Of a stretch of DNA of 64,000 bases, positions 1-64,000 are shown in pieces. The DNA is from Aphrocallistes beatrix (taxonomy: Eukaryota > Porifera > Hexactinellida > Sceptrulophora > Aphrocallistidae): the NCBI GenBank assembly GCA_963281255.1, contig OY725490.1, positions 2,108,001 to 2,172,000 of the forward strand. The letters run 5' to 3'. Every line of letters starts with the position of its first letter. Within the stretch, counting starts at the first letter, position 1. A model generated the notes under the pieces. The model was given only the letters and a program-made list of their open reading frames with translations, was not told the origin of the DNA and searched no databases. A program made the translations under genes and the position numbers.

Positions 1-104
1 TGATGTAAATATCGAAGCACTGCAAGATGAAACAACTCAAATGCTTGGAAAATGATAGTAACAAACATAAATATAATTTCAGAACATTTGTAAGACATTG
101 GACT

Positions 105-150
105 TCATGGTCGAGTGGTTAGCGCGTTGCTGTATCAATATGCTCCGTGT
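105..150 (+). repeat. Truncated tRNA-like head (A-box half)
   Basis: GACTTCATGGTCGAGTGG followed by TTAGCGCG contains a good pol III A box. After that the sequence departs from the full tRNA-like unit of 44588-44996 and has no B box. The same truncated form ends the tandem array at 44996-45040, so the truncation predates the segmental duplication. Confidence 0.6.
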
Positions 151-535
151 TTTAAAAAACAGACATTTTACAAAAATGCTAAGAAATGAAAGAAAAATGG
201 AAAGAATAAAGAGTCAGTCATTCTAGGAACAAAGCTGTAGATAGGTAGAACCGGGACACAGAGAATAATTTCATGACAGGAAAGGAATCATTGGTAAATG
301 TCAAGGAAAACATAGCAACAAGTTAGAGACGGTGGGGCAAAGAAAGATCAAAAATGCATGATAAAGTTTAAAGTTAAAAAAGTGTGAGCTGGACTAAAAA
401 GAAGATAAACAAATGACATAGAGGAAGGGTAAGTAAGGGTAAAGGTAAAAGTAAAGAACTGTTTATCGAAAAGTGCCACAGAGTACCACTACGCAGAACC
501 ATAGCAAATGTTCAGATTGATCAGGTTGGTTTGTC

Positions 536-606
536 ATGTTAAACAGGTTTGACAGGCTAAACCGGTTTGACTGGTTTGACTGGTTAAACCGGTTAAACCG
601 AGTTGA
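536..606. repeat. Short remnant of the 18-bp minisatellite
   Basis: About four units alternating GGTTTGACTG and GGTTAAACC, containing the palindrome AACCGGTT. It is the short counterpart of the ~970 bp array at 45480-46455. Confidence 0.8.
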
Positions 607-869
607 CTTGCTAAGATGCTTAAAGAATTGCTCAGGTATTGATTGGAACGTACAAATAAATTTCACATAGTCAGCCAGAGCTAGTAACTTCTGTAAAGAA
701 AAGAGGAGAAGCACACAGGGTTGTACAAGTTAGGGATGAGGGTTGTGACACTATAGTGAAAGATGCTGCCCATTGTAGAGGCATTAAGCATCAGCACAGC
801 ACAGTTTAAGTCATCCAAAATTAAGGAAAGAGATTATGACACTTATGCTGCAATGCGAGTATTTTGAAA

Positions 870-1010
870 ACGTCGGTCTTTTAATGGAAAACAGCGGTAA
901 TTAATTTGTTACGAATGCCTGAGTGAAGGACATTACACGGAAGAATATTTCAGTAGAAGAAAACCTAAAATTCGATGTACCATTGCGGTCGTTAGGGGCA
1001 CATATTGGAA
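870..1010 (+). pseudogene. Degenerate gag-type zinc-knuckle fragment
   Basis: One frame from ~907 reads C-x2-C-x4-H-x4-Y followed by a basic stretch, the layout of a CCHC zinc knuckle with the last Cys replaced by Tyr. A stop soon follows and there is no open frame on either side. The pattern resembles gag of BEL/Pao or gypsy-like retroelements. It lies in the part of the segmental duplication absent from the right copy. It is too short to classify. Confidence 0.35.
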
Positions 1011-1160
1011 CCAGCAATAGAGCTGACTTTAAACGCGAAGGGGCTATCGGAAGAGCTGAGATAAGATCCCAGAATATTTAAATGACTCGATCTGAAATTC
1101 AATTTACTTACAAGTTCCGGCGATTACGCAGCCTATGCCAGGGTATTGGTTCCTTCACAT

Positions 1161-2462
1161 ACTGCCCTCATTGTCCTGTTGCATCTGAGCTAGTGTTGCA
1201 GTGAGCCCTGACATCACTGATCGCATTGCTGAGACATCCAAACATATCTCAGAAAATGTCGTCTTCAGCTCAGCATAATCAGGCAATTCTGCAACAATCG
1301 TTACCGCTGAAAGATCTGCCGTCAAGCTATCAACACAGCTGGAAAAGGGTGAGGGGTTGGAAAGTGGCTGGGATTACTTGTGGGAGAGCAAGAGAGAGTT
1401 GTAAAAGTAAATAGTTAGTGATATTAGTTTTTAGTGTTATTAGTGTTAATTATATACTGTAAATAAAATATAATCCTAGTTATTTGCAATTTTTTTAGAA
1501 TATAGGGACATGCCCAACTTAAATATTTGATGATCAATACAATGAGCCAATTCTACTGTCCTAGATTATAGTGGGCCTAAGTAAAATCTCGGATGTAATT
1601 TATTTTAGCTCAAAACTCTTGGTGGAAAATATCGATTTCTCGACCATATGCATCTGCATCCCAACCAAAAACGGCACGCTTTAGTACTGCCCTAAAGGCC
1701 AGGCTATCCTTGCAATGTGGCTTCCTATTCAATAGTTCCCTCAGAAAATACCATCTAGATAGTCTGGACCTTATTACCTCGCCTAAAACCATCCACCCTG
1801 AGTTACACAATGTTTCAACGACCCCTAACAAGTAACACGAGAATATATTTTGAGAGTGCTTTGAATAAGAGTATTTTCAGCATTCTAGCCAAAGCTACTA
1901 CTCAATTATAAATAAATTGTATTTTGTATTTGACTTTTCGACCTTCTTTTCATCGAAGTGCAAAATCAAGTTTCACATAGTGTAATAACATATACTATTG
2001 CAGACTTTGCAGCTCAGTTCTTGATTCTGTTTTAAAGTATAATTTGTTTACAAGTTGTGATAATGTGCATATAGTATACGTGCATATGTTAATACTTCAC
2101 TAATATTTATATTGTTACTTTCCTAGTGCATATTTCAGATTATATAGAGTTATGTATTACCATATGGATAGCCAATAGAGCCGTTATATATACGTACAGT
2201 ATATACTATTCATAATTGTCTATTAAACTGTATGTGTATGAGTTTCACATTTCGAAGTTCTGAAATGATCATCTCTAGTTGGATAATCATACTACTTGTA
2301 TTCACATTTCGTGCCATACGAGTCACTTAATGGAGCCGCATTACCAAGCCTGTGGAGTCATATGATATTATATAATTATTTTTAATGATTTAAGTATATA
2401 AGAAACGTTTTCCTATCAACTGTAGAGTAACTTGATATATTTATAACTGTTCTATTTCTGGA
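1161..2462. other. AT-rich intergenic region, no gene recognised
   Basis: Only short ORFs without codon structure or recognisable motifs. ORFs at 1226-1414 (+) and 1610-1831 (-) match no family I know and are probably chance. Confidence 0.6.
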
Positions 2463-2608
2463 TTAGCTCCTGTATAGTCTCATTGTAGTTTCACTATAAC
2501 TAGCTTTGTATTAAACGAGTTTCATAGATATTAATTCTGTGAACTATTGAAATCTCTAACTATTCTCTCCGAAACTTTCTTATTTCTTATCGATTATTGA
2601 CACTTGAG
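2463..2608 (+). promoter_or_regulatory. Conserved leader block, copy 1 (putative promoter/5' exon)
   Basis: Contains AGTCTCATTGTAGTTTCACT, then a GAGTTTCA..ATT motif and TTTCTTATTTcTTAtCGATTATTG. It ends GAG|GTTAGTTGTA, a good splice-donor match. The same block recurs at 20690, 24541, 32940, 36650 and 46865 between NHL genes. Inferred to be the transcription start and non-coding first exon for the gene at 6257. Confidence 0.5.
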
Positions 2609-2699
2609 GTTAGTTGTAATTGTTTATTGATTGTTTACTCTTTAGTTTTAATAGCTCTTTTCCATTTATATTTTGAAGCACTCTAAAATATTTTCTTTT

Positions 2700-2772
2700 G
2701 AAAATTCATTCATGTTTTTTTTTTGAAAATTCATTCATGTTTTTTTTAATTTTGAAAATTCATTCATGATTT
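2700..2772. repeat. Three tandem copies of a ~25-bp unit
   Basis: GAAAATTCATTCATG followed by a T run, repeated three times with changes only in the T run. Confidence 0.85.
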
Positions 2773-4684
2773 TACAAATATTCAAAATGACTAGGCGCTA
2801 ACTCAGTGGTTCTCAACCTGGTCCATGAACTCTGTCCACAGAAGACATCAGGAGTCATAGGGTTTGGTATTTATATACCAACCAATCAATTGTGATATGA
2901 AAATTTGTAAAATATATTAATCATTTACTACTTTAACATCTTTTGTTTCTTTGTTTCAAAGTTTGCAATGCACGAGCTAAAGATAAGCGAGCTAGCATTG
3001 GTTGCTTAGATTTATGGTGAATTTGCTTAGCATTTGGTGCGTAGTGATAAGTTTCTCTTATTAATTAATGAGTATATAAGGACAAATGCCAGTATTAATA
3101 GGCGCTAGTACGAGTGTTATCTGTGCTAGCACCTAGTAACATAGGCGCTTAGCACCTAGTCATTTTAATAGCTCTAATTTCAAGTTACTTCTATATTCAG
3201 TGTAGCCTGTAATACAGGTCCCGCTAACTTTGTTTGAATCAATCCACTTCATTCGTAATTCCATTAATTCAGATCAATTAAATTAATCGAAGTGGACATA
3301 AGCTGATAAACCAACGTTAATGCTATCCTATCATTGTACATAGTTCTGATCTTGAATTTGTTAGTACAGTAGAACTCGGTTAAGAGAACCTTGAAAACAG
3401 GAAGAGGTACGTCTTATCCGTAAGCATAATCCAAGAGTCGAAATTTGTAAATTTGTCTCTTCATTTGATTATATAATCAGAGATACGTATTATGTGAATG
3501 AATAATTAAATTCTTGACTTAAACGATGATTGAACATCATTGGTTCCCGGGATTACGAACTCTAGTACCGATTAAGCGGAGTAATCAGTAGTTAAAATTA
3601 TCTCTAAAGTAAAATCCATCTTCACATTCTCCTTTTCGCTGAAGAACTCAACGATGCACAGTTTATTGCAATATTTCCCATTTAACGCAAACGAATATTC
3701 GTTAGGATGTTTCGAACGAATATCCGAATATTCAGTATCTTCGTTTCAGCCCTATTTTACATAGTTTATCATCTTTACACTTCGATGCTTTCTGATCTTA
3801 CGTATCGAATCTGCAAATATCATATATAATGGCTGAGGAAGAAGGGTTTCAAAATTTTAAGTTGGCGAGTTACTAACTATAGAGAGACACTAAGGGAATC
3901 ATTTTATGGGATTGAGTTTCTGCAGAAACAAATAAGTGGAAACTAACAAAGTCCCATTTACGTAAGTATTCCTTAATTGGTACCTCGTGACAATTAAAAA
4001 CATCGTCTCGGTTGTCATCGCGAGGAGTCCTGCCAAGATTTCCGGCCCGGAGATCCCTCAAACTATTATATTCGACCCACACGACCCGCGTGCAACCCTG
4101 GTATAGAAAATTAGAAATTGATGTCCTCCTTAAATCTTGAAGTGGCCTTATAGTGTTAATCCTGTAGTTATGAAATAACTCTCTTTAAAACATATATGAC
4201 AGGAGATATTCTCGAAAATACAATAATAACAATATTGCATCAAGGGTCTGGAGGTATATTTTCTCTATCTGAGATAAAATTTCAGAACATGTATATTTTA
4301 TCTTTATGCAATAGAATCGCATCACCGCGCCTAAAAGCATCCATGAATAACTCAAAAGAAACATTTGCCAACTCTAGTATGAACCTGAACAGTGAGAAAA
4401 TCCGTGCAGATATATTAGAAAAATTAATAAGGGCTTAGCGTTAATTTCTGTTAGCGGTAGCCTCAGGAGGACATCAATATCTTTACACCTGTAGTATTGC
4501 TATAATTGCGTTGTAGACATATTTCTTCCATGTCTAACAATCAGATTTCAAGTTTAGTGACTAATTTAGATTTATTTGCATGCATTGAATTACCGTAAAC
4601 TGGAGCTACTTTGGCCCTAGAGGTGGCTTTGTCCCACAATAGCAATTTTAATAAAATATATTCAAAGTTCAAAGCCAAATTTGC

Positions 4685-5082
4685 AACCGAATAGTTCAAT
4701 ATTCGGTTGGGAACCGAATATCAGTATTCGCATTAGGTTAGAGTGACCGAATATCAGTATTCTTATTCGGTTAGGGAATATTCATGAATATTTATATCCG
4801 GTTCAATCGGTTTCAACCTTGGTTATAATATATTTTCTAAGTTACCTATAATATCCAGTCACTATCTGTAAAATTGGTTAAGATATACAGTACTATAACA
4901 ATTCACAGTCCTCTATTAAAGATTATTTATTTCAGCTGCGCAGTATTAGAATTTATGAAGTACCAGAATACATCAGTATTCATATTCGGTTAGAGTACCA
5001 AATATTATCAGTATTCGTATACGGTTCAGGAACTATTCATGAATACTGATATTCGGTTCAATCGGTTTCAACCTTGAAATTC
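4685..5082. repeat. Two diverged copies of a CGAATAT-rich repeat
   Basis: Copies at ~4700-4822 and ~4975-5082 both end GGTTCAATCGGTTTCAACCT and both contain repeated TATTCGGTT and its complement. They are probably decayed MITE copies. No target-site duplication could be assigned. Confidence 0.5.
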
Positions 5083-5129
5083 AAACTTATGAATCAATGT
5101 AATAACATTGATAGTCTGTTGATGAACTC

Positions 5130-5650
5130 GCAATACGTATATCCTTATATATATATATGTTATATATATATATGTACCGAATTGATTGAATAAACTGTCA
5201 GACCCAGAAAGCTGATTTTTGGCTATGGCTCCAGTAAGTTCTGAGCTCAGAGCAAAATCGTCATGGAATTATGACGTCATTGTCACATTTTTAAAAGTTA
5301 AGCAATACAGTTATTCGAGCATAACTCAGCCATTATAGGATATAGAAGGCTGAAATTTTAATAGCATCTGTATACTAACATATCTCACATATGATACAAC
5401 TATCATCAAATAATGATGACTCATCACTTTGTTATAACGTCATCATTACTCATCAAAATTTTAAAAATTGACAAATTTGGTGATTTTTCGTGCGATATCG
5501 ATTATAAGAGTAGGACAGACGTATTTAGAGATGTTATTTCCCTTAAAATTAATCAATTGTGACCACAGGCGCCCAAAGGGTGCCTCCGGTGGACACAAAG
5601 TGTCCGCCAGCCGCACAGCGGAAGCAAACGAAGCGCGCTTGTTTTATTAA
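5130..5650. mobile_element. Dispersed ~520-bp repeat, copy 1
   Basis: Matches 37730-38275 along its whole length and, in reverse orientation, 50385-50495. It starts with an AT microsatellite, includes ATTATGACGTCATTGTCACA, and ends in a GC-rich hairpin (AAGCGCGCTT). It encodes no protein. The mobile-element class is unknown. A similar GC-rich end occurs alone at ~11455-11475. Confidence 0.65.
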
Positions 5651-6256
5651 AATTGCAATCTAGTTGCTAATCTAGCCTATTTTGGGATTTACTTCATATA
5701 AATATTATAAACAAAAGTTAGCGAATAATTTTCATATGGATCCAAAGAATTATAATATTCTAAATCTACACCCCTAAAAACCCCATGTCACCCGTTGGTA
5801 GCTAGTCTCTAGCAATTTTTTCAAAATTCGTCAAATGGTGTGAAATTATGCACATAAGTTTTTATTGCGATACACTATAATACATTTTAGATGTCAAATA
5901 TAAGTTGTGGCTTTGAAGAATTAATAACAATGACGATCCATTGAGTGTCGTACAATGATTTCTATATTGTGATATTGTAGTCATATACACTTGTATATTG
6001 TACTGAAAAGGTATGAAAAATTGTTTTTCCTTTTTTTTTTGTAGAGCTATGAAAATTTCGCTTTAGATCTTAGAATTTAATTGTAGACATATCATTTGAC
6101 ACCTACATGCCAATTTTCTTATCTCTACGACTTGCTAATACTTTAATCAATTCGGACAAACAAAAAAATCAAAAACCCTAGCGTTTTAACACAAAAATAT
6201 TTCTTAAATCCGCCAATGATATTTTAGCTCATTCCCACCTTTTTAGAATTTGAGTT

Positions 6257-7522
6257 ATGGCAACGGCTATAGTAGTTCCACCTGACATATTAAGTTTTGA
6301 AGATGAAATCTCTGAAGCGAAACGCGAGATAGAAACTCGTTTCCGTGAGCTGATCAATCGCTTGAGAGAGAGGGAGAGAGAACTTGTGATTGAGTTGGAA
6401 CAGATTCTAGACACTTATAAGAGAGAAAGAGACAAACACGAACAATCTCAAACAGAGCTTGAAGCAGGGTTGAAGTTTGACGATCCAAATTCCAAATCAA
6501 CCGATCTTAACGAATTGAGTGATCCGATTATCCCACATTTAACAGGAGAAGATGAAAAGTTTAAATCTGAGTTCGATTGTAAGCGTGTCAGTGTTGAGTT
6601 TGATGAGACAGTATTGCGTTTAGCTGGTACTATTGGTAGAGTGACTGTTACTGACTCTACAAGACTAGCATCTCGTCTCCCTGTAGTAGAGTATGAGGGA
6701 AAAGTGTCTCCTGTACTCAATATAGGAGGGAAATCAAGTAGTAAGGAAGGCCAGTTCTCTCATCCTAATGGAGTAACAGTACACTACCTAACTGGTAATA
6801 TTTTCGTGGCAGATCAGTATAACCACAGAGTCCAAGTATTCGATAAAGATGCAAAGTATTTATTCAAGTTTGGAGATGGAGATGGAGATGGAGCTGGTAA
6901 GATGAAACATCCTGTTCGTATGGATTTCTACCAAAATAAAGTATTCGTATCTCAGCTCAAGCGCGATTGTTTGTTAGTTTACGATTTGAATGGCACTTTT
7001 CTCCAACAGATAGGAACTGCAGGGAACAGAGAAGGTCAGTTCAAAAACCCATATGGCATTACTATCAATCAGTCGAATGGAGAAATATTTGTATGTGACT
7101 ATAGTAATAGTAGAGTTCAAATTTTCTCAAATGATTTCCTATTCAAGTCTCAGTTTGGAAAACTAAGGTATCCTATCGACATAAAACTTACCAGCGAGTT
7201 CATCTATGTACTGAGTATCGTTAAACCTTTCCTCTATTGCTTCAGACATGACTTGACTCAGGTAGAGAGTCCTGTCCTCACTTCTATTTCCAAACAGTTG
7301 AGGACTCCTTGGTCATTCTGCATTGATGGTGCTGGTAACTTTATTATATCAGATCTCAACAAAAATTTTGTTATAATATTCGGTCATGAAGGAGATGTAG
7401 TTCATAGAATCACGGACAGCCTACAGAAACCCTTCCCCGGTTTGAAGCCGACTGGTGTCACATTGGATGGAAGAGGGAATATTATCCTTGCGTGCTACTT
7501 CAACCGTCTTCTAATATTTTGA
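6257..7522 (+). CDS. Coiled-coil plus NHL-propeller protein, copy 1 (421 aa)
   Basis: Starts at the family's conserved ATG (MATAIV). Residues ~10-110 are a charged, heptad-like coiled coil (RERERELVIELEQI). A short linker leads to six NHL repeats, which in known proteins form a beta-propeller that binds protein or RNA. Blades are marked by GQFSHPNGV..IFVAD, KHPVRM..VFVSQ, GQFKNPYGI..IFVCD, RYPIDIK..YVLS, RTPWSFC..IISD and TGVTLD..LLIF. The layout matches the C-terminal half of TRIM-NHL proteins, but there is no RING or B-box, so no ligase activity is predicted. No signal peptide or membrane segment is seen. Oddities: a GGAGAT hexamer expansion gives DGDGDG in blade 2, the coiled coil is diverged around residues 75-95, blade 6 has an insertion, and the stop is TGA where other copies use TAA. 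Function in the animal is unknown. Confidence 0.85.
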   Translation: MATAIVVPPDILSFEDEISEAKREIETRFRELINRLRERERELVIELEQILDTYKRERDKHEQSQTELEAGLKFDDPNSKSTDLNELSDPIIPHLTGEDEKFKSEFDCKRVSVEFDETVLRLAGTIGRVTVTDSTRLASRLPVVEYEGKVSPVLNIGGKSSSKEGQFSHPNGVTVHYLTGNIFVADQYNHRVQVFDKDAKYLFKFGDGDGDGAGKMKHPVRMDFYQNKVFVSQLKRDCLLVYDLNGTFLQQIGTAGNREGQFKNPYGITINQSNGEIFVCDYSNSRVQIFSNDFLFKSQFGKLRYPIDIKLTSEFIYVLSIVKPFLYCFRHDLTQVESPVLTSISKQLRTPWSFCIDGAGNFIISDLNKNFVIIFGHEGDVVHRITDSLQKPFPGLKPTGVTLDGRGNIILACYFNRLLIF

Positions 7523-7864
7523 AACTAATTTAATGTTGATTGAGATACTTTTCCCTTTATTTTTACTCTTCTTATTTGGTTTTCTTTCCTCTAACGTTTA
7601 GAATACTGATTTCCTATTTTTATGAATCTTTTTTTGTTTACTGGATTTAGTTTGTTCTTACTAATTTGCTTGATGTAAGATATTAATGGTTTCTGTATTG
7701 AGATTTGTAATTATTGATCCCAATTCTAATAATATTTACTTCTCAATTGCGATTCCTTTCAGTTAACTTTATTAGTTCCACTATTATCGTTCTGAAGATG
7801 TTAATTTAATTTGTTAAAATCCTTGAAAATTCATTCTGAAAGTTCATGTCGAATCATTGATGGC

Positions 7865-8177
7865 CAGGGTTGCCGTGGGAATGGGAATCTGTGGGTATTC
7901 CCATATGGGATGGGAATGGGAATGACTTTAAGCCTATGGGTATTCCCACATGTGGTTTCTGTGGGTTTTAGTGGGTTTCTGTGGGTTTACTTTTGGTATC
8001 TTCAGGCATCTGTCGGGATTCAGTGTGAAATCCTACTTAGGTAAATTCAATTGGTTTTTGCGAGTTTTTCTGTGGGTTTCTGTGGGTTTTTCTGTGGGAT
8101 TCTGTGGGTTTTTGTGGGTATTCCCACAGAAATCCTGTGGGAATGGGTATTGAAATTCCATTCCCACGGCAACCCTG
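7865..8177. mobile_element. hAT-type MITE with perfect 8-bp target duplication
   Basis: Terminal inverted repeats run from CAGGGTTGCCGTGGGAATG to CATTCCCACGGCAACCCTG. The interior is rich in GTGGG repeats. TTGATGGC is duplicated exactly at 7857-7864 and 8178-8185. Length is 313 bp and it is non-coding. Relatives lie at 16217-16382 and 41238-41430. The 8-bp duplication and CAGGG ends are hAT hallmarks. Confidence 0.9.
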
Positions 8178-8261
8178 TTGATGGCTCTTTGTTCTTGTTC
8201 GTTTTTTTGCGATTAAGATAAAATATACAAAGACTCTCTAATTAACTGGATTCTGAGTTGA

Positions 8262-8410
8262 TATGAAATTTGTTTATTATAAACTAACCTCCAGGTCCCA
8301 ATTTCATTTTTTAGATAGGATTTGTATTGTCAAGTTCTTTTAATAAGAGTATCTCCATTGGGAACAGATCTTTTGATCCCCTGGTGGTTTACAATAAGCG
8401 ACCTTGACTG
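8262..8410. mobile_element. Partial pogo/mariner-like MITE (CAGTCAGG family)
   Basis: The right end reads AAGCGACCTTGACTG followed by TA, as in the complete members at 12077 and 12382. The left end is degraded. Confidence 0.65.
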
Positions 8411-8706
8411 TATTTAAATTTATTATTTGGTTGCTCCTTTCTCGGTCCCCAAATACGACTACTCCCTTTAGCTTCCTTCCCTGCGCTTTGTCGTGCCTCG
8501 GGTTCCCAAGTTTAGAAATGTCCATAACCGGACACATAAAATTCATTTTGAGATCATTAAAGGTTCTTAGATGTGTTTATCCTACGACTAATTTAAGATT
8601 GAGATATACCTATGTACTGACATATTTGAACATATCCATTGAGCAATTAAGAAGGTGGGCATGTGTACAGGTGCGCTCCCTACGTCTCCTGTGTGCGCTG
8701 TCTCAG

Positions 8707-9259
8707 AATCGTGAACGGAGAGACTCGCATCGGACTGTTCGCCAACCGCGCAATCGGCAGCGGAGAAGAGCTGACGTTCGACTATCAGCTGGACTGCCTA
8801 GGCAACGAGCGCCTGGCTTGCAAGTGCGGGGCTGCGAACTGCTCCGGATACATCGGCCTGCGACCGCCGCCCTCTCTGCCGCAGGGAGAGAGCGGGAACG
8901 GCGGCGGGGGAGGGGGCGGGGGCGGCGGGAGCAAGGGCAGCAAGCGGAAAGGAGCGCCGAAGGGGAGCGCTTCCCGCCGCAGGAAGCGAAACCTGACCAC
9001 TCAGCTGCTGCAGCACGATGACGACTGCTTCGTGTGTCAGGACGGAGGTCTGCTGATCATGTGCGACTTCTGTCCGAAGGCGTACCACCTGGAGTGCGTG
9101 GAGCGGACAGAGCTGCCTCACGGTCAGTGGAAGTGTCCCTGGCACTTCTGCAATGTGTGCGGCGGCAACTCGAACATCCAATGCGAGATCTGTCCCAATT
9201 CGTACTGTCCCAACCACCTCGACCTGAACTTCCGAATCGAGAGCAACAAGTTCTTCTGA
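8707..9259 (+). pseudogene. NSD-type histone methyltransferase: C-terminal SET, post-SET and PHD/C5HCH fragment
   Basis: NSD-family enzymes methylate histone H3 Lys36 in the nucleus. This exon starts after a CTGTCTCAG acceptor. It encodes the end of a SET domain (VNGETRIGLFA, ELTFDY), a post-SET zinc cluster (CKCGAANCSGYIG), a Gly/Ser/basic linker, and the PHD-C5HCH pair typical of NSD1-3 (CFVCQDGG, CPKAYHLEC, CPWHFCNVCGG, CEICPNSYC). The NHSCxPN part of the SET domain and everything upstream are not found in the window. The frame stops at TGA 9257-9259, where the family has a zinc-binding Cys. The next codons read KEHS, as the family expects, and the frame stays open to a second TGA at 9356. 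Exon GC content is well above the surroundings. It could be a decayed fragment, or the 3' part of a gene whose other exons lie beyond the window, with a sequencing error at the TGA. Confidence 0.75.
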
Positions 9260-9359
9260 AAAGAGCACAGTAAGGTAGACATTTGTAATTATTACCTCCT
9301 TCACTCGGAGCGAGACCTGGACAGCGATTGCGTGGACGTTAAGCCCATGGTCTCCTGAA

Positions 9360-9880
9360 CAACCTGGTCGCTTAGTCTGTTTGTATTGAGTATTCTGTAT
9401 TGACTGTAATGTAAATTGTATTGATTACTGTTTTGCTGCACACTTACGTTATCATGACTGTTCTCTTGAATGTGTAAGTTGTAATGGTGAGTTGATGCAC
9501 ACCTGATTCAGTGATGAACTCCGATTCTATCAGAATCCATTCTCTCTTCTTTATTGGACTTATTCGTACTTCATTTTTGTTAAGAAAAATAAGTACGTAC
9601 TATGCAGAAGTACGCCTTATCCCGAGTACGTGCTAAATGAGTTATAGTGTACTTTTCCCGCTTTCCTGAGGAGCACGTCTTATCCGAGTTCTACTGTATT
9701 TCCTATAATTGTATAAATGCCTGACTTCTCATTTTGTGTAATATATTTAGGTAATTTAGGATTGTTTCCGTCACAATTATTCATAAAACATTTGAATTTA
9801 TTTCGAAGTAACTCTTAAATAATTAATTTTTAGTTCCTCTACCTTTTAGTTCATTTCCATATTTGTTTAGAATTTGTGTT
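9360..9880 (+). other. Upstream region of NHL copy 2
   Basis: Bases ~9395-9455 resemble 48415-48475 (shared TGTATTGACTGTAATG). A fragment ending TTATCCGAGTTCTACTGTA at ~9699 is the right end of the CAGTAGAACTCGG MITE family. Bases 9640-9880 are colinear with 13797-14286 upstream of copy 3, except for the composite MITE there, so the two genes share their upstream flank. The acceptor-like TTTGTTTAG ends at 9870. Confidence 0.6.
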
Positions 9881-11164
9881 ATGGCAACGGCTATAGTAGC
9901 TCCACCTGAAATATTAAGTTTTGAAAATCAAATCTCTGAAGCAAAACGTGAGATAGAAACTCGTTTCCGTGAACTGATCAATCGCTTGAGAGAGAGGGAG
10001 AGAGAACTTGTGATTGAGTTGGAACAGATTCTAGACACTCGTAAGAGAGAAAGAGATAAACACAAACAATCTCTAACAGAACTTGAAGCAGGGTTGAAGT
10101 TTGCTAAAGAAAATTTAAAATCAAACGATCTTAACGAATTTACTGAGTCGATCATCAAAAAATTAACAGAAAAACGCGAAAAGTTTATATCTGAGTTCGA
10201 TTGTAAGCGTGTCAGTGTTGAGTTTAATGAGACAGTATTGCGTTTAGCTGGTACTATTGGTAGAGTGACTGTTACTGACTCGACTAGACTAGCATCTCGT
10301 CTCCTTGTAGTAGAGTATGAGGGAATAGTGTCTCGTCTCCCTGTAGTAGAGTATGAAGGAAAAGTGTCTCCTGTACTCAGTATGGGAGGAACATTAGGTG
10401 GTAAGAAAGGACAGTTCTCTAATCCTTTTGGAGTATCAGTACACTACTTAACTGGTAATATTTTCGTTGCAGATATGAGTAACAACAGAGTTCAAGTATT
10501 CGATAAAGATGGAAAGTATTTGTACAAGTTTGGAGATAAAGATGGAGCTGGTAAGATGGAAAATCCTGTTTGCATTGATTTCTTTCAAAATAAAGTATTC
10601 GTATCTCAAGCCACGAGTGATTGTTTGTTAGTTTATGATTTGAATGGCACTTTTCTCCAACAGATAGGAACTCAAGGTGAAGGAGAAGGTCAGTTTAATA
10701 ACCCACATGGCATTACTATCAATCAGTCTGATGGAGAAATATTTGTGTGTGACAGAAGCAATCATAGAGTCCAATTATTCTCTAAAGATCTTCAATTCAA
10801 GTCTCAGTTCGGACAAGGAATACTGATTTCTCCTGTTGACATAAAACTAACCAGCGAGTTCATTTATGTACTGACTGACACCAAATCTTTCCTCTTTTCC
10901 TTCAGACATGACCTAACTCAGGAACAGAGTCCTGTCCTCACTTCTATTTCCAAGCATTTGAAGAAATCTTTTTTATTCTGTATATATGGTGCTGGTAACT
11001 TTGTTATATCAGATAAAGATCAGAATGCTGTTATAATTTTCAATCATCAAGGAGATGTAGTTCATAGAATCACGGATGGCGTACAGAAACCGATGTGTGT
11101 CACACTAGATGCAAGAGGGAGAATTATCCTAGCAGGATACAACTACCGTCTTTTGATATTTTAA
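9881..11164 (+). CDS. Coiled-coil plus NHL-propeller protein, copy 2 (427 aa)
   Basis: ATG chosen at 9881 (MATAIVAPPE). The frame is open further 5', but only across the acceptor-like TTTAG and with no ATG. It has a complete coiled coil and six blades. Distinguishing feature: a 36-bp tandem duplication (10295-10330 and 10331-10366) doubles the VVEYEG linker segment before the propeller, adding 12 residues. Blade-variable residues include MSNN (blade 1), ATSD (blade 2), RSNH (blade 3), TDTKS (blade 4), KKSFLF and DKDQN (blade 5). All expected blade motifs are present, so it is probably functional. Confidence 0.85.
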   Translation: MATAIVAPPEILSFENQISEAKREIETRFRELINRLRERERELVIELEQILDTRKRERDKHKQSLTELEAGLKFAKENLKSNDLNEFTESIIKKLTEKREKFISEFDCKRVSVEFNETVLRLAGTIGRVTVTDSTRLASRLLVVEYEGIVSRLPVVEYEGKVSPVLSMGGTLGGKKGQFSNPFGVSVHYLTGNIFVADMSNNRVQVFDKDGKYLYKFGDKDGAGKMENPVCIDFFQNKVFVSQATSDCLLVYDLNGTFLQQIGTQGEGEGQFNNPHGITINQSDGEIFVCDRSNHRVQLFSKDLQFKSQFGQGILISPVDIKLTSEFIYVLTDTKSFLFSFRHDLTQEQSPVLTSISKHLKKSFLFCIYGAGNFVISDKDQNAVIIFNHQGDVVHRITDGVQKPMCVTLDARGRIILAGYNYRLLIF

Positions 11165-12076
11165 CACTTTGACTGTTGGTTGAAATACTTTATTCTTCAT
11201 TTATGTTTTATTTACAAACTTTGATCTTCTTACACTCACTTTCAGAATATTTTTGTGTTTATACCCTTTTATTTTGAATGGTTTATTCTGTTTAATGCCG
11301 GATAAGTTAAGCATTCGTAACTTCTGAATTAATTTTGTTGATCTGTAGTTTACTTCTGATTGTGAGTGTTAGGTGAGATTTGTTTGGTTTTCCATCAATG
11401 CTTTTGGAATGTCATTTTTCTTTGATTGATAATTTTTTTGTAATTTTGATCCGCAAGCCGCGAAGCGCGCTTGTTGTATATAAATGTCAAAGCTATTTTC
11501 TTAACAAAAGTGAATCGTTGATCAGTGAGATATTTGGAGGCTATAATATTTAAGGAAAATACATTGAATCGCACCAATCATATTATGATGGTAGAAATAT
11601 AGTTATATTTAGCATCAATTTCATACAGAAAATAGGCGGGTCCATTATAGAGTATTTGAAAACAGGTCCCAGGTCATCAGATCTTGTCTCACTAGCCACA
11701 GTTTGTCCACCACTCTTCTAAATATTCCTAAATTCTAAAATATCATTCGTAGAGTTAAAGCAACCTTGAACTCGACTGTACTCATTGCCTACTATATATA
11801 TAGTAGGCTATGCTCAAACAAATATTATCATTGATTCAGTAAACATTTTTCAAACACATTTGTTGTTCTTTATATATTTCTAAAATTGAATTTGAGTGTA
11901 AAGATACAGTTTCAGATTATTTAGGAAAATTATTAGATCCAATTCGCCGTTCAATCTTGATAGAAGTGAGAGAATTTGCGTGATAATTTGTATTTTAAAG
12001 ACTCAAGCTACTATTGGGTGAGTACTTTTGACACAAAGCACCTTAACTTCATTGTCACATGAAGAAATTGAGAATA
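11165..12076. other. 3' flank of copy 2, no gene recognised
   Basis: The first ~250 bases resemble the 3' flank of other copies. A GC-rich CGAAGCGCGCTTGTTG piece near 11460 is the end of the dispersed repeat seen at 5130. The ORF at 11395-11577 (-) has no recognisable content. Confidence 0.55.
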
Positions 12077-12261
12077 CAGTCAGGTTCGCTTATAATGAAC
12101 CCGCTTAATATGAACATTCGTTTATTATGAACAAACTCTCCAGTCCCAATTTAACAGGTTCCATAAGATTTGTATTAGGTCAAGTTTGCTTAATATGAAG
12201 TCTCTCTATTATGAACAGACTTTTTGGTCCCCAAGGTGTTCATAATAAGCGACCCTGACTG
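12077..12261. mobile_element. pogo/mariner-like MITE (CAGTCAGG family)
   Basis: Left end CAGTCAGGTTCGCTTAT, right end ATAAGCGACCCTGACTG, flanked by TA at 12075-12076 and 12262-12263. The ends are inverted repeats. Internal TTCATAATA/TATTATGAA motifs are shared with 12382-12567 and 61003-61169. Non-coding. Confidence 0.85.
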
Positions 12262-12381
12262 TATTTCTATTTTTGTTATTTTGCTTGTTATCTAATTACA
12301 AGCATGACTTCTCAACTCCATCTCTCTTCTATTATTCGTACAAAAACAGGATATTTCCATAAATGCAGCTTTATAAAACTA

Positions 12382-12567
12382 CAGTCAGGATCGCTTATTG
12401 TGAACCACCAGGGGACCAAAAAAATTTGTTCATAATAGAGATACTTCATAGTAAGCGAACTTGATTCAATACAAATCCTATCTAACGAATGAAATTGGGA
12501 CCAGGAGGTTAGTCCATAATAAACGAATGTTCATATTAAGCGGGTTCATGATAAGCAACCCTGACTG
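12382..12567. mobile_element. pogo/mariner-like MITE (CAGTCAGG family), inverted relative to the preceding copy
   Basis: Begins CAGTCAGGATCGCTTAT and ends AAGCAACCCTGACTG, flanked by TA on both sides. The internal sequence runs opposite to 12077-12261, so the two form a larger inverted pair ~120 bp apart. Confidence 0.85.
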
Positions 12568-12618
12568 TATTTAGTAGCATTTAATTAGTATTGCAGTAGA
12601 ACTAGGATCTATTAGTAG

Positions 12619-13282
12619 GGGGTGCATGCATTTGTCAGAATTTTGAAGCTGTCACTTGTCAGAATGGTTTTTAGGACTGCTGTCACTTGTCAGAATGGTT
12701 TTTAGGACTGCTGTCACTTGTCAGAATGGTTTTTAGGACTGCTGTCACTTGTCAGAATGGTTTTTAGGACTGCTGTCACTTGTCAGAATGGTTTTTAAGA
12801 CTGCTGTCACTTGTCAGAATGGTTTTTAGAAATGCTGTCACTTGTCAGAATGGTTTTTAAAGAATGGCGGATGTTTCGTCACTGATATTTCTTTGAATGA
12901 AATTAAAGAATCACTACTTTCATTCTCCCATTCATTCTACCAAATAATAAATGACAATCACCCACCCTCACGAAATAAAAAAACCACTCTCGCGTGCCAC
13001 TTTATATTATTTCAAACTCAAAATGCCTACTCTCACTTTCCTACCAATTCTATTCAACTCCATGTTTGCCAAAAAACCATTCTGACAAGTGACAGCAGTC
13101 CTAAAAACCATTCTGACAAGTGACAGCATTCTTAAAAACCATTCTGACAAGTGACAGCATTCTTAAAAACCATTCTGACAAGTGACAGCATTCTTAAAAA
13201 ACCATTCTGACAAGTGACAGCAGTCCTAAAACCAATTCTGACAAGTGACAACTAGGAAAATTCTGACAAATGCAACTCCCCC
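12619..13282. mobile_element. Foldback element with 31-bp array arms and 8-bp target duplication
   Basis: The ends are inverted repeats (GGGGTGCAT..TTTGTCAGAA and its complement). ATTAGTAG is duplicated exactly at 12611-12618 and 13283-13290. The left arm holds about seven tandem copies of a 31-bp unit containing CACTTGTCAGAATGG. The right arm holds about five or six copies in inverted orientation. A ~220 bp unique core lies between them. The 8-bp duplication suggests hAT mobilisation; the array-in-arm structure recalls foldback elements. The 93-codon ORF at 12842-13123 starts inside the array and is probably chance. Confidence 0.85.
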
Positions 13283-13292
13283 ATTAGTAGTA

Positions 13293-13793
13293 CTGTTGCG
13301 TGATATCTTGAGATCCTAGTATTAAGTAACCATGGATGATTTAGTACCGTTATATCTTGAGATCGTAATATTTTGAGATATCTAGCATTCGGAGATTTTG
13401 TTTGGCTCACTCAAATGGCCTTGTGGTTCAATAGGTTTCATTGTGGCACATGACAAAATTTGATGGACGCGACACAATTTAGTGGCATGTGCCACAATTT
13501 ATTATGGTAAAACCCTATATGGACCATGGATCAAATATATTTAAATAATTTATGATCCATATGGGGTTTTATCATAGTAAATTGTGTCGCATGCCACTAA
13601 GTTGTGTCGCGTCCATCAAATTTTGTCATGTGCCACAATAAAACCTATTGAACCACAAGGCCATTTGAGTGAGCCAAACAAAATCTCCGAATGCTAGATA
13701 TCTCAAAATATTACGATCTCAAGATATAACGGTACTAAATCATCCATGGTTACTTAATACTAGGATCTCAAGAGTCAAGATATCACGCAACAG
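13293..13793. mobile_element. Near-perfect ~500-bp palindromic element with TA duplication
   Basis: Two ~240-bp arms are reverse complements (start CTGTTGCGTGATATCTTGA, end TCAAGATATCACGCAACAG), centred near 13545 on an AT-rich turn. TA flanks both ends (13291-13292, 13794-13795). The left end abuts the target duplication of the preceding foldback element. No coding capacity. The TA target suggests the Tc1/mariner superfamily. Confidence 0.85.
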
Positions 13794-13922
13794 TACTTTT
13801 CCGCTTCCCTGAGGAGCATGCCTTATCCGAGTTCTACTGTATTTCCTATAATTGTATAAATGCCTGACTTCTTATTTTATGTAATATATTTTTTGGTAAT
13901 TTAAGGTTGTTTAATTAATTAA

Positions 13923-14168
13923 CCCTCGCCTGGCTAGGTCTCAAAAGTATAAATAGAGAAAACCCCACTTTCATTTTCACTTTCAGTTCACTTTCAATGT
14001 ACTTTCATTTTCACTTTCAACATTCCTAGCCAGCCGCGGGTTAATAATATCCCTCGGTTGGCTAGGAATGTTGAAAGTGAAAATGAAAGTACATTGAAAG
14101 TGAACTGAAAGTGAAAATGAAAGTGGGGTTTTCTCTATTTATACTTTTGAGACGTAGCCAGGCGAGGG
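13923..14168. mobile_element. Composite piggyBac-like MITE: two ~118-bp units head to head
   Basis: Unit 1 (13923-14040) runs CCCTCGCCTGGCTAGG to CCTAGCCAGCCGCGGG and is flanked by TTAA at 13919 and 14041. Unit 2 (14051-14168) is its near-perfect reverse complement. Each unit carries TATAAATAGA followed by alternating CTTTCA motifs. The same composite, with the same spacer type, is at 32619-32863. Single units are at 37604 and 45724. The flank of NHL copy 2 (~9770) lacks it and so represents the empty site. Confidence 0.8.
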
Positions 14169-14286
14169 TTTTAAAATCACAATTATTCATAAAACATTTG
14201 AATTTATCTCGAAGTAACTCTTAAATAATTAATTCTTAGTTCCTCTACAATTTATTTCATTTCCATATATGTTTAGAATTTGTGTT

Positions 14287-15534
14287 ATGGCAACGGCTAT
14301 AGTAGCTCCACCTGAAATATTAAGTTTTGAAAATCATCTCTCTGAAGCAAAACGTGGGATAGAAATTCGTTTCCGTGAACTGATCAATCGCTTGAGAGAG
14401 AGGGAGAGAGAACTTGTGATTGAGTTGGAACAGATTCTAGACACTTACAAGAGAGAAAGAGATAAACACAAACAATCTTTAACAAAACTTGAAGCAGGGT
14501 TGAAGTTTGCCAAAGAAAATTTCAAATCAAACGATCTTAACGAATTTACAGAGTCGATCATCAAAAAATTAGCCGAAAAACGCGAAAAGTTTAAATCTGA
14601 GTTCGATTGTAAGCGTGTCAGTGTTGAATTTGATGAGACAGTATTGCGTTTAGCTGGTACTATTGGTAGAGTGACTGTTACTGACTCGACTAGACTAGCA
14701 TCTCTTCTCCCTGCGGTAGAGTATGAGGGAAGAGTGCCTCCGGTACTCAGTATAGGAGGAACATTAGGTGGTAAGGAAGGACAGTTCTCTTATCCTCATG
14801 GAGTATCAGTACACTACTTAACTGGTAATATTTTCGAAGCAGATTCAGGTAACCACAGAGTTCAAGTATTCGATAAAGATGGAAAGTATTTGTATAAGTT
14901 TGGAGATAGAGATGGAGCTGGTAAAATGAAATTTCCTGTTCGTGTTGATTTCTACCAAAATAAAGTATTCGTATCTCAGTACACTGGTGGTTGTTTGTTA
15001 GTTTACGATTTGAATGGCACTTTTCTTCAACAGATAGGAACTCCAGGAAATGGAGAAGGTCAGTTTAATAACCCACTTGGCATTACTATCAATCAGTCTA
15101 ATGGAGAAATATTTGTATGTGACAGAAGCAAAAATAGAGTTCAAATAATCTCCAAAGATTTCCAATTCAAGTCTCAGTTCGGACAAGGAATACTGAAGTA
15201 TCCTATTGACATAAAACTAACTAGCGAGTTCATTTATGTACTGAGTCACAACAAACCTTTCTTCTATTCATTCAGACATGATCTAACTCAGATACAGAGT
15301 CCTGTCCTCACTTCTATTTCCAAACATTTGAAGACACCTTGGTCATTCTGTATAGATGGTGTTGGTAACTTTATTATATCAGATCGCGACCAGAATGCTG
15401 TTATAATATTCAATCATCAAGGAGATGTAGTTCATAGAATCACGAATAGCGTACAGTTACCGATAGGCCTCACACTAGATGCAAGAGGGAGAATTCTCCT
15501 AGTAGGCGACAACCACCGTCTTCTAATATTTTAA
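14287..15534 (+). CDS. Coiled-coil plus NHL-propeller protein, copy 3 (415 aa)
   Basis: The cleanest reference copy. Coiled coil at residues 10-110, linker 110-155, blades at about 166-205, 213-245, 256-293, 301-332, 347-378 and 386-415. The ATG at 14287 follows the conserved TTTAG plus AATTTGTGTT leader. Variable residues: SGNH (blade 1, residues 187-190), YTGG (blade 2, 232-235), RSKN (blade 3, 280-283), HNK (blade 4, 321-323), RDQ (blade 5, 367-369), DNH (blade 6, 408-410). IFVAD is changed to IFEAD in blade 1. No lesion is seen. Confidence 0.85.
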   Translation: MATAIVAPPEILSFENHLSEAKRGIEIRFRELINRLRERERELVIELEQILDTYKRERDKHKQSLTKLEAGLKFAKENFKSNDLNEFTESIIKKLAEKREKFKSEFDCKRVSVEFDETVLRLAGTIGRVTVTDSTRLASLLPAVEYEGRVPPVLSIGGTLGGKEGQFSYPHGVSVHYLTGNIFEADSGNHRVQVFDKDGKYLYKFGDRDGAGKMKFPVRVDFYQNKVFVSQYTGGCLLVYDLNGTFLQQIGTPGNGEGQFNNPLGITINQSNGEIFVCDRSKNRVQIISKDFQFKSQFGQGILKYPIDIKLTSEFIYVLSHNKPFFYSFRHDLTQIQSPVLTSISKHLKTPWSFCIDGVGNFIISDRDQNAVIIFNHQGDVVHRITNSVQLPIGLTLDARGRILLVGDNHRLLIF

Positions 15535-15840
15535 CACTGATTTAATGTTGATTGAAACATTTTATTCCTTTCTAGTGCAGCTCCTATAAGGAGATGCCCT
15601 TATGATATGGACGGAGTATCTCGTCCGTCCGTATGTATCTATGTATGTATGTACCGTACCCGCGCTACTGCGAAATCTAACAGTCCGATTTTTACCAAAT
15701 TTCGCATGTAGGATCTCTTTATGGTGTAGATGTGCACCGTCATTTTTTCTTATTTTGAGCTAGATGCGAGTTCTCAACGGCTAATATAGGATATTTAAAT
15801 ATGTATATTCCGATTCTCACACTTGAGAATTCCCTAAAAT

Positions 15841-16085
15841 GAGCATTTCCCGATGAATTCCGATATTCACTTTTCATGTTCCTTTGAGTCACTTCCTGGA
15901 GCTGCACTATCGGTATGTCGACCGACATTTTTTAAATTTGGAACTGACATCGAAAATAAAATGAGCATTTCCCGATGAATTCCGATCTTCACTTTTCATG
16001 TTCCTTTGAGTCACTTCCTGGAGCTGCACTATCGGTATGTCGACCGACATTTTTTAAATTTGGAACTGACATCGAAAATAAAATG
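15841..16085. repeat. Two tandem copies of a 122-bp unit
   Basis: GAGCATTTCCCGATGAATTC begins at 15841 and again at 15963; the copies are nearly identical. A third start at 16084 runs only a few bases. Confidence 0.9.
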
Positions 16086-16216
16086 AGCATTTTTCATGCT
16101 GAAAGTTCCTCTGAGAGTATTGAGGCATTTTTGGAAAGCTGAATCTGTCCTACGCCTGAGTTCGGAATCTGTCTTACGATTATTCCGAGTTTGGAATCTG
16201 GAAAACCGACAGATTC

Positions 16217-16382
16217 CCATATGGGATGGGAATTGGAATGACTTTAAGCCTATTGGTATTCTCACATGTGGGTTCTGTGGGTTTCCTTGGGATTTTCTGT
16301 AGGTTTCTGTGGGTTTTTGTGGGTATTCCCACTGATATACTGTGGGAATGGGTTTTGAAATTCTATTCTCACGGCAACCCTG
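16217..16382. mobile_element. hAT-type MITE lacking its left end
   Basis: Same family as 7865-8177. The right end CACGGCAACCCTG is intact, but the left side starts inside the element at CCATATGGGATGGGAATTGG. ACAGATTC nevertheless flanks both sides (16209-16216 and 16383-16390). Confidence 0.7.
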
Positions 16383-17409
16383 ACAGATTCCGAACTCAGG
16401 TATAGGACAGATTCCGAACTCGAAATAGTCGTAGGACAGATTCCGAACTCAGATTCCGGTAATATCGTTGTACAGAATCAGGCGACTCGCATTTTTTTCA
16501 GTTACAATAGTGCTAGGATCAAAGTGAAAATATGCAAGTATTTTTAGTTAAAAACTTTGAAACAAAGGTGAACAGTGTAGATGCCACGAAATGTCCAGGG
16601 ACGAAGTACAAGCATTAGCGTCTCGCGGAGCCGCGAGAAGAATTTTGATTTGATCTCTTTTGATGGTGCGTGTAAAATGATACCTCTTACCTAGAGAAAC
16701 CAATCCCCGAATACCAGCACATTTTTTTAGGGATTAGAACTTCCAATCCTAGGATCTGGTATATTTTCTTCCAGGATTGAATACATATAATCCAACCAAA
16801 AGTATACTAATTTGTTAACCGCACTCCAATAAAGGGGTTTCTGTGTGAATTTGAGTCATCAGAATAAGTCTGAAAACATGTGAGGTAGGAATAAGTTAAA
16901 TTGTTTCCAAAGTAGAATAAGTTCGAAAGGTCTCCAAGTAGGAATAATTTCGAAAATATTCATTAAGTTGAAACATAAAATGCTGTTCGCTATCATTTAA
17001 TGGCTGTGACTATGGAAAAGTAGCATCAGCTATCAAAGGTAGATATTTTTAAACTTGGGAGTCGGTAATTGAGTTGAGGCTCTCAATTGTGAGTAATTAG
17101 AATGTGTAGATTACGGATTTTAAATCAAAAATAGAATATCTCTTACAGTTTGGGTACATTTTCTTTATGAATAGGCCCACTATAATACTTGTTGTATGGA
17201 GTTTTTCATGATGGTCGAATACTTTTGTCGGGTACTGTATAAAGACCGGGGGGGGGACTTTTTGTGACAGTTCCTTGAATCTGATTCTTAATTGTTACTT
17301 ATTCCCATGCGAAAAGTAATTTTCAGTATATATCTAATTCGTGATTTTCACTGCGTGCCGGAAATAACTTTTTTCTTCACCAAGCTCACCATACAAAACA
17401 CAGTTCTAC

Positions 17410-18174
17410 AGAGTAGGCTGGGGCATAAGTTATGTCCCCAGCATAATTGGGCATAATTTTTCCACCACTCCCATACTCTTAGTTATTATAATGATCAAAT
17501 ATTGTAGATAAAATATTCTGAACGATTCTATGAGAGTTTATCCAATCTATGACCTTGAACTACAACTTGCAGGACAATGTTTGTGAAGAAAAAATGTGTC
17601 GCGTGTCGCAGCTTAAATCGAGAATGTGGGTCCACAGCTTTCCTAATTATCTCTCTAGACTCCCTACATTCTGGATAAATTAATCTAAATTAATCAAAAA
17701 AAAGTTGTAGAGATAAATTAGATTGAGATCTAAAGATATTTAGCAATCATTTGGTTCTGATATTTTAGTAATATGAAAAAAATGTCATTTTGGGCTATTG
17801 TCCAAATTGACATGATTTCAACTCATCATTCAATTGCCGGCTTATTCTATAGAAATAAGGTTAATGGATTCTTTGATAATTCAATGTTTAACAAAAGATT
17901 TCGGGCGCAAATCCATCCCTGAATATCGATGCTGAAGAGATGGTTAGGAATGTAGTTGACCCAAATTCCCGATTTTGGATGCGGTACGTGACACATTTTT
18001 TTCTTTACACATTTTGACTTGCAAGTTGTAGTTCAAGGTTCTAGATCGGATAAACTCACAAAATCGATCAAAATATTTTATTCACAATGTGTAAAGATAA
18101 TACTAACTAAGATTATGGAAGTCGTAGAAAAATATACCCAATTATGCTGGGGACAGAACCTATGACCCACTCTG
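17410..18174. mobile_element. Long MITE (~765 bp, ~190-bp inverted repeats) with TA duplication
   Basis: Left end CAGAGTAGG..GTCCCCAGCATAATTGGG, right end CCCAATTATGCTGGGGAC..CCCACTCTG. The inverted similarity extends ~190 bp inward. TA flanks both ends. The uninterrupted host sequence (reverse complement CACAGTTC-TA-GGTCTTAGAC) occurs at ~43655-43672 and, with changes, near 40504, which confirms the boundaries. Non-coding. Confidence 0.85.
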
Positions 18175-18489
18175 TAGGTCTTAGACTAAAAAATATTTTA
18201 AAATCATTAAAAAGGTTCGAATTACAATATCTAGGGAACATGATAACTTAGATAAGATTGTTGAAGTTTTAGAAATTTAGTATCGAATAAAGCTTGTAAC
18301 AGAACGTGCCACGCTATAATTATCCTCGCCCTAGCATCCGTATAATTTGTATTCTGCTCCTAGTCTAACTCTGTTTACATGTGTAGTATCTTTTCAGTCT
18401 CCAGCTCTTAGTAAACCAGTATGCCATATCAATGAGATAATATTGTAACGATAATGTGTTCAATTCCATATCTGTTTAGAATTTGTGTT

Positions 18490-19725
18490 ATGGCAACGGC
18501 TATAGTAGTTCCACATGAAATATTAAGTTTTGAAAATCGAATCTATGAAGCAAAACGTGAGATAGAATCTCGTTTCCGTGAACTGATCAATCGCTTGAGA
18601 GAGAGGGAGAGAGAACTTGTGATTGAGTTGGAACAGATTCTAGACACTTATAAGAGAAAAAGAGATAAACACCAACAATCTCTAACAGAACTTGAAGCAG
18701 GGTTGAAGTTTGCCAAAGAAAACGATCTTAACGAATTTAGAAATTCCGTCATCCAACAATTAACAGAAAAACGTGAAAAGTTTAGATCTGAGTTCGATTG
18801 TAAGCTTGTCAGTGTTGAGTTTGATGAGACAGTATTGCGTTTAGCTGGTACTATTGGTAGAGTGACTGTTATTGACTCCGCTAGACTAGCATCTCGTTTC
18901 CCTGTAGTAGAGTATGAGGGAAGAGTGTCTCCTGTACTCAGTATAGGAGATACATATGGTGACAAGAAAGAACAGTTCTCTCATCCTACTGGAGTTTCAG
19001 TAGACTGCCTAACTGGTAATATTTTCGTAGGAGATTGTTTTAACGACAGGCTTCAAGTATTCGATAAAGATGGAAAATATTTGTACAAGTTTGGGGATAG
19101 AGATGGAGCTGGTAAGATAAAACGTCCTCTTTGTATAGATTTCTACCAAAATCAAATATTCGTATCTCAGCGCACGGGTGGTTGTTTGTTTCTTTGCGAT
19201 TTGAATGGCACTTTCCTCCAACAGATAGGAACTCCAGGGAATGGAGAAGGTCAGTTTTATAACCCACATGGCATTGCTATCAATCAGTCTAATGGAGAAA
19301 TATTTGTATGTGACCGTGGTAATAATAGAGTTCAAATATTCTCGAAATATTTTCGATTCAAGTCTCAGTTTGGAAAAGGAATACTGAAGTCTCCTACTGA
19401 CATAAAACTAACCAGCGAGTTCATGTATTTACTGATTACCACCAAACCTTTCCTCTATTGCTTCAAGCACGACCTAACTCAGGTACAGAGTCCTGTCCTC
19501 ACTTCAATTTCCAAACATTTGAAAAATCCTTGGTCATTCTGTATAGATGGTGCTGGTAACTTTATTATATCAGATTACGATCTGAATGCTGTTATAATAT
19601 TCAATCATCAAGGAGATGTAGTTCATAGAATCACGGATAGCGTACAGAAACCGATGGGTGTCACACTAGATGCAAGAGGGAGAATTCTCCTAGTAGGCGA
19701 CAACCACCGTCTTCTGATATTTTAA
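18490..19725 (+). CDS. Coiled-coil plus NHL-propeller protein, copy 4 (411 aa)
   Basis: ATG chosen at 18490 by homology. An in-frame ATG at 18454 exists but would translate through the conserved acceptor-like TTTAG. The coiled coil is four residues shorter than in copy 3 (KENDLNEF, missing the NFKS residues). Variable residues: CFND (blade 1), RTGG (blade 2), RGNN (blade 3), ITTK (blade 4), YDLN (blade 5). Blade 2 has CLFLCDLNG where others have CLLVYDLNG. No lesion is visible. Confidence 0.85.
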   Translation: MATAIVVPHEILSFENRIYEAKREIESRFRELINRLRERERELVIELEQILDTYKRKRDKHQQSLTELEAGLKFAKENDLNEFRNSVIQQLTEKREKFRSEFDCKLVSVEFDETVLRLAGTIGRVTVIDSARLASRFPVVEYEGRVSPVLSIGDTYGDKKEQFSHPTGVSVDCLTGNIFVGDCFNDRLQVFDKDGKYLYKFGDRDGAGKIKRPLCIDFYQNQIFVSQRTGGCLFLCDLNGTFLQQIGTPGNGEGQFYNPHGIAINQSNGEIFVCDRGNNRVQIFSKYFRFKSQFGKGILKSPTDIKLTSEFMYLLITTKPFLYCFKHDLTQVQSPVLTSISKHLKNPWSFCIDGAGNFIISDYDLNAVIIFNHQGDVVHRITDSVQKPMGVTLDARGRILLVGDNHRLLIF

Positions 19726-20689
19726 CACTGATTGAATGTTGATTGATTGGTTCTTTATTTTTGCTTTATTTCCTAATTTTGAATTAGTTGTCACACTAAC
19801 CTTTTAGAATATTTTTGTATTTATTCCCTTATGTTTCATGTGGCAACTGTTTTTGCATAAAATTTGCTTGGTTTTATCATAATTGTCTTCAAAATGTGAT
19901 TTATATTCTAATAGCGGTAAACATTGAGTTTGAAAAGTCCAAATATAAATATTTTGATGAATATACTACTAGACTAAATACTGCATTTCTCGATTAATTA
20001 TTCGATTCATGCAACTAACGATCTGAGCAGTTTAATAATCAATTAAAAACTTAAAATAGTTCCGTAGAGCCTGTGAATCCTGTACGCTTGCAGGAGATAG
20101 AGATTTTCAAGCCGTATTGTCAAGGTTTCTTGTCACTGTGAGATAGAGTATAGACTTATAACTTCTATGCTCCATGCTTCGAGTTGATGCCTGCCTCCAT
20201 GCAGTTACTGTTAAACCCGATTGAGTTGTTCCAAACATTATATGCTACAACCGTGTAAAACGTATTCCCAGTACTCGAGGTCTAATTATGCCATTGATGG
20301 TCATTCTATTGAAATTTTGCTGAAATCACTCCTGCTACTTGTTTCAATTCGTTTCTCCATCTACTGACTATGTGACTGCTCCTAGAGTAATTATAAATTT
20401 TCACTAGAAGAACTCTCTCATAGGTATGTATGTATGTGATTTAAAGCTTGAATATGTCATATATGCAATTGTGTTTGATATTTCCTTTAAATCCAAAAAT
20501 TTAGTTTGGCCTTTTGTCATTTTTTTATTCGATCAAATGTTCAGAATACGTAGTACTCATTCCGCCAAACAGTATTATTTTAATCGATTTATTCAAGTTT
20601 TTGAGATTTATCTTAAAATAATCTATGTTTTCTACTATCTGCTGTAGAGAGTGTAATTTGAGATGTAAAATCTGATTCTATTTCTGTAT
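19726..20689. other. Conserved 3' flank and downstream block of the duplication unit
   Basis: No gene. Bases ~20030-20420 (GAGATAGAGATTTTCAAG, CGTATTCCCAGTACTCGAGG, TCTAATTATGCCA) recur at 23985-24310, 32060-32340, 35700-36250 and partly 40985-41090. This shows the duplicated unit extends from the gene through this flank to the next leader block. ORFs at 19815 and 20426 lack recognisable content. Confidence 0.65.
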
Positions 20690-20834
20690 TGTTGTACAGT
20701 ATAGTCTCATTGTAGTTTCACTATAACTAGTAGCTGAGTTTCATTTATATTAATTCTACAAACTATTGAAACCTCTTTTAACATATTCAACTTTTCAAAA
20801 CTTTCTTATTTGTTAACGATTATTGATACTTCAG
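20690..20834 (+). promoter_or_regulatory. Conserved leader block, copy 2 (putative promoter/5' exon)
   Basis: Starts AGTATAGTCTCATTGTAG and ends GATACTTCAG|GTTAGT, with the donor-like site at 20835. It would pair with the TTTGTTTAG acceptor ending at 22480 for the broken gene at 22491. Confidence 0.5.
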
Positions 20835-21541
20835 GTTAGTTGTAGTGATAAGTTAAATGTTAAGATAGAATTATAAATTTAAGTTTTTTTTGTATTTTAT
20901 ATTGGAATGAATCGGTTGGAATTTTAATTATCTTTAAATGATTATAAATTGAAAAATTCCTTGATAGAGAAGAACTTTCAGATCTACTGTACCGTTAATA
21001 CAGCTTCTGCGAACTATCCCCAAAAGCCATAATTTGATCAATTCTTTTTAAATAGCCGTTGCGATCGATTGAGTGACTCGAGCATTTACCAACACTAATG
21101 GCTACTTGCAATTGTAGAGAGTCATTGTTTTGAAAAGCAGTATTTTATGCGATCGTGAAAATCTATCATGCTCGTATTTAAAATATTCTAGTTTGAAGTC
21201 CTACTTAATGCGACGAAAATCAAAATAAGTTTTGAAGTTATTTTAATAATCATCGATTAATATTCGTATATTGATAACAGTTCATTTCCGTTTTTTTAAG
21301 ACAAATATCTTAAAATGTTTATAATAAATCTGCGGAATTTTTTGAAATTATTCTTTTTGCGGAAGGGTTTTCTAAACAGCAACCTAAGTTACTATATAGA
21401 AAAATCCTTTTCGGAATAGAAATATGATTCTAACTGGTAACCGTTTTTTTTTTCAAAATCGTTCCACTTCGACACTTTCTTGTTTTTGCTAGTGAATAAC
21501 CATAACTCCAACTTGTACGATGATACAAATACGATATACTA

Positions 21542-22047
21542 CTCTAGAGGTCCGAATAAACGGGGTGGTTGGAATAGACGGGGGGGTGGAAAATTCTCAA
21601 TAATTAATAAGCGGAGGGGTTGGAATAAGCGGGGTAGGTCTAACTGATTCAGAACATCAAGTCAGAAACTATGGTTTGGTAAAATTCAAGTTTCAATTAC
21701 AGTCAACTCCCGTTATATCGAAGTCGAAGGGACCCTTATTTCCATTTCGATATAAGCTGAGTTTAAGTTTCAATAATTCGATATAACCGGATTAGAACTG
21801 TAGTCATATTATCACTGGGGAAAGTACATTCCTTCGGTGTAAGCGGAATTTCGACATAACCGAATTCTCAATTAGATTGAATGAGATTGCTTTGGGGTTG
21901 TTAATTAACTTCGATATAAGCGGGTATTTCGATATATCCGTGTTCGATATAGCGGGAGTTGACTGTAGTATAAAATAAATAAACAGGGGGATGGAATTTT
22001 TTCAAAAATTAAAAAGCGGGGGGGCCCGTTTATTCGGACCCCTAGAG
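21542..22047. mobile_element. TA-flanked MITE with GGTCCGAATAAACGGG ends, carrying a nested MITE
   Basis: Left CTCTAGAGGTCCGAATAAA, right TTTATTCGGACCCCTAGAG, TA on both sides (21540-21541, 22048-22049). Joining the flanks gives a sequence like 47340-47420 upstream of the gene at 47419, which lacks the element and so acts as the empty site. Confidence 0.85.
21700..21965. mobile_element. pogo-like MITE (CAGTCAACTCCCG family), nested
   Basis: Ends CAGTCAACTCCCGTTATAT and TATAGCGGGAGTTGACTG are inverted repeats, with TA duplicated on both sides. Internal TTCGATATAA motifs occur in both orientations. It inserted into the element at 21542-22047, so it is the younger of the two. Confidence 0.9.
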
Positions 22048-22194
22048 TATGTAGATTGTAGAATATATGAGTCTTCAACATACTGACGATAAGATAAAGT
22101 ATTTGGTTGTCACGCAGTCATACAACCGAGATAGTTCCATGGTAATTTGACTATCGGAATTTAGAATACGTAGTCTATTTTATTAAGCTAAAAA

Positions 22195-22329
22195 AGAAAT
22201 TAGCACGTCTTATCCGAATATGTATAAAGCGAATAATTTTAATAGTTCGATACATGAAACAATCAGTTATTAGAGAAAGGTATCTGAGAGTACGTCTTAA
22301 GCCGAGTACGTGCTAAGCGAGTTCCACTG
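22195..22329. mobile_element. Partial MITE of the CAGTAGAACTCGG family
   Basis: Contains CACGTCTTATCCGAAT near the left, and ACGTGCTAAGCGAGTTCCACTG then TA on the right. Left end uncertain. Related pieces lie at 3367, 9600-9699, 13800-13850, 30308-30475 and 47229. Confidence 0.55.
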
Positions 22330-22490
22330 TATTTTGTAAGATCTTAAAGCTCTGCAGGCAAGTATAAGTCAAGACTCAAGTATTGGAATTCGACTGCGAT
22401 TATTTTAAGGAATAATTATCACATAGCTACCTTAATTCATTGTTAAATCCAACGATAAGTTCATTTCCATATTTGTTTAGAATTTGTGTT

Positions 22491-23733
22491 ATGGCAACGG
22501 CTATAGTAGCTCCACCTGAAATATTAAGTTTTGAAAATGAAATCTCTGAAGCAAAACGTGAGATAGAAACTCGTTTCCGTGAACTGATCAATCGCTTGAG
22601 AGAGGGGGAGAGAGAACTTGTGATTGAGTTGGAACAAATTCTAGACACTTATAAGAGAGAAAGAGACAAACATGAACAATCTCTAACAGAACTTGAAGCA
22701 GAGTCGAAGTTTATCGATGAAAATTTCAAATCAAACGAACTTAACGAATGTACAGAGTCGATCACCAAAGAATTAACAGAAAAACACGAAAAGTTTAAAT
22801 CTGAGTTCGATTGTAAGCGTGTCTGTGTTGAGTTTGATGAGACAGTATTGCGTTTAGCTGGTACTATTGGTAGAGTGACTGTTACTGACTCGACTAGACT
22901 AGTATCTCGTCTCCCTGTAGTAGAGTATGAGGGAAGAGTGTCTCCTCTACTCAGGATAGGAGGAACACCAGATGACGGGGAAGGACAGTTCTCTTATCCT
23001 CATGGAGTATCAGTACACTACCTAACTGGTAATATTTTCGTAGCGGATTGTTTTAACAAGAGTTCAAGTATTCGATAAAGATGTAAAGTATTTGTACAAG
23101 TTTGGAGATGGAGATGGAGCTGGTAAGATGAAAGAACCTCTTTGTATTGATTTCTACCAAAACAAAGTATTCGTATCTCAGTACAAGGGTGATTGTTTGT
23201 TAGTTTACGATTTAAATGGCACTTTTCTCCAACAGATAGGAACTCCAGGGAATGGAGAAGGTCAGTTTAACGAGCCATATGGCATTACTATCAATCAGTC
23301 TAATGGAGAAATATTTGTATGTGACCATGGTAATAAAAGAGTTCAAATATTCTCAGAAGATTTCCTATTCAAATCTCAGTTCGGACATGGAATACCGAAG
23401 TATCCAACTGAAATAAAACTAACCAGCGAGTTCATTTATGTAATGAATTGCTACAGACCTTTCTTCTATTCCTTCAGACATGATCTAACTCAGGAACAGC
23501 GTCCTGTCCTCACTACTATTTCCAAACATTTGAACACTCCTACGTCATTCTGTATAGATGGAGCTGGTAACTTTATTATATCAAGTTATTACCAGGATTT
23601 TGTTATAATATTCAATCATGAAGGAGATGAAGTTCATAGAATCACGGATAGCGTACAGGAACCCTCTTACGTCACACTAGATGCAATAGGGAGAATTATC
23701 TTATTACAGCCCCACATTCTTCTGATATTTTAA
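22491..23733 (+). pseudogene. Coiled-coil plus NHL-propeller gene, copy 5, frameshifted in blade 1
   Basis: ATG at 22491, leader and acceptor-like site intact. An apparent 2-nt deletion near 23056 (between GATTGTTTTAAC and AGAGTTCAAG) shifts frame inside blade 1, and the first frame ends at 23078. The second frame continues to the normal stop at 23733 with all remaining blades. Otherwise well preserved (blade 2 YKGD, blade 3 HGNK, blade 4 NCYRP, blade 5 SYYQDF). The lesion is recent or a sequencing error. Confidence 0.8.
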
Positions 23734-24540
23734 CACTGATTGAATGTTGTTTGAAATATTGTTTTCCTTATTTAGGCTTTATTTTTTAACTTTGATTTTG
23801 TTACCACCCTAACTTTTTGTGTTTAGTTTATTTGATGCTTGCTGATTTGAAGTGTTTTGACTTAAAATTTGTTGTTTTTTTGTGCGAGCTATTAAATTTG
23901 AAAAGTCCTTAAGTATTTTGGTGAATATACTTTACAAATAATATTTAATTTCTCTTTTAATTATTCGATTCGTGCAACCAACTATCCAATCAGTTTAAGA
24001 ATTAGGAAATAATTCGGTATAGTTTGTGGATCATAGGCTACGCAGGAGATAGAGATCTTCAAACCATATTGCCTAATGCTACTTGTCAGTGTAAGAAAGA
24101 GTATAGACGCCTTAAAGCTTCTATGCTCTGGAATCTTGAAATCCTACTTCCATACTGTTGTTAATTAAATCCGATTGAGTTTGTTCCATATCTTATACAC
24201 ACAAATGTGTGAAACGTATTCCCAGTGCTCAAGGTCTAATTATGCCAATCAGGTATCTATTGCAATTTTGCTGAAATCATTCTTGCTAATTGGCTCAATT
24301 CGTTTTCCATTTTTACTGCCTGTCACTATTCCTAGAATATTTGCTTGAAGATCTCTCACACAAGAATGTGATTTAAGCCTGAAACCATACATGCTACAGC
24401 TACCGTGCTTGATAGTCCTCATTTAGCTTAGTCAATCGAATGTTGGTAAGCTAGGGTTGCATTCGGGAGGTATGACATTTCAAAAGCATATTCCAATCCA
24501 AAACAACATAGAGAGTACATAGTAATTTGAGATGTAAGAT
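23734..24540. other. Conserved 3' flank of the duplication unit
   Basis: Bases 24120-24480 are nearly identical to 32090-32460 (shared CTTATACACACAAATGTGTG and TTGCATTCGGGAGGTATG), so these two units share a recent duplication. No gene. Confidence 0.7.
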
Positions 24541-24711
24541 CTGATTCTATTTCTGTATTAGTTCCTCCTATATAGTCTCATTGTAGTTCCACGATAACTA
24601 GTAGCTCTGTAGTGAGTTTCAGTAATATTCATTCTACAAACTATTAAATCTTTTTGAATATATTCAAATTTTCAAAACTTTCTTATTTGTTAACGATTAT
24701 TGTTACTTCAG
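24541..24711 (+). promoter_or_regulatory. Conserved leader block, copy 3 (putative promoter/5' exon)
   Basis: Contains ATATAGTCTCATTGTAG and AGTAGCTCTGTAGTGAG and ends GTTACTTCAG|GTTAGT, donor-like at 24712. It lies only 135 bp upstream of the unrelated gene at 24847, and is also the nearest block upstream of the NHL gene at 27345. Confidence 0.5.
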
Positions 24712-24846
24712 GTTAGTTGTAATGATAAGTTAAATGATAAAATAAAATCATATATTTGTTAGGTATGTTTCGGTACGCGTACTTGTACTTAACTGTATCC
24801 TTTGGAGGAATAGATCTCTGTATTGGACATCCTAAACACACATACC

Positions 24847-26281
24847 ATGACCATGAGTAGTGTGTCTCAGTCCAGAGACAACTTGCTTGAGGCTCTTAGA
24901 ATGCTGGTGGAGGAAAGGAAGAAAGAAGTGAAAGAGGTCTTCCTCGAATTGAGGACTTCTTTGGAGGAATGTGAGGCAGGAGTCAATAGTGAGCTGTGTA
25001 GGATATACTCGGACACAAGGGACTGTGTTGAAAGGGAAGAGAAAAAGATTGAAAAACTTCGCGCAGCGAAAGGTTACCTCCAGACTGATTTAGTGGATAA
25101 CGAATTCAATTCTTTTCTGCAAACAACCATGGATAATTTTGATGCTCAGATAGCTGAGATCCAAAGGACATCTGTCACAATTCCCAGAGATTTTGAACTT
25201 GAATGGAATAAAGAAGAGTTGAAGAGATCTATTGAGAGAGTTTGTAGAATTGTATCATCTGGTGGCGATACAGAGCAATCAGAGCAAGTTAGTGGTGATA
25301 TCTCACAGACATATGCAAATGAAGATAAAAACACTCTGGAAGACTGGGTTAGTTTTTTTCTAAACTTGTTGTGGTCTGTTGTTGCGATTTTGAGTATTGA
25401 CTATGATATATATATATATATATATCACTTAGTTCCTCAAAATGCCCAGGAGCTAAGTAAGTACGATAAGAGTATATAGCTGTATATTTAGTAAGTCATG
25501 GTGAATGATATTGATTTTGGCTACAGTCTATGATGATTTAATAATAACTAACAATAGTTTGTTATTATTTCATTCATAAATCTAGGATTCCAACCCAGAA
25601 GATCCTCCCTATGGAGATGCAGAGCTGGAAGTGGAGAGTCTGGAGTGGGAGGTTCCTCACCCCGATAACCCAGACCAGACCTTGGATGTGAATGAAGAGG
25701 TGTTTCTCTCAGACTTACACTTCCAGGATATGGAACCATCAAACTCGTCCCGGACAAATTCCCCTGAAGACAACGCCCCAGCTTTCCGTCCCTCATCTTC
25801 TGCTTCAGAAAGCCAGCTGTCTCACTACAAGAGCCACAAGGAGACAAGCTACCACCAACTCAGCTACAATCAACAGAACCGCCACTCGTACCGAGACAGG
25901 AGCAGAGGGGACCAGAGGAGACAGAACTGTAGACGGGGAGGAGATCCATGGAAGGGCGAATATTCCAAGGGTGCAAGAGGACTACACCCATCAACCCCTA
26001 GTCTCTATGTAAAGTGCAGATACTTCGCTACCATCCAGGGAAATATGGTTGTTCACACCATGGATAAGGTCCTAGATCAACTTCTCCCATACGTCCAGAA
26101 CATCTCCCCAGACAACAAATCCGGGGCGTCCATAGTATTCCTAGACATAGACACTCACGAGCACGCAGTTAGAATAATGGACTACTTGAATGAGAAAGTG
26201 GGGTGGATCGATAATTTTGAATTAAAAGCAGAATTTGCTCGGAGATACAAGCAGTATTTAGATGGAAATAAATTCTATTGA
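24847..26281 (+). CDS. Two-exon gene of unknown function, N-terminal coiled coil (398 aa)
   Basis: Exon 1 is 24847-25347 (ATG AC CATGAGTAGTG; a second in-frame ATG is at 24853). The intron starts GTTAGT at 25348 and ends AAATCTAG at 25585. Exon 2 is 25586-26281 in phase 0. Residues ~10-155 are charged and helical (EERKKEVKEVFLELR, EREEKKIEKLRA). The middle ~160-290 is acidic then Ser/Gln/Arg-rich and probably disordered (YRDRSRGDQRRQNCRRGG). The last ~90 residues look folded (LYVKCRYF, ASIVFLDIDTHEHAVRIMDYLN), with an alternation that could suit an RRM-like or similar alpha/beta fold; I could not assign a family. It does not resemble the NHL propellers. An AT microsatellite lies in the intron. 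It may use the leader block just upstream. Confidence 0.7.
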
Positions 26282-26500
26282 TTAAAAGGAAAAAGCTTTA
26301 AATCTTCAACGTAGATTTGAGCTTCTGCCAATATACTTGTTTAAATTGTTGCAAATGGTTGGTGCTAAGTTTACTACAGTGACTATTCTATTCTTGTGTA
26401 AGATTGAAACGAACCTCATATTTTGTTTATTTTGTTAATTAATTCTCTATTTTCTTGTTTGTGCTGAAGTAGCTGCTTCCGCTGCTTATAGAATCTGAAC

Positions 26501-26788
26501 CAGGGCCGTAGCAAGCTCATGAAAAGTGGTACGGCCATTCTTGGTGGATCAGACCGATCGTAGCGAGCAACCATATGGGGTCTTGCGGGCTTGCCCGCCA
26601 CAAATATTTTGAACCTTATAGGCTCAAATATCGATATCAGCAGTTCTTATCAAGCAACAATAGTTCATTTTTGTAAATATTAGTGACAAATGTTTAGGTT
26701 CACTTATTGAATAAAATCATTAAGATATAAGGGCAGTAAAAGTGCTACGGCCATGGCCGTACCAGCCATACCGGTTGCTACGGCCTTG
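26501..26788. mobile_element. hAT-type MITE with perfect 8-bp target duplication
   Basis: Ends CAGGGCCGTAGCAAGC and GGTTGCTACGGCCTTG. ATCTGAAC is duplicated at 26493-26500 and 26789-26796. The flanking ~65 bp (TTAATTAATTCTCTATTTT..CCGCTGCTTATAGAATCTGA) also occurs twice, at ~26435-26498 and ~26823-26888, a separate local duplication. Confidence 0.9.
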
Positions 26789-27344
26789 ATCTGAACCTAG
26801 TAGTCCAAATGGTGGTATTTTGTTAATTAATTCTCTATTTTTGTTTGTGTTGAAGTTTCTGCTTCGTTTCCGCTGCTTATAGAATCTGAGTCTGCGTAGT
26901 CCAAATGTTGGTTGTACTCAAATTAGTTTGTGAATCTTCTAAGATCTTCTAAGAGTGATTGGAGTTTGGCTATGATGTAATACCATAGACTCCTCAAGTA
27001 ATACTGCACAGGTCCGATTCCATCGGAGTGCTTGGACTCCCACTAAGTTAGTATTGTATTTAAGGTTAACTGATGATACAGAGTATTTGGGACAGCCACA
27101 CCTTATAATAGGTTGCGCCGGCCATGCTGCATTTCTCGGTAAATAATCCAATTCATGCAACCAATTATCATAGCAACCTTCAAATCTACAACTGGGAACT
27201 GTGTTTTTTTCAAGATCGTTGTTTTATTTTTTTATTTAAAACTGATGGTATTGTTACACTTTACACTTTGCTCAAAAAAACTTGAAAAGTTATGAAAATA
27301 CGTATATAGATTTATAAATCCTATATTTGTTTAGATTTTGTGTT
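26789..27344. other. Upstream region of NHL copy 6
   Basis: Holds the second copy of the 65-bp flank duplication and, further on, an AT-rich stretch. The acceptor-like TTTGTTTAG ends at 27334. No leader block lies in this interval; the nearest is at 24541. The ORF at 26939-27160 (-) has no recognisable content. Confidence 0.5.
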
Positions 27345-28592
27345 ATGGCAACGGCTAAAGAAGCTCCACCTGAAATATCAAGTTTTGAAAATGAAATCTC
27401 TGAAGCAAAACGTGAGATAGAAACTCGTTTCCGTGAACTGATCAATCGCTTGAGAGAGAGGGAGAGAGAACTTGTGATTGAGTTGGAACAGATTCTAGAA
27501 ACTTATAAGAGAGAAAGAGATAAACACAAACATTCTCTAATAACAGAACTCGAAGCGAAGTTGAAGTTTGCCAAAGAAAATTTCAAATCAAACGATCTAA
27601 ACGAATTTACTGAGTCGATTATCCAACAATTAACTGAAAAACGTGAAAAGTTTAAATCGGAGTTCGATTGTAAGCTTGTCAGTGTTGAGTTTGATGAGAC
27701 AGTATTGCGTTTAGCTGGTACTATTGGTAGAGTGACTGTTACTGACTCGACTAGACTAGCATCTCGTCTCTCTGTAGTAGAGTATGAGGGAATAGTGTCT
27801 CCTGTACTCAGTATAGGAGGAGAATCAGGTGATAAGGAAGGACAGTTCTCTTCTCCTTTTGGAGTATCAGTACACTACCTAACTGGTAAGATTTTCGTAG
27901 CAGATCAATGTAACCACAGAGTTCAAGTATTCGATAAAGATCAAAAGTATTTGTACAAGTTTAGAGATAGAGATGGAGCTGGTAAGATGAAAAAACCTCT
28001 TCGTGTTGATTTCTATCAAAATAAAGTATTCGTTTCTCAGCGTAGTGGTTGTTTGTTGGTTTACGATTCGAATGGCACTTTTCTCCAACAGATAGGAACT
28101 CCAGGGAATGGAGAAGGTCAGTTTGACCAGCCACATGGCATTACTATCAATCATTCTAATGGGGAAGTTTTTGTATGTGACTATAGTAATAATAGAGTTC
28201 AAATATTCTCAAAAGATTTCTTATTCAAGTCTCAGTTCGGACAAGGAATACTGAAGTATCCTATTGACATAAAACTATCCAGCGAGTTCATTTATGTACT
28301 GAGTCACAACAAACCTTTCCTCTATTCATTCAGACATGACCTAACTCAGATACAGAGTCCTGTCCTCACTTTTATTTCCAAGCATTTGGGCAGTCCTTGG
28401 TCATTCTGTATAGATGGTGCTGGTAACTTTATTATATCAGATTACAATCAGAATGCTATTATAATATTCAATCATCAAGGAGATGTATTTCATAGAATCA
28501 CGGATAGCGTAAAGAGTCCGACTTGTGTCACACTAGATGTAAGAGGGAGAATTATCCTAGTAGGATACAACCACAGTCTTCTGATATTTTAA
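27345..28592 (+). CDS. Coiled-coil plus NHL-propeller protein, copy 6 (415 aa)
   Basis: ATG at 27345 (MATAKEAPPE). Intact coiled coil with one extra residue (HSLITELEA) and a complete six-blade propeller. Variable residues: QCNH (blade 1), RSG with one residue fewer than most copies (blade 2), YSNN (blade 3), SHNK (blade 4), GSPW and YNQN (blade 5), SPTCV and GYNH (blade 6). The leader has GATTTTGTGTT instead of AATTTGTGTT after the acceptor-like TTTA. No lesion. Confidence 0.85.
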   Translation: MATAKEAPPEISSFENEISEAKREIETRFRELINRLRERERELVIELEQILETYKRERDKHKHSLITELEAKLKFAKENFKSNDLNEFTESIIQQLTEKREKFKSEFDCKLVSVEFDETVLRLAGTIGRVTVTDSTRLASRLSVVEYEGIVSPVLSIGGESGDKEGQFSSPFGVSVHYLTGKIFVADQCNHRVQVFDKDQKYLYKFRDRDGAGKMKKPLRVDFYQNKVFVSQRSGCLLVYDSNGTFLQQIGTPGNGEGQFDQPHGITINHSNGEVFVCDYSNNRVQIFSKDFLFKSQFGQGILKYPIDIKLSSEFIYVLSHNKPFLYSFRHDLTQIQSPVLTFISKHLGSPWSFCIDGAGNFIISDYNQNAIIIFNHQGDVFHRITDSVKSPTCVTLDVRGRIILVGYNHSLLIF

Positions 28593-29230
28593 ACCTGATT
28601 AAATGTTGTTTAAATTGTATTTATCCTTTTTTTCTTTCTTTCTGCTTTATTTTCTAATTTTACTTTTGTTATCACACTAACTTTTAGGTTATTTTTAACT
28701 CAATTCCATTATATTTATGTTTTTTTTAATGTCGGAAAGTTTGTCCTTTCTGAATCAATTTGTTAATCCTTTCTGATTGCAAGTGTTTCAACGGAAAATT
28801 TGTGGGTTTTTTCATAATTTTCCTTCAAAATGTGATTTGTCTCCTTAAAACGGTAGCCATTGTATTCGAAAAGTCCTTAAAATGTAAATATTTTGATGAG
28901 TAAGCTTCAAAATACTACTGCATTTCTTGATCAATTATCCAATTCATTCAACTGTAATAATTCAGAGTGATTTGTCCTAGCATACCACACAATGTGCTTG
29001 TAGTATCACCCGTCTATAGCTATGTTCATAATAGTTAAGATAGGAACAGCTTCTTTTCACGTGTTCTCTTATTCTGTTTGTCATTCTTATTCTTATGCTC
29101 CTTCGCCATAATATAACGTAGTTCATAACATAAATAACAAACAGTTCTACTATGACAACACGACTAACTTTTAATATCCGCGGTATGACATGAATCCCTG
29201 AGAACCCATTCAAGACTTCTTTGTGAGGTA
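28593..29230. other. 3' flank of copy 6, no gene recognised
   Basis: The first ~350 bases are the family 3' flank (TTTCTAATTTT, TTTGATGAGTAAGC). The ORF at 28977-29213 (-) has no recognisable motif. Confidence 0.55.
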
Positions 29231-29408
29231 CAGTCGACTCTGTTTAATAGCCTCACTGTTTAATCAATCAACAAATTTTGGCACAGGACTGGGATAGCTC
29301 TCACGCCTAGAAGCTAATACACAATATTTTTGGTTGAAAGAGTCCTCCGATTAAAATCGGGATAAAATATCCTCTGACCTATGTGACCCTATTGAGCGGA
29401 GTTGACTG
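29231..29408. mobile_element. pogo-like MITE (CAGTCGACTC family)
   Basis: Left CAGTCGACTCTGTTTAATAG, right CTATTGAGCGGAGTTGACTG, TA on both sides. Same family as 43406-43555 and 60120-60290 (shared GGATAGCTCTCACGCCTAGA-type core). Confidence 0.85.
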
Positions 29409-29410
29409 TA

Positions 29411-29850
29411 TCTTGAAGAAACGCTGAACGCTGGGATCAAGGCAGAGACAGCTTGTGTGTCTAAGTCTCCTCGTGTAAACCAAGCTAAAAGAATTGGTGA
29501 GGACCATGGATGCACAACTTCAGTGGACGAAGCTCTGCAGCTCAGTTCAGTGATTTGAAAAGCACTCGCAGAAAAGGATTCCATTGGATCAGGATGTCCC
29601 ATACAATGCGTTCATGAAAAGGATCTTCAGGAGAAAGCAACAGCTGGAGACCTCCGGAGTGATGAGTCAGGCATGGGAAAGTCCACAATCCCAGGAAACC
29701 TAGAACTGGACTCCTGGAATGTTATGTCTGTGAATCGAGCAATCACTTGATTCGCATTTTCCCTAACAAACTCTGCTATGTTTGCGGCGAAGCAGTTCAT
29801 AAGTCCGTTTTCTTTGTTATTTCTCCTCAAGCAGAGCTCACAGATTGAAT
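29411..29850 (+). pseudogene. Degenerate coding relic with two zinc-knuckle-like motifs
   Basis: Between 29720 and 29820 one frame shows two C-x2-C-x4-H motifs (CYVCESSNH and CYVCGEAVH), each lacking the final Cys of a CCHC knuckle. The first ~90 bases (CTGGGATCAAGGCAGAGAC) recur directly after the related MITE at 43557-43645. Stops interrupt the frames on both sides. Probably a retroelement gag or similar zinc-knuckle protein; too decayed to classify. ORFs on the opposite strand here look like shadows. Confidence 0.35.
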
Positions 29851-30307
29851 GACTGAAAGATTAGACGCACAGGATATGCCAATTAACTTCAGAGGAAGAA
29901 TCTATAACAGTTCAAGTCGGAATTACTTGTGTGAAACCCAGTGTCATGGACTACGACACAGCAAGTCAGCTCCAACTGACTAAGACATCTACCGTTAACG
30001 AATAAAGTTATGGACTGTGCGATAAGCCTGTGCGAGTTCATGGTTATGTCGACGCTTCTATCCTGATCGGGAACTCCGAACCGAAATTGGAACGAATCAG
30101 TCCTTGATAGCAAGAATCACTCCTGCTGTTGAGCAGAAATTGTATGGAGCAGCATGGTACGTTTGACTGTGGAAATCGATGAATTCGACTGGGACGAGTG
30201 TGGATTCCATAGAAGACTCTCTTAGTGGAGCTACCCCTGATGCATGCCAGCCAGCAGAGCAGCAAGACGTGGAGGAGACAGCAGATAAACCTGTGGAAAT
30301 GGAGCTT

Positions 30308-30475
30308 AGTACTCGGATAATACGTTCTTCGGTTTAGTACGTACTCATTTCTCTGATCCAAAATCCAACTATAATATAGATTTCTATGTAGTACAAACTC
30401 TGTTAGTACGTACTTACGGATAGTACGTACTAATAATTCCTTCCCGAAGGGGTACGTCTTATCCGAGTTCTACTG
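30308..30475. mobile_element. MITE of the CAGTAGAACTCGG family
   Basis: Left TACTCGGATAATACGTTC, right ACGTCTTATCCGAGTTCTACTG then TA. The interior has several GTACGTACTAA motifs. The left terminal bases are diverged. Confidence 0.65.
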
Positions 30476-30736
30476 TAATATGCGCTGCATATGCAAGTAT
30501 GTATATTTGTTACAACAGCATTGGGAAAACAATTTGCTTTTATCATCTAGAAATCTGACTGAAATCCTGGGAATGGAATTGGATTTCGATTCCCAATGCA
30601 GCCCAGCTTTGGGACGGATTTAATCTGTATTTTCCATATTGTCGCGGAAATAAGACAAAAAAATCAAATTAATTTTTGAATTCTTTATTCCCTCTTATAA
30701 TTTAATTCATTCCCATATCTGTTTAGAATTTGTGTT

Positions 30737-31974
30737 ATGGCAACGGCTGTAGTAGCTCCACCTGAAATAATAAGTTTTGAAAATCAAATCTCTGAAGCAA
30801 AACGTGAGATAGAAACTCGTTTCCGTGAGCTGATCAATCGCTTGAGAGAGAGGGAGAGAGAACTTGTGATTGAGTTGGAACAGATTCTAGACACTTATAA
30901 GAGAGAAAGAGATAAACACAAACAATCTCTAACAGAACTTGAAGCAGGGTTGAAGTTTGCCAAAGAAAATTTCAAATCAAACGATCTTAACGAATTTACA
31001 GAGTCGAACATCAAAAAATTAACGGAAAAACGTGAAAAATTTAAATCTGAGTTCGATTGTAAGCGTGTCAGTGTTGAGTTGATGAGACAGTATTGCGTTT
31101 AGCTGGTACTATTGGTAGAGTGACTGACTCGACTAGACTAGCATCTCGTCTCCCTGTAGAAGAGTATGAGGGAAAAGTGTCTCCTGTACTCAGTATTGGA
31201 GGGACATTAGGTGGTGAGGAAGGACAGTTCTCTTCTCCTTTTGGAGTATCAGTACACTACCTAACTGGTAATATTTTCGTATCAGATCAATGTAACAACA
31301 GAGTTCAAGTATTCGATAAAGATGGAAGGTATTTGTACAAGTTTGGAGATAGAGTTGGAGCTGGTAAGATGAAAAATCCTTTTTGTATAGAATTCTACCA
31401 AAATAGAGTATTCGTATCTCAGTACACGGGTGGTTGTTTGTTTGTTAACGATTTGAATGGCACTTTTCTCCAACAGATAGGAACTCCAGGGAATGGAGAA
31501 GGTCAGTTTAACCAACCACTTGGTATTGCTATCAATCAGTCTAATGGGGAAATATTTGTATGCGACTTTGGTAATAACAGAGTTCAAATATTCTCAAAGG
31601 ATTTCCTATTCAAGTCTCAGTTCGGACAAGGAATACTGAAGTACCCTTCTGACATAAAACTAACCAGCGAGTTCATTTATGTAATGAGTTGCAGCAAACC
31701 TTTCCTCTTTTCCTTCAGACATGACCTAACTCAGATACAGAGTCCTGTCCTCACTTCTATTTCCAAGCATTTGGAGTATCCCTTGTCATTCTGTGTAGAT
31801 GGTGCTGGTAACTTTATTATATCAGATTATAGCCAGAATGCTGTTATAATATTCCATTATAATGGAGATTTAGTTCATAGAATCAGGGGTTGCGTCCAGG
31901 AACCGGCTTGTGTCACACTAGATGCGAGAGGGAGAATTATCCTATTACACGACCACCGTCTTCTGATATTTTAA
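30737..31974 (+). pseudogene. Coiled-coil plus NHL-propeller gene, copy 7, frameshifted after the coiled coil
   Basis: ATG at 30737. One T is missing from the GAGTTTGATGAG context near 31080, so the first frame ends at 31102; the second continues to the normal stop at 31974. From ~31090 to ~31510 it is almost identical to the next gene (34131), including a 6-bp deletion that removes two linker residues (GRVTDST instead of GRVTVTDST). Beyond that the two diverge (blade 3 FGNN versus LRNN). Blades are otherwise intact. Confidence 0.8.
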
Positions 31975-32618
31975 CACTGATTGAATGTTGATTGGAATAT
32001 TTGTTTTCCTTATTTATTCTTTATTATCGCACTAACTTTGTAGAATTTATTTATGTAGAATTGAGTATAGATTTAATTAACGCTTCTATGCTCTCCATGC
32101 TACGAGTTGAAATCTTACTTCCATACTGTTGTTAATTAAATCCGATTGAGTTTGTTCCATATCTTATACACACAAATGTGTGAAACGTATTCCCAGTGCT
32201 CAAGGTCTAATTATGCCAATCAGGTATCTATTGCAATTTTGCTGAAATCATTCTTGCTAATTGGCTCAATTCGTTTTCCATTTACTGCCTGTCACTATTC
32301 CTAGAATATTTGCTTGAAGATCTCTCACACATAAGAACTTGATTTAAACCTGAAACCATACATGCTACAGCTACCGTGCTTGATAGTCCTCATTTGGCTT
32401 AGTCAATCGAATGTTGGTAAACTAGGGTTGCATTCGGGAGGTATGGTGTTTTAAAAGCATTTTTCAATCCCCTAAATCATTGAAAATTGTAACGATTGGG
32501 ATAATGCTTTGAATCCAAAATTTTAGTTCCATCATTTGTACTCATTCCTGCTACACTTCTGTATTGTTTCAATCAATTTTTTCGTGTTATGACAATATTA
32601 TTTTAATTAATTAATTAA
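31975..32618. other. Conserved 3' flank of the duplication unit
   Basis: Closely matches 23985-24480 after the first ~100 bases (GTATTCCCAGTGCTCAAGG, TACAGCTACCGTGCTTG). No gene. Confidence 0.65.
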
Positions 32619-32863
32619 CCCTAATTTGACGTGGGGTCAAAAGTATAAATAGAAATGACCCCACTTTCATTTTCAATTTCAATTCACTTTCAATTAACTT
32701 TCACTTTCAATTCAACATTCCTCGGCAAGTTGGGGTTAATAATACCCCTACTTTGGCTAGGAATGTTGAATTGAAAGTGAAAGTGATATTGAAAGTGAAT
32801 TGAAATTGAAAATGAAAGTGGGGTCATTTCTATTTATACCTTTGACCCCAAGTCATCTTAGGG
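32619..32863. mobile_element. Composite piggyBac-like MITE, second copy
   Basis: Unit 1 32619-32735 begins TTAA|CCCTAATTTGACG. Unit 2 32745-32863 is the reverse complement, with spacer TTAATAATA as at 14041. TATAAATAGA lies near the outer end of each unit. It sits just upstream of a leader block. Confidence 0.8.
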
Positions 32864-32939
32864 TTTTGAAACAATGTTTTATGTTTCCACTATCTGCTGT
32901 AGAGAGTATGTAATTTGAGATGTAAATCCGAATATTCTT

Positions 32940-33092
32940 TTTCTGTAGTATTAGTTCCAGTATAGTCTCATTGTAGTTTCACTATAACTAGTAGCTCTGT
33001 AGTGAGTTTCAGTAATATTCATTCTGAAATCTCTTCAAATATTTTTAACCTATCAAAACTTTCCTTATTGTTAATGATCATTGATACTTCAG
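32940..33092 (+). promoter_or_regulatory. Conserved leader block, copy 4 (putative promoter/5' exon)
   Basis: AGTATAGTCTCATTGTAG to GATACTTCAG|GTTAGT, donor-like site at 33093. Upstream of the intact gene at 34131; the inferred 5'-UTR intron is 33093-34120. Confidence 0.55.
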
Positions 33093-34120
33093 GTTAGTTG
33101 TAACAATAGGTTAAATGATGTGATCATTTTTTTCAGTTTGTGTATTTTTGTTTTCAAATGCCAATTTTGGAATTTTTAATTGTCTTTTAAATATTTCTAA
33201 ATTCCAAAAAGCATTTTGAGTTAAAGCAACTTTCAAATCTAAATTTCTTTCCAAAATCCTTAATCCCATCAATTCAGATCAAAACTATTAATATTTGAAA
33301 TTAGTAAATTCAATCAATCAATCAATTATTTGAGCATTTAGACAAGAACTGATAAACCAACACTAATGGATATTCTGCAATTGTAGAGAATCATTTCTTT
33401 ATTTCTGAAAGTATTTTCCCATTCTAATTAACTTTTTTAATTGGGAGAAGTGGTAAGAGAGCTGTTTCCTGAACACAGTTTGAAGCTTGTCACAAGGTCG
33501 GTTCTTGACTTGATTTGACAAGAACTTAATTTCAGGTCATCTGTATTGACAATATTTTGATCTAAATAGTCTGAAATGAACGAAATACAAGTAGATGCAT
33601 TATTGACCTGAAATGACTGAATGATTTGAAATTCTTATATTCTTTTAATTTATTCAACCATTTGGCTTTGTTTCTTGTGATAATGGTACAAATTGACTTA
33701 ACCTGACTTGAAAATGAGAAAAAGAGAAGGTCCGGTCTTGCCAAAGCTTGGTCGGATTTTCTTCGCCCACCTTGGTAGCTATATGTCGATACGGCCAGAA
33801 GAACTGGAACATGTTTCTAGTTTCAACAGTGGTCTGATAATTGTAGAGAATAATTAATCTTTTAATTTCTCGATATTCACCAAATTAGTTTAATCCAGTT
33901 AGACATGGATTCACATACCGTACACTGTCATTAACCGTTGCTGTTAAGGTTATATTATGTCGCAGAGATCAAAATTTCAAAATAGTGAGAAGGACTACTT
34001 TAGTTGGAAAGTGTTATTTACATTTGTAGTTAAATACAAACGAAAACCTAAAAATGCCCCACTGGCCCTTCAATCCAGTTAAATCCCCACACAATTTAGT
34101 TCATTTCCATATTTGTTTAG
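33093..34120 (+). other. Putative 5'-UTR intron of NHL copy 8
   Basis: No gene. The last ~320 bases (CAGTGGTCTGATAATT, TTTCTCGATATTCACC, CACAATTTAGTTCATTTCC) match 38545-38728 upstream of copy 9, so the region just 5' of the acceptor is conserved between these two units. Confidence 0.45.
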
Positions 34121-34130
34121 AATTTGTGTT

Positions 34131-35372
34131 ATGGCAACGGCTATAGTAGCTCCACCTGAAATATTAAGTTTTGAAAATCAAATCTCTGAAGCAAAACGTG
34201 AGATAGAAACTCGTTTCCGTGAGCTGATCAATCGCTTGAGAGAGAGGGAGAGAGAACTTGTGATGGAGTTGGAACAGATTTTAGACACTTATAAGAGAGA
34301 AAGAGATAAACACAAACAATCTCTAACAGAACTTGAAGCAGGGTTGAAGTTTGCCAAAGAAAATTTCAAATCAAACGATCTTAACGAATTTACAGAGTCG
34401 ATCATCCAAAAATTAACTGAAAAACGTGAACAGTTTAAATCTGAGTTCGATTGTAAGCGTGTCAGTGTTGAGTTTGATGAGACAGTATTGCGTTTAGCTG
34501 GTACTATTGGTAGAGTGACTGACTCGACTAGACTAGCATCTCGTCTCCCTGTAGAAGAGTATGAGGGAAAAGTGTCTCCTGTGCTCAGTATTGGAGGGAC
34601 ATTAGGTGGTGAGGAAGGACAGTTCTCTTCTCCTTTTGGAGTATCAGTACACTACCTAACTGGTAATATTTTCGTATCAGATCAATGTAACAACAGAGTT
34701 CAAGTATTCGATAAAGATGGAAGGTATTTGTACAAGTTTGGAGATAGAGTTGGAGCTGGTAAGATGAAAAATCCTTTTTGTATAGAATTCTACCAAAATA
34801 GAGTATTCGTATCTCAGTACACGGGTGGTTGTTTGTTTGTTAACGATTTGAATGGCACTTTTCTCCAACAGATAGGAACTCCAGGGAATGGAGAAGGTCA
34901 GTTTAATAATCCATGTGGCATTACTGTCAATCAGTCTAATGGAGAAATATTTGTATGCGACCTTAGAAATAATAGAGTTCAAATATTCTCCAAAGATTTT
35001 CAATTCAAGTCTCAGTTCGGACAAGAAATACTGAAATATCCTACTGACATAAAACTAACCAGCGAGTTCATTTATGTACTGAGTTTCACCGAACCTTTCT
35101 TCTATTCATTCAGACATGACCTAACTCAGATACAGAGTCCTGTCCTCACTTCAATTTCCAAGCAATTAAACTATCCTTGTTCATTCTGTATAGATGGTAC
35201 TGATAACTTTATTATATCAGATCGTGATCAAAATGCTGTTATAATATTCAATCATCAAGGAGATGTAGTTCATAGAATCACGGATAGCATACAGAAACCG
35301 ATAGGCGTCACACTAGATGCAAGAGGGAGAATTATCCTAGTAGGATACAACCACCGTCTTCTGATCTTTTAA
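34131..35372 (+). CDS. Coiled-coil plus NHL-propeller protein, copy 8 (413 aa)
   Basis: ATG at 34131, intact to TAA. It has the same 6-bp linker deletion and the same blade 1-2 sequence as the broken neighbour copy 7 (SDQCNN, QYTGGC, LFVNDLNG), but its own blades 3-6 (LRNN, SFTEP, NYPCSF, RDQN, IGV). Blade 5 has DGTDNF where others have DGAGNF. Confidence 0.85.
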   Translation: MATAIVAPPEILSFENQISEAKREIETRFRELINRLRERERELVMELEQILDTYKRERDKHKQSLTELEAGLKFAKENFKSNDLNEFTESIIQKLTEKREQFKSEFDCKRVSVEFDETVLRLAGTIGRVTDSTRLASRLPVEEYEGKVSPVLSIGGTLGGEEGQFSSPFGVSVHYLTGNIFVSDQCNNRVQVFDKDGRYLYKFGDRVGAGKMKNPFCIEFYQNRVFVSQYTGGCLFVNDLNGTFLQQIGTPGNGEGQFNNPCGITVNQSNGEIFVCDLRNNRVQIFSKDFQFKSQFGQEILKYPTDIKLTSEFIYVLSFTEPFFYSFRHDLTQIQSPVLTSISKQLNYPCSFCIDGTDNFIISDRDQNAVIIFNHQGDVVHRITDSIQKPIGVTLDARGRIILVGYNHRLLIF

Positions 35373-36649
35373 CACTGATTAAATGGTGTTTGGAGTATTT
35401 ATTGTTTTTTTAGGCTTTATTTGCTAACTTTTGATTTTGTTGTCATACTAAACCTTTTAGATTATTTTTGTGTTTATTTCTTATTCAATTCCTGTAAAGT
35501 AGAGCATTCATAGTTTCTGATTCATGTTTTGAGTTTTTTTGTTTACTTTAATTGCCTTCAAAATCTCATTCGTCTTCTTATAATGGCAGTAATGTTCTTT
35601 AATTCTAAGTATTTTTTTAATTTATACACTCTTCTGTCCTCAGGTAATACTGTATTTCTTGGTCAATTATCTAATTCATACAACCAAGTGAACCAACTAT
35701 CCAATCCCGTTCGAGAATTTTAAACTAATTCCGTCTAGCCTGTGAATCATGTGGGTGTGCAGGAGGTATATATTTTCAAGACCTACTCCTACGTAATGCT
35801 CCTTGTCACTGTGAAATAGAATATAATACAGCTTCTCTCCATACATCCATACATGAACTGAATGCCTACCTCCAAACAGTAGCGAATAAATCCGATTGAG
35901 TTATGCTTTCAAATTTCCAAATCTTTATTCAAGCGTGTTAAACCTATTCCAGCCAGAGGCGTAGCCAGGGTGCGGCACATGGGGCCTAGGCCGCAACCTC
36001 AAAGGCTGTGCCCACTAAAATTTCACAAATTAGCATTGGGTGCCTCAACCCTCTCGCGAAACGGAATGGAATTGCCGCACCCTAAAAATTGGGCTGGCTA
36101 CGCCTCTGATTCCAGCACTTAAGGTCTTTATTACTATTACAATTTTGCTTAAATCACTCTAGATCATTTCGTTTTTCCATGTACTGAGACTGTTCCTTGA
36201 ATTCTACTAGAAATTCTCTTTCATTGGTACGTGATCCAAAGTTTGAAAATATCATACATGTTAAGTGCTTGATATTTTCTCATTTAGCTTAGTCAATCGT
36301 AGAATGTTTGTAAACTAATGTAGGTATTATTAGGGAGGTATGATGTTTTAAAGGAATTCTCCCTTAGCTAAATCATCAATTAAATTTAACGATAGGGAAA
36401 ATATTTTTAAATCAAAATATCGGTTTAGTCTAGTCATTCATTCAGATTGTTGTTCAGCCCTGTTTTTATTGGGTTGGAACAATTGCTCAGAACATACACT
36501 TACACAGTGTACTCATTTCCATTACACTTCTGTATTATTTCAATCTATTTATTCTGATTTTATGATATTTACCTTAAAATTTTTTACTATTTTAAATCGT
36601 ACTGTTTCTACTACTATCTGCTGTAGAGAGTAGTAATGTGAGATGTAAG
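35373..36649. other. Conserved 3' flank of the duplication unit, with a hAT insertion
   Basis: The flank block matches 20030-20420 and 23985-24310 but is interrupted by the MITE at 35954-36108. No gene; the small ORF at 35529-35723 is probably chance. Confidence 0.6.
35954..36108. mobile_element. hAT-type MITE with perfect 8-bp target duplication and empty sites
   Basis: Ends CAGAGGCGTAGCCAGGGTG and GGGCTGGCTACGCCTCTG, 155 bp. ATTCCAGC is duplicated at 35946-35953 and 36109-36116. The uninterrupted equivalents (GTATTCCCAGTACTC and GTATTCCCAGTGCTC) are at ~20270, ~24212 and ~32186. Confidence 0.95.
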
Positions 36650-36822
36650 ATCCGATTCTATTTCCTTATTAGCTCCAGTATATATAGTCTCATTATAAGT
36701 TCACTATAACTAGTGGCTCTGTAGTGAGTTTCAGTATTTTCAATCTACAAACTATTAATAATTCTCTGAATATATTTAACTCTTCAAAACGTTCCTATTT
36801 TCAACTATTATTAATACTTCAG
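36650..36822 (+). promoter_or_regulatory. Conserved leader block, copy 5 (putative promoter/5' exon)
   Basis: ATATAGTCTCATTATAAG..GTAGTGAGTTTCAG to AATACTTCAG|GTTAGT, donor-like at 36823. Upstream of the gene at 38739, with a potential acceptor TTTTTTAG ending at 38728. Confidence 0.5.
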
Positions 36823-36929
36823 GTTAGTTGTAGTAATACAGTAGGGATACTCAATTATTTAGAATCGAAGAATACTCTATTCTTATGTGATTTTGCTTGT
36901 GACATCTAAGCAAGAAAAATCAAGTCATG

Positions 36930-37530
36930 TGTACATATTTCAATATTTTATTGGATAGCCATTGTTATCGATCATTTAATATATTTTGGTCATCGAATGG
37001 CAGTATTTCTGCAAGAAATCAGGACTTATCCTATCCCAAATCTGATTTAACTTTACTGTTACGGAATAAAGGAATAAATAGACTGGCCTTCGATACGGCG
37101 ATGGGTTTTTCTGGTATTTTATCCAGGAGAGCAAATTCTCTGGGATTAAGATCTGGGCCATAACTTGGCCAATCTAATATTTTTTAGCATATTTCCTCCA
37201 TGGATCTCTTTTCCATCGTCGAAGTATATTTCAGATCATTGTCTTCTAACTAACTATTTTTATGAAAAACGTCAGCTTGAGATAAATACCACTCCATTAT
37301 CTTGTCGATGAAAATCTGGCCCAAATATGAACCTTCTGACTGTGTTTCGGGACAGTTTGTCAGCGAATTTTTCCCTTTTTTTATCCGACCACCATGTACC
37401 AGAATGCTTCATCTCAGAAAATGACATTCTTCCAGTGTTTTTTGTATGTTTCTTAGCCCAATGACCCAATCAATCCTTTTGAGTTGATTTTCTCTGATAA
37501 CATGAAGGTCTTGGCAGGAATTACTTTATC
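36930..37530 (-). pseudogene. Decayed Tc1/mariner transposase fragment
   Basis: The reverse strand near 37175-37135 reads LDWPSYGPDLNPREFA, the conserved transposase block holding the second catalytic Asp region. Further 5' in another frame (37469-37272) is GHWAKKH..TWWSDKK, resembling the stretch before the first catalytic Asp-Glu. Several frame changes and stops separate these parts, so it is dead. It lies in the putative 5' intron of NHL copy 9. Confidence 0.7.
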
Positions 37531-37603
37531 CTATCGGGTTTTGTGAGTTCATTGAACAGTTCGTCTACAGACCTCAACACTGAGTTTTTCATGATTCCAT
37601 TAA

Positions 37604-37720
37604 CCCGGGAAATAATTGGGGTCAAAGGTATAAATAGAAATGACCCAGCTTTCATTTTCATTTTCAGTTTACTTTCAATTAACTTTCACTTTCAATTCAA
37701 CATTCCTTGACGTGCACGGG
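37604..37720. mobile_element. Single piggyBac-like MITE unit
   Basis: TTAA|CCCGGG.. to ..GCACGGG|TTTAA, with the family's GTATAAATAGA box and CTTTCA-rich interior. This is the single-unit form, without the inverted partner. Confidence 0.75.
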
Positions 37721-37729
37721 TTTAATAGA

Positions 37730-38275
37730 TAATCCTTACTATTAAAACTCGATTATTGTATATATATATATATATCTGTAACGAATTGATTGAAGAAACT
37801 GCCGGGTGTAGAAGGCTGATTTTTGGCATGTGGGAGTCTTTTGGCTATGGCTCCAGTAAATTCTGAGTTCAGAGCAAAATGTCGACTCATCATGGAATTA
37901 TGACGTCATTGTCACATTTTTAAAAGTTAAGCAACACAGTTATTCGAGCATAACTCAGCCCTTATATGAGATAGAAGGCTGAAAATTTAATAGAATCTGT
38001 ATACTAACATGCCTCACATATGATGCAACTATAATCAAAAAATGATGACTCATCACTTTGTTATGACGTCATCATTACTCATCAAAAAAATTTTAAATTG
38101 ACAAATTTGGTGATTTTTCGAGTGATTTCGATTTTAAAACTAAGATGGACATATTTAGAGATGATATCTCCCTTATAATTAACCAATGTCACCCCCAGGC
38201 GACCGAAGGGAGCCTCCGGCGGACACGAAGTGTTCGCTAGCCGCGCAGCGCAAGCAAGCGAAGCGCGCTTGTACT
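37730..38275. mobile_element. Dispersed ~520-bp repeat, copy 2
   Basis: Colinear with 5130-5650: AT microsatellite, ATTATGACGTCATTGTCACA, repeated CATATGATGCAACTAT, and the GC-rich hairpin end AAGCGAAGCGCGCTTGT. ORFs at 38082-38345 (-) and 38230-38445 (+) are by-products. Confidence 0.65.
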
Positions 38276-38738
38276 CCATTAAACCTCCTGATCTGCTGAG
38301 CCAGGCTTTCTTATTGCTTTCCGCTTTGCTGCGGGCTGAACCCAAACGTTATGCTGAAGTGAGCGTCCGTTGCCAGACTAACCCCGATAAGATAGCTGAT
38401 TCTCTTATACGTGTGCTTCCCCCTACTTCAAATAAGATATGCTAATCAATCAATAATAATAAACTCCCAGCTCCTGAAATATAATGAGATACTGATTGCG
38501 AAATGGTAAAAATGACAATATATGAGGTAGATGTATATTGATGAGAGTAGAGGAGCTGAAACATGTTTCCAATTAACAGTGGTCTGATAATTTTGGAGAA
38601 TATTATCTTTCAATTTCTCGGTGTTTCCCAAATTTGAGTTTAATCAAGTGCGGTTATCATCGCTATTAATAAGATTAAATTGTGCCTTTAAATCCCTTCA
38701 CAATTTAGTTCATTTCCATATTTTTTAGAATTTGTGTT

Positions 38739-39983
38739 ATGGCAACGGCTATAGTAGCTCCATCTGAAATATTAAGTTTCGAAAATCAACTCTCTGAAGC
38801 GAAACGTGAGATAGAAACTCGTTTTCGTGAACTGATCAATCGCTTGAGAGAGAGGGAGAGAGAACTTGTGATTGAGTTGGAACAGATTCTAGACACTTAT
38901 AAGAGAGAAAGAGACAAACACATACAATCTCTAACAGAACTTGAAGCAGGATTGAAGTTTGCTGAAGAAAATTTCAAATCAAACGATCTTAACGAATTTA
39001 CAGAGTCGATCACCAAAAAATTAGCAGAAAAACGTGAAAAGTTTAAATCTGAGTTCAATTGTAAGCGTGTCAGTGTTGAGTTTGATGAGACAGTATTGCG
39101 TTTAGCTGGTACTATTGGTAGAGTGACTGTTACTGACTCGACTAGACTAGCATCTCGTCTCCCTGTAGTAGAGTATGAGGGAAAAGTGTCTCCTGTACTC
39201 AATATAGGAGGAACATCAGGTGCTAAGGAAGCACAGTTCTATCATCCTGCTGGAGTATCAGTACACTACCCAACTGGTAATATTTTCGTGGCAGATCAGT
39301 ATAACCACAGAGTTCAAGTATTCGATAAAGATGCAAAGTATTTATACAAGTTTGGAGATAGAGATGGAGCTGGTAAGATGAAGCATCCTGTTCGTATTGA
39401 TTTCCACCAAAATAAAGTATTCGTATCACAGTACTTAGGTGGTTGTTTGTTAGTTTACGATTTAAATGGCACTTTTCTCCAACAGATAGGAACTCCAGGG
39501 AATGGAGAAGGTCAGTTTAATAACCCATGTGGCATTACTATCAATCAGTCTAATGGAGAAATATTTGTATGTGACGGAGGCAAACATATAGTTAAAATAG
39601 TCAAAGATTTCCAATTCAAGTCTCAGTTCGGACAAGAAATACTGAAGTCTCCTACTGACATAAAACTAACCAGCGAGTTCATTTATGTACTGAGTTACAC
39701 CAAACCTTTCCTCTATTCCTTCGAACATGACCTAACTCAGATACAGAGTCCTGTCCTCACTTCTATTTCCAAACATTTGAAGAATCCTTGGTCATTCTGT
39801 ATAGATGGTGCTGGTAACTTTATTATATCAGATTATGATCAGAATGCTGTTATAATATTCAATCATCAAGGAGATGTAGTTCATAGAATCACAGATAGCG
39901 TACAGAAACCGAAGGGTGTCACACTAGATGCAAGAGGGAGAATTCTCCTAGTAGGATACAACCACCGTCTTCTGATATTTTAA
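38739..39983 (+). CDS. Coiled-coil plus NHL-propeller protein, copy 9 (414 aa)
   Basis: ATG at 38739 after TTTTTTAG and AATTTGTGTT. Blade 1 QYNH and KDAKYL match copy 1, so those two share blade 1 variants. Blade 3 is altered: one residue is deleted and GGKHIVKIVKDF replaces the usual NNRVQIFSKDF. Blade 4 SYTK, blade 5 YDQN, blade 6 KGV and GYNH. Open throughout and probably functional unless the blade 3 change destabilises the fold. Confidence 0.85.
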   Translation: MATAIVAPSEILSFENQLSEAKREIETRFRELINRLRERERELVIELEQILDTYKRERDKHIQSLTELEAGLKFAEENFKSNDLNEFTESITKKLAEKREKFKSEFNCKRVSVEFDETVLRLAGTIGRVTVTDSTRLASRLPVVEYEGKVSPVLNIGGTSGAKEAQFYHPAGVSVHYPTGNIFVADQYNHRVQVFDKDAKYLYKFGDRDGAGKMKHPVRIDFHQNKVFVSQYLGGCLLVYDLNGTFLQQIGTPGNGEGQFNNPCGITINQSNGEIFVCDGGKHIVKIVKDFQFKSQFGQEILKSPTDIKLTSEFIYVLSYTKPFLYSFEHDLTQIQSPVLTSISKHLKNPWSFCIDGAGNFIISDYDQNAVIIFNHQGDVVHRITDSVQKPKGVTLDARGRILLVGYNHRLLIF

Positions 39984-40605
39984 CACTGATTGGATGTTGA
40001 TTGAAATATTTTCTTTATTTATCTATTGTTTGCTAACTTTGATTTTGTTACATTTTAGACATTTTTATAATTATTATCCATTTGCTTTTGGTTATTTTTA
40101 GGTTCTTTAATGCGACAAGTAGAACGGTCATATTTGCTGAAATATGTTTTGTTTATCTGCGGTTTACCGATTCCAAGTGCTTTAAGTAAATTTTGTTTAG
40201 TTTTACTATAATTTCCTACAAAATGTAATTTGCATTCTTATAATTATTTGCCGTTGAAGTTGAAAAGTCCTTTATGTAAATCTTTTGATGGATATGCAGG
40301 TAAACCTCCGAAATATGGTACTTTTGGGATTGTGCCGATCTTCGGAAGTTACCCCATATAATAATCACTAAATTATACAGGATGACCGATAAGTTCTGTC
40401 CCAACTCCCAAGCTTGATTAGGTCTAACATTTCTTATGCTCGAACAATCTTAGATTATTATCGATATTGTAATTCGAATAGTTTCAACGAAGCTAAAATA
40501 TTTTTCGAGTCTAAGACTTAGAACTGTGTTTTGTAGGGTAATCTTTTTGAAAAAAAAGTGTCCTGAATCGCAGCCAAAATCGCGAATCAGGGCCCAATGC
40601 TTCTG

Positions 40606-40669
<64 letters not shown>

Positions 40670-41237
40670 TAGATAGATAGATACATATAGATATATATAG
40701 ATATAGATATAGATATAGATATATAGATATAGATAGATAGATTAATTAAATTGATGAATAATATATAAAATATTATTCACAAATATTTTTGTACATACAT
40801 AAGTGTGCGTTTACTAGTGTCACATCTCGGAGGTAATTTTGCATCAAAAATGTCAATCTGGAGTTTACTTAACTGCCGTACTTCGGATGCCCAAGATATA
40901 TTCTTTTAATAGGAAAGTCATTCTGGGGAATGGTTTTGTGCCATATCTCGTATTTCAGAGGTGCCGCGTATAGAGGTTTACCTATACTCAAGTAATATCG
41001 TATAATCATTCAATTAATGCAACCAATTATCCGATCCAGTTTAAGAATTTAAAATAACGCCTTCGACCCTGTTAATCATGTGCTACAGAAAAAAAGATAG
41101 ATTTTCGATCGGATTTCTTCGGGACAGAGAACTATGGCTGGGTACACCGTGGACGGATCTATCTGTTCCTGAAAGAAGATAAATTCAGATTCATAATAAG
41201 CCCCCCTGACTGTATTGCACAATATATTCCCTATAAC
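39984..41237. other. 3' flank of copy 9, no gene recognised
   Basis: Starts with the family 3' flank. It contains a repeat fragment at ~40500-40600 (TCTAAGACTTAGAACTGTGT) shared with 43650, the microsatellite at 40605, and at ~40985-41090 a piece of the downstream block. A decayed CAGTCAGG-family right end (CCCCTGACTGTATT) lies near 41205. Confidence 0.5.
40605..40740. repeat. AT and ATAG microsatellite
   Basis: About 60 bp of alternating AT, followed by ATAG, ATAGATATAG and similar units. Confidence 0.95.
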
Positions 41238-41430
41238 CAGAGTTGCCGTGGGAATGGGAATGACTTTAAGCCTATGAGAATTCCCGTATGTGCGAATATG
41301 TGGGATTCTGTGAGCATCTGTGGAATTATGTGGGATTTCCCGTGGGTTTCTGTGAGCATCTGTGGGAATCCCCACTGAAATCCTGTGGGAATGAAATGGG
41401 GATTGAAATTCCATTCCCACGGCAACCCTG
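41238..41430. mobile_element. hAT-type MITE, same family as 7865-8177
   Basis: CAGAGTTGCCGTGGGAATG to CATTCCCACGGCAACCCTG. The flanks CCTATAAC and CGTATATC agree at 6 of 8 positions, as for an old target duplication. The interior is diverged and shorter (193 bp). Confidence 0.8.
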
Positions 41431-41950
41431 CGTATATCCTATCAAACAGTTTCGAATACGCCAACTCCACTATATAATATTGATTAGATACCAGTGCTCG
41501 TCGACAAATCAAAATTTGGTGATGCTTTTTAGCCTCCATTTATTTATTGCGGTAAACAAATAGACAAATACTGTCGCTTAGTTAGCCACCATGCTAAGGA
41601 ATTTGGTGGCCATCGCACCAAACCATCAGATTGTCGAGCACTGTTAGATAGTAAATAGTATCCCACAATTATGTGTTTAATGCGTCTAAACAAACCATCG
41701 AACAATAATTCAAAATACAATTGAAGTCAGATTTCTATCCACTGTTTCTTTTTGTTGGTACTTGGTAGGCTTTAGCAAACTGTGTTTTATTCTTCATAGT
41801 AACTCCATTACAGAATAGCTCTTGCCGCACAGACTATGAAATTGGACTAAAAAATACCGACTTCGGTTGTGCATTAATTTTGTGTTCTTATCCAATTCTT
41901 AATTCCACCACGATTTGGTTTATTATTCATATTTGTTTAGGATTTGTGTT

Positions 41951-43198
41951 ATGGCAACGGCTATAGTAGCTCCACCTGAAATATTAAGTTTCGAAAATCA
42001 ACTCTCTGAAGCGAAACGTGAGATAGAAACTCGTTTCCGTGAACTGATCAATCGCTTGAGAGAGAGGGAGAGAGAACTTGTGATTGAGTTGGAACAGATT
42101 CTAGACACTTACAAGAGAGAAAGAGATAAACACAAACAATTTCTAACAGAAATTGAAGCAGGGTTGAAGTTTGTCGAAGTAAAATTTAAATCAAACGATC
42201 ATAACGAATTTACAGAATCGATCATCAAAAAATTAAGAGAAAAACGTGAAAATTTTAAATCTGAGTTCGATTTTAAGCGCGTCAGTGTTGAGTTTGATGA
42301 GATAGTATTGCGTTTAGCTGGTACTATTGGTAGAGTGACTGTTACTGACTTGACTAGACTAGCATCTCGTCTCCCTGTAGTAGAGTATGAGGGAAGAGTG
42401 TATCCTCTATTCAGTATAGGAGGAGAATCAGGTGATAAGGAAGAACAGTTCTCTTTGGCTTTTGGAGTATCAGTACACTACCTAACTGGTAATATTTTTG
42501 TAGCAGATGCATGGAACAACAGAGTTCAAGTATTCGATAAAAATGGAAACTGTTTATACAAATTTGGGGACAGAGATGGAGCTGGTAAGATGGACCAACC
42601 TCTTTATATTGATTTCTACCAAAATAAAGTATTCGTATCTCAGTACAAGGGTGCTTGTTTGTTCGTTTATGATTTGAATGGCACTTTTCTCCAACAGATA
42701 GGAACTCCAGGAGATGGAGAAAGTCAGTTTAAAATCCCATATGGCATTGCTATCAATCAGTCTAATGGAGAAATATTTGTATGTGACAGGTACAATAATC
42801 GAGTTCAAATATTCTCAAAAGATTTCCAATTGAGGTCTCAGTTCGGACAAGAAATACTTGAGTCTCCTATTGACATAAAGCTAACTAGCGAGTTCATTTA
42901 TGTACTGAGTTGCACTAAACCTTTCCTCTATTCCTTCAGACATGACCTAACTCAGGTACAGAGTCCTGTCCTCACTTCTATTTCCAAGCATTTGAAAAGC
43001 CCTTATTCATTCTGTATAGATGGTGCTGGTAACTTTATTATATCAGATCACATTCAGAATGCTGTTATAATATTCAATCATTAAGGAGATGTAGTTCATA
43101 GAATCACGGATAGCATACAGAAACCGATGGGTGTCACACTAGATGCAAGAGGGAGAATTATCGTTGTAGGATACAACCACCGTCTTCTGATATTTTAA
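41951..43198 (+). pseudogene. Coiled-coil plus NHL-propeller gene, copy 10, nonsense in blade 5/6
   Basis: ATG at 41951. A CAA-to-TAA change at 43082-43084 (FNHQGD becomes FNH stop) removes the last ~38 residues, which include all of blade 6. The downstream sequence still matches the family to the original stop at 43196-43198. Without blade 6 the propeller could not close in the usual way. Variable residues: AWNN (blade 1), YKGA (blade 2), RYNN (blade 3), SCTK (blade 4), HIQN (blade 5). Confidence 0.8.
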
Positions 43199-43405
43199 CA
43201 CTGAATGAATGTTGTTTTAATTGTATTTATTCTTTCTTTCTTTCTTTATACTTTGTTTCATAATTTAGATTTTGCATTACATTAACTTTAAAGTTATTTT
43301 ATGTCATTTCCGTTATATTTTATGTGTTTAGTATATTTAATGTCGGGAATGGTAGATAGTTCGTACTTTCGGAATTATATTTCTTAATCCTTTCCGGAAA
43401 TTAGG

Positions 43406-43555
43406 TCAACCGGATAATCGGGTCACTTTTGGCAGGACTGGAATAGCTCTCACACATAGAAGCTAATACAACATATTTTCGGTTAATATGGTTCTCCGAT
43501 TAATTAGGGCAAAATGTCCTCTGACCGATGTGACCATATTGGGTAGAGTCGACTG
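43406..43555. mobile_element. pogo-like MITE (CAGTCGACTC family), left end degraded
   Basis: The interior GGATAATCGGGTCACTTTTGG and the right end GGTAGAGTCGACTG followed by TA match 60120-60290. The left terminal repeat is diverged. Confidence 0.7.
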
Positions 43556-43556
43556 T

Positions 43557-44490
43557 ATCTTGAGGAAACGCTGAAAGCTGGGATCAAGGCAGAGACAACT
43601 TGTGTGTCTAAGGTGTCTCGTGTAAACCAAGCGAGGAGAATGGGTGAGAAGTGTCTAAGACCTAGAACTGTGTTTTGTATGGTGAGTTTTGTGGAGAAAA
43701 TATGTGTCCTGGTGCGCAGAGAAATTCGAAAATCAGGGCCTACTGCTTTCAAATTATTTTTCTAGAGTCTTCAAATTCTAGGACAAATTAGCTCTCACAT
43801 TTTCCTCGAACACTATAAATTTGTAGAAATATAGGATGTTTAGATCAGTACATGTTGAGAACCATTTGGATCAGTTTTTTTGGTGATGCGAAAAAAAGTG
43901 CCAGCCAGGGTACCCTGATTTTGCAAAATGTACCTAATTTGAACTCGTGAAATAATAACTTTATCTCGTTTCTGATTATGAATTCAATGGATTTGTGAAA
44001 TATTTTCATGGTGAATGAAAGGTATCTGGTGCTAAATCGTCATGGAACATCGAGTAGAGAGACGTTTTGCTATGCTGCACCAACTGGCATTCTCTTGAGA
44101 AATTACACATAATTTATTAATATAATTTGTAATTCTTATAAATGGAGTTATGGACTTAACAATTATTATTTGTGAATCTAATTATAAGGTCCTTGTGCTA
44201 TTGTAATTGGTTAATCATATACGTATGCCTCAAAAATATCATACAGGTCTTATTTAATAAAATTCTTATAGAAAGAATATTTTTAGAATTGTTCTAAAAA
44301 TTCAGTAATTGAAGTTCTGTGATTGAAATATTTATAGAAGGGAATACTAGGAAGCACAAACTGTGAGAAAAGTGTAAGAAATATCTTAATTAGAGTTGTT
44401 AGATCTAAAAGGAAACATCCTCTACCTATATTGGCGATATTTTTTAACAACATTTCTCCAAACATTATACAAATATACCACAAACACATT
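43557..44490. other. Repeat-derived interval before the segmental duplication
   Basis: Bases 43557-43645 match 29411-29500. Bases 43650-43780 are a repeat (CTAGAACTGTGTTTTGTATGG) shared in inverted orientation with the flanks of 17410-18174. The rest is AT-rich. The ORF at 44283-44597 (-) shows no recognisable domain. Confidence 0.5.
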
Positions 44491-44587
44491 TGATATAAAT
44501 ATCGAAGCACTGCAAGATGAAACAACTCAAATGCTTGGAAAATGATAGTAACAAACATAAATATAATTTCAGAACATTTAAAGACGT

Positions 44588-45040
44588 GGGACTTCATGAC
44601 CGAGTGGTTAGCGCACTGAGTCTATAACAAAGTGGCGCAGGTTCGAATCCCAAGCAAGTCAACAAAATTTCAGTATTCTAAAGTAACAAACATAAATATA
44701 ATTTTAGAACATTTTAAAGACATGGGACTTCATGGTCGAGTGGATAGCGCACTCAGTCTATAACAAAGTGCCGCAGGTTCGAATCCCAAGCAAGTCAACA
44801 AAATTTCAGTATTCCAGAGTACCAAACATAAATATAATTTTAGAACATTTTAAAGACATGGGACTTCATGGTCGAGTGGTTAGCGCACTCAGTCTATAAC
44901 AAAGTGCCGCAGGTTCGAATCCCAAGCAAGTCAACAAAATTTCAGTATTCTAAAGTAACAAACATAAATATAATTTTAGAACATTTTAAAGACATTGGAC
45001 TTCATGGTCGAGTGGTTAGCGCGTTGCTGTATCAATATGC
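44588..45040 (+). repeat. Tandem 136-bp repeats carrying a 71-nt tRNA-like sequence
   Basis: Starts at 44588, 44724, 44860 and 44996; the last is truncated after the A box. Each full unit has a 71-nt segment with A box TGGTCGAGTGG and perfect B box GGTTCGAATCC. The first five bases GACTT pair with the final AAGTC. Anticodon and T stems are poorly paired, so these look like tRNA-derived (SINE-like) units rather than functional tRNA genes. The 65-bp remainder is AT-rich. Confidence 0.7.
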
Positions 45041-45327
45041 TCCGTGCTTTAAAAAAACAAACATTTTAGAAAAATGTTAAGAAATGAAAGAAAAAATGGA
45101 AAGAATATAGAGAGTCAGTCATTCTAGGAACAAAGCTGTAGATAGGTAGAACCGGGACACATAATAATTTCATGACAGGAAAGGAATCATTGGTAAATGT
45201 CAAGGAAAACATAGTAACAAGTTCGAGACGGTGGGGCAAAGAGATCAAAAATGAATGGTAAATTTTAAAAATATCTGTCGGCAGAGTGTGAACTGAGCTA
45301 AAAAGAAAAAGAACAGATGACAGAGAG

Positions 45328-45412
45328 GAAGGGTAAAGGTAAGGGTAAGGGTAAGGGTAAGGATAAGGGTAAGGGTAAGGGTAAGGGTAAGGGTAAGGGT
45401 AAGGGTAAAAGT
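45328..45412. repeat. GGGTAA hexamer array
   Basis: About fourteen copies of GGGTAA with few changes, directly before the minisatellite. The hexamer is not a rotation of the animal telomere repeat TTAGGG or its complement. Confidence 0.9.
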
Positions 45413-45479
45413 AAAGAACTGTTTATCGAAAAGTGCCACAGAGTAACTACTACGCAGAACCATAGCAAATGTTCAGATT

Positions 45480-46455
45480 GATCAGGTTAGTCTGTCAGGT
45501 TAAACCGGTTTGACAGGTTAAACCGGTTTGACAGGTTAAACTGGTTTGACTGGTTAAACCGGTTTGACTGGTTAAACAGGTTTGACAGGTTAACCTGGTT
45601 TGACTGGTTAAACTGGTTTGACTGGTTAAACAGGTTTGTCAGGTAAAACTGGTTTGACTGGTTAAACCGGTTTGACAGGTTAAACTGGTTTGACTGGTTA
45701 AACCGGTTTGACTTGTTAATTAACCCGCGCTTGGCGAGGTGTTTTGTAGCGTCATTTCCTGTTTAAGCCATTTTCAATGGGGAAGCCATACAAGTTTGGG
45801 GTCTGACTATAAATAGAAAAAAATCACTTAGCCAAGCGCAGGTTAAACCGGTTTGACTGGTTAAACTGGTTTGACTGGTTAAACCGGTTTGACAGGTTAA
45901 ACTGGTTCGACTGGTTAAATCGGCTTGAAAGGTTAAACTGGTTTGACTGGTTAAACCTGTTTGACAGGTTAAACTGGTTTGACAGGTTAAACCTGTTTGA
46001 CTAGTTAAACTGGTATGACAGGTTAAACCGGTTTGACTGGTTAAACCTGTTTGACAGGTTAAACCGGTTTGACTGGTTAAACTGATTTGACTGGTTAAAC
46101 AGGTTTGACTAGTTAAACCGGTTTGACAGGTTAAACCGGTTTGACTGGTTAAACTGGTTTGACAGGTTAAACTGATATGACAGGTTAAACAGGTTTGACA
46201 GGTTAAACAGGTTTGACAGGTTAAACTGGTTGGACAGGTTAAACAGTTTTGACTGATTAAACAGTTTTGACAGGTTAAACTGGTTGGACTGGTTAAACTG
46301 GTTTGACAGGTTAAATAGGTTTGACAGACTAAACAGGTTTGTCTGGCTATACCGGTTTGACAGGTTAACCCAGTTCGACTGGTTAAACCGGTTTGACTGG
46401 TTAAACTGGTTCGACTGGTTAAACCGGTTTGACTGGTTAAACAGTTGACTGTTTA
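45480..46455. repeat. 18-bp minisatellite rich in AACCGGTT palindromes
   Basis: Alternating 9-mers GGTTTGACA/GGTTTGACT and GGTTAAACC/GGTTAAACT, roughly fifty 18-bp units, interrupted once by the TTAA-flanked MITE at 45724. Each unit is close to an inverted repeat of itself, so single strands could fold. Confidence 0.9.
45724..45842. mobile_element. piggyBac-like MITE unit inserted in the minisatellite
   Basis: TTAA|CCCGCGCTTGGCGAGG to CTTAGCCAAGCGCAGG|TTAA. It contains CTATAAATAG near the right end. The flanking minisatellite supplies the TTAA target (GGTTAAACC). The interior differs from the CTTTCA-rich members, so it is a related subfamily. Confidence 0.8.
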
Positions 46456-46864
46456 AACTTTAAATGCTAGAGGGCTATCGGAAGAGCTGAGATAAGATCC
46501 CAGAATATTTAAATACATCGATCTGGGATTGAATTTACTTCAAGTTCCAGGGATTACGCAGCCCTATGCAAGGGTATTGGTTACTTCACATTGTGACTAG
46601 AATTGGGAAAATCGATTGTGGATAGCGGTTCCACTTTATGTTCACTATCAAGAAATAGTTTCAAGAAAATGCTGTCTGCAAATTCCTATCCAAAGAAGCA
46701 ATCTTTGGTATGGCATCTGGAAATTTGATGGAAACTGTCTCTGAGGTAGAATTATTGTATATCTACTTAAGTATAAGTAATCTCCAAACTGCGCAGAAAT
46801 TCATCGTTGTGTTTCATCATTAATCACAGGCTGTAGCAGTGACTTGATATATTTAAGACTGTTC

Positions 46865-47020
46865 AATCTCTGGATTAGCTCCATTATAGTCTCAGTGAGT
46901 TTCACTATAATTAACTTTGTTAGAATGAGTTTCAGTTAAATTCATTCTACAAACTATTGAAATCTCTTCAACAATTCGCTTCTTTGGATCTTTCTTATTT
47001 GTTATCGACTATTGAAACAG
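46865..47020 (+). promoter_or_regulatory. Conserved leader block, copy 6 (diverged)
   Basis: ATTATAGTCTCAGTGAG..GAGTTTCAGTTAAATTC..TTCTTATTTGTTATCGAC to TTGAAACAG|GTTAGT. More diverged than the others. Upstream of the truncated NHL gene at 47419. Confidence 0.4.
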
Positions 47021-47418
47021 GTTAGTTGTAATTGTTTAGCTAAATGCTATATTCAGTGTCTCCTGTAATTCAGGTCCGCTCACTTTTTAAAATTAATCAA
47101 CTTCATTCATAATTTCATTAATTCAGATCAATTAAATTCATAGAGCATTCGAGCATAAACTGATAAACCAACACGAATGCCGAATATCTTTGTACATACG
47201 TAGTTCTGATCTTGAAATGCAAAATAAGTAGAACTCGGTTAAGAGTATCAGTCTAGGGAACCAGAAAAAGTTACGTACTAACCGAGGTACGTCTTATCCG
47301 TATGCATAATCCACAAGTAATGCAGAGTGAACAACTAAAATTATGACTTGTACGATGATGTACGTAAATATTATGTGCTATGTAGAACATACAAGTCTCC
47401 AACATCCTCAACGATAAG

Positions 47419-48309
47419 ATGGCATGTCCTCAGTCAAAAGATGTCACATCCTCAGACTCGACCACACTAGCGTCCCGCCGCCCTGTAGTAGAGTATGAGG
47501 GAAAAGTGTCTCCTGTACTAACTATAGGAGGGACGAAAGGTCGTAAGGATGGACAGTTCTCTTTTCATTATGGAGTAGCAGCTGTACACTACCTAACTGG
47601 TAATATCTTCGTAGCAGATTCAGGTAAAGACAGAGTTCAAGTATTCGATAAAGATGGAAAGTATTTGTATAAGTTTGGAGATAGAGATGGAGCTGGTAAG
47701 ATGGAATTACCTGTTTGCATAGATATCTACCAAAACAAAGTATTCGTATCTCAGGACGCGGGTGATTGTTTGTTAGTTTATGATTTGAATGGCACTTTTC
47801 TCCAACAGATAGGAACTCCAGGGAATAGAGAAGGTCAGTTTTACCAACCACATGGCATTACTATCAATCAGTCTAATGGAGAAATATTTGTATGTGACTT
47901 TTCTAATAATAGAGTTCAAATATTCTCAAAAGATTTCCAATTCAAGTCTAAATTCGGACAAGGAATACTGAAGTTTCCTAATGCCATAAAACTAACGAAC
48001 GAGTTCATTTATGTACTGAGTAACACCAAACCTTTCATATTTTTCATCAAACATGACCTAACTCAGGTACAGAGTCCTGTCGTCACTTCCATTTCCAAGC
48101 ATTTGAAGAGACCCTTGTCATTCTGTATAGATGGTGCTGGAAACTTTCTTATATCAGACTACGATCAGAATGCTGTTATAATATTCAATCATCGAGGAGA
48201 TGTAGTCCATAGAATCACGGATAGCGTACACCAACCGGTGGGTATCTCACTAGATGCAAGAGGGGGAATTATCGTAGTACGTCTGCATCAACCTCTTCTC
48301 ATATTTTAA
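47419..48309 (+). CDS. NHL-propeller protein without coiled coil, copy 11 (296 aa)
   Basis: The frame from ATG 47419 begins with ~13 residues unrelated to the family (MACPQSKDVTSSD) and then joins the linker at STTLASRRPVVEYEG. All six blades follow to TAA. The upstream DNA (47340-47420) matches the non-coding flank at ~21510-22110, so the new N-terminus came from former upstream or intron sequence after loss of the coiled-coil coding part. Variable residues: SGKD (blade 1), DAGD (blade 2), FSNN (blade 3), SNTK (blade 4), YDQN (blade 5), RLHQ (blade 6). One residue is inserted in blade 1 (VAAVHY). Either a propeller-only protein or a truncated pseudogene with a chance ATG. Confidence 0.65.
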   Translation: MACPQSKDVTSSDSTTLASRRPVVEYEGKVSPVLTIGGTKGRKDGQFSFHYGVAAVHYLTGNIFVADSGKDRVQVFDKDGKYLYKFGDRDGAGKMELPVCIDIYQNKVFVSQDAGDCLLVYDLNGTFLQQIGTPGNREGQFYQPHGITINQSNGEIFVCDFSNNRVQIFSKDFQFKSKFGQGILKFPNAIKLTNEFIYVLSNTKPFIFFIKHDLTQVQSPVVTSISKHLKRPLSFCIDGAGNFLISDYDQNAVIIFNHRGDVVHRITDSVHQPVGISLDARGGIIVVRLHQPLLIF

Positions 48310-49117
48310 CGATTATTGAATGTTGATTGATTTATTTTTGTTTGTTTTGGTGTGTCTATTTGCTAATGTTTAGAAAATTGATTTCATTGTTATGATAATT
48401 CGCTCTGATATTCTGTTTTTCTGTATTGACTGTAATGTAAATTGTATTGATTACTGCTGCCTGAAACTTGCGTTATCAGATGCTGTGCTAGTTTTAATTT
48501 TATGAACTTAATATGGATTTAGTTATGCAATAATCCCATTCATTATTCTCGACATATTTTATGGTTGATAATATAGTTTTAGATTATTATGGAAAATTAT
48601 TGGATATTCGTCCTCAATCTTGAGAGGAGTGAGAGAATTTGCATTTTAATAATGTTTGTGTTGAATGTTGAAATGTCCAAGAAAACTAGACCTGATTACC
48701 TTCAAGTAGGAGCAGATTCTAGGAGTAAGTTGATTTGGTTTGATTAGTTATTGGAATTATATAAAGTTAGTTCACAGTTGTCCTATTTTTAGACAAATAC
48801 TCCGACTCTCATTCCCTGAGCTAGGTAAAGGAACCACGTATCTCTTCCCCAGTTTATATCTCTATGGAAGAGAGTGAGGATGCTGAGTTCGAATGCAGAG
48901 TTCGAATACAACTCCCCTGGCTCCGAGCAAGCAGTGGACCTCTGTGAATCCTGATTCTGCTGCACCTACAACCAAATCAGATTGGGCACAAACTGGTGGA
49001 GCTCAACCATACGGTAAGCTAGACACTACTCACCTAATTCCATACACACATGCTCTATCTTCAATCTACTATAGCTGAGTCTGTGTACCATAAACACATT
49101 GACATCCAAGTGACAGC
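48310..49117. other. 3' flank with a possible orphan exon
   Basis: Mostly AT-rich. A more coding-like stretch at ~48893-49013 reads TKSDWAQTGGAQPYG just before GGTAAGC, a possible donor. No partner exon or family could be found, so no gene is called. Confidence 0.35.
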
Positions 49118-49416
49118 TTGACACTAAGCTACACCAAAACTTTCCTCTATAATTTCAGACACGGCCTAACTCAGATACATAGTCCTGTCCTCACTTCTAT
49201 TTCCAAACATTTGAAGCATTCCTTTTCATTCTGTATAGATGGTATTAGTAACTTTATTATATCAGATAGCGATCAGAATGCTGTTATAATATTCAATCAT
49301 CAAGGAGATGTAATCCATAGAATCACGGATAGCATAGAGGAACTCGTTGGCACACACTAGATGCAAGAGGGAGAATTATCTTAGTAAGATACAACCACCG
49401 TCATCTGATGTTCTAA
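49118..49416 (+). pseudogene. NHL gene fragment (blades 4-6), copy 12
   Basis: Begins at YTKTFLYNFRH (blade 4) and runs through blade 5 (FCIDGISNFIISD, SDQN). It loses frame near 49350 in blade 6; downstream bases to ~49416 still match the family end. Nothing upstream resembles the rest of the gene. Confidence 0.8.
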
Positions 49417-49869
49417 CACTGATTGAATGTTGTTTGAAATATTTGTATTCCTTTTATTTTTATATTTAATTTTTTCTAACTTTGATTTTGTTATCACATT
49501 AACCTTTATAATTTATTTGTGTTTATTCCCTTATGTTTTGCTGTGTTTAGTTATTCAATACCTGATAAGTAGAGCATTTGTAGTTCTGAATTCACTTTTG
49601 TTCGCGGTTTACTTTCTAATTGAAAATGTTTTCTCCTAAAATTTTGTGTGTTTTATCATAATTTCCTTCAAAAATGTCTTTTCTCTTCTTACTTGTATAA
49701 TATCGGTAGAGTGTATGACACTACATAGACTGTCATTGTTATGAATACTTCAAAGCAATAACTTTTAGATATCTTAATGTTAGTATAATTTATAGAAATA
49801 AAAAGGTCATGTGCATATTTTCACACCTTTATATACATATTTTCACACCATTTGACCATATGCTGAAGG

Positions 49870-50181
49870 TATTAGGCTGGAAGATGGCATAAACACCATA
49901 ACTTGATCTTTAAATATTTTCTAATATTAGTTGTCACCGAGAACGCAACTTTGCTCTCTATCTTAGGAAATGGTGTTAAAATTTCACTGTTAAAGCAATC
50001 CATGAGGTGAGATCTCATTTTTACTTGTCTCCAGCAATCTTGGGTTGAGTCGCCTCCAGTTGCTATGGACAAACAGGTCTGCGGCTGCAAATAAGCCACA
50101 GTCCACACCTCTTTGCTGCTGAATAGGAGCAAGATCTATTATCATCTCATTATCATTCAAAGATAGGGAATATTCGTACAA
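49870..50181 (-). pseudogene. Decayed Ulp1-like (C48) cysteine-peptidase fragment
   Basis: On the reverse strand, QQQRGVDCGLFAAA matches the catalytic-Cys motif of Ulp1/SENP-type peptidases (Q-x-x-x-x-x-D-C-G-x-F). A different frame then continues with HLMDCFNSEILTPFP, typical of the C-terminus of transposon-associated C48-like proteins, so there is at least one frameshift. Likely from a DNA transposon or multicopy family. Confidence 0.55.
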
Positions 50182-50280
50182 GTTTGGAGGTAGAAAAGGA
50201 GTTGGTACAAATATACTTACGTTTGTTAATTTACCATTTGAATGGCACTTTTCTCCAACAGATAGGAACTCCAGGGAATA
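50175..50280 (+). pseudogene. NHL gene fragment (blade 2-3), copy 13
   Basis: Matches TACAAGTTTGGAG..GGAGTTGGTA and, after a deletion, TTTGAATGGCACTTTTCTCC to GGAACTCCAGGGAAT (NGTFLQQIGTPGN). It ends exactly where the tRNA-like repeat begins. Confidence 0.75.
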
Positions 50281-50283
50281 TCT

Positions 50284-50354
50284 GCTTGGGTGGTGCAGTG
50301 GTTAGGGCGTTAGAACACTAAGACTTAGGTCAGCGGTTCTAACCTCGCCCTAGT
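50284..50354 (+). repeat. tRNA-like SINE head, copy 1
   Basis: A box TGGTGCAGTGG and B box GGTTCTAACCT. The ends CTTGGG and CCCTAG pair at five of six positions. It differs from the tRNA-like units at 44588. It is followed by ~180 bp that includes an inverted piece of the dispersed repeat (50385-50495). Confidence 0.6.
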
Positions 50355-50543
50355 CATTTGCTGAAATTTCGAATTATAAGAAAGGTGACAATGACGTCAT
50401 AATTCCATGATGAGTAGACATTTTGGTCTGAGCTCAGAACTTAGTGGAGCCATAGCCAAAAGACTCCCACATGCCAAAAATCAGTCACCCTGCAAGCGGT
50501 TGAAGTTACTCAATCTAAACTAATTTGAGAATTGTTTTCATCT

Positions 50544-50614
50544 GCTTGGGTGGTGCAGTGGTTAGGGCGTTTGAACACCAAGACTTAGTTCGCGGGTTCT
50601 ATCCTCGCTCTAGT
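50544..50614 (+). repeat. tRNA-like SINE head, copy 2
   Basis: Same unit 260 bp downstream of copy 1. A box TGGTGCAGTGG, B box GGTTCTATCCT, ending CTCTAGTCATTTGC. Confidence 0.6.
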
Positions 50615-50639
50615 CATTTGCATTTTACTCTCAAATTAC

Positions 50640-51533
50640 TTGCTTCGGTAATGTAATCTGAGCCTACACTCTTGCAGAACCTTAAATGCGATCTCAATGG
50701 GCCACCAATTCGGCCTCGCTTCTAATTTCCAGGCCCAAATTTGTGGACATGCGTCGTTAATTTGCGATGCAAGGACCAGCTTTCTAACTCGAAGTCGGAA
50801 AACTGCGGTCGTAGTCATAATTTATGAAATAACAACTTTTTCTTTTTATACTTTTTTATACTTGCCTCATTCAATTCAGAATGGATCGAGAATTCCATTA
50901 AACGTAATTTTAAGATTAACTATGAGGATATTCTCTCAATAAATTCAATGATTAGTCTAGTTTTAACTTGTACATTCCTGATGACCAAATTTGAGGATGC
51001 TCATGACTAATATAATCACAGCTAAAACGAATATTCGTCCGTTGAGTTGAATAAGAATTTCATATACTCCAGACCTGATTTTAATATATTTGTGGGTACT
51101 GAGTCTAGACAAGGTGTGAACTCTGAGAAGTTACCCTAAAATCGATTTTCAAATAGCCTTAAAAAATAAAGGTTAACGTGTTTCACGTTTTTCGCTGTTA
51201 TATGAGACCATTCTCACTATTATCTCACGATTTAGAAACACTTCATAATACTATTTTACCACGATTTGCTACAGCCCATCCTTAGGCCCAAGTGTGGGTA
51301 CCTGGGGGGGCCCGTCCCCCCAGGTTTGGAACCTGTGGGGGGCCGTGGTGCTGGACAATGGGGCAGTGGAGGAGGCTGTGGTATGGCAGGACTCCACACA
51401 AACTTATTGGTTACAACTAAACCCCAAAATTAATGACGGACACATTCTAAGGGTAACTGTGGGTTTTAATTAATTGTTGTTCACATTTGAAGCTAGATTT
51501 AGATATTGGCTAACTTTCTGAATCTCATTTTCG
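50640..51533. other. Boundary region upstream of separase
   Basis: No gene recognised. At 51301-51324 CCTGGGGGG and CCCCCCAGG form a GC-rich hairpin near a C/G-rich repeat (51285-51390) that resembles degenerate transposon sequence. ORFs at 50636-50818 (-) and 50697-50942 (+) lack family signatures. Confidence 0.5.
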
Positions 51534-54500
51534 ATGAGTGCCAGTTTGGAGAGTCTGCTGCCTCATTATCAAGCCTGCCTACCATCCTATCTCAAACTGA
51601 AGGAGAGCCCTTCTGAACAAGAATGCACAGTTCTACTCTCAAGATTCTCTAAAAGTCTGAGCTCAAAAACCGCTAATCTGAACCATGTGATGAAAACTCT
51701 ATACTTTCTCGTTGAAAAAGTGTGCGAATTGCAAAACAATTTGGATATTTCGACCGAAAATATTGAAAAATGTTTTCGAGCTATTTTACGAGAAATTTCG
51801 CTATCTTTCACCATAGATTCATCGACAGTTGACTTGTTTCTCGCAATTCTAAAACTTATGCATGCATTCATGAGAAACCATTCCAGCGATATAAATATTT
51901 CATCAAACATATATGCGATTGGAGAGTCAATTTTCACACTTCTATGGCGATTTATTATCAAATCTGAGCTAGATCCGATTAAAATAATTCAAGCGAAGAT
52001 CCGTGCATTAAATTTCTGTATTTTCCCTCCTCACTACACAATTTCGAGATATTTTGTTTACCATATAGCCAGTCTTTACAAAGCTCATCTGGAAGAAAAG
52101 AATGCGGAATCAAATGAGAAAATTTCCCAAATTATAGTAAACCAATCATTGAAGTGGTTACAGATACAGCAATTTAACATGGACACGATAGAGGAACTAC
52201 TGAAGTTGGATTCAAACTTTTTTTCATTAATTCTCATTCAAATTATTATCGCTTTTGGTTCGAAAGAGAAACCTTTTTCAGGAAAGAATTTATTAAAAAC
52301 CTTTCTCAAAGAAATATCTCTTCAAACCGACAATAAACGAACTCTTTTATCCCTAGCTCTGGTTCTAGTTCTCGTGAGAATATACTCAGCGAATAGTTCG
52401 GATATTTCAGCGGGATTGTGCCAACAAATTGATACCATCTTGAATTCAATTCCAGATCTTGACACCTGTCCTTTCTACCCTCATTTCTACCAATCAATCA
52501 GTATTCTATTCAAAGAAACTCTGAGTTTGGTCGAGAAACAATCAGACAGAAACAGAATAATCTATTTCAAATGGTTGCTACGCATTTTGGCTGTTTTTTC
52601 GAAGAATTTTATAGAAAATTTTGATGATTTTTGTACAAACTTTGCTGACGAAATCGAGTTTAAAGTATCGATCCAATTGAATATAATGCGTTCTGCCTAC
52701 CAACTCTTATCAACTCAGGAATGTTCTCAAACAGAGATAGAATTATTTGTAAGAGCTTTTACAAATTTCTATGGATTTTTTTCGAAAAGTGTTAAACTAG
52801 AATCGCACTTCAAAAACCAACCAATTGATAATTACGTCACAGCTTCTATAATTAGAATTCATCATATTGCTGTGTTGGCTATTAAATCTCATGTCCTGGC
52901 AACGGGAATGGAATTTATGTTGAATTCTTTAGAAGTTACTTATTTATTCTGGGATCAGGTAAAATTTGAAAATTCTCCTGAAATATTGAATGTCCTTGAA
53001 TTATTCGTGAATCAGTTGAATAATTTACCAGAAGCAGATTTGCGAAATTTAGGCAAAGGTGTGAAAGATATGATCCAATTCCTGTCTTTAGACTTTCATT
53101 TGGGAGCTGAGAAGAAACGGAGAGAACTATTCAAGAATTGGATTCGAGTGTCCTTGAATAATTCTAAGCTTTTCAATGGAACAATGTTTCAGATTTTAAC
53201 CGAAAAATATGAGATTTCTCCCAAGCAAACTAAGCTAATTCTAGAAACTGAAAATGAAGTTCTCTTCTCTCTTTCAGAGGTGATAGATAGCCAAGTAGTA
53301 GACAATATTCTATACAGTTACTCCAAGCAAGAAGAATCCTTTGAGTCTCTCATCTCATACAATCCCGTTGCACCGTTACTAAAAATAGCCTATCTCTATG
53401 AAATGGGAGAATGGAATGTGGCGATGAAACAGCTCGACACAATCTTGGAAAAATTGAATGGAATTTTTGATACAAAAATAACTTTATTTTCAATACAGAC
53501 TTGTACTTTAGCGAATTTCTGGTTTGGTCTCCTTAGTTACCAAGTTGGGAATAATCGCGAAATGCCATTGGCTAGCAACTATACGCTAATTGGAACTGAA
53601 TCAGATGTAGTGCACATTCCAAGCATTCCGCAGGGATTTTTAGTTGCTATGGAGTATATCTACATTATTCTCAGATATTTTACGCGGGAAATTTCTGAGT
53701 TTTTTGTAAAAGAATTGGAATTTGCATTGAAAAATTTGGTTTTCTTTTTCAAACTATTTTCGAACTCTTTTTACCTTTTCTTAGCTTTCATTTCTGCTTC
53801 TATTTATATCTCCGAATTTTGTACAAACAATTTCGATTTTGGAATTATAATTCTGAATGATTTTTCTGAATTTTTAATTGAAAATGCGTTTGAAAACACA
53901 TTTTCTTCTCTGCACCAAATTCACAAATTTATACGTCAGAAATTTAGAAATTACGATGCACTGAGTTACGAAAATATTTTGAATTATTCGAAATCGAATA
54001 TTTTATCAGAATTCTTCAGTTTGTCGATTGGAGATAGTCTGGAGGATATCGATTTTGGTTCTGAGGTGGAATCCTCAACTCTCAGTTCACTGATCGACTG
54101 CGAAAAGGAATATTTCGCTTTGAAACACCTCGACACTCCAACTGATAAACAAATATTTGTTTACACACATTCACAACTCATAGATTTATGCAAAAATATC
54201 CGAAAAATCGCAGCGAATTTAATCACAGACGTGAAAACGAGTAAGAATCGCTCGCAGGAGAAAGGAATTTCCTTTTCGATTCTTCCTTCGTTTCTAGAAC
54301 GCATCTACAAGCTCAGTCAAGTTCTGATCCATTCTGGAAGTACGCAAGAAGCTACGTCCTATATCGACCTTGGTTACCAGTTATCTGGGAAACTATGCTT
54401 GTTCGAGTGGAGGTTACAGTTTTTGAATCTTGGGATACAACTTGATATTCTGAGAGAGAAGAGTGAAAAAGTGGACGAGTATTCAGGTTATATTTCCAAA

Positions 54501-56771
54501 ACGAGAGAAATGCTGTCAGTAGGAAGTGTAGATATTCCTGAAAACGTTTCTGATGGTTTTGCGTTTCTTTTGAAAAGCAAAAAACTGAAAGTCACTCGGA
54601 ATGAGTTCAAAAGTTTCTGCTGCATTACCCGTAGAACTAATTTAGTTTCAAATCGAATGATTTTAGAGGATTTTAATAAAATCCTTATTTCAACTTCGAA
54701 ATCAATCTTAGAAGTAGAAACGAATCCGATTACGAAATCTGAATTTAAGAATTTTCAAGAAAACTTAACTGAAATAATTGCCAACTTGCATAGATTCTTT
54801 TCAAGAGTGGAAAATGGTGAAGAATCGACTCATTTATTCCAAATTGAGAAGTTTCCAATTTATCAACACAATTTTACAACAAAAATAGGTCAAATTCGAA
54901 TGTCAACAAACAAATTGCGCGATTCGATAGACTCTAAATCAGCTGTTTCTGTTTACAAAACAGCACTGAAGCTTATTTCAGGAATGTCAAATGCAAACTT
55001 TTTGCTCAACCAACCACAATTCTGTCAAGTATTATCAGAATTCTATTTACAATCGGCAAAGGTGTTAGAAAACGCAAGTAAAAAGGCAAACAAACAAGAA
55101 TTGGTATCACAATTTTGTTTACCATCCCCAGAAACAATCACAAACACTGAAATAATTGAGTTATACACTAACTGTTTGAAGTCTACGGTTCCATTCGGCT
55201 CTGTCGTTATTCTAAAGGAAGCCCTTTGGGGTTTGGCTGAAATCTACTCAGAATTCGACCCTGTTATTTCTGCGATTTATTTCAACGCAGCTTTTGGTCT
55301 GAATTTGAGACATTTAGCCATAAACAAATCTCAAGATAAACACAGCTGTTTTGATGTTCTCTGTTTCGATCCGATCACTTACTCACCTCAGAACTCATTC
55401 CAAGAGAACTTCATCTCCTCTATTGAGAATCTCCCAGAGGACTGGACTGTTTTGACTATTTCTTGTCCCAAAAAAGGTCAGGATTTATACATTTCCAGAC
55501 TTAGAAGGAGTAAGTCTCCTCTCTTATTCAAGATCCCGTTATCTCACATTCTCTCGTGCAACTTTGAAAAGAATAGGAATGAGTACATGTCCCATTATGC
55601 AGCTCTATCCAGTATCTTCACACTTCTGCAAGAGACAGTTAAGACTGAGACAAAGCTTAACAATGCGAAATGGTGGGGGAACAAATCGCGTGCTAACAAC
55701 GAACTCTGTGATGCCCTCACTCGTATGGAGCAGAGTTGGTTCTCAGGATGGAAAGGACTGTTTCTTGGTCACTTAACAATTGCTAGAGAACTTCTGTCTA
55801 GAATCACGAATGAATTAGTTGAATTTGTATTCAAATTAACTGATGCCCCACCCGTACAGCGTGAGTACGTAAGTGAACTAATGGAGTTTCTGTTAGAATC
55901 TTTTCCTCTGTTGAAACAAAGTCAGATGAACTCAATTCTACACCCAACCCTCCCCAAACTGACCGAATCTGAAATAGAAAGTATTGCGAGTCTAATCGGT
56001 CGGAAATCTGAGGAATTGTATGAAGAGTTAGCGAATGTTTTGGATAAATTCGAATGCACAGCCACTAGCGTCCCTCGCGGACACATTTTTCTAATTTTAG
56101 ACCCGCATCTGCACCAGATTCCATGGGAGGACTTCCCAACTCTCTCCACCCAATCCACCTCACGCGTCCCTTCTCTTCACTTCTTGTTCCTTCTCACACA
56201 GAAGTACGTCTCCAATTCACGGATAGACCTCTCGAACGGATTCTACGTCCTCAACCCTCAAGGCGATCTCCTGAAATGTGAGAAAGACTTCAAGAAGCTC
56301 TTCCACAGTCTGAACTGGCAGGGCGTTTCTGGCCAACCCCCCCAGGCTCTGATAGACTCTGTCTCCGCTAAAGACCTGTACGTGTACTGTGGACACGGAT
56401 CAGGCAGTGAGTACGTTAACAAGGAGAAACTGCTGAACAGCGAAGGTAGGGCCTTCACAATGCTAATGGGTTGCTCTACCAGCAAACTCGTCATGGATGG
56501 AGCATTCGAGTATCCGACCATGATGCTACTGCTGCTGCTAGCTGGGTACCCGACTGTGGTAGGGATGCTATGGTCTGTCACGGATACTGAACTGAATCTA
56601 TTCACTAAGAAACTCATCCAGGAGATAGTCAAGGAAAGAGATTTGAAGTTTACTCCGACAGATTCAAATAAGAACACTTTGTGCTCTGCTTTCCAACAGG
56701 CGCGATTGTCTTGTAAGCACCGCTACATTAGTGGATCCGCAGCTGTCATATACGGACTACCTCTCTATTAA
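51534..56771 (+). CDS. Separase (separin), single exon, 1745 aa
   Basis: Separase is the clan CD protease that cleaves the cohesin kleisin to release sister chromatids at anaphase. The C-terminal ~230 residues hold the caspase-like domain: FLILDPHLHQIPWE, YCGHGSG with catalytic His1621, MLMGCSTS with catalytic Cys1647, then AGYPTVVGMLWSVTD. The 26-residue His-Cys spacing equals that of the human enzyme. The first ~1500 residues are helical and weakly conserved, as expected for the TPR/ARM-like region that contacts securin. The ATG at 51534 opens the frame and no intron is seen, which is notable for a gene this long. No securin gene is recognised nearby. Confidence 0.95.
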   Translation: MSASLESLLPHYQACLPSYLKLKESPSEQECTVLLSRFSKSLSSKTANLNHVMKTLYFLVEKVCELQNNLDISTENIEKCFRAILREISLSFTIDSSTVDLFLAILKLMHAFMRNHSSDINISSNIYAIGESIFTLLWRFIIKSELDPIKIIQAKIRALNFCIFPPHYTISRYFVYHIASLYKAHLEEKNAESNEKISQIIVNQSLKWLQIQQFNMDTIEELLKLDSNFFSLILIQIIIAFGSKEKPFSGKNLLKTFLKEISLQTDNKRTLLSLALVLVLVRIYSANSSDISAGLCQQIDTILNSIPDLDTCPFYPHFYQSISILFKETLSLVEKQSDRNRIIYFKWLLRILAVFSKNFIENFDDFCTNFADEIEFKVSIQLNIMRSAYQLLSTQECSQTEIELFVRAFTNFYGFFSKSVKLESHFKNQPIDNYVTASIIRIHHIAVLAIKSHVLATGMEFMLNSLEVTYLFWDQVKFENSPEILNVLELFVNQLNNLPEADLRNLGKGVKDMIQFLSLDFHLGAEKKRRELFKNWIRVSLNNSKLFNGTMFQILTEKYEISPKQTKLILETENEVLFSLSEVIDSQVVDNILYSYSKQEESFESLISYNPVAPLLKIAYLYEMGEWNVAMKQLDTILEKLNGIFDTKITLFSIQTCTLANFWFGLLSYQVGNNREMPLASNYTLIGTESDVVHIPSIPQGFLVAMEYIYIILRYFTREISEFFVKELEFALKNLVFFFKLFSNSFYLFLAFISASIYISEFCTNNFDFGIIILNDFSEFLIENAFENTFSSLHQIHKFIRQKFRNYDALSYENILNYSKSNILSEFFSLSIGDSLEDIDFGSEVESSTLSSLIDCEKEYFALKHLDTPTDKQIFVYTHSQLIDLCKNIRKIAANLITDVKTSKNRSQEKGISFSILPSFLERIYKLSQVLIHSGSTQEATSYIDLGYQLSGKLCLFEWRLQFLNLGIQLDILREKSEKVDEYSGYISKTREMLSVGSVDIPENVSDGFAFLLKSKKLKVTRNEFKSFCCITRRTNLVSNRMILEDFNKILISTSKSILEVETNPITKSEFKNFQENLTEIIANLHRFFSRVENGEESTHLFQIEKFPIYQHNFTTKIGQIRMSTNKLRDSIDSKSAVSVYKTALKLISGMSNANFLLNQPQFCQVLSEFYLQSAKVLENASKKANKQELVSQFCLPSPETITNTEIIELYTNCLKSTVPFGSVVILKEALWGLAEIYSEFDPVISAIYFNAAFGLNLRHLAINKSQDKHSCFDVLCFDPITYSPQNSFQENFISSIENLPEDWTVLTISCPKKGQDLYISRLRRSKSPLLFKIPLSHILSCNFEKNRNEYMSHYAALSSIFTLLQETVKTETKLNNAKWWGNKSRANNELCDALTRMEQSWFSGWKGLFLGHLTIARELLSRITNELVEFVFKLTDAPPVQREYVSELMEFLLESFPLLKQSQMNSILHPTLPKLTESEIESIASLIGRKSEELYEELANVLDKFECTATSVPRGHIFLILDPHLHQIPWEDFPTLSTQSTSRVPSLHFLFLLTQKYVSNSRIDLSNGFYVLNPQGDLLKCEKDFKKLFHSLNWQGVSGQPPQALIDSVSAKDLYVYCGHGSGSEYVNKEKLLNSEGRAFTMLMGCSTSKLVMDGAFEYPTMMLLLLLAGYPTVVGMLWSVTDTELNLFTKKLIQEIVKERDLKFTPTDSNKNTLCSAFQQARLSCKHRYISGSAAVIYGLPLY

Positions 56772-56843
56772 ACTTTCATCCGTTTGTTTGCTCGATTAAT
56801 TTAACAAATATGGTTACGATTTATCATAAAATTTGGACTCTGC

Positions 56844-57100
56844 TGAGAAAAGGATCAAAACAAGTTTTAAAGTGTTTAAATATGTTTATTTAAGTTTAAA
56901 TGTTTTTTTTTTTTCATCAATGACTGGGGTCCATTCTATTTATAGCTTGGACCCACATTTCTATGGCTTCCCCGCCCAAAATGACTTAACCGGAAATGAG
57001 CAAGCAAAGGTCATTGCCAATGAGGGGATATTATTAAACACGTTTAAACTTAAATAAACATGTTTAAACACTTTTTAACTTGTTTTTAATCCTTTTCTCA
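56844..57100. mobile_element. MITE with ~48-bp inverted repeats between separase and EHD
   Basis: TGAGAAAAGGATCAAAACAA at the left and TTGTTTTTAATCCTTTTCTCA at the right are inverted repeats that continue ~48 bp inward. The interior has a CTATTTATAG box and GGACCCACATTT. No clear target duplication. Confidence 0.75.
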
Positions 57101-57192
57101 TTTTGTGAATACAAATTCATCAATATTGAGTTAATCCTTTTTTATTTTAAATACCATGTGTATATATATATATATAGTCGTTTCTGCTCAAA

Positions 57193-60100
57193 ATGTTCTC
57201 GTGGCTTTCTCGGGACAAGAAGAACCGTTCAGAGGTGGAGGCATACACGAGTGTGCTGGACGGTCTGCAGAGGTGTTACTACCGGAAGTTGAAGCCTCTG
57301 GAGGACAGTACATTCTTCGGAGAATTCCATTCTCCCGCCCTGACTACCGGGGACTTCATGGCTAAGCCTATGGTGCTCCTGATTGGCCAGTACAGCACTG
57401 GGAAGACCTCTTTCATTAAGTACCTCCTGGAGCAGGTCAGGTTTATTCGAGTGTTTGTAGGTTGGGTGGGCCTGGAGACAGGCTGGAGATTAATCATATT
57501 CTCACACCTTTTTAGGGCGTAATTTGAAAATTATTTGAGAATGATTTCTCCGGTTAGATTTCAATGTTAAATTGTAGAATGCACAGCATTTATGTGGATT
57601 CAGTTGCATAGAAAATGGCTGGGAGACATCCGCGATATCGGGGACACTGTGTCCCCAGTGGGCATTCTACGGTTTTAATAGCGTTGATTCCAAATTGCGA
57701 TTATCAAATGAAATTTCATATGATCCATTTCATTTATTTTATTTTATAAACTTACTTCTTGCTATTTTGTTTGAAATATGATATTTTCAGTCGAACACAT
57801 CTGAATACAGTCATTGCAGGGAGACTACTGAGATTAGACACACATTATAGACTAGAATACTACCGACCACGGAATGATCTAAATTGGACTAAAAACTAAG
57901 AATCTCTTCAACCATATTCGAGGATATACATCGTAGATGTCCAAAGGATTCTAGTCGAGGTCCATATTTTAAAACGATCAAAATCAGCGGTCCACATCTT
58001 ATTCACCCCCAATTAATCTTAAAATTAGAACCAAATTCTACAATCGACTATTTCATCAATTTTTCCTCTTTTCCACTGGTGAATTCATCATTGAGATTAT
58101 AGTGTGGTACCTGAACTTTAAGAAAACTAGTTTTATCTCCATTCTTCTCTCCATCTGTTCTAAATTCCTGTCTGTAGGAGTTCCCTGGTATGCGCATCGG
58201 ACCTGAGCCAACCACGGACACCTTCATGTCCCTCATGCACGGACCTCATCCCCACACTGTGCCGGGGAACGCCCTGGCAGTGGACCCCAACTTCCAGTTC
58301 GAGACTCTGTCCAGATACGGGAACAACTTCCTCAACAAGTTCGAGGGAGCATTCCTTAACAACCAGGTAGGTAGGCAGATGTTAGTCTTGAACGCTCTTA
58401 TTTGTTAGTTGAATTATTCAATAATTTATAATATCCATTGATAGACTAAGAATTAAGTGGACCCCAAATCTAAAATTAATGAAAAATATCTCATTTTCTT
58501 TCAGGAATAATTTGCTATATACCTTTAAACTGAATGCCAGCCAACTCGTACTAAGTCAATAGAAAATCCTGCTTTTCGCTGTGTTCTTACAGATATCTCA
58601 TTCAAAATGCTATAGAAATCGTAATTTCATTTTGTTAGTTGGTACGAGTTGACTTTACTATTTGGGACTGGTTGAGTGCTTTTGGATGAGTTGATTGGTT
58701 CCCCTTTAAACTGTTTGAGGTATAAAGCTTGCTGTAATATTTTAGATTTGTATTAATCGAAACGAATAATTTATTATTTCTCTTTATCTGATCTTCATTT
58801 AGTTTAGTTATTTACTGATCAAAATTGATCGTATGAGCGTGAGGACATCTCCTGTATCCGTACTCTATTCATCGTCTTGTCCCAGGGACGCCGGAAGTAC
58901 TTCCACATTGATCCGGCGTAACCAAGGATTTTAGTGACGGGGGACACAGCATCCAGCTGGGGGTCTGGGGTCGCTGTAAGCCCCCCAGTGGGGTCCAGTG
59001 GCTTTACTCCTGAAAGCTGACAACATTAATCGTATAATATACCCAGATTAATCGAAATTAGTATATACTTCTCGATAAAATGACAAAATACAAGTAAATT
59101 CCTAACATTAAATCCTAACAACGCTTCGATGGTAAGCACTAATGCAGTGGTTCCCAATCTGGGGTCCATGGTCCCCTAAGTGGTCCACAGAAGATATCAG
59201 GGGGTCCACAGGATTCGAAATTTTTTATTACGCTTAATAGAATCCACAGCCCAAAATGGTTGAAAACCGCTGCACTAAAGTGACTATGAAGTGACTTGGC
59301 GTAAACTTTGGTCCGGCGCCTATGCGTCCTTACTACTCCCGCGTAGGTCCTGGAGAGTGTGACACTGATCGACACTCCTGGCATTCTCTCTGGAGAGAAG
59401 CAGAGGACTCATCGCGGCTACGATTTCGAAGGCGTGATTGAGTGGTTCGCAAACAGAGCAGACATGATCATTCTCCTCTTCGACGCACACAAATTGGATA
59501 TTTCAGATGAATTCCAGCGATCAATTCAAGTGAGTAAACTTACTTTCCTCTCTGATTCATTTATAACTTGAATGTAGTTTAATCAGGTTTGAGTACAGTG
59601 GATACTGCACTATATATGTTACTATTAAAACGTCAAATCAGTTATTATGTAAAAAAACAAAGTATTTTACATAATCCATTAAATCAATTAAATTTAGAAT
59701 TTATGATAATATTTACGCCAATAGTATATGTAAGAATTATTCCTCGACGAATCCGAGTTCTACTGCATTAGTGTTATATCCGATTTAGTTTGACTATTGA
59801 ACTTAGGCGATCAGAGGTAACGACGACAAGATCCGGATTGTCCTGAACAAGTGCGACCGCATCAACACTCAACAGCTGATGCGCGTATACGGCGCCCTCA
59901 TGTGGTCCCTCGGAAAGGTGATAATGACTCCCGAAGTGTCCCGTGTCTACATCGGATCATTCTGGGACCAACCGTACCTGCACGACGAGCAGAGAGGTCT
60001 GTTCGAGGCGGAGCAAGACGATCTGTTCAAAGACCTCCAGGGCATCCCACGGGGAGCTGCTACTCGGAAGCTCAATGACCTTATAAGGAGATGCCGTATG

Positions 60101-60982
60101 GTTAGGGTGAGTTCAAATGCAGTCGACTCCGCTTAATAGGGTCACTGTTTAATCGGGGCACTTTTGGCAGGATCGGAATAGCTCTCACACATAGAATCTA
60201 ATACAAATTATTTTCGGTTATTAGGGTTCTCCGCTTAATTGGGGCACAATGTCCTCTGACCGATGTGACCCTATTAAGCAGAGTCGACTGTAATTGTAAA
60301 ATAATTTAAAATCCTTATAAGGGCCGTTCAAACTTAACGTGACGCTTCCAAGAGGTGTATGAGAGTAAGCAAAGCGTAACAGTCCTATCGTTGTATTACA
60401 AGATAGCCAAAAAGCGTGACAAAGGGGGGCCTAAAATCAGAGAATTTTCCGTTACGTAACGTTTGAAAGGACCCAAAAAATAACAATTCTGTTTAGGTTC
60501 ACGCATTTCTGCTCTCTTTCCTACGGAGCCAAATGCCGAGTATGTTCGGGAGGGATTCCAAGAAGGAACAGCTGATCCGAGACCTCCACTACATCTACGA
60601 CGACGTGAGGAGACAGAACAACCTGGTGCCTGGGGACTTCCCCGACGTGTCAAGAATGCGAGACCTCCTCTCTTCTTTCGATTGGAACAAACTGCCTAAG
60701 CTGAACTCTAAGCTGATGGCGGCGTTGGATGAGATGCTGACTATAGACGTGCCTCAGCTGATGGGACTCCTACCGCAGGAGCAAGCCATGGCCCAGGAGA
60801 GAGGAGGTGTGAAAGGCGGGGCTTTCAACTATCACGGAGAGATGAACGGAGCTAAGCTAGGGGAGGGACCTGATCCGTTCGCGGATGAGATCATGGATGA
60901 GTGGTTGGACGATAGCGAGGTAGAGCGGAGTATCCTTGCATTTGAGCGGCTGAACCCTGTAGACGGGAAGATTCCAGGACAG
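57193..60982 (+). CDS. EHD-family dynamin-like ATPase, five visible exons (467 codons), EH domain incomplete
   Basis: EHD proteins are ATP-driven membrane remodellers of endocytic recycling and cilia. Exons: 57193-57435, 58178-58366, 59347-59529, 59807-60106, 60497-60982, all phase 0 with GT-AG introns. Motifs: P-loop GQYSTGKT (residues 65-72), DTPG (153-156) in [18 protein letters not shown] (219-222), [20 protein letters not shown], then helical [18 protein letters not shown] and the VKGGAF linker. Residues ~440-467 begin the C-terminal EH domain ([14 protein letters not shown]), after which a donor (GTATGT) follows. The rest of the EH domain, with its EF-hand (about 70 residues in other EHDs), is not found in 60983-62085. 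Reading through the donor gives 13 codons and a stop at 61022-61024. Introns 2 and 4 contain MITEs. Confidence 0.9.
59145..59272. mobile_element. hAT-type MITE in EHD intron 2
   Basis: CAGTGGTTCCCAATCTGGGG at the left, GGTTGAAAACCGCTG at the right. Flanks CACTAATG and CACTAAAG match at 7 of 8 bases. The ends are of the widespread CAGTGGTTCTCAA hAT type; a related fragment is at 2811. Confidence 0.85.
60120..60290. mobile_element. pogo-like MITE in EHD intron 4 (CAGTCGACTC family)
   Basis: CAGTCGACTCCGCTTAATAG to CTATTAAGCAGAGTCGACTG then TA. It starts 13 bp after the exon 4 donor. Best-preserved member of its family here. Confidence 0.85.
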
Positions 60983-61002
60983 GTATGTGCGGAGTTAGTT
61001 TA

Positions 61003-61169
61003 CAGTCAGGGTAGCTTATTATGAACCACCAGGACCAGGGAACCAAAAAATGTGTTCATAATAGAATGACTTAGGCAGACTTGATTCAATACAATCCTAT
61101 GTGAATAATTAAATTGGGACCGGAAAATTAGTTCATAATAAACGAATGTTCATAATAAGATCCTGACTG
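61003..61169. mobile_element. pogo/mariner-like MITE directly after EHD exon 5 (CAGTCAGG family)
   Basis: CAGTCAGGGTAGCTTAT to CATAATAAGATCCTGACTG, TA on both sides. It begins 20 bp after the last visible EHD exon. Confidence 0.85.
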
Positions 61170-62085
61170 TATAACACATCATTTTGTATAATGTCTAGTC
61201 TACTCATCCTCTCTCACAAAGCGAATAGGACACTTTCATCAAATATATTAAATGATCCATAGTAGAATACGATACGTTAAAGTAACAACGTTATAGACGT
61301 ATAGGTATGTTAAGTTTTAGTGGGACTCCCCAATTGATTGACTGGACTTCTGTCCTGACAATCTTAAAAATTTATATGCTTAAAAACAAGTTACTATATG
61401 ATTCTCTCTAAACTTAAATCTGATATGGCACAGTTTTGGCACATAAATGAATTAAATAATATTTATCTTTGATATTCTTCCTATAATTGCACTTCTGTCT
61501 GTACTGAGCAATATCCATGGTCTGTTGCGGCCACAGGGCACCAGGATGGCACAAATCATTTTAGTGGGGGATGTCCATGGAATAATGTTTCAACAGGTTT
61601 TTCTGCACTATTAAAGACAGCATATTAGGCTATATTTGAGTAGGATAATATATACAGCGCAGAAGTACATGAATAGTGAAAAAGAATGACGGATGTGTCC
61701 CTGACGGAATTGGTGCCCCTTGGCTCCGCCACTATTCATGGTCCACATCCTAGTTCATCCTATATATCATCTCAAGCAGTTAAGTATCACCAAACTATCT
61801 TTATTTGTAAATTATGCGTTTTAACAAGGAATCTCGTCTTAATCTAGCTTGGCTAGAAAGTGCACAGTGAGTTAAGATCTCAGCATTCTCCTATGCCAGA
61901 ATATTATAACATATAATGCCCGAGTCAAAGTCAACTCATTAAACTGGACGAGATTCATTACTCATAATTGCAACGGAAATGTCCCCCCATGTTCTATTTT
62001 TAGAACTTGTGCGTCTAATGCATTAGACTTAGCCTTACAACAAGAAAGAATTTAATATGAATGAAACAGTCCAGATCAAACTAGG
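61170..62085. other. Interval between convergent EHD and PRPF4B genes
   Basis: AT-rich. No EF-hand coding sequence and no other gene recognised on either strand. The part near 62085 should hold the PRPF4B 3' UTR. Confidence 0.6.

Positions 62086-64000
<1,915 letters not shown>

Follow-up and report, generated by a model that had tools for sequence, protein, structure and literature searches.

A tandem array of coiled-coil NHL-propeller genes with a hypervariable propeller face in the glass sponge Aphrocallistes beatrix

Gene copies of the NHL array

The window (the whole 64-kb stretch of DNA analysed) contains a tandem array of genes encoding a coiled coil followed by an NHL propeller (CC-NHL). 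The eleven copies counted in the initial annotation were all recovered by tblastn between 6257 and 48306, followed by the remnant of a twelfth; 7 of them are intact as ORFs, and the other 4 are broken by a frameshift (copies 5 and 7), an internal stop (copy 10) or the lack of the N-terminus (copy 11). Copy 3 was used as the reference for site numbering and for the AF2 model. The features are as follows:

6257..7522, + strand: CC-NHL copy 1, intact, 421 aa
9881..11164, + strand: CC-NHL copy 2, intact, 427 aa
14287..15534, + strand: CC-NHL copy 3, intact, 415 aa
14791..14856, + strand: blade 1 of copy 3, hypervariable registers (residues 169–190, flanks of P170 and D186)
Copy 3, residues 216–233, 262–281, 305–322, 350–368 and 391–409: equivalent registers of blades 2–6
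18490..19725, + strand: CC-NHL copy 4, intact, 411 aa
22491..23733, + strand: CC-NHL copy 5, frameshifted
27345..28592, + strand: CC-NHL copy 6, intact, 415 aa
30737..31974, + strand: CC-NHL copy 7, frameshifted
34131..35372, + strand: CC-NHL copy 8, intact, 413 aa
38739..39983, + strand: CC-NHL copy 9, intact, 414 aa
41951..43195, + strand: CC-NHL copy 10, with an internal stop that leaves an ORF of 377 aa
47443..48309, + strand: CC-NHL copy 11, without the N-terminal coiled coil
49124..49413, + strand: remnant of a twelfth copy, C-terminal blades only (tblastn)

The linker of copy 2 carries a 36-bp tandem duplication (10295–10370), and the counterpart of copy 10 in a second assembly (P0009, 415 aa) is near-identical and uninterrupted. 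The stretch 34515–34814 of copy 8 is 100% identical to 31120–31419 of copy 7, which is the product of a recent exchange or duplication. The array extends beyond 6257–48309, both leftward (L009) and on the right, where an inverted arm lies about 50 kb away, and the family has at least 101 matches in its own genome. We collected 52 intact ORFs; the alignments, which comprise clade A (18 intact genes) and clade B (26 genes), represent a subset of the genomic copies. In the PHI recombination test, the observed value was reached by none of 300 permutations in either clade, and the second assembly has copies that are mosaic or lack a match. The family is large, tandemly duplicating and recombining.

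Architecture of the encoded proteins

The family proteins are composed of a predicted coiled coil, probably TRIM-like, and a six-bladed NHL propeller, with neither a RING nor a B-box. PF01436 of Pfam was matched in all 3 copies scanned, and residues 151–415 of the AF2 model of copy 3 have pLDDT values of 90–96. The nearest solved structures are the NHL domains of Thin, TRIM71/LIN41, TRIM2 and Brat, with a Foldseek TMt of 0.84 for Thin (6xg7) and 0.84–0.85 for TRIM71 (8j72). In the N-terminal region of the model, 2 long helices (residues 9–78 and 82–105) are predicted, and the Pfam scan of the 3 copies gave TRIM_CC/PML_CC matches under the curated cut-off. The same scan revealed no RING, B-box, NACHT or WD40 in any of the 3 copies, and none of the 24 genomic B-box matches lies inside the four gene clusters, which bears out the initial statement that the product is not a standard TRIM-NHL ligase.

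An acceptor-like TTAG site is located 8–14 nt upstream of the ATG in 31 of the 52 ORFs, among them all 18 of clade A, compared with 3.4% at random places. The distance from the ATG to the acceptor-like site ranges from 8 to 19 nt and varies in phase; therefore, an in-frame upstream exon is unlikely, and a RING encoded on such an exon was judged unlikely on the same ground and from the absence of B-box matches in the clusters. A shared promoter was also rejected, as the identity among copies, which is 0.70 over the 50 nt next to the ATG, drops to 0.34–0.44 upstream of position −50. No secretion signal was visible by eye in the intact ORFs of the window, and the family proteins are probably intracellular.

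Hypervariable registers on one face of the propeller

The constant scaffold motifs and the differing blade-1 variants quoted in the initial annotation are both present in the copies. We fixed 24 registers beforehand, namely P−1, P+1, D+1 and D+2 in each of the six blades; blade 4 has no Asp, and its b-c loop (321/322) was placed by alignment and DSSP. The mean pairwise amino acid difference at these registers is 0.68 in clade A and 0.61 in clade B, compared with 0.15 and 0.12 elsewhere in the NHL domain, which places the variation noted at equivalent sites of the blades beyond chance. The faces formed by these residues are all distinct, in 18 of 18 genes of clade A and in 26 of 26 genes of clade B once 4 of 30 had been dropped. 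The variable residues are localised on one face by topology, the face being assigned from strand order and DSSP rather than from atomic coordinates.

The same pattern is found in other genomes: when the 22 NHL positions with the greatest variability were taken in each of five homologue clusters, 12–18 of them fell in the extended registers (48 of 268 positions). The representatives of four clusters match the A. beatrix genome at no more than 54% identity over their full length; the fifth contains Oopsacas proteins, and among the homologues listed no organism other than Oopsacas minuta is named. Between the two assemblies, 9 of 59 differences in matched copies fall at registers (p 0.007, the differences being non-independent). 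This comparison with second-assembly proteins, a weak check of the polymorphism between individuals raised in the initial annotation, shows only modest enrichment and counts against the repertoire reading.

Positive selection at the registers

Site models were run with custom codon-model code without multi-nucleotide mutations. In clade A, 7.4% of codons were assigned an omega of 4.2. The 2dlnL values for clade A on one tree were 155.7 (M1a/M2a), 189.4 (M7/M8) and 147.8 (M8a/M8); they were 125.9 (M1a/M2a) and 122.6 (M8a/M8) on four segment trees, and 287.0 and 252.7, respectively, for clade B. The p-values of these models are inflated because of recombination: in 33 simulations of clade A without selection but with recombination on discordant segment trees, 12 passed the nominal 5% limit, the largest M1a/M2a 2dlnL being 22.34.

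Omega at the 24 registers is 2.32 in clade A (p 4e-5 against 1) and 1.81 in clade B (p 3e-4), whereas it is 0.34 and 0.36 in the opposite loops and 0.43 and 0.42 over the remainder of the NHL domain. A two-part model gave similar register values, of 2.31 (2dlnL 16.7) for clade A on one tree, 2.20 (13.5) on four trees and 1.82 (13.0) for clade B. We also simulated clade A 60 times with recombination and with the registers evolving neutrally; in all 60 runs omega did not exceed 1.61, and 2dlnL did not exceed 3.85 where omega was above 1. The registers contain 17 of the 21 positive sites in clade A (Fisher p 6e-18) and 15 of the 18 in clade B (Fisher p 7e-16). With a single tree, none of the 51 opposite-face loop residues and none of the 97 coiled-coil residues was positive in either clade; the four-tree run gave one coiled-coil site (93) at P 0.97. 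Thus, the clustering of sites with dN/dS above 1 on one face, as predicted initially, was observed with the face defined by strand order, and the sites are neither scattered, nor at synonymous-like rates, nor on the opposite face. Strong diversifying selection acts on the loop residues (d-a and b-c) that, in each blade, line this one face.

The registers also have an elevated synonymous rate, 1.53-fold in clade A (p 0.067) and 2.09-fold in clade B (p 1e-4), which may reflect a mutational or gene-conversion effect; the rise in clade A falls within the simulated range, the simulations being of clade A only. Mechanical diversification without selection, by a mutational hotspot, targeted mutagenesis or gene conversion, or relaxed constraint on decaying duplicates, would fit this rise, the strong recombination and the broken copies. 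We nevertheless consider it very improbable as the explanation. Relaxed constraint is rejected by an omega above 1 at the registers of both clades against about 0.4 in the rest of the domain and 0.35 in the opposite loops, and dN at the registers is 8–9 times that of the remaining NHL domain. Recombination as the main cause is rejected by the segment-tree fits and by both sets of clade A simulations, which stay far from the observed statistics.

Comparison with TRIM-NHL proteins and other expansions

TRIM-NHL proteins (the group of TRIM71/LIN-41, Brat, Mei-P26 and Thin/TRIM32) likewise carry a six-bladed NHL propeller, which in the family described here lies behind a predicted coiled coil, but this family has no RING or B-box and is encoded by single open frames in tandem arrays. 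In the available excerpts of a report on LIN41 (PMC5908797), 14 RNA-contacting residues are named, 8 of them Arg or Lys, and a basic cavity underlies RNA binding. All 14 map to P−2, P−1, P+1, D+1 or D+2, at the variable registers of the family or one residue from them, and lie on the corresponding face. Unlike in TRIM-NHL proteins, these registers are hypervariable and contain few basic residues. According to published accounts, PMC5908797 among them, NHL faces vary between TRIM-NHL subfamilies, and some divergence of the face is therefore ordinary. Zebrafish and mammalian TRIM71 are, however, identical at 20 of 20 of the same registers over five blades, which rules out that variability is an inevitable trait of NHL faces.

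An RNA-recognition repertoire, in which every propeller would have its own RNA target, be it of viral, transposon or endogenous origin, and would bind it with the face that Brat and LIN41 use, would account for the coincidence of the hypervariable registers with the named contacts and for the nearest solved structures. It is unlikely, however, given the composition of the registers: K+R make up only 8.3% (clade A) and 5.6% (clade B) and are not conserved, D+E make up 5.8% and 2.6%, and Tyr, Ser and Asn are the commonest residues. By this composition the basic cavity of the LIN41/Brat type, which LIN41-type binding needs according to those excerpts, is not found. Because the face is rich in Tyr, Ser and Asn and weakly charged, we favour protein or glycan ligands over RNA.

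Other expansions share single features with the family. The antiviral expansions of TRIM-SPRY (B30.2) proteins, e.g., TRIM5 and the fish finTRIMs, resemble the family in their coiled-coil scaffold and in a C-terminal recognition domain that is variable and under positive selection in its loops; they differ in having SPRY in place of NHL and in retaining RING/B-box. In the glass sponge Aphrocallistes vastus, a tandem block of mostly single-exon genes with an AIG1 domain instead of NHL has been described, with a suggested recognition role, in the portion of the report consulted (PMC10282587). Neither that report nor a second glass sponge genome paper uses the word "NHL" in its main text, and no title or abstract among the open-licence PMC texts listed in literature searches reports such an NHL repertoire.

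A parallel in geometry is offered by the NWD/HNWD proteins (NACHT-WD40; het-d and het-e) of the fungus Podospora anserina. The excerpted account of these proteins (PMC1805685) describes (i) a conserved scaffold with exchange between copies; (ii) pairs of positively selected positions on either side of a conserved residue, at codons 7 and 9 in the d-a loop and at codons 25 and 27 in the b-c turn of the repeat; and (iii) an interaction face formed jointly by the selected codons. Selection in the NHL propeller also flanks conserved residues in the d-a and b-c loops, and the positions given in that account are topologically those selected in the sponge family. By contrast, the fungal proteins have a WD40 propeller and a NACHT effector in place of the coiled coil, their variation consists of repeats exchanged between genes rather than differences among paralogues with distinct blades, and their incompatibility function is proven, while that of the NHL family is putative.

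A putative recognition repertoire

The recognition family proposed in the initial annotation is supported by dN/dS above 1 on one face, and the immune or self/non-self role proposed with it is one that we infer. The array is probably part of a germline-diversified recognition repertoire, most likely for intracellular non-self sensing. Each copy would be a receptor of a different specificity, with microbes, viruses or allogeneic cytoplasm as targets; the coiled coil would dimerise the receptor and could pair it with effectors, namely RING/B-box TRIM proteins that the same genome encodes separately. Diversification driven by a partner outside immunity (gamete recognition, management of an archaeal symbiont, or subfunctionalisation of paralogues with co-evolving self partners) appears quite unlikely. 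Any co-evolving interface would fit the selection and its localisation, and an abundant archaeal symbiont in the trabecular syncytium of Oopsacas is described in the consulted part of one report (PMC10280926); the number of copies, the broken genes among them, the mosaic exchange and the fact that no two faces are alike, on the other hand, are more typical of non-self repertoires, and the intact ORFs of the window appear to lack a secretion signal.

The preferred reading, a repertoire for intracellular non-self sensing, names about 24 residues per protein as a concrete test list. Glass sponge tissues are syncytial. By analogy with the fungal heterokaryon-incompatibility receptors, it is conceivable, though we hold it doubtful, that syncytial glass sponges convergently evolved an intracellular propeller-based non-self repertoire of the same geometry. 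If so, the repertoire would police a cytoplasm shared through a giant syncytium and would show that an animal and fungi, both syncytial, had converged on the same solution. To our knowledge, self/non-self receptors are little known in this early-branching animal lineage, and we know of no earlier NHL-propeller recognition repertoire; if the reading is true, the array would belong to the first of its kind.

Organization of the CC-NHL array

The eleven-copy NHL array described in the initial annotation was recovered: 11 genes of the CC-NHL family (a coiled coil plus a six-bladed NHL propeller) form a head-to-tail series on the + strand from 6257 to 48309, 7 of them intact and 4 broken, and a remnant lies beyond. 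An own-genome search of the source genome (100.5 Mb, 28 contigs) gave at least 101 family matches, chiefly clustered on contigs C3, C12, C1, and C9. The C3 cluster extends leftward past the window and also has an inverted arm approximately 50 kb rightward. At C12:4250346–4265110, five copies are regularly spaced at 3,380 bp with equal match scores in four, and the tandem amplification there is very recent. The other features of the window are as follows.

528–614: short array related to the 18-bp repeat CAGGTTAAACCGGTTTGA, at the window start
8663–9256 (+): short ORF matching SET, PHD, and NSD C5HCH domains, in a GC-richer patch between array copies; an NSD-type histone methyltransferase fragment
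12073–14170: between copies 2 and 3, clustered large inverted repeats (222 nt, 96%; 123 nt, 97%) together with tandem arrays of a 31-bp unit; probable mobile elements of the hairpin type
24823–25479 (+): ORF with an N-terminal region coiled-coil-like by eye, for which no Pfam family exceeds its cut-off; it may be an exon belonging to a different CC gene
44547–45022: 136-bp unit, 3.5 copies, with tRNA-like A and B boxes by eye; no tRNA by ARAGORN (bacterial code setting)
45329–45408: AAGGGT array, ahead of the 18-bp repeat array
45496–46442: 18-bp repeat CAGGTTAAACCGGTTTGA, about 52 copies
49124–49413: CC-NHL remnant, beyond the 11 copies
51534–56771 (+): separase (Peptidase C50), a single 1745-aa open frame
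60533–61024 (+): ORF matching DUF5600
62086–63999 (−): Ser/Arg-rich protein kinase (Pkinase), PRPF4B-like by eye, running past the window edge

Protein architecture and gene start

Every intact copy in the window is a single open frame coding for 411–427 residues. In the model of copy 3 (14287–15534, +), the reference for site numbers, two long helices (residues 9–78 and 82–105) and a linker are followed by six NHL blades with block pLDDT of 90–96. In the 3 copies scanned against Pfam, NHL was present in all, coiled-coil family matches fell below the cut-off, and neither RING nor B-box was found. Of the 24 B-box matches in the genome, none lies inside the four CC-NHL clusters, and one is in an ORF with a RING also visible by eye. 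The CC-NHL proteins share the fold of the TRIM-NHL proteins and, because RING and B-box are absent, are not TRIM-NHL ligases, in agreement with the initial annotation.

A [TC]AG acceptor-like site lies 5–20 nt upstream of the ATG in all 52 intact ORFs collected (a loose pattern), at a distance of 8–19 nt in all of them and of 10 nt in 16 of the 18 clade A genes. The stricter TTAG, 8–14 nt upstream, occurs in 31/52 ORFs (clade A, 18/18; others, 13/34; random places, 3.4%). The phase of the distance varies among clades, so any upstream exon is probably non-coding. Since leader trans-splicing has been reported for Aphrocallistes vastus, the site may be a spliced-leader acceptor.

Positive selection clusters, by topology, on one propeller face

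Selection was assessed with codon site models, run with our own GY94 F3x4 implementation and iqtree2 branch lengths, in clade A (18 intact genes) and clade B (26 genes, the majority from C12). In clade A, 7.4% of codons evolve at omega 4.2 (2dlnL 155.7 for M1a/M2a, 189.4 for M7/M8, and 147.8 for M8a/M8); in clade B, 3.9% at omega 5.2 (287.0 for M1a/M2a and 252.7 for M8a/M8). PHI detected recombination in both clades (0/300 permutations each), and recombination inflates the site-model statistic: 12 of the 33 finished null simulations (40 planned), run along discordant clade A trees, passed the nominal 5% limit. Their maximum, 22.34, is one seventh of the observed clade A statistic, and with four segment trees allowing recombination clade A still gave 125.9 (M1a/M2a) and 122.6 (M8a/M8).

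The initial annotation had described recurrent variation next to the conserved Asp and Pro of the blades, and from this claim we fixed 24 registers: in every blade, the positions on either side of the conserved Pro, together with the two that follow the conserved Asp (or the residue equivalent to it). Its suggested check, whether sites with dN/dS above 1 cluster on one face, had a supporting outcome in both clades. Omega at the registers was 2.32 (A) and 1.81 (B). The a-b and c-d loops together gave 0.34 (A) and 0.36 (B), and the remainder of the NHL domain 0.43 (A) and 0.42 (B). The register 2dlnL was 16.7 for clade A on one tree, 13.5 on four trees (omega 2.20), and 13.0 for clade B. In 60 simulations of clade A in which the registers were neutral, mean omega was 1.01 (maximum 1.61) and 2dlnL did not exceed 3.85 where omega was above 1; recombination, as simulated for clade A, does not inflate this test.

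The registers contain 17 of 21 positive sites in clade A and 15 of 18 in clade B. The others (A, 160, 190, 349, and 390; B, 190, 219, and 261) lie within the same two loops, d-a and b-c, or at the very start of strand a; in the single-tree tests no positive site falls among 51 opposite-face loop residues or 97 coiled-coil residues. In a propeller, the d-a and b-c loops occupy one common face, and by this topology the selection signal would be one-sided. Counting against this reading, the synonymous rate is also raised at the registers, 1.53-fold in clade A (p 0.067) and 2.09-fold in clade B (p 1e-4); the clade A rise lies inside the range of the simulations, which covered that clade. In addition, coiled-coil site 93 reached P 0.97 in the four-tree run of clade A.

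The variable face corresponds to the ligand face of LIN41

PMC5908797 names 14 LIN41 residues that touch or pack against RNA, and all 14 identities agree with the offset used in our chain alignment. Thirteen are located at P-1, P+1, D+1, or D+2 relative to the conserved Pro or Asp, and one at P-2. Because these contacts fall at the same registers, the hypervariable sponge face is the known NHL binding face. Between zebrafish and mammalian TRIM71, such positions are identical in 20 of 20 cases (five blades; other compared positions, 99/110), so variability of the face is not inevitable. NHL faces are described as differing among TRIM-NHL subfamilies (PMC5908797, PMC9070667).

The same positions vary in other genomes

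The comparison took in 142 homologues with a length of 390 aa or more, with eight proteins in five smaller clusters set aside. Among the homologues listed, the glass sponge Oopsacas minuta is the sole organism with a name, which makes a hexactinellid the probable source of the window. Besides the source's own, there are five clusters of 5 to 32 members, with mean identities to the reference of 45–49%. In each, 12–18 of the top 22 variable NHL positions fall in 48 extended registers (268 positions in total), and the overlap with the clade A sites is significant (hypergeometric p 5e-4 to 4e-13). All five derive from other genomes, because representatives of four match the source genome at no more than 54% over full length and four named Oopsacas proteins belong to the fifth.

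For a second assembly, 19 proteins are listed on a 272,179-base contig, and we compared them with the whole C3 cluster and stretches elsewhere. Five of the 19 have no counterpart of at least 95% in the compared stretches, and P0007 combines parts of two copies as a mosaic. The 11 pairs that could be matched show 59 differences, of which 9 fall at registers (p 0.007), four of the nine in a single tract. These observations hint at haplotype turnover; assembly error is a possible source of the missing and mosaic copies and of the differences.

A possible non-self recognition repertoire

All faces are distinct in clade A (18/18) and in clade B (26/26). They abound in Tyr, Ser, Asn, Thr, and His and carry little charge; this composition, unlike the basic cavity of LIN41, makes protein or glycan the likelier kind of ligand. 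In function, the nearest parallel is the NWD (NACHT-WD40) genes of the fungus Podospora anserina. In their WD40 propellers, which are exchanged among genes, the codons under positive selection sit on either side of a conserved residue, 7 and 9 in the d-a loop and 25 and 27 in the b-c turn (PMC1805685). The CC-NHL proteins would work like NWD proteins and, having neither NACHT nor WD40, are not NWD proteins. Glass sponges and filamentous fungi are both described as syncytial. Diversified recognition by the CC-NHL family is strongly supported, and immunity, ligand type, and effector are what we infer. Given the distinct faces, the NWD parallel, and the shared syncytial organization, the family would constitute a germline-diversified intracellular non-self repertoire.
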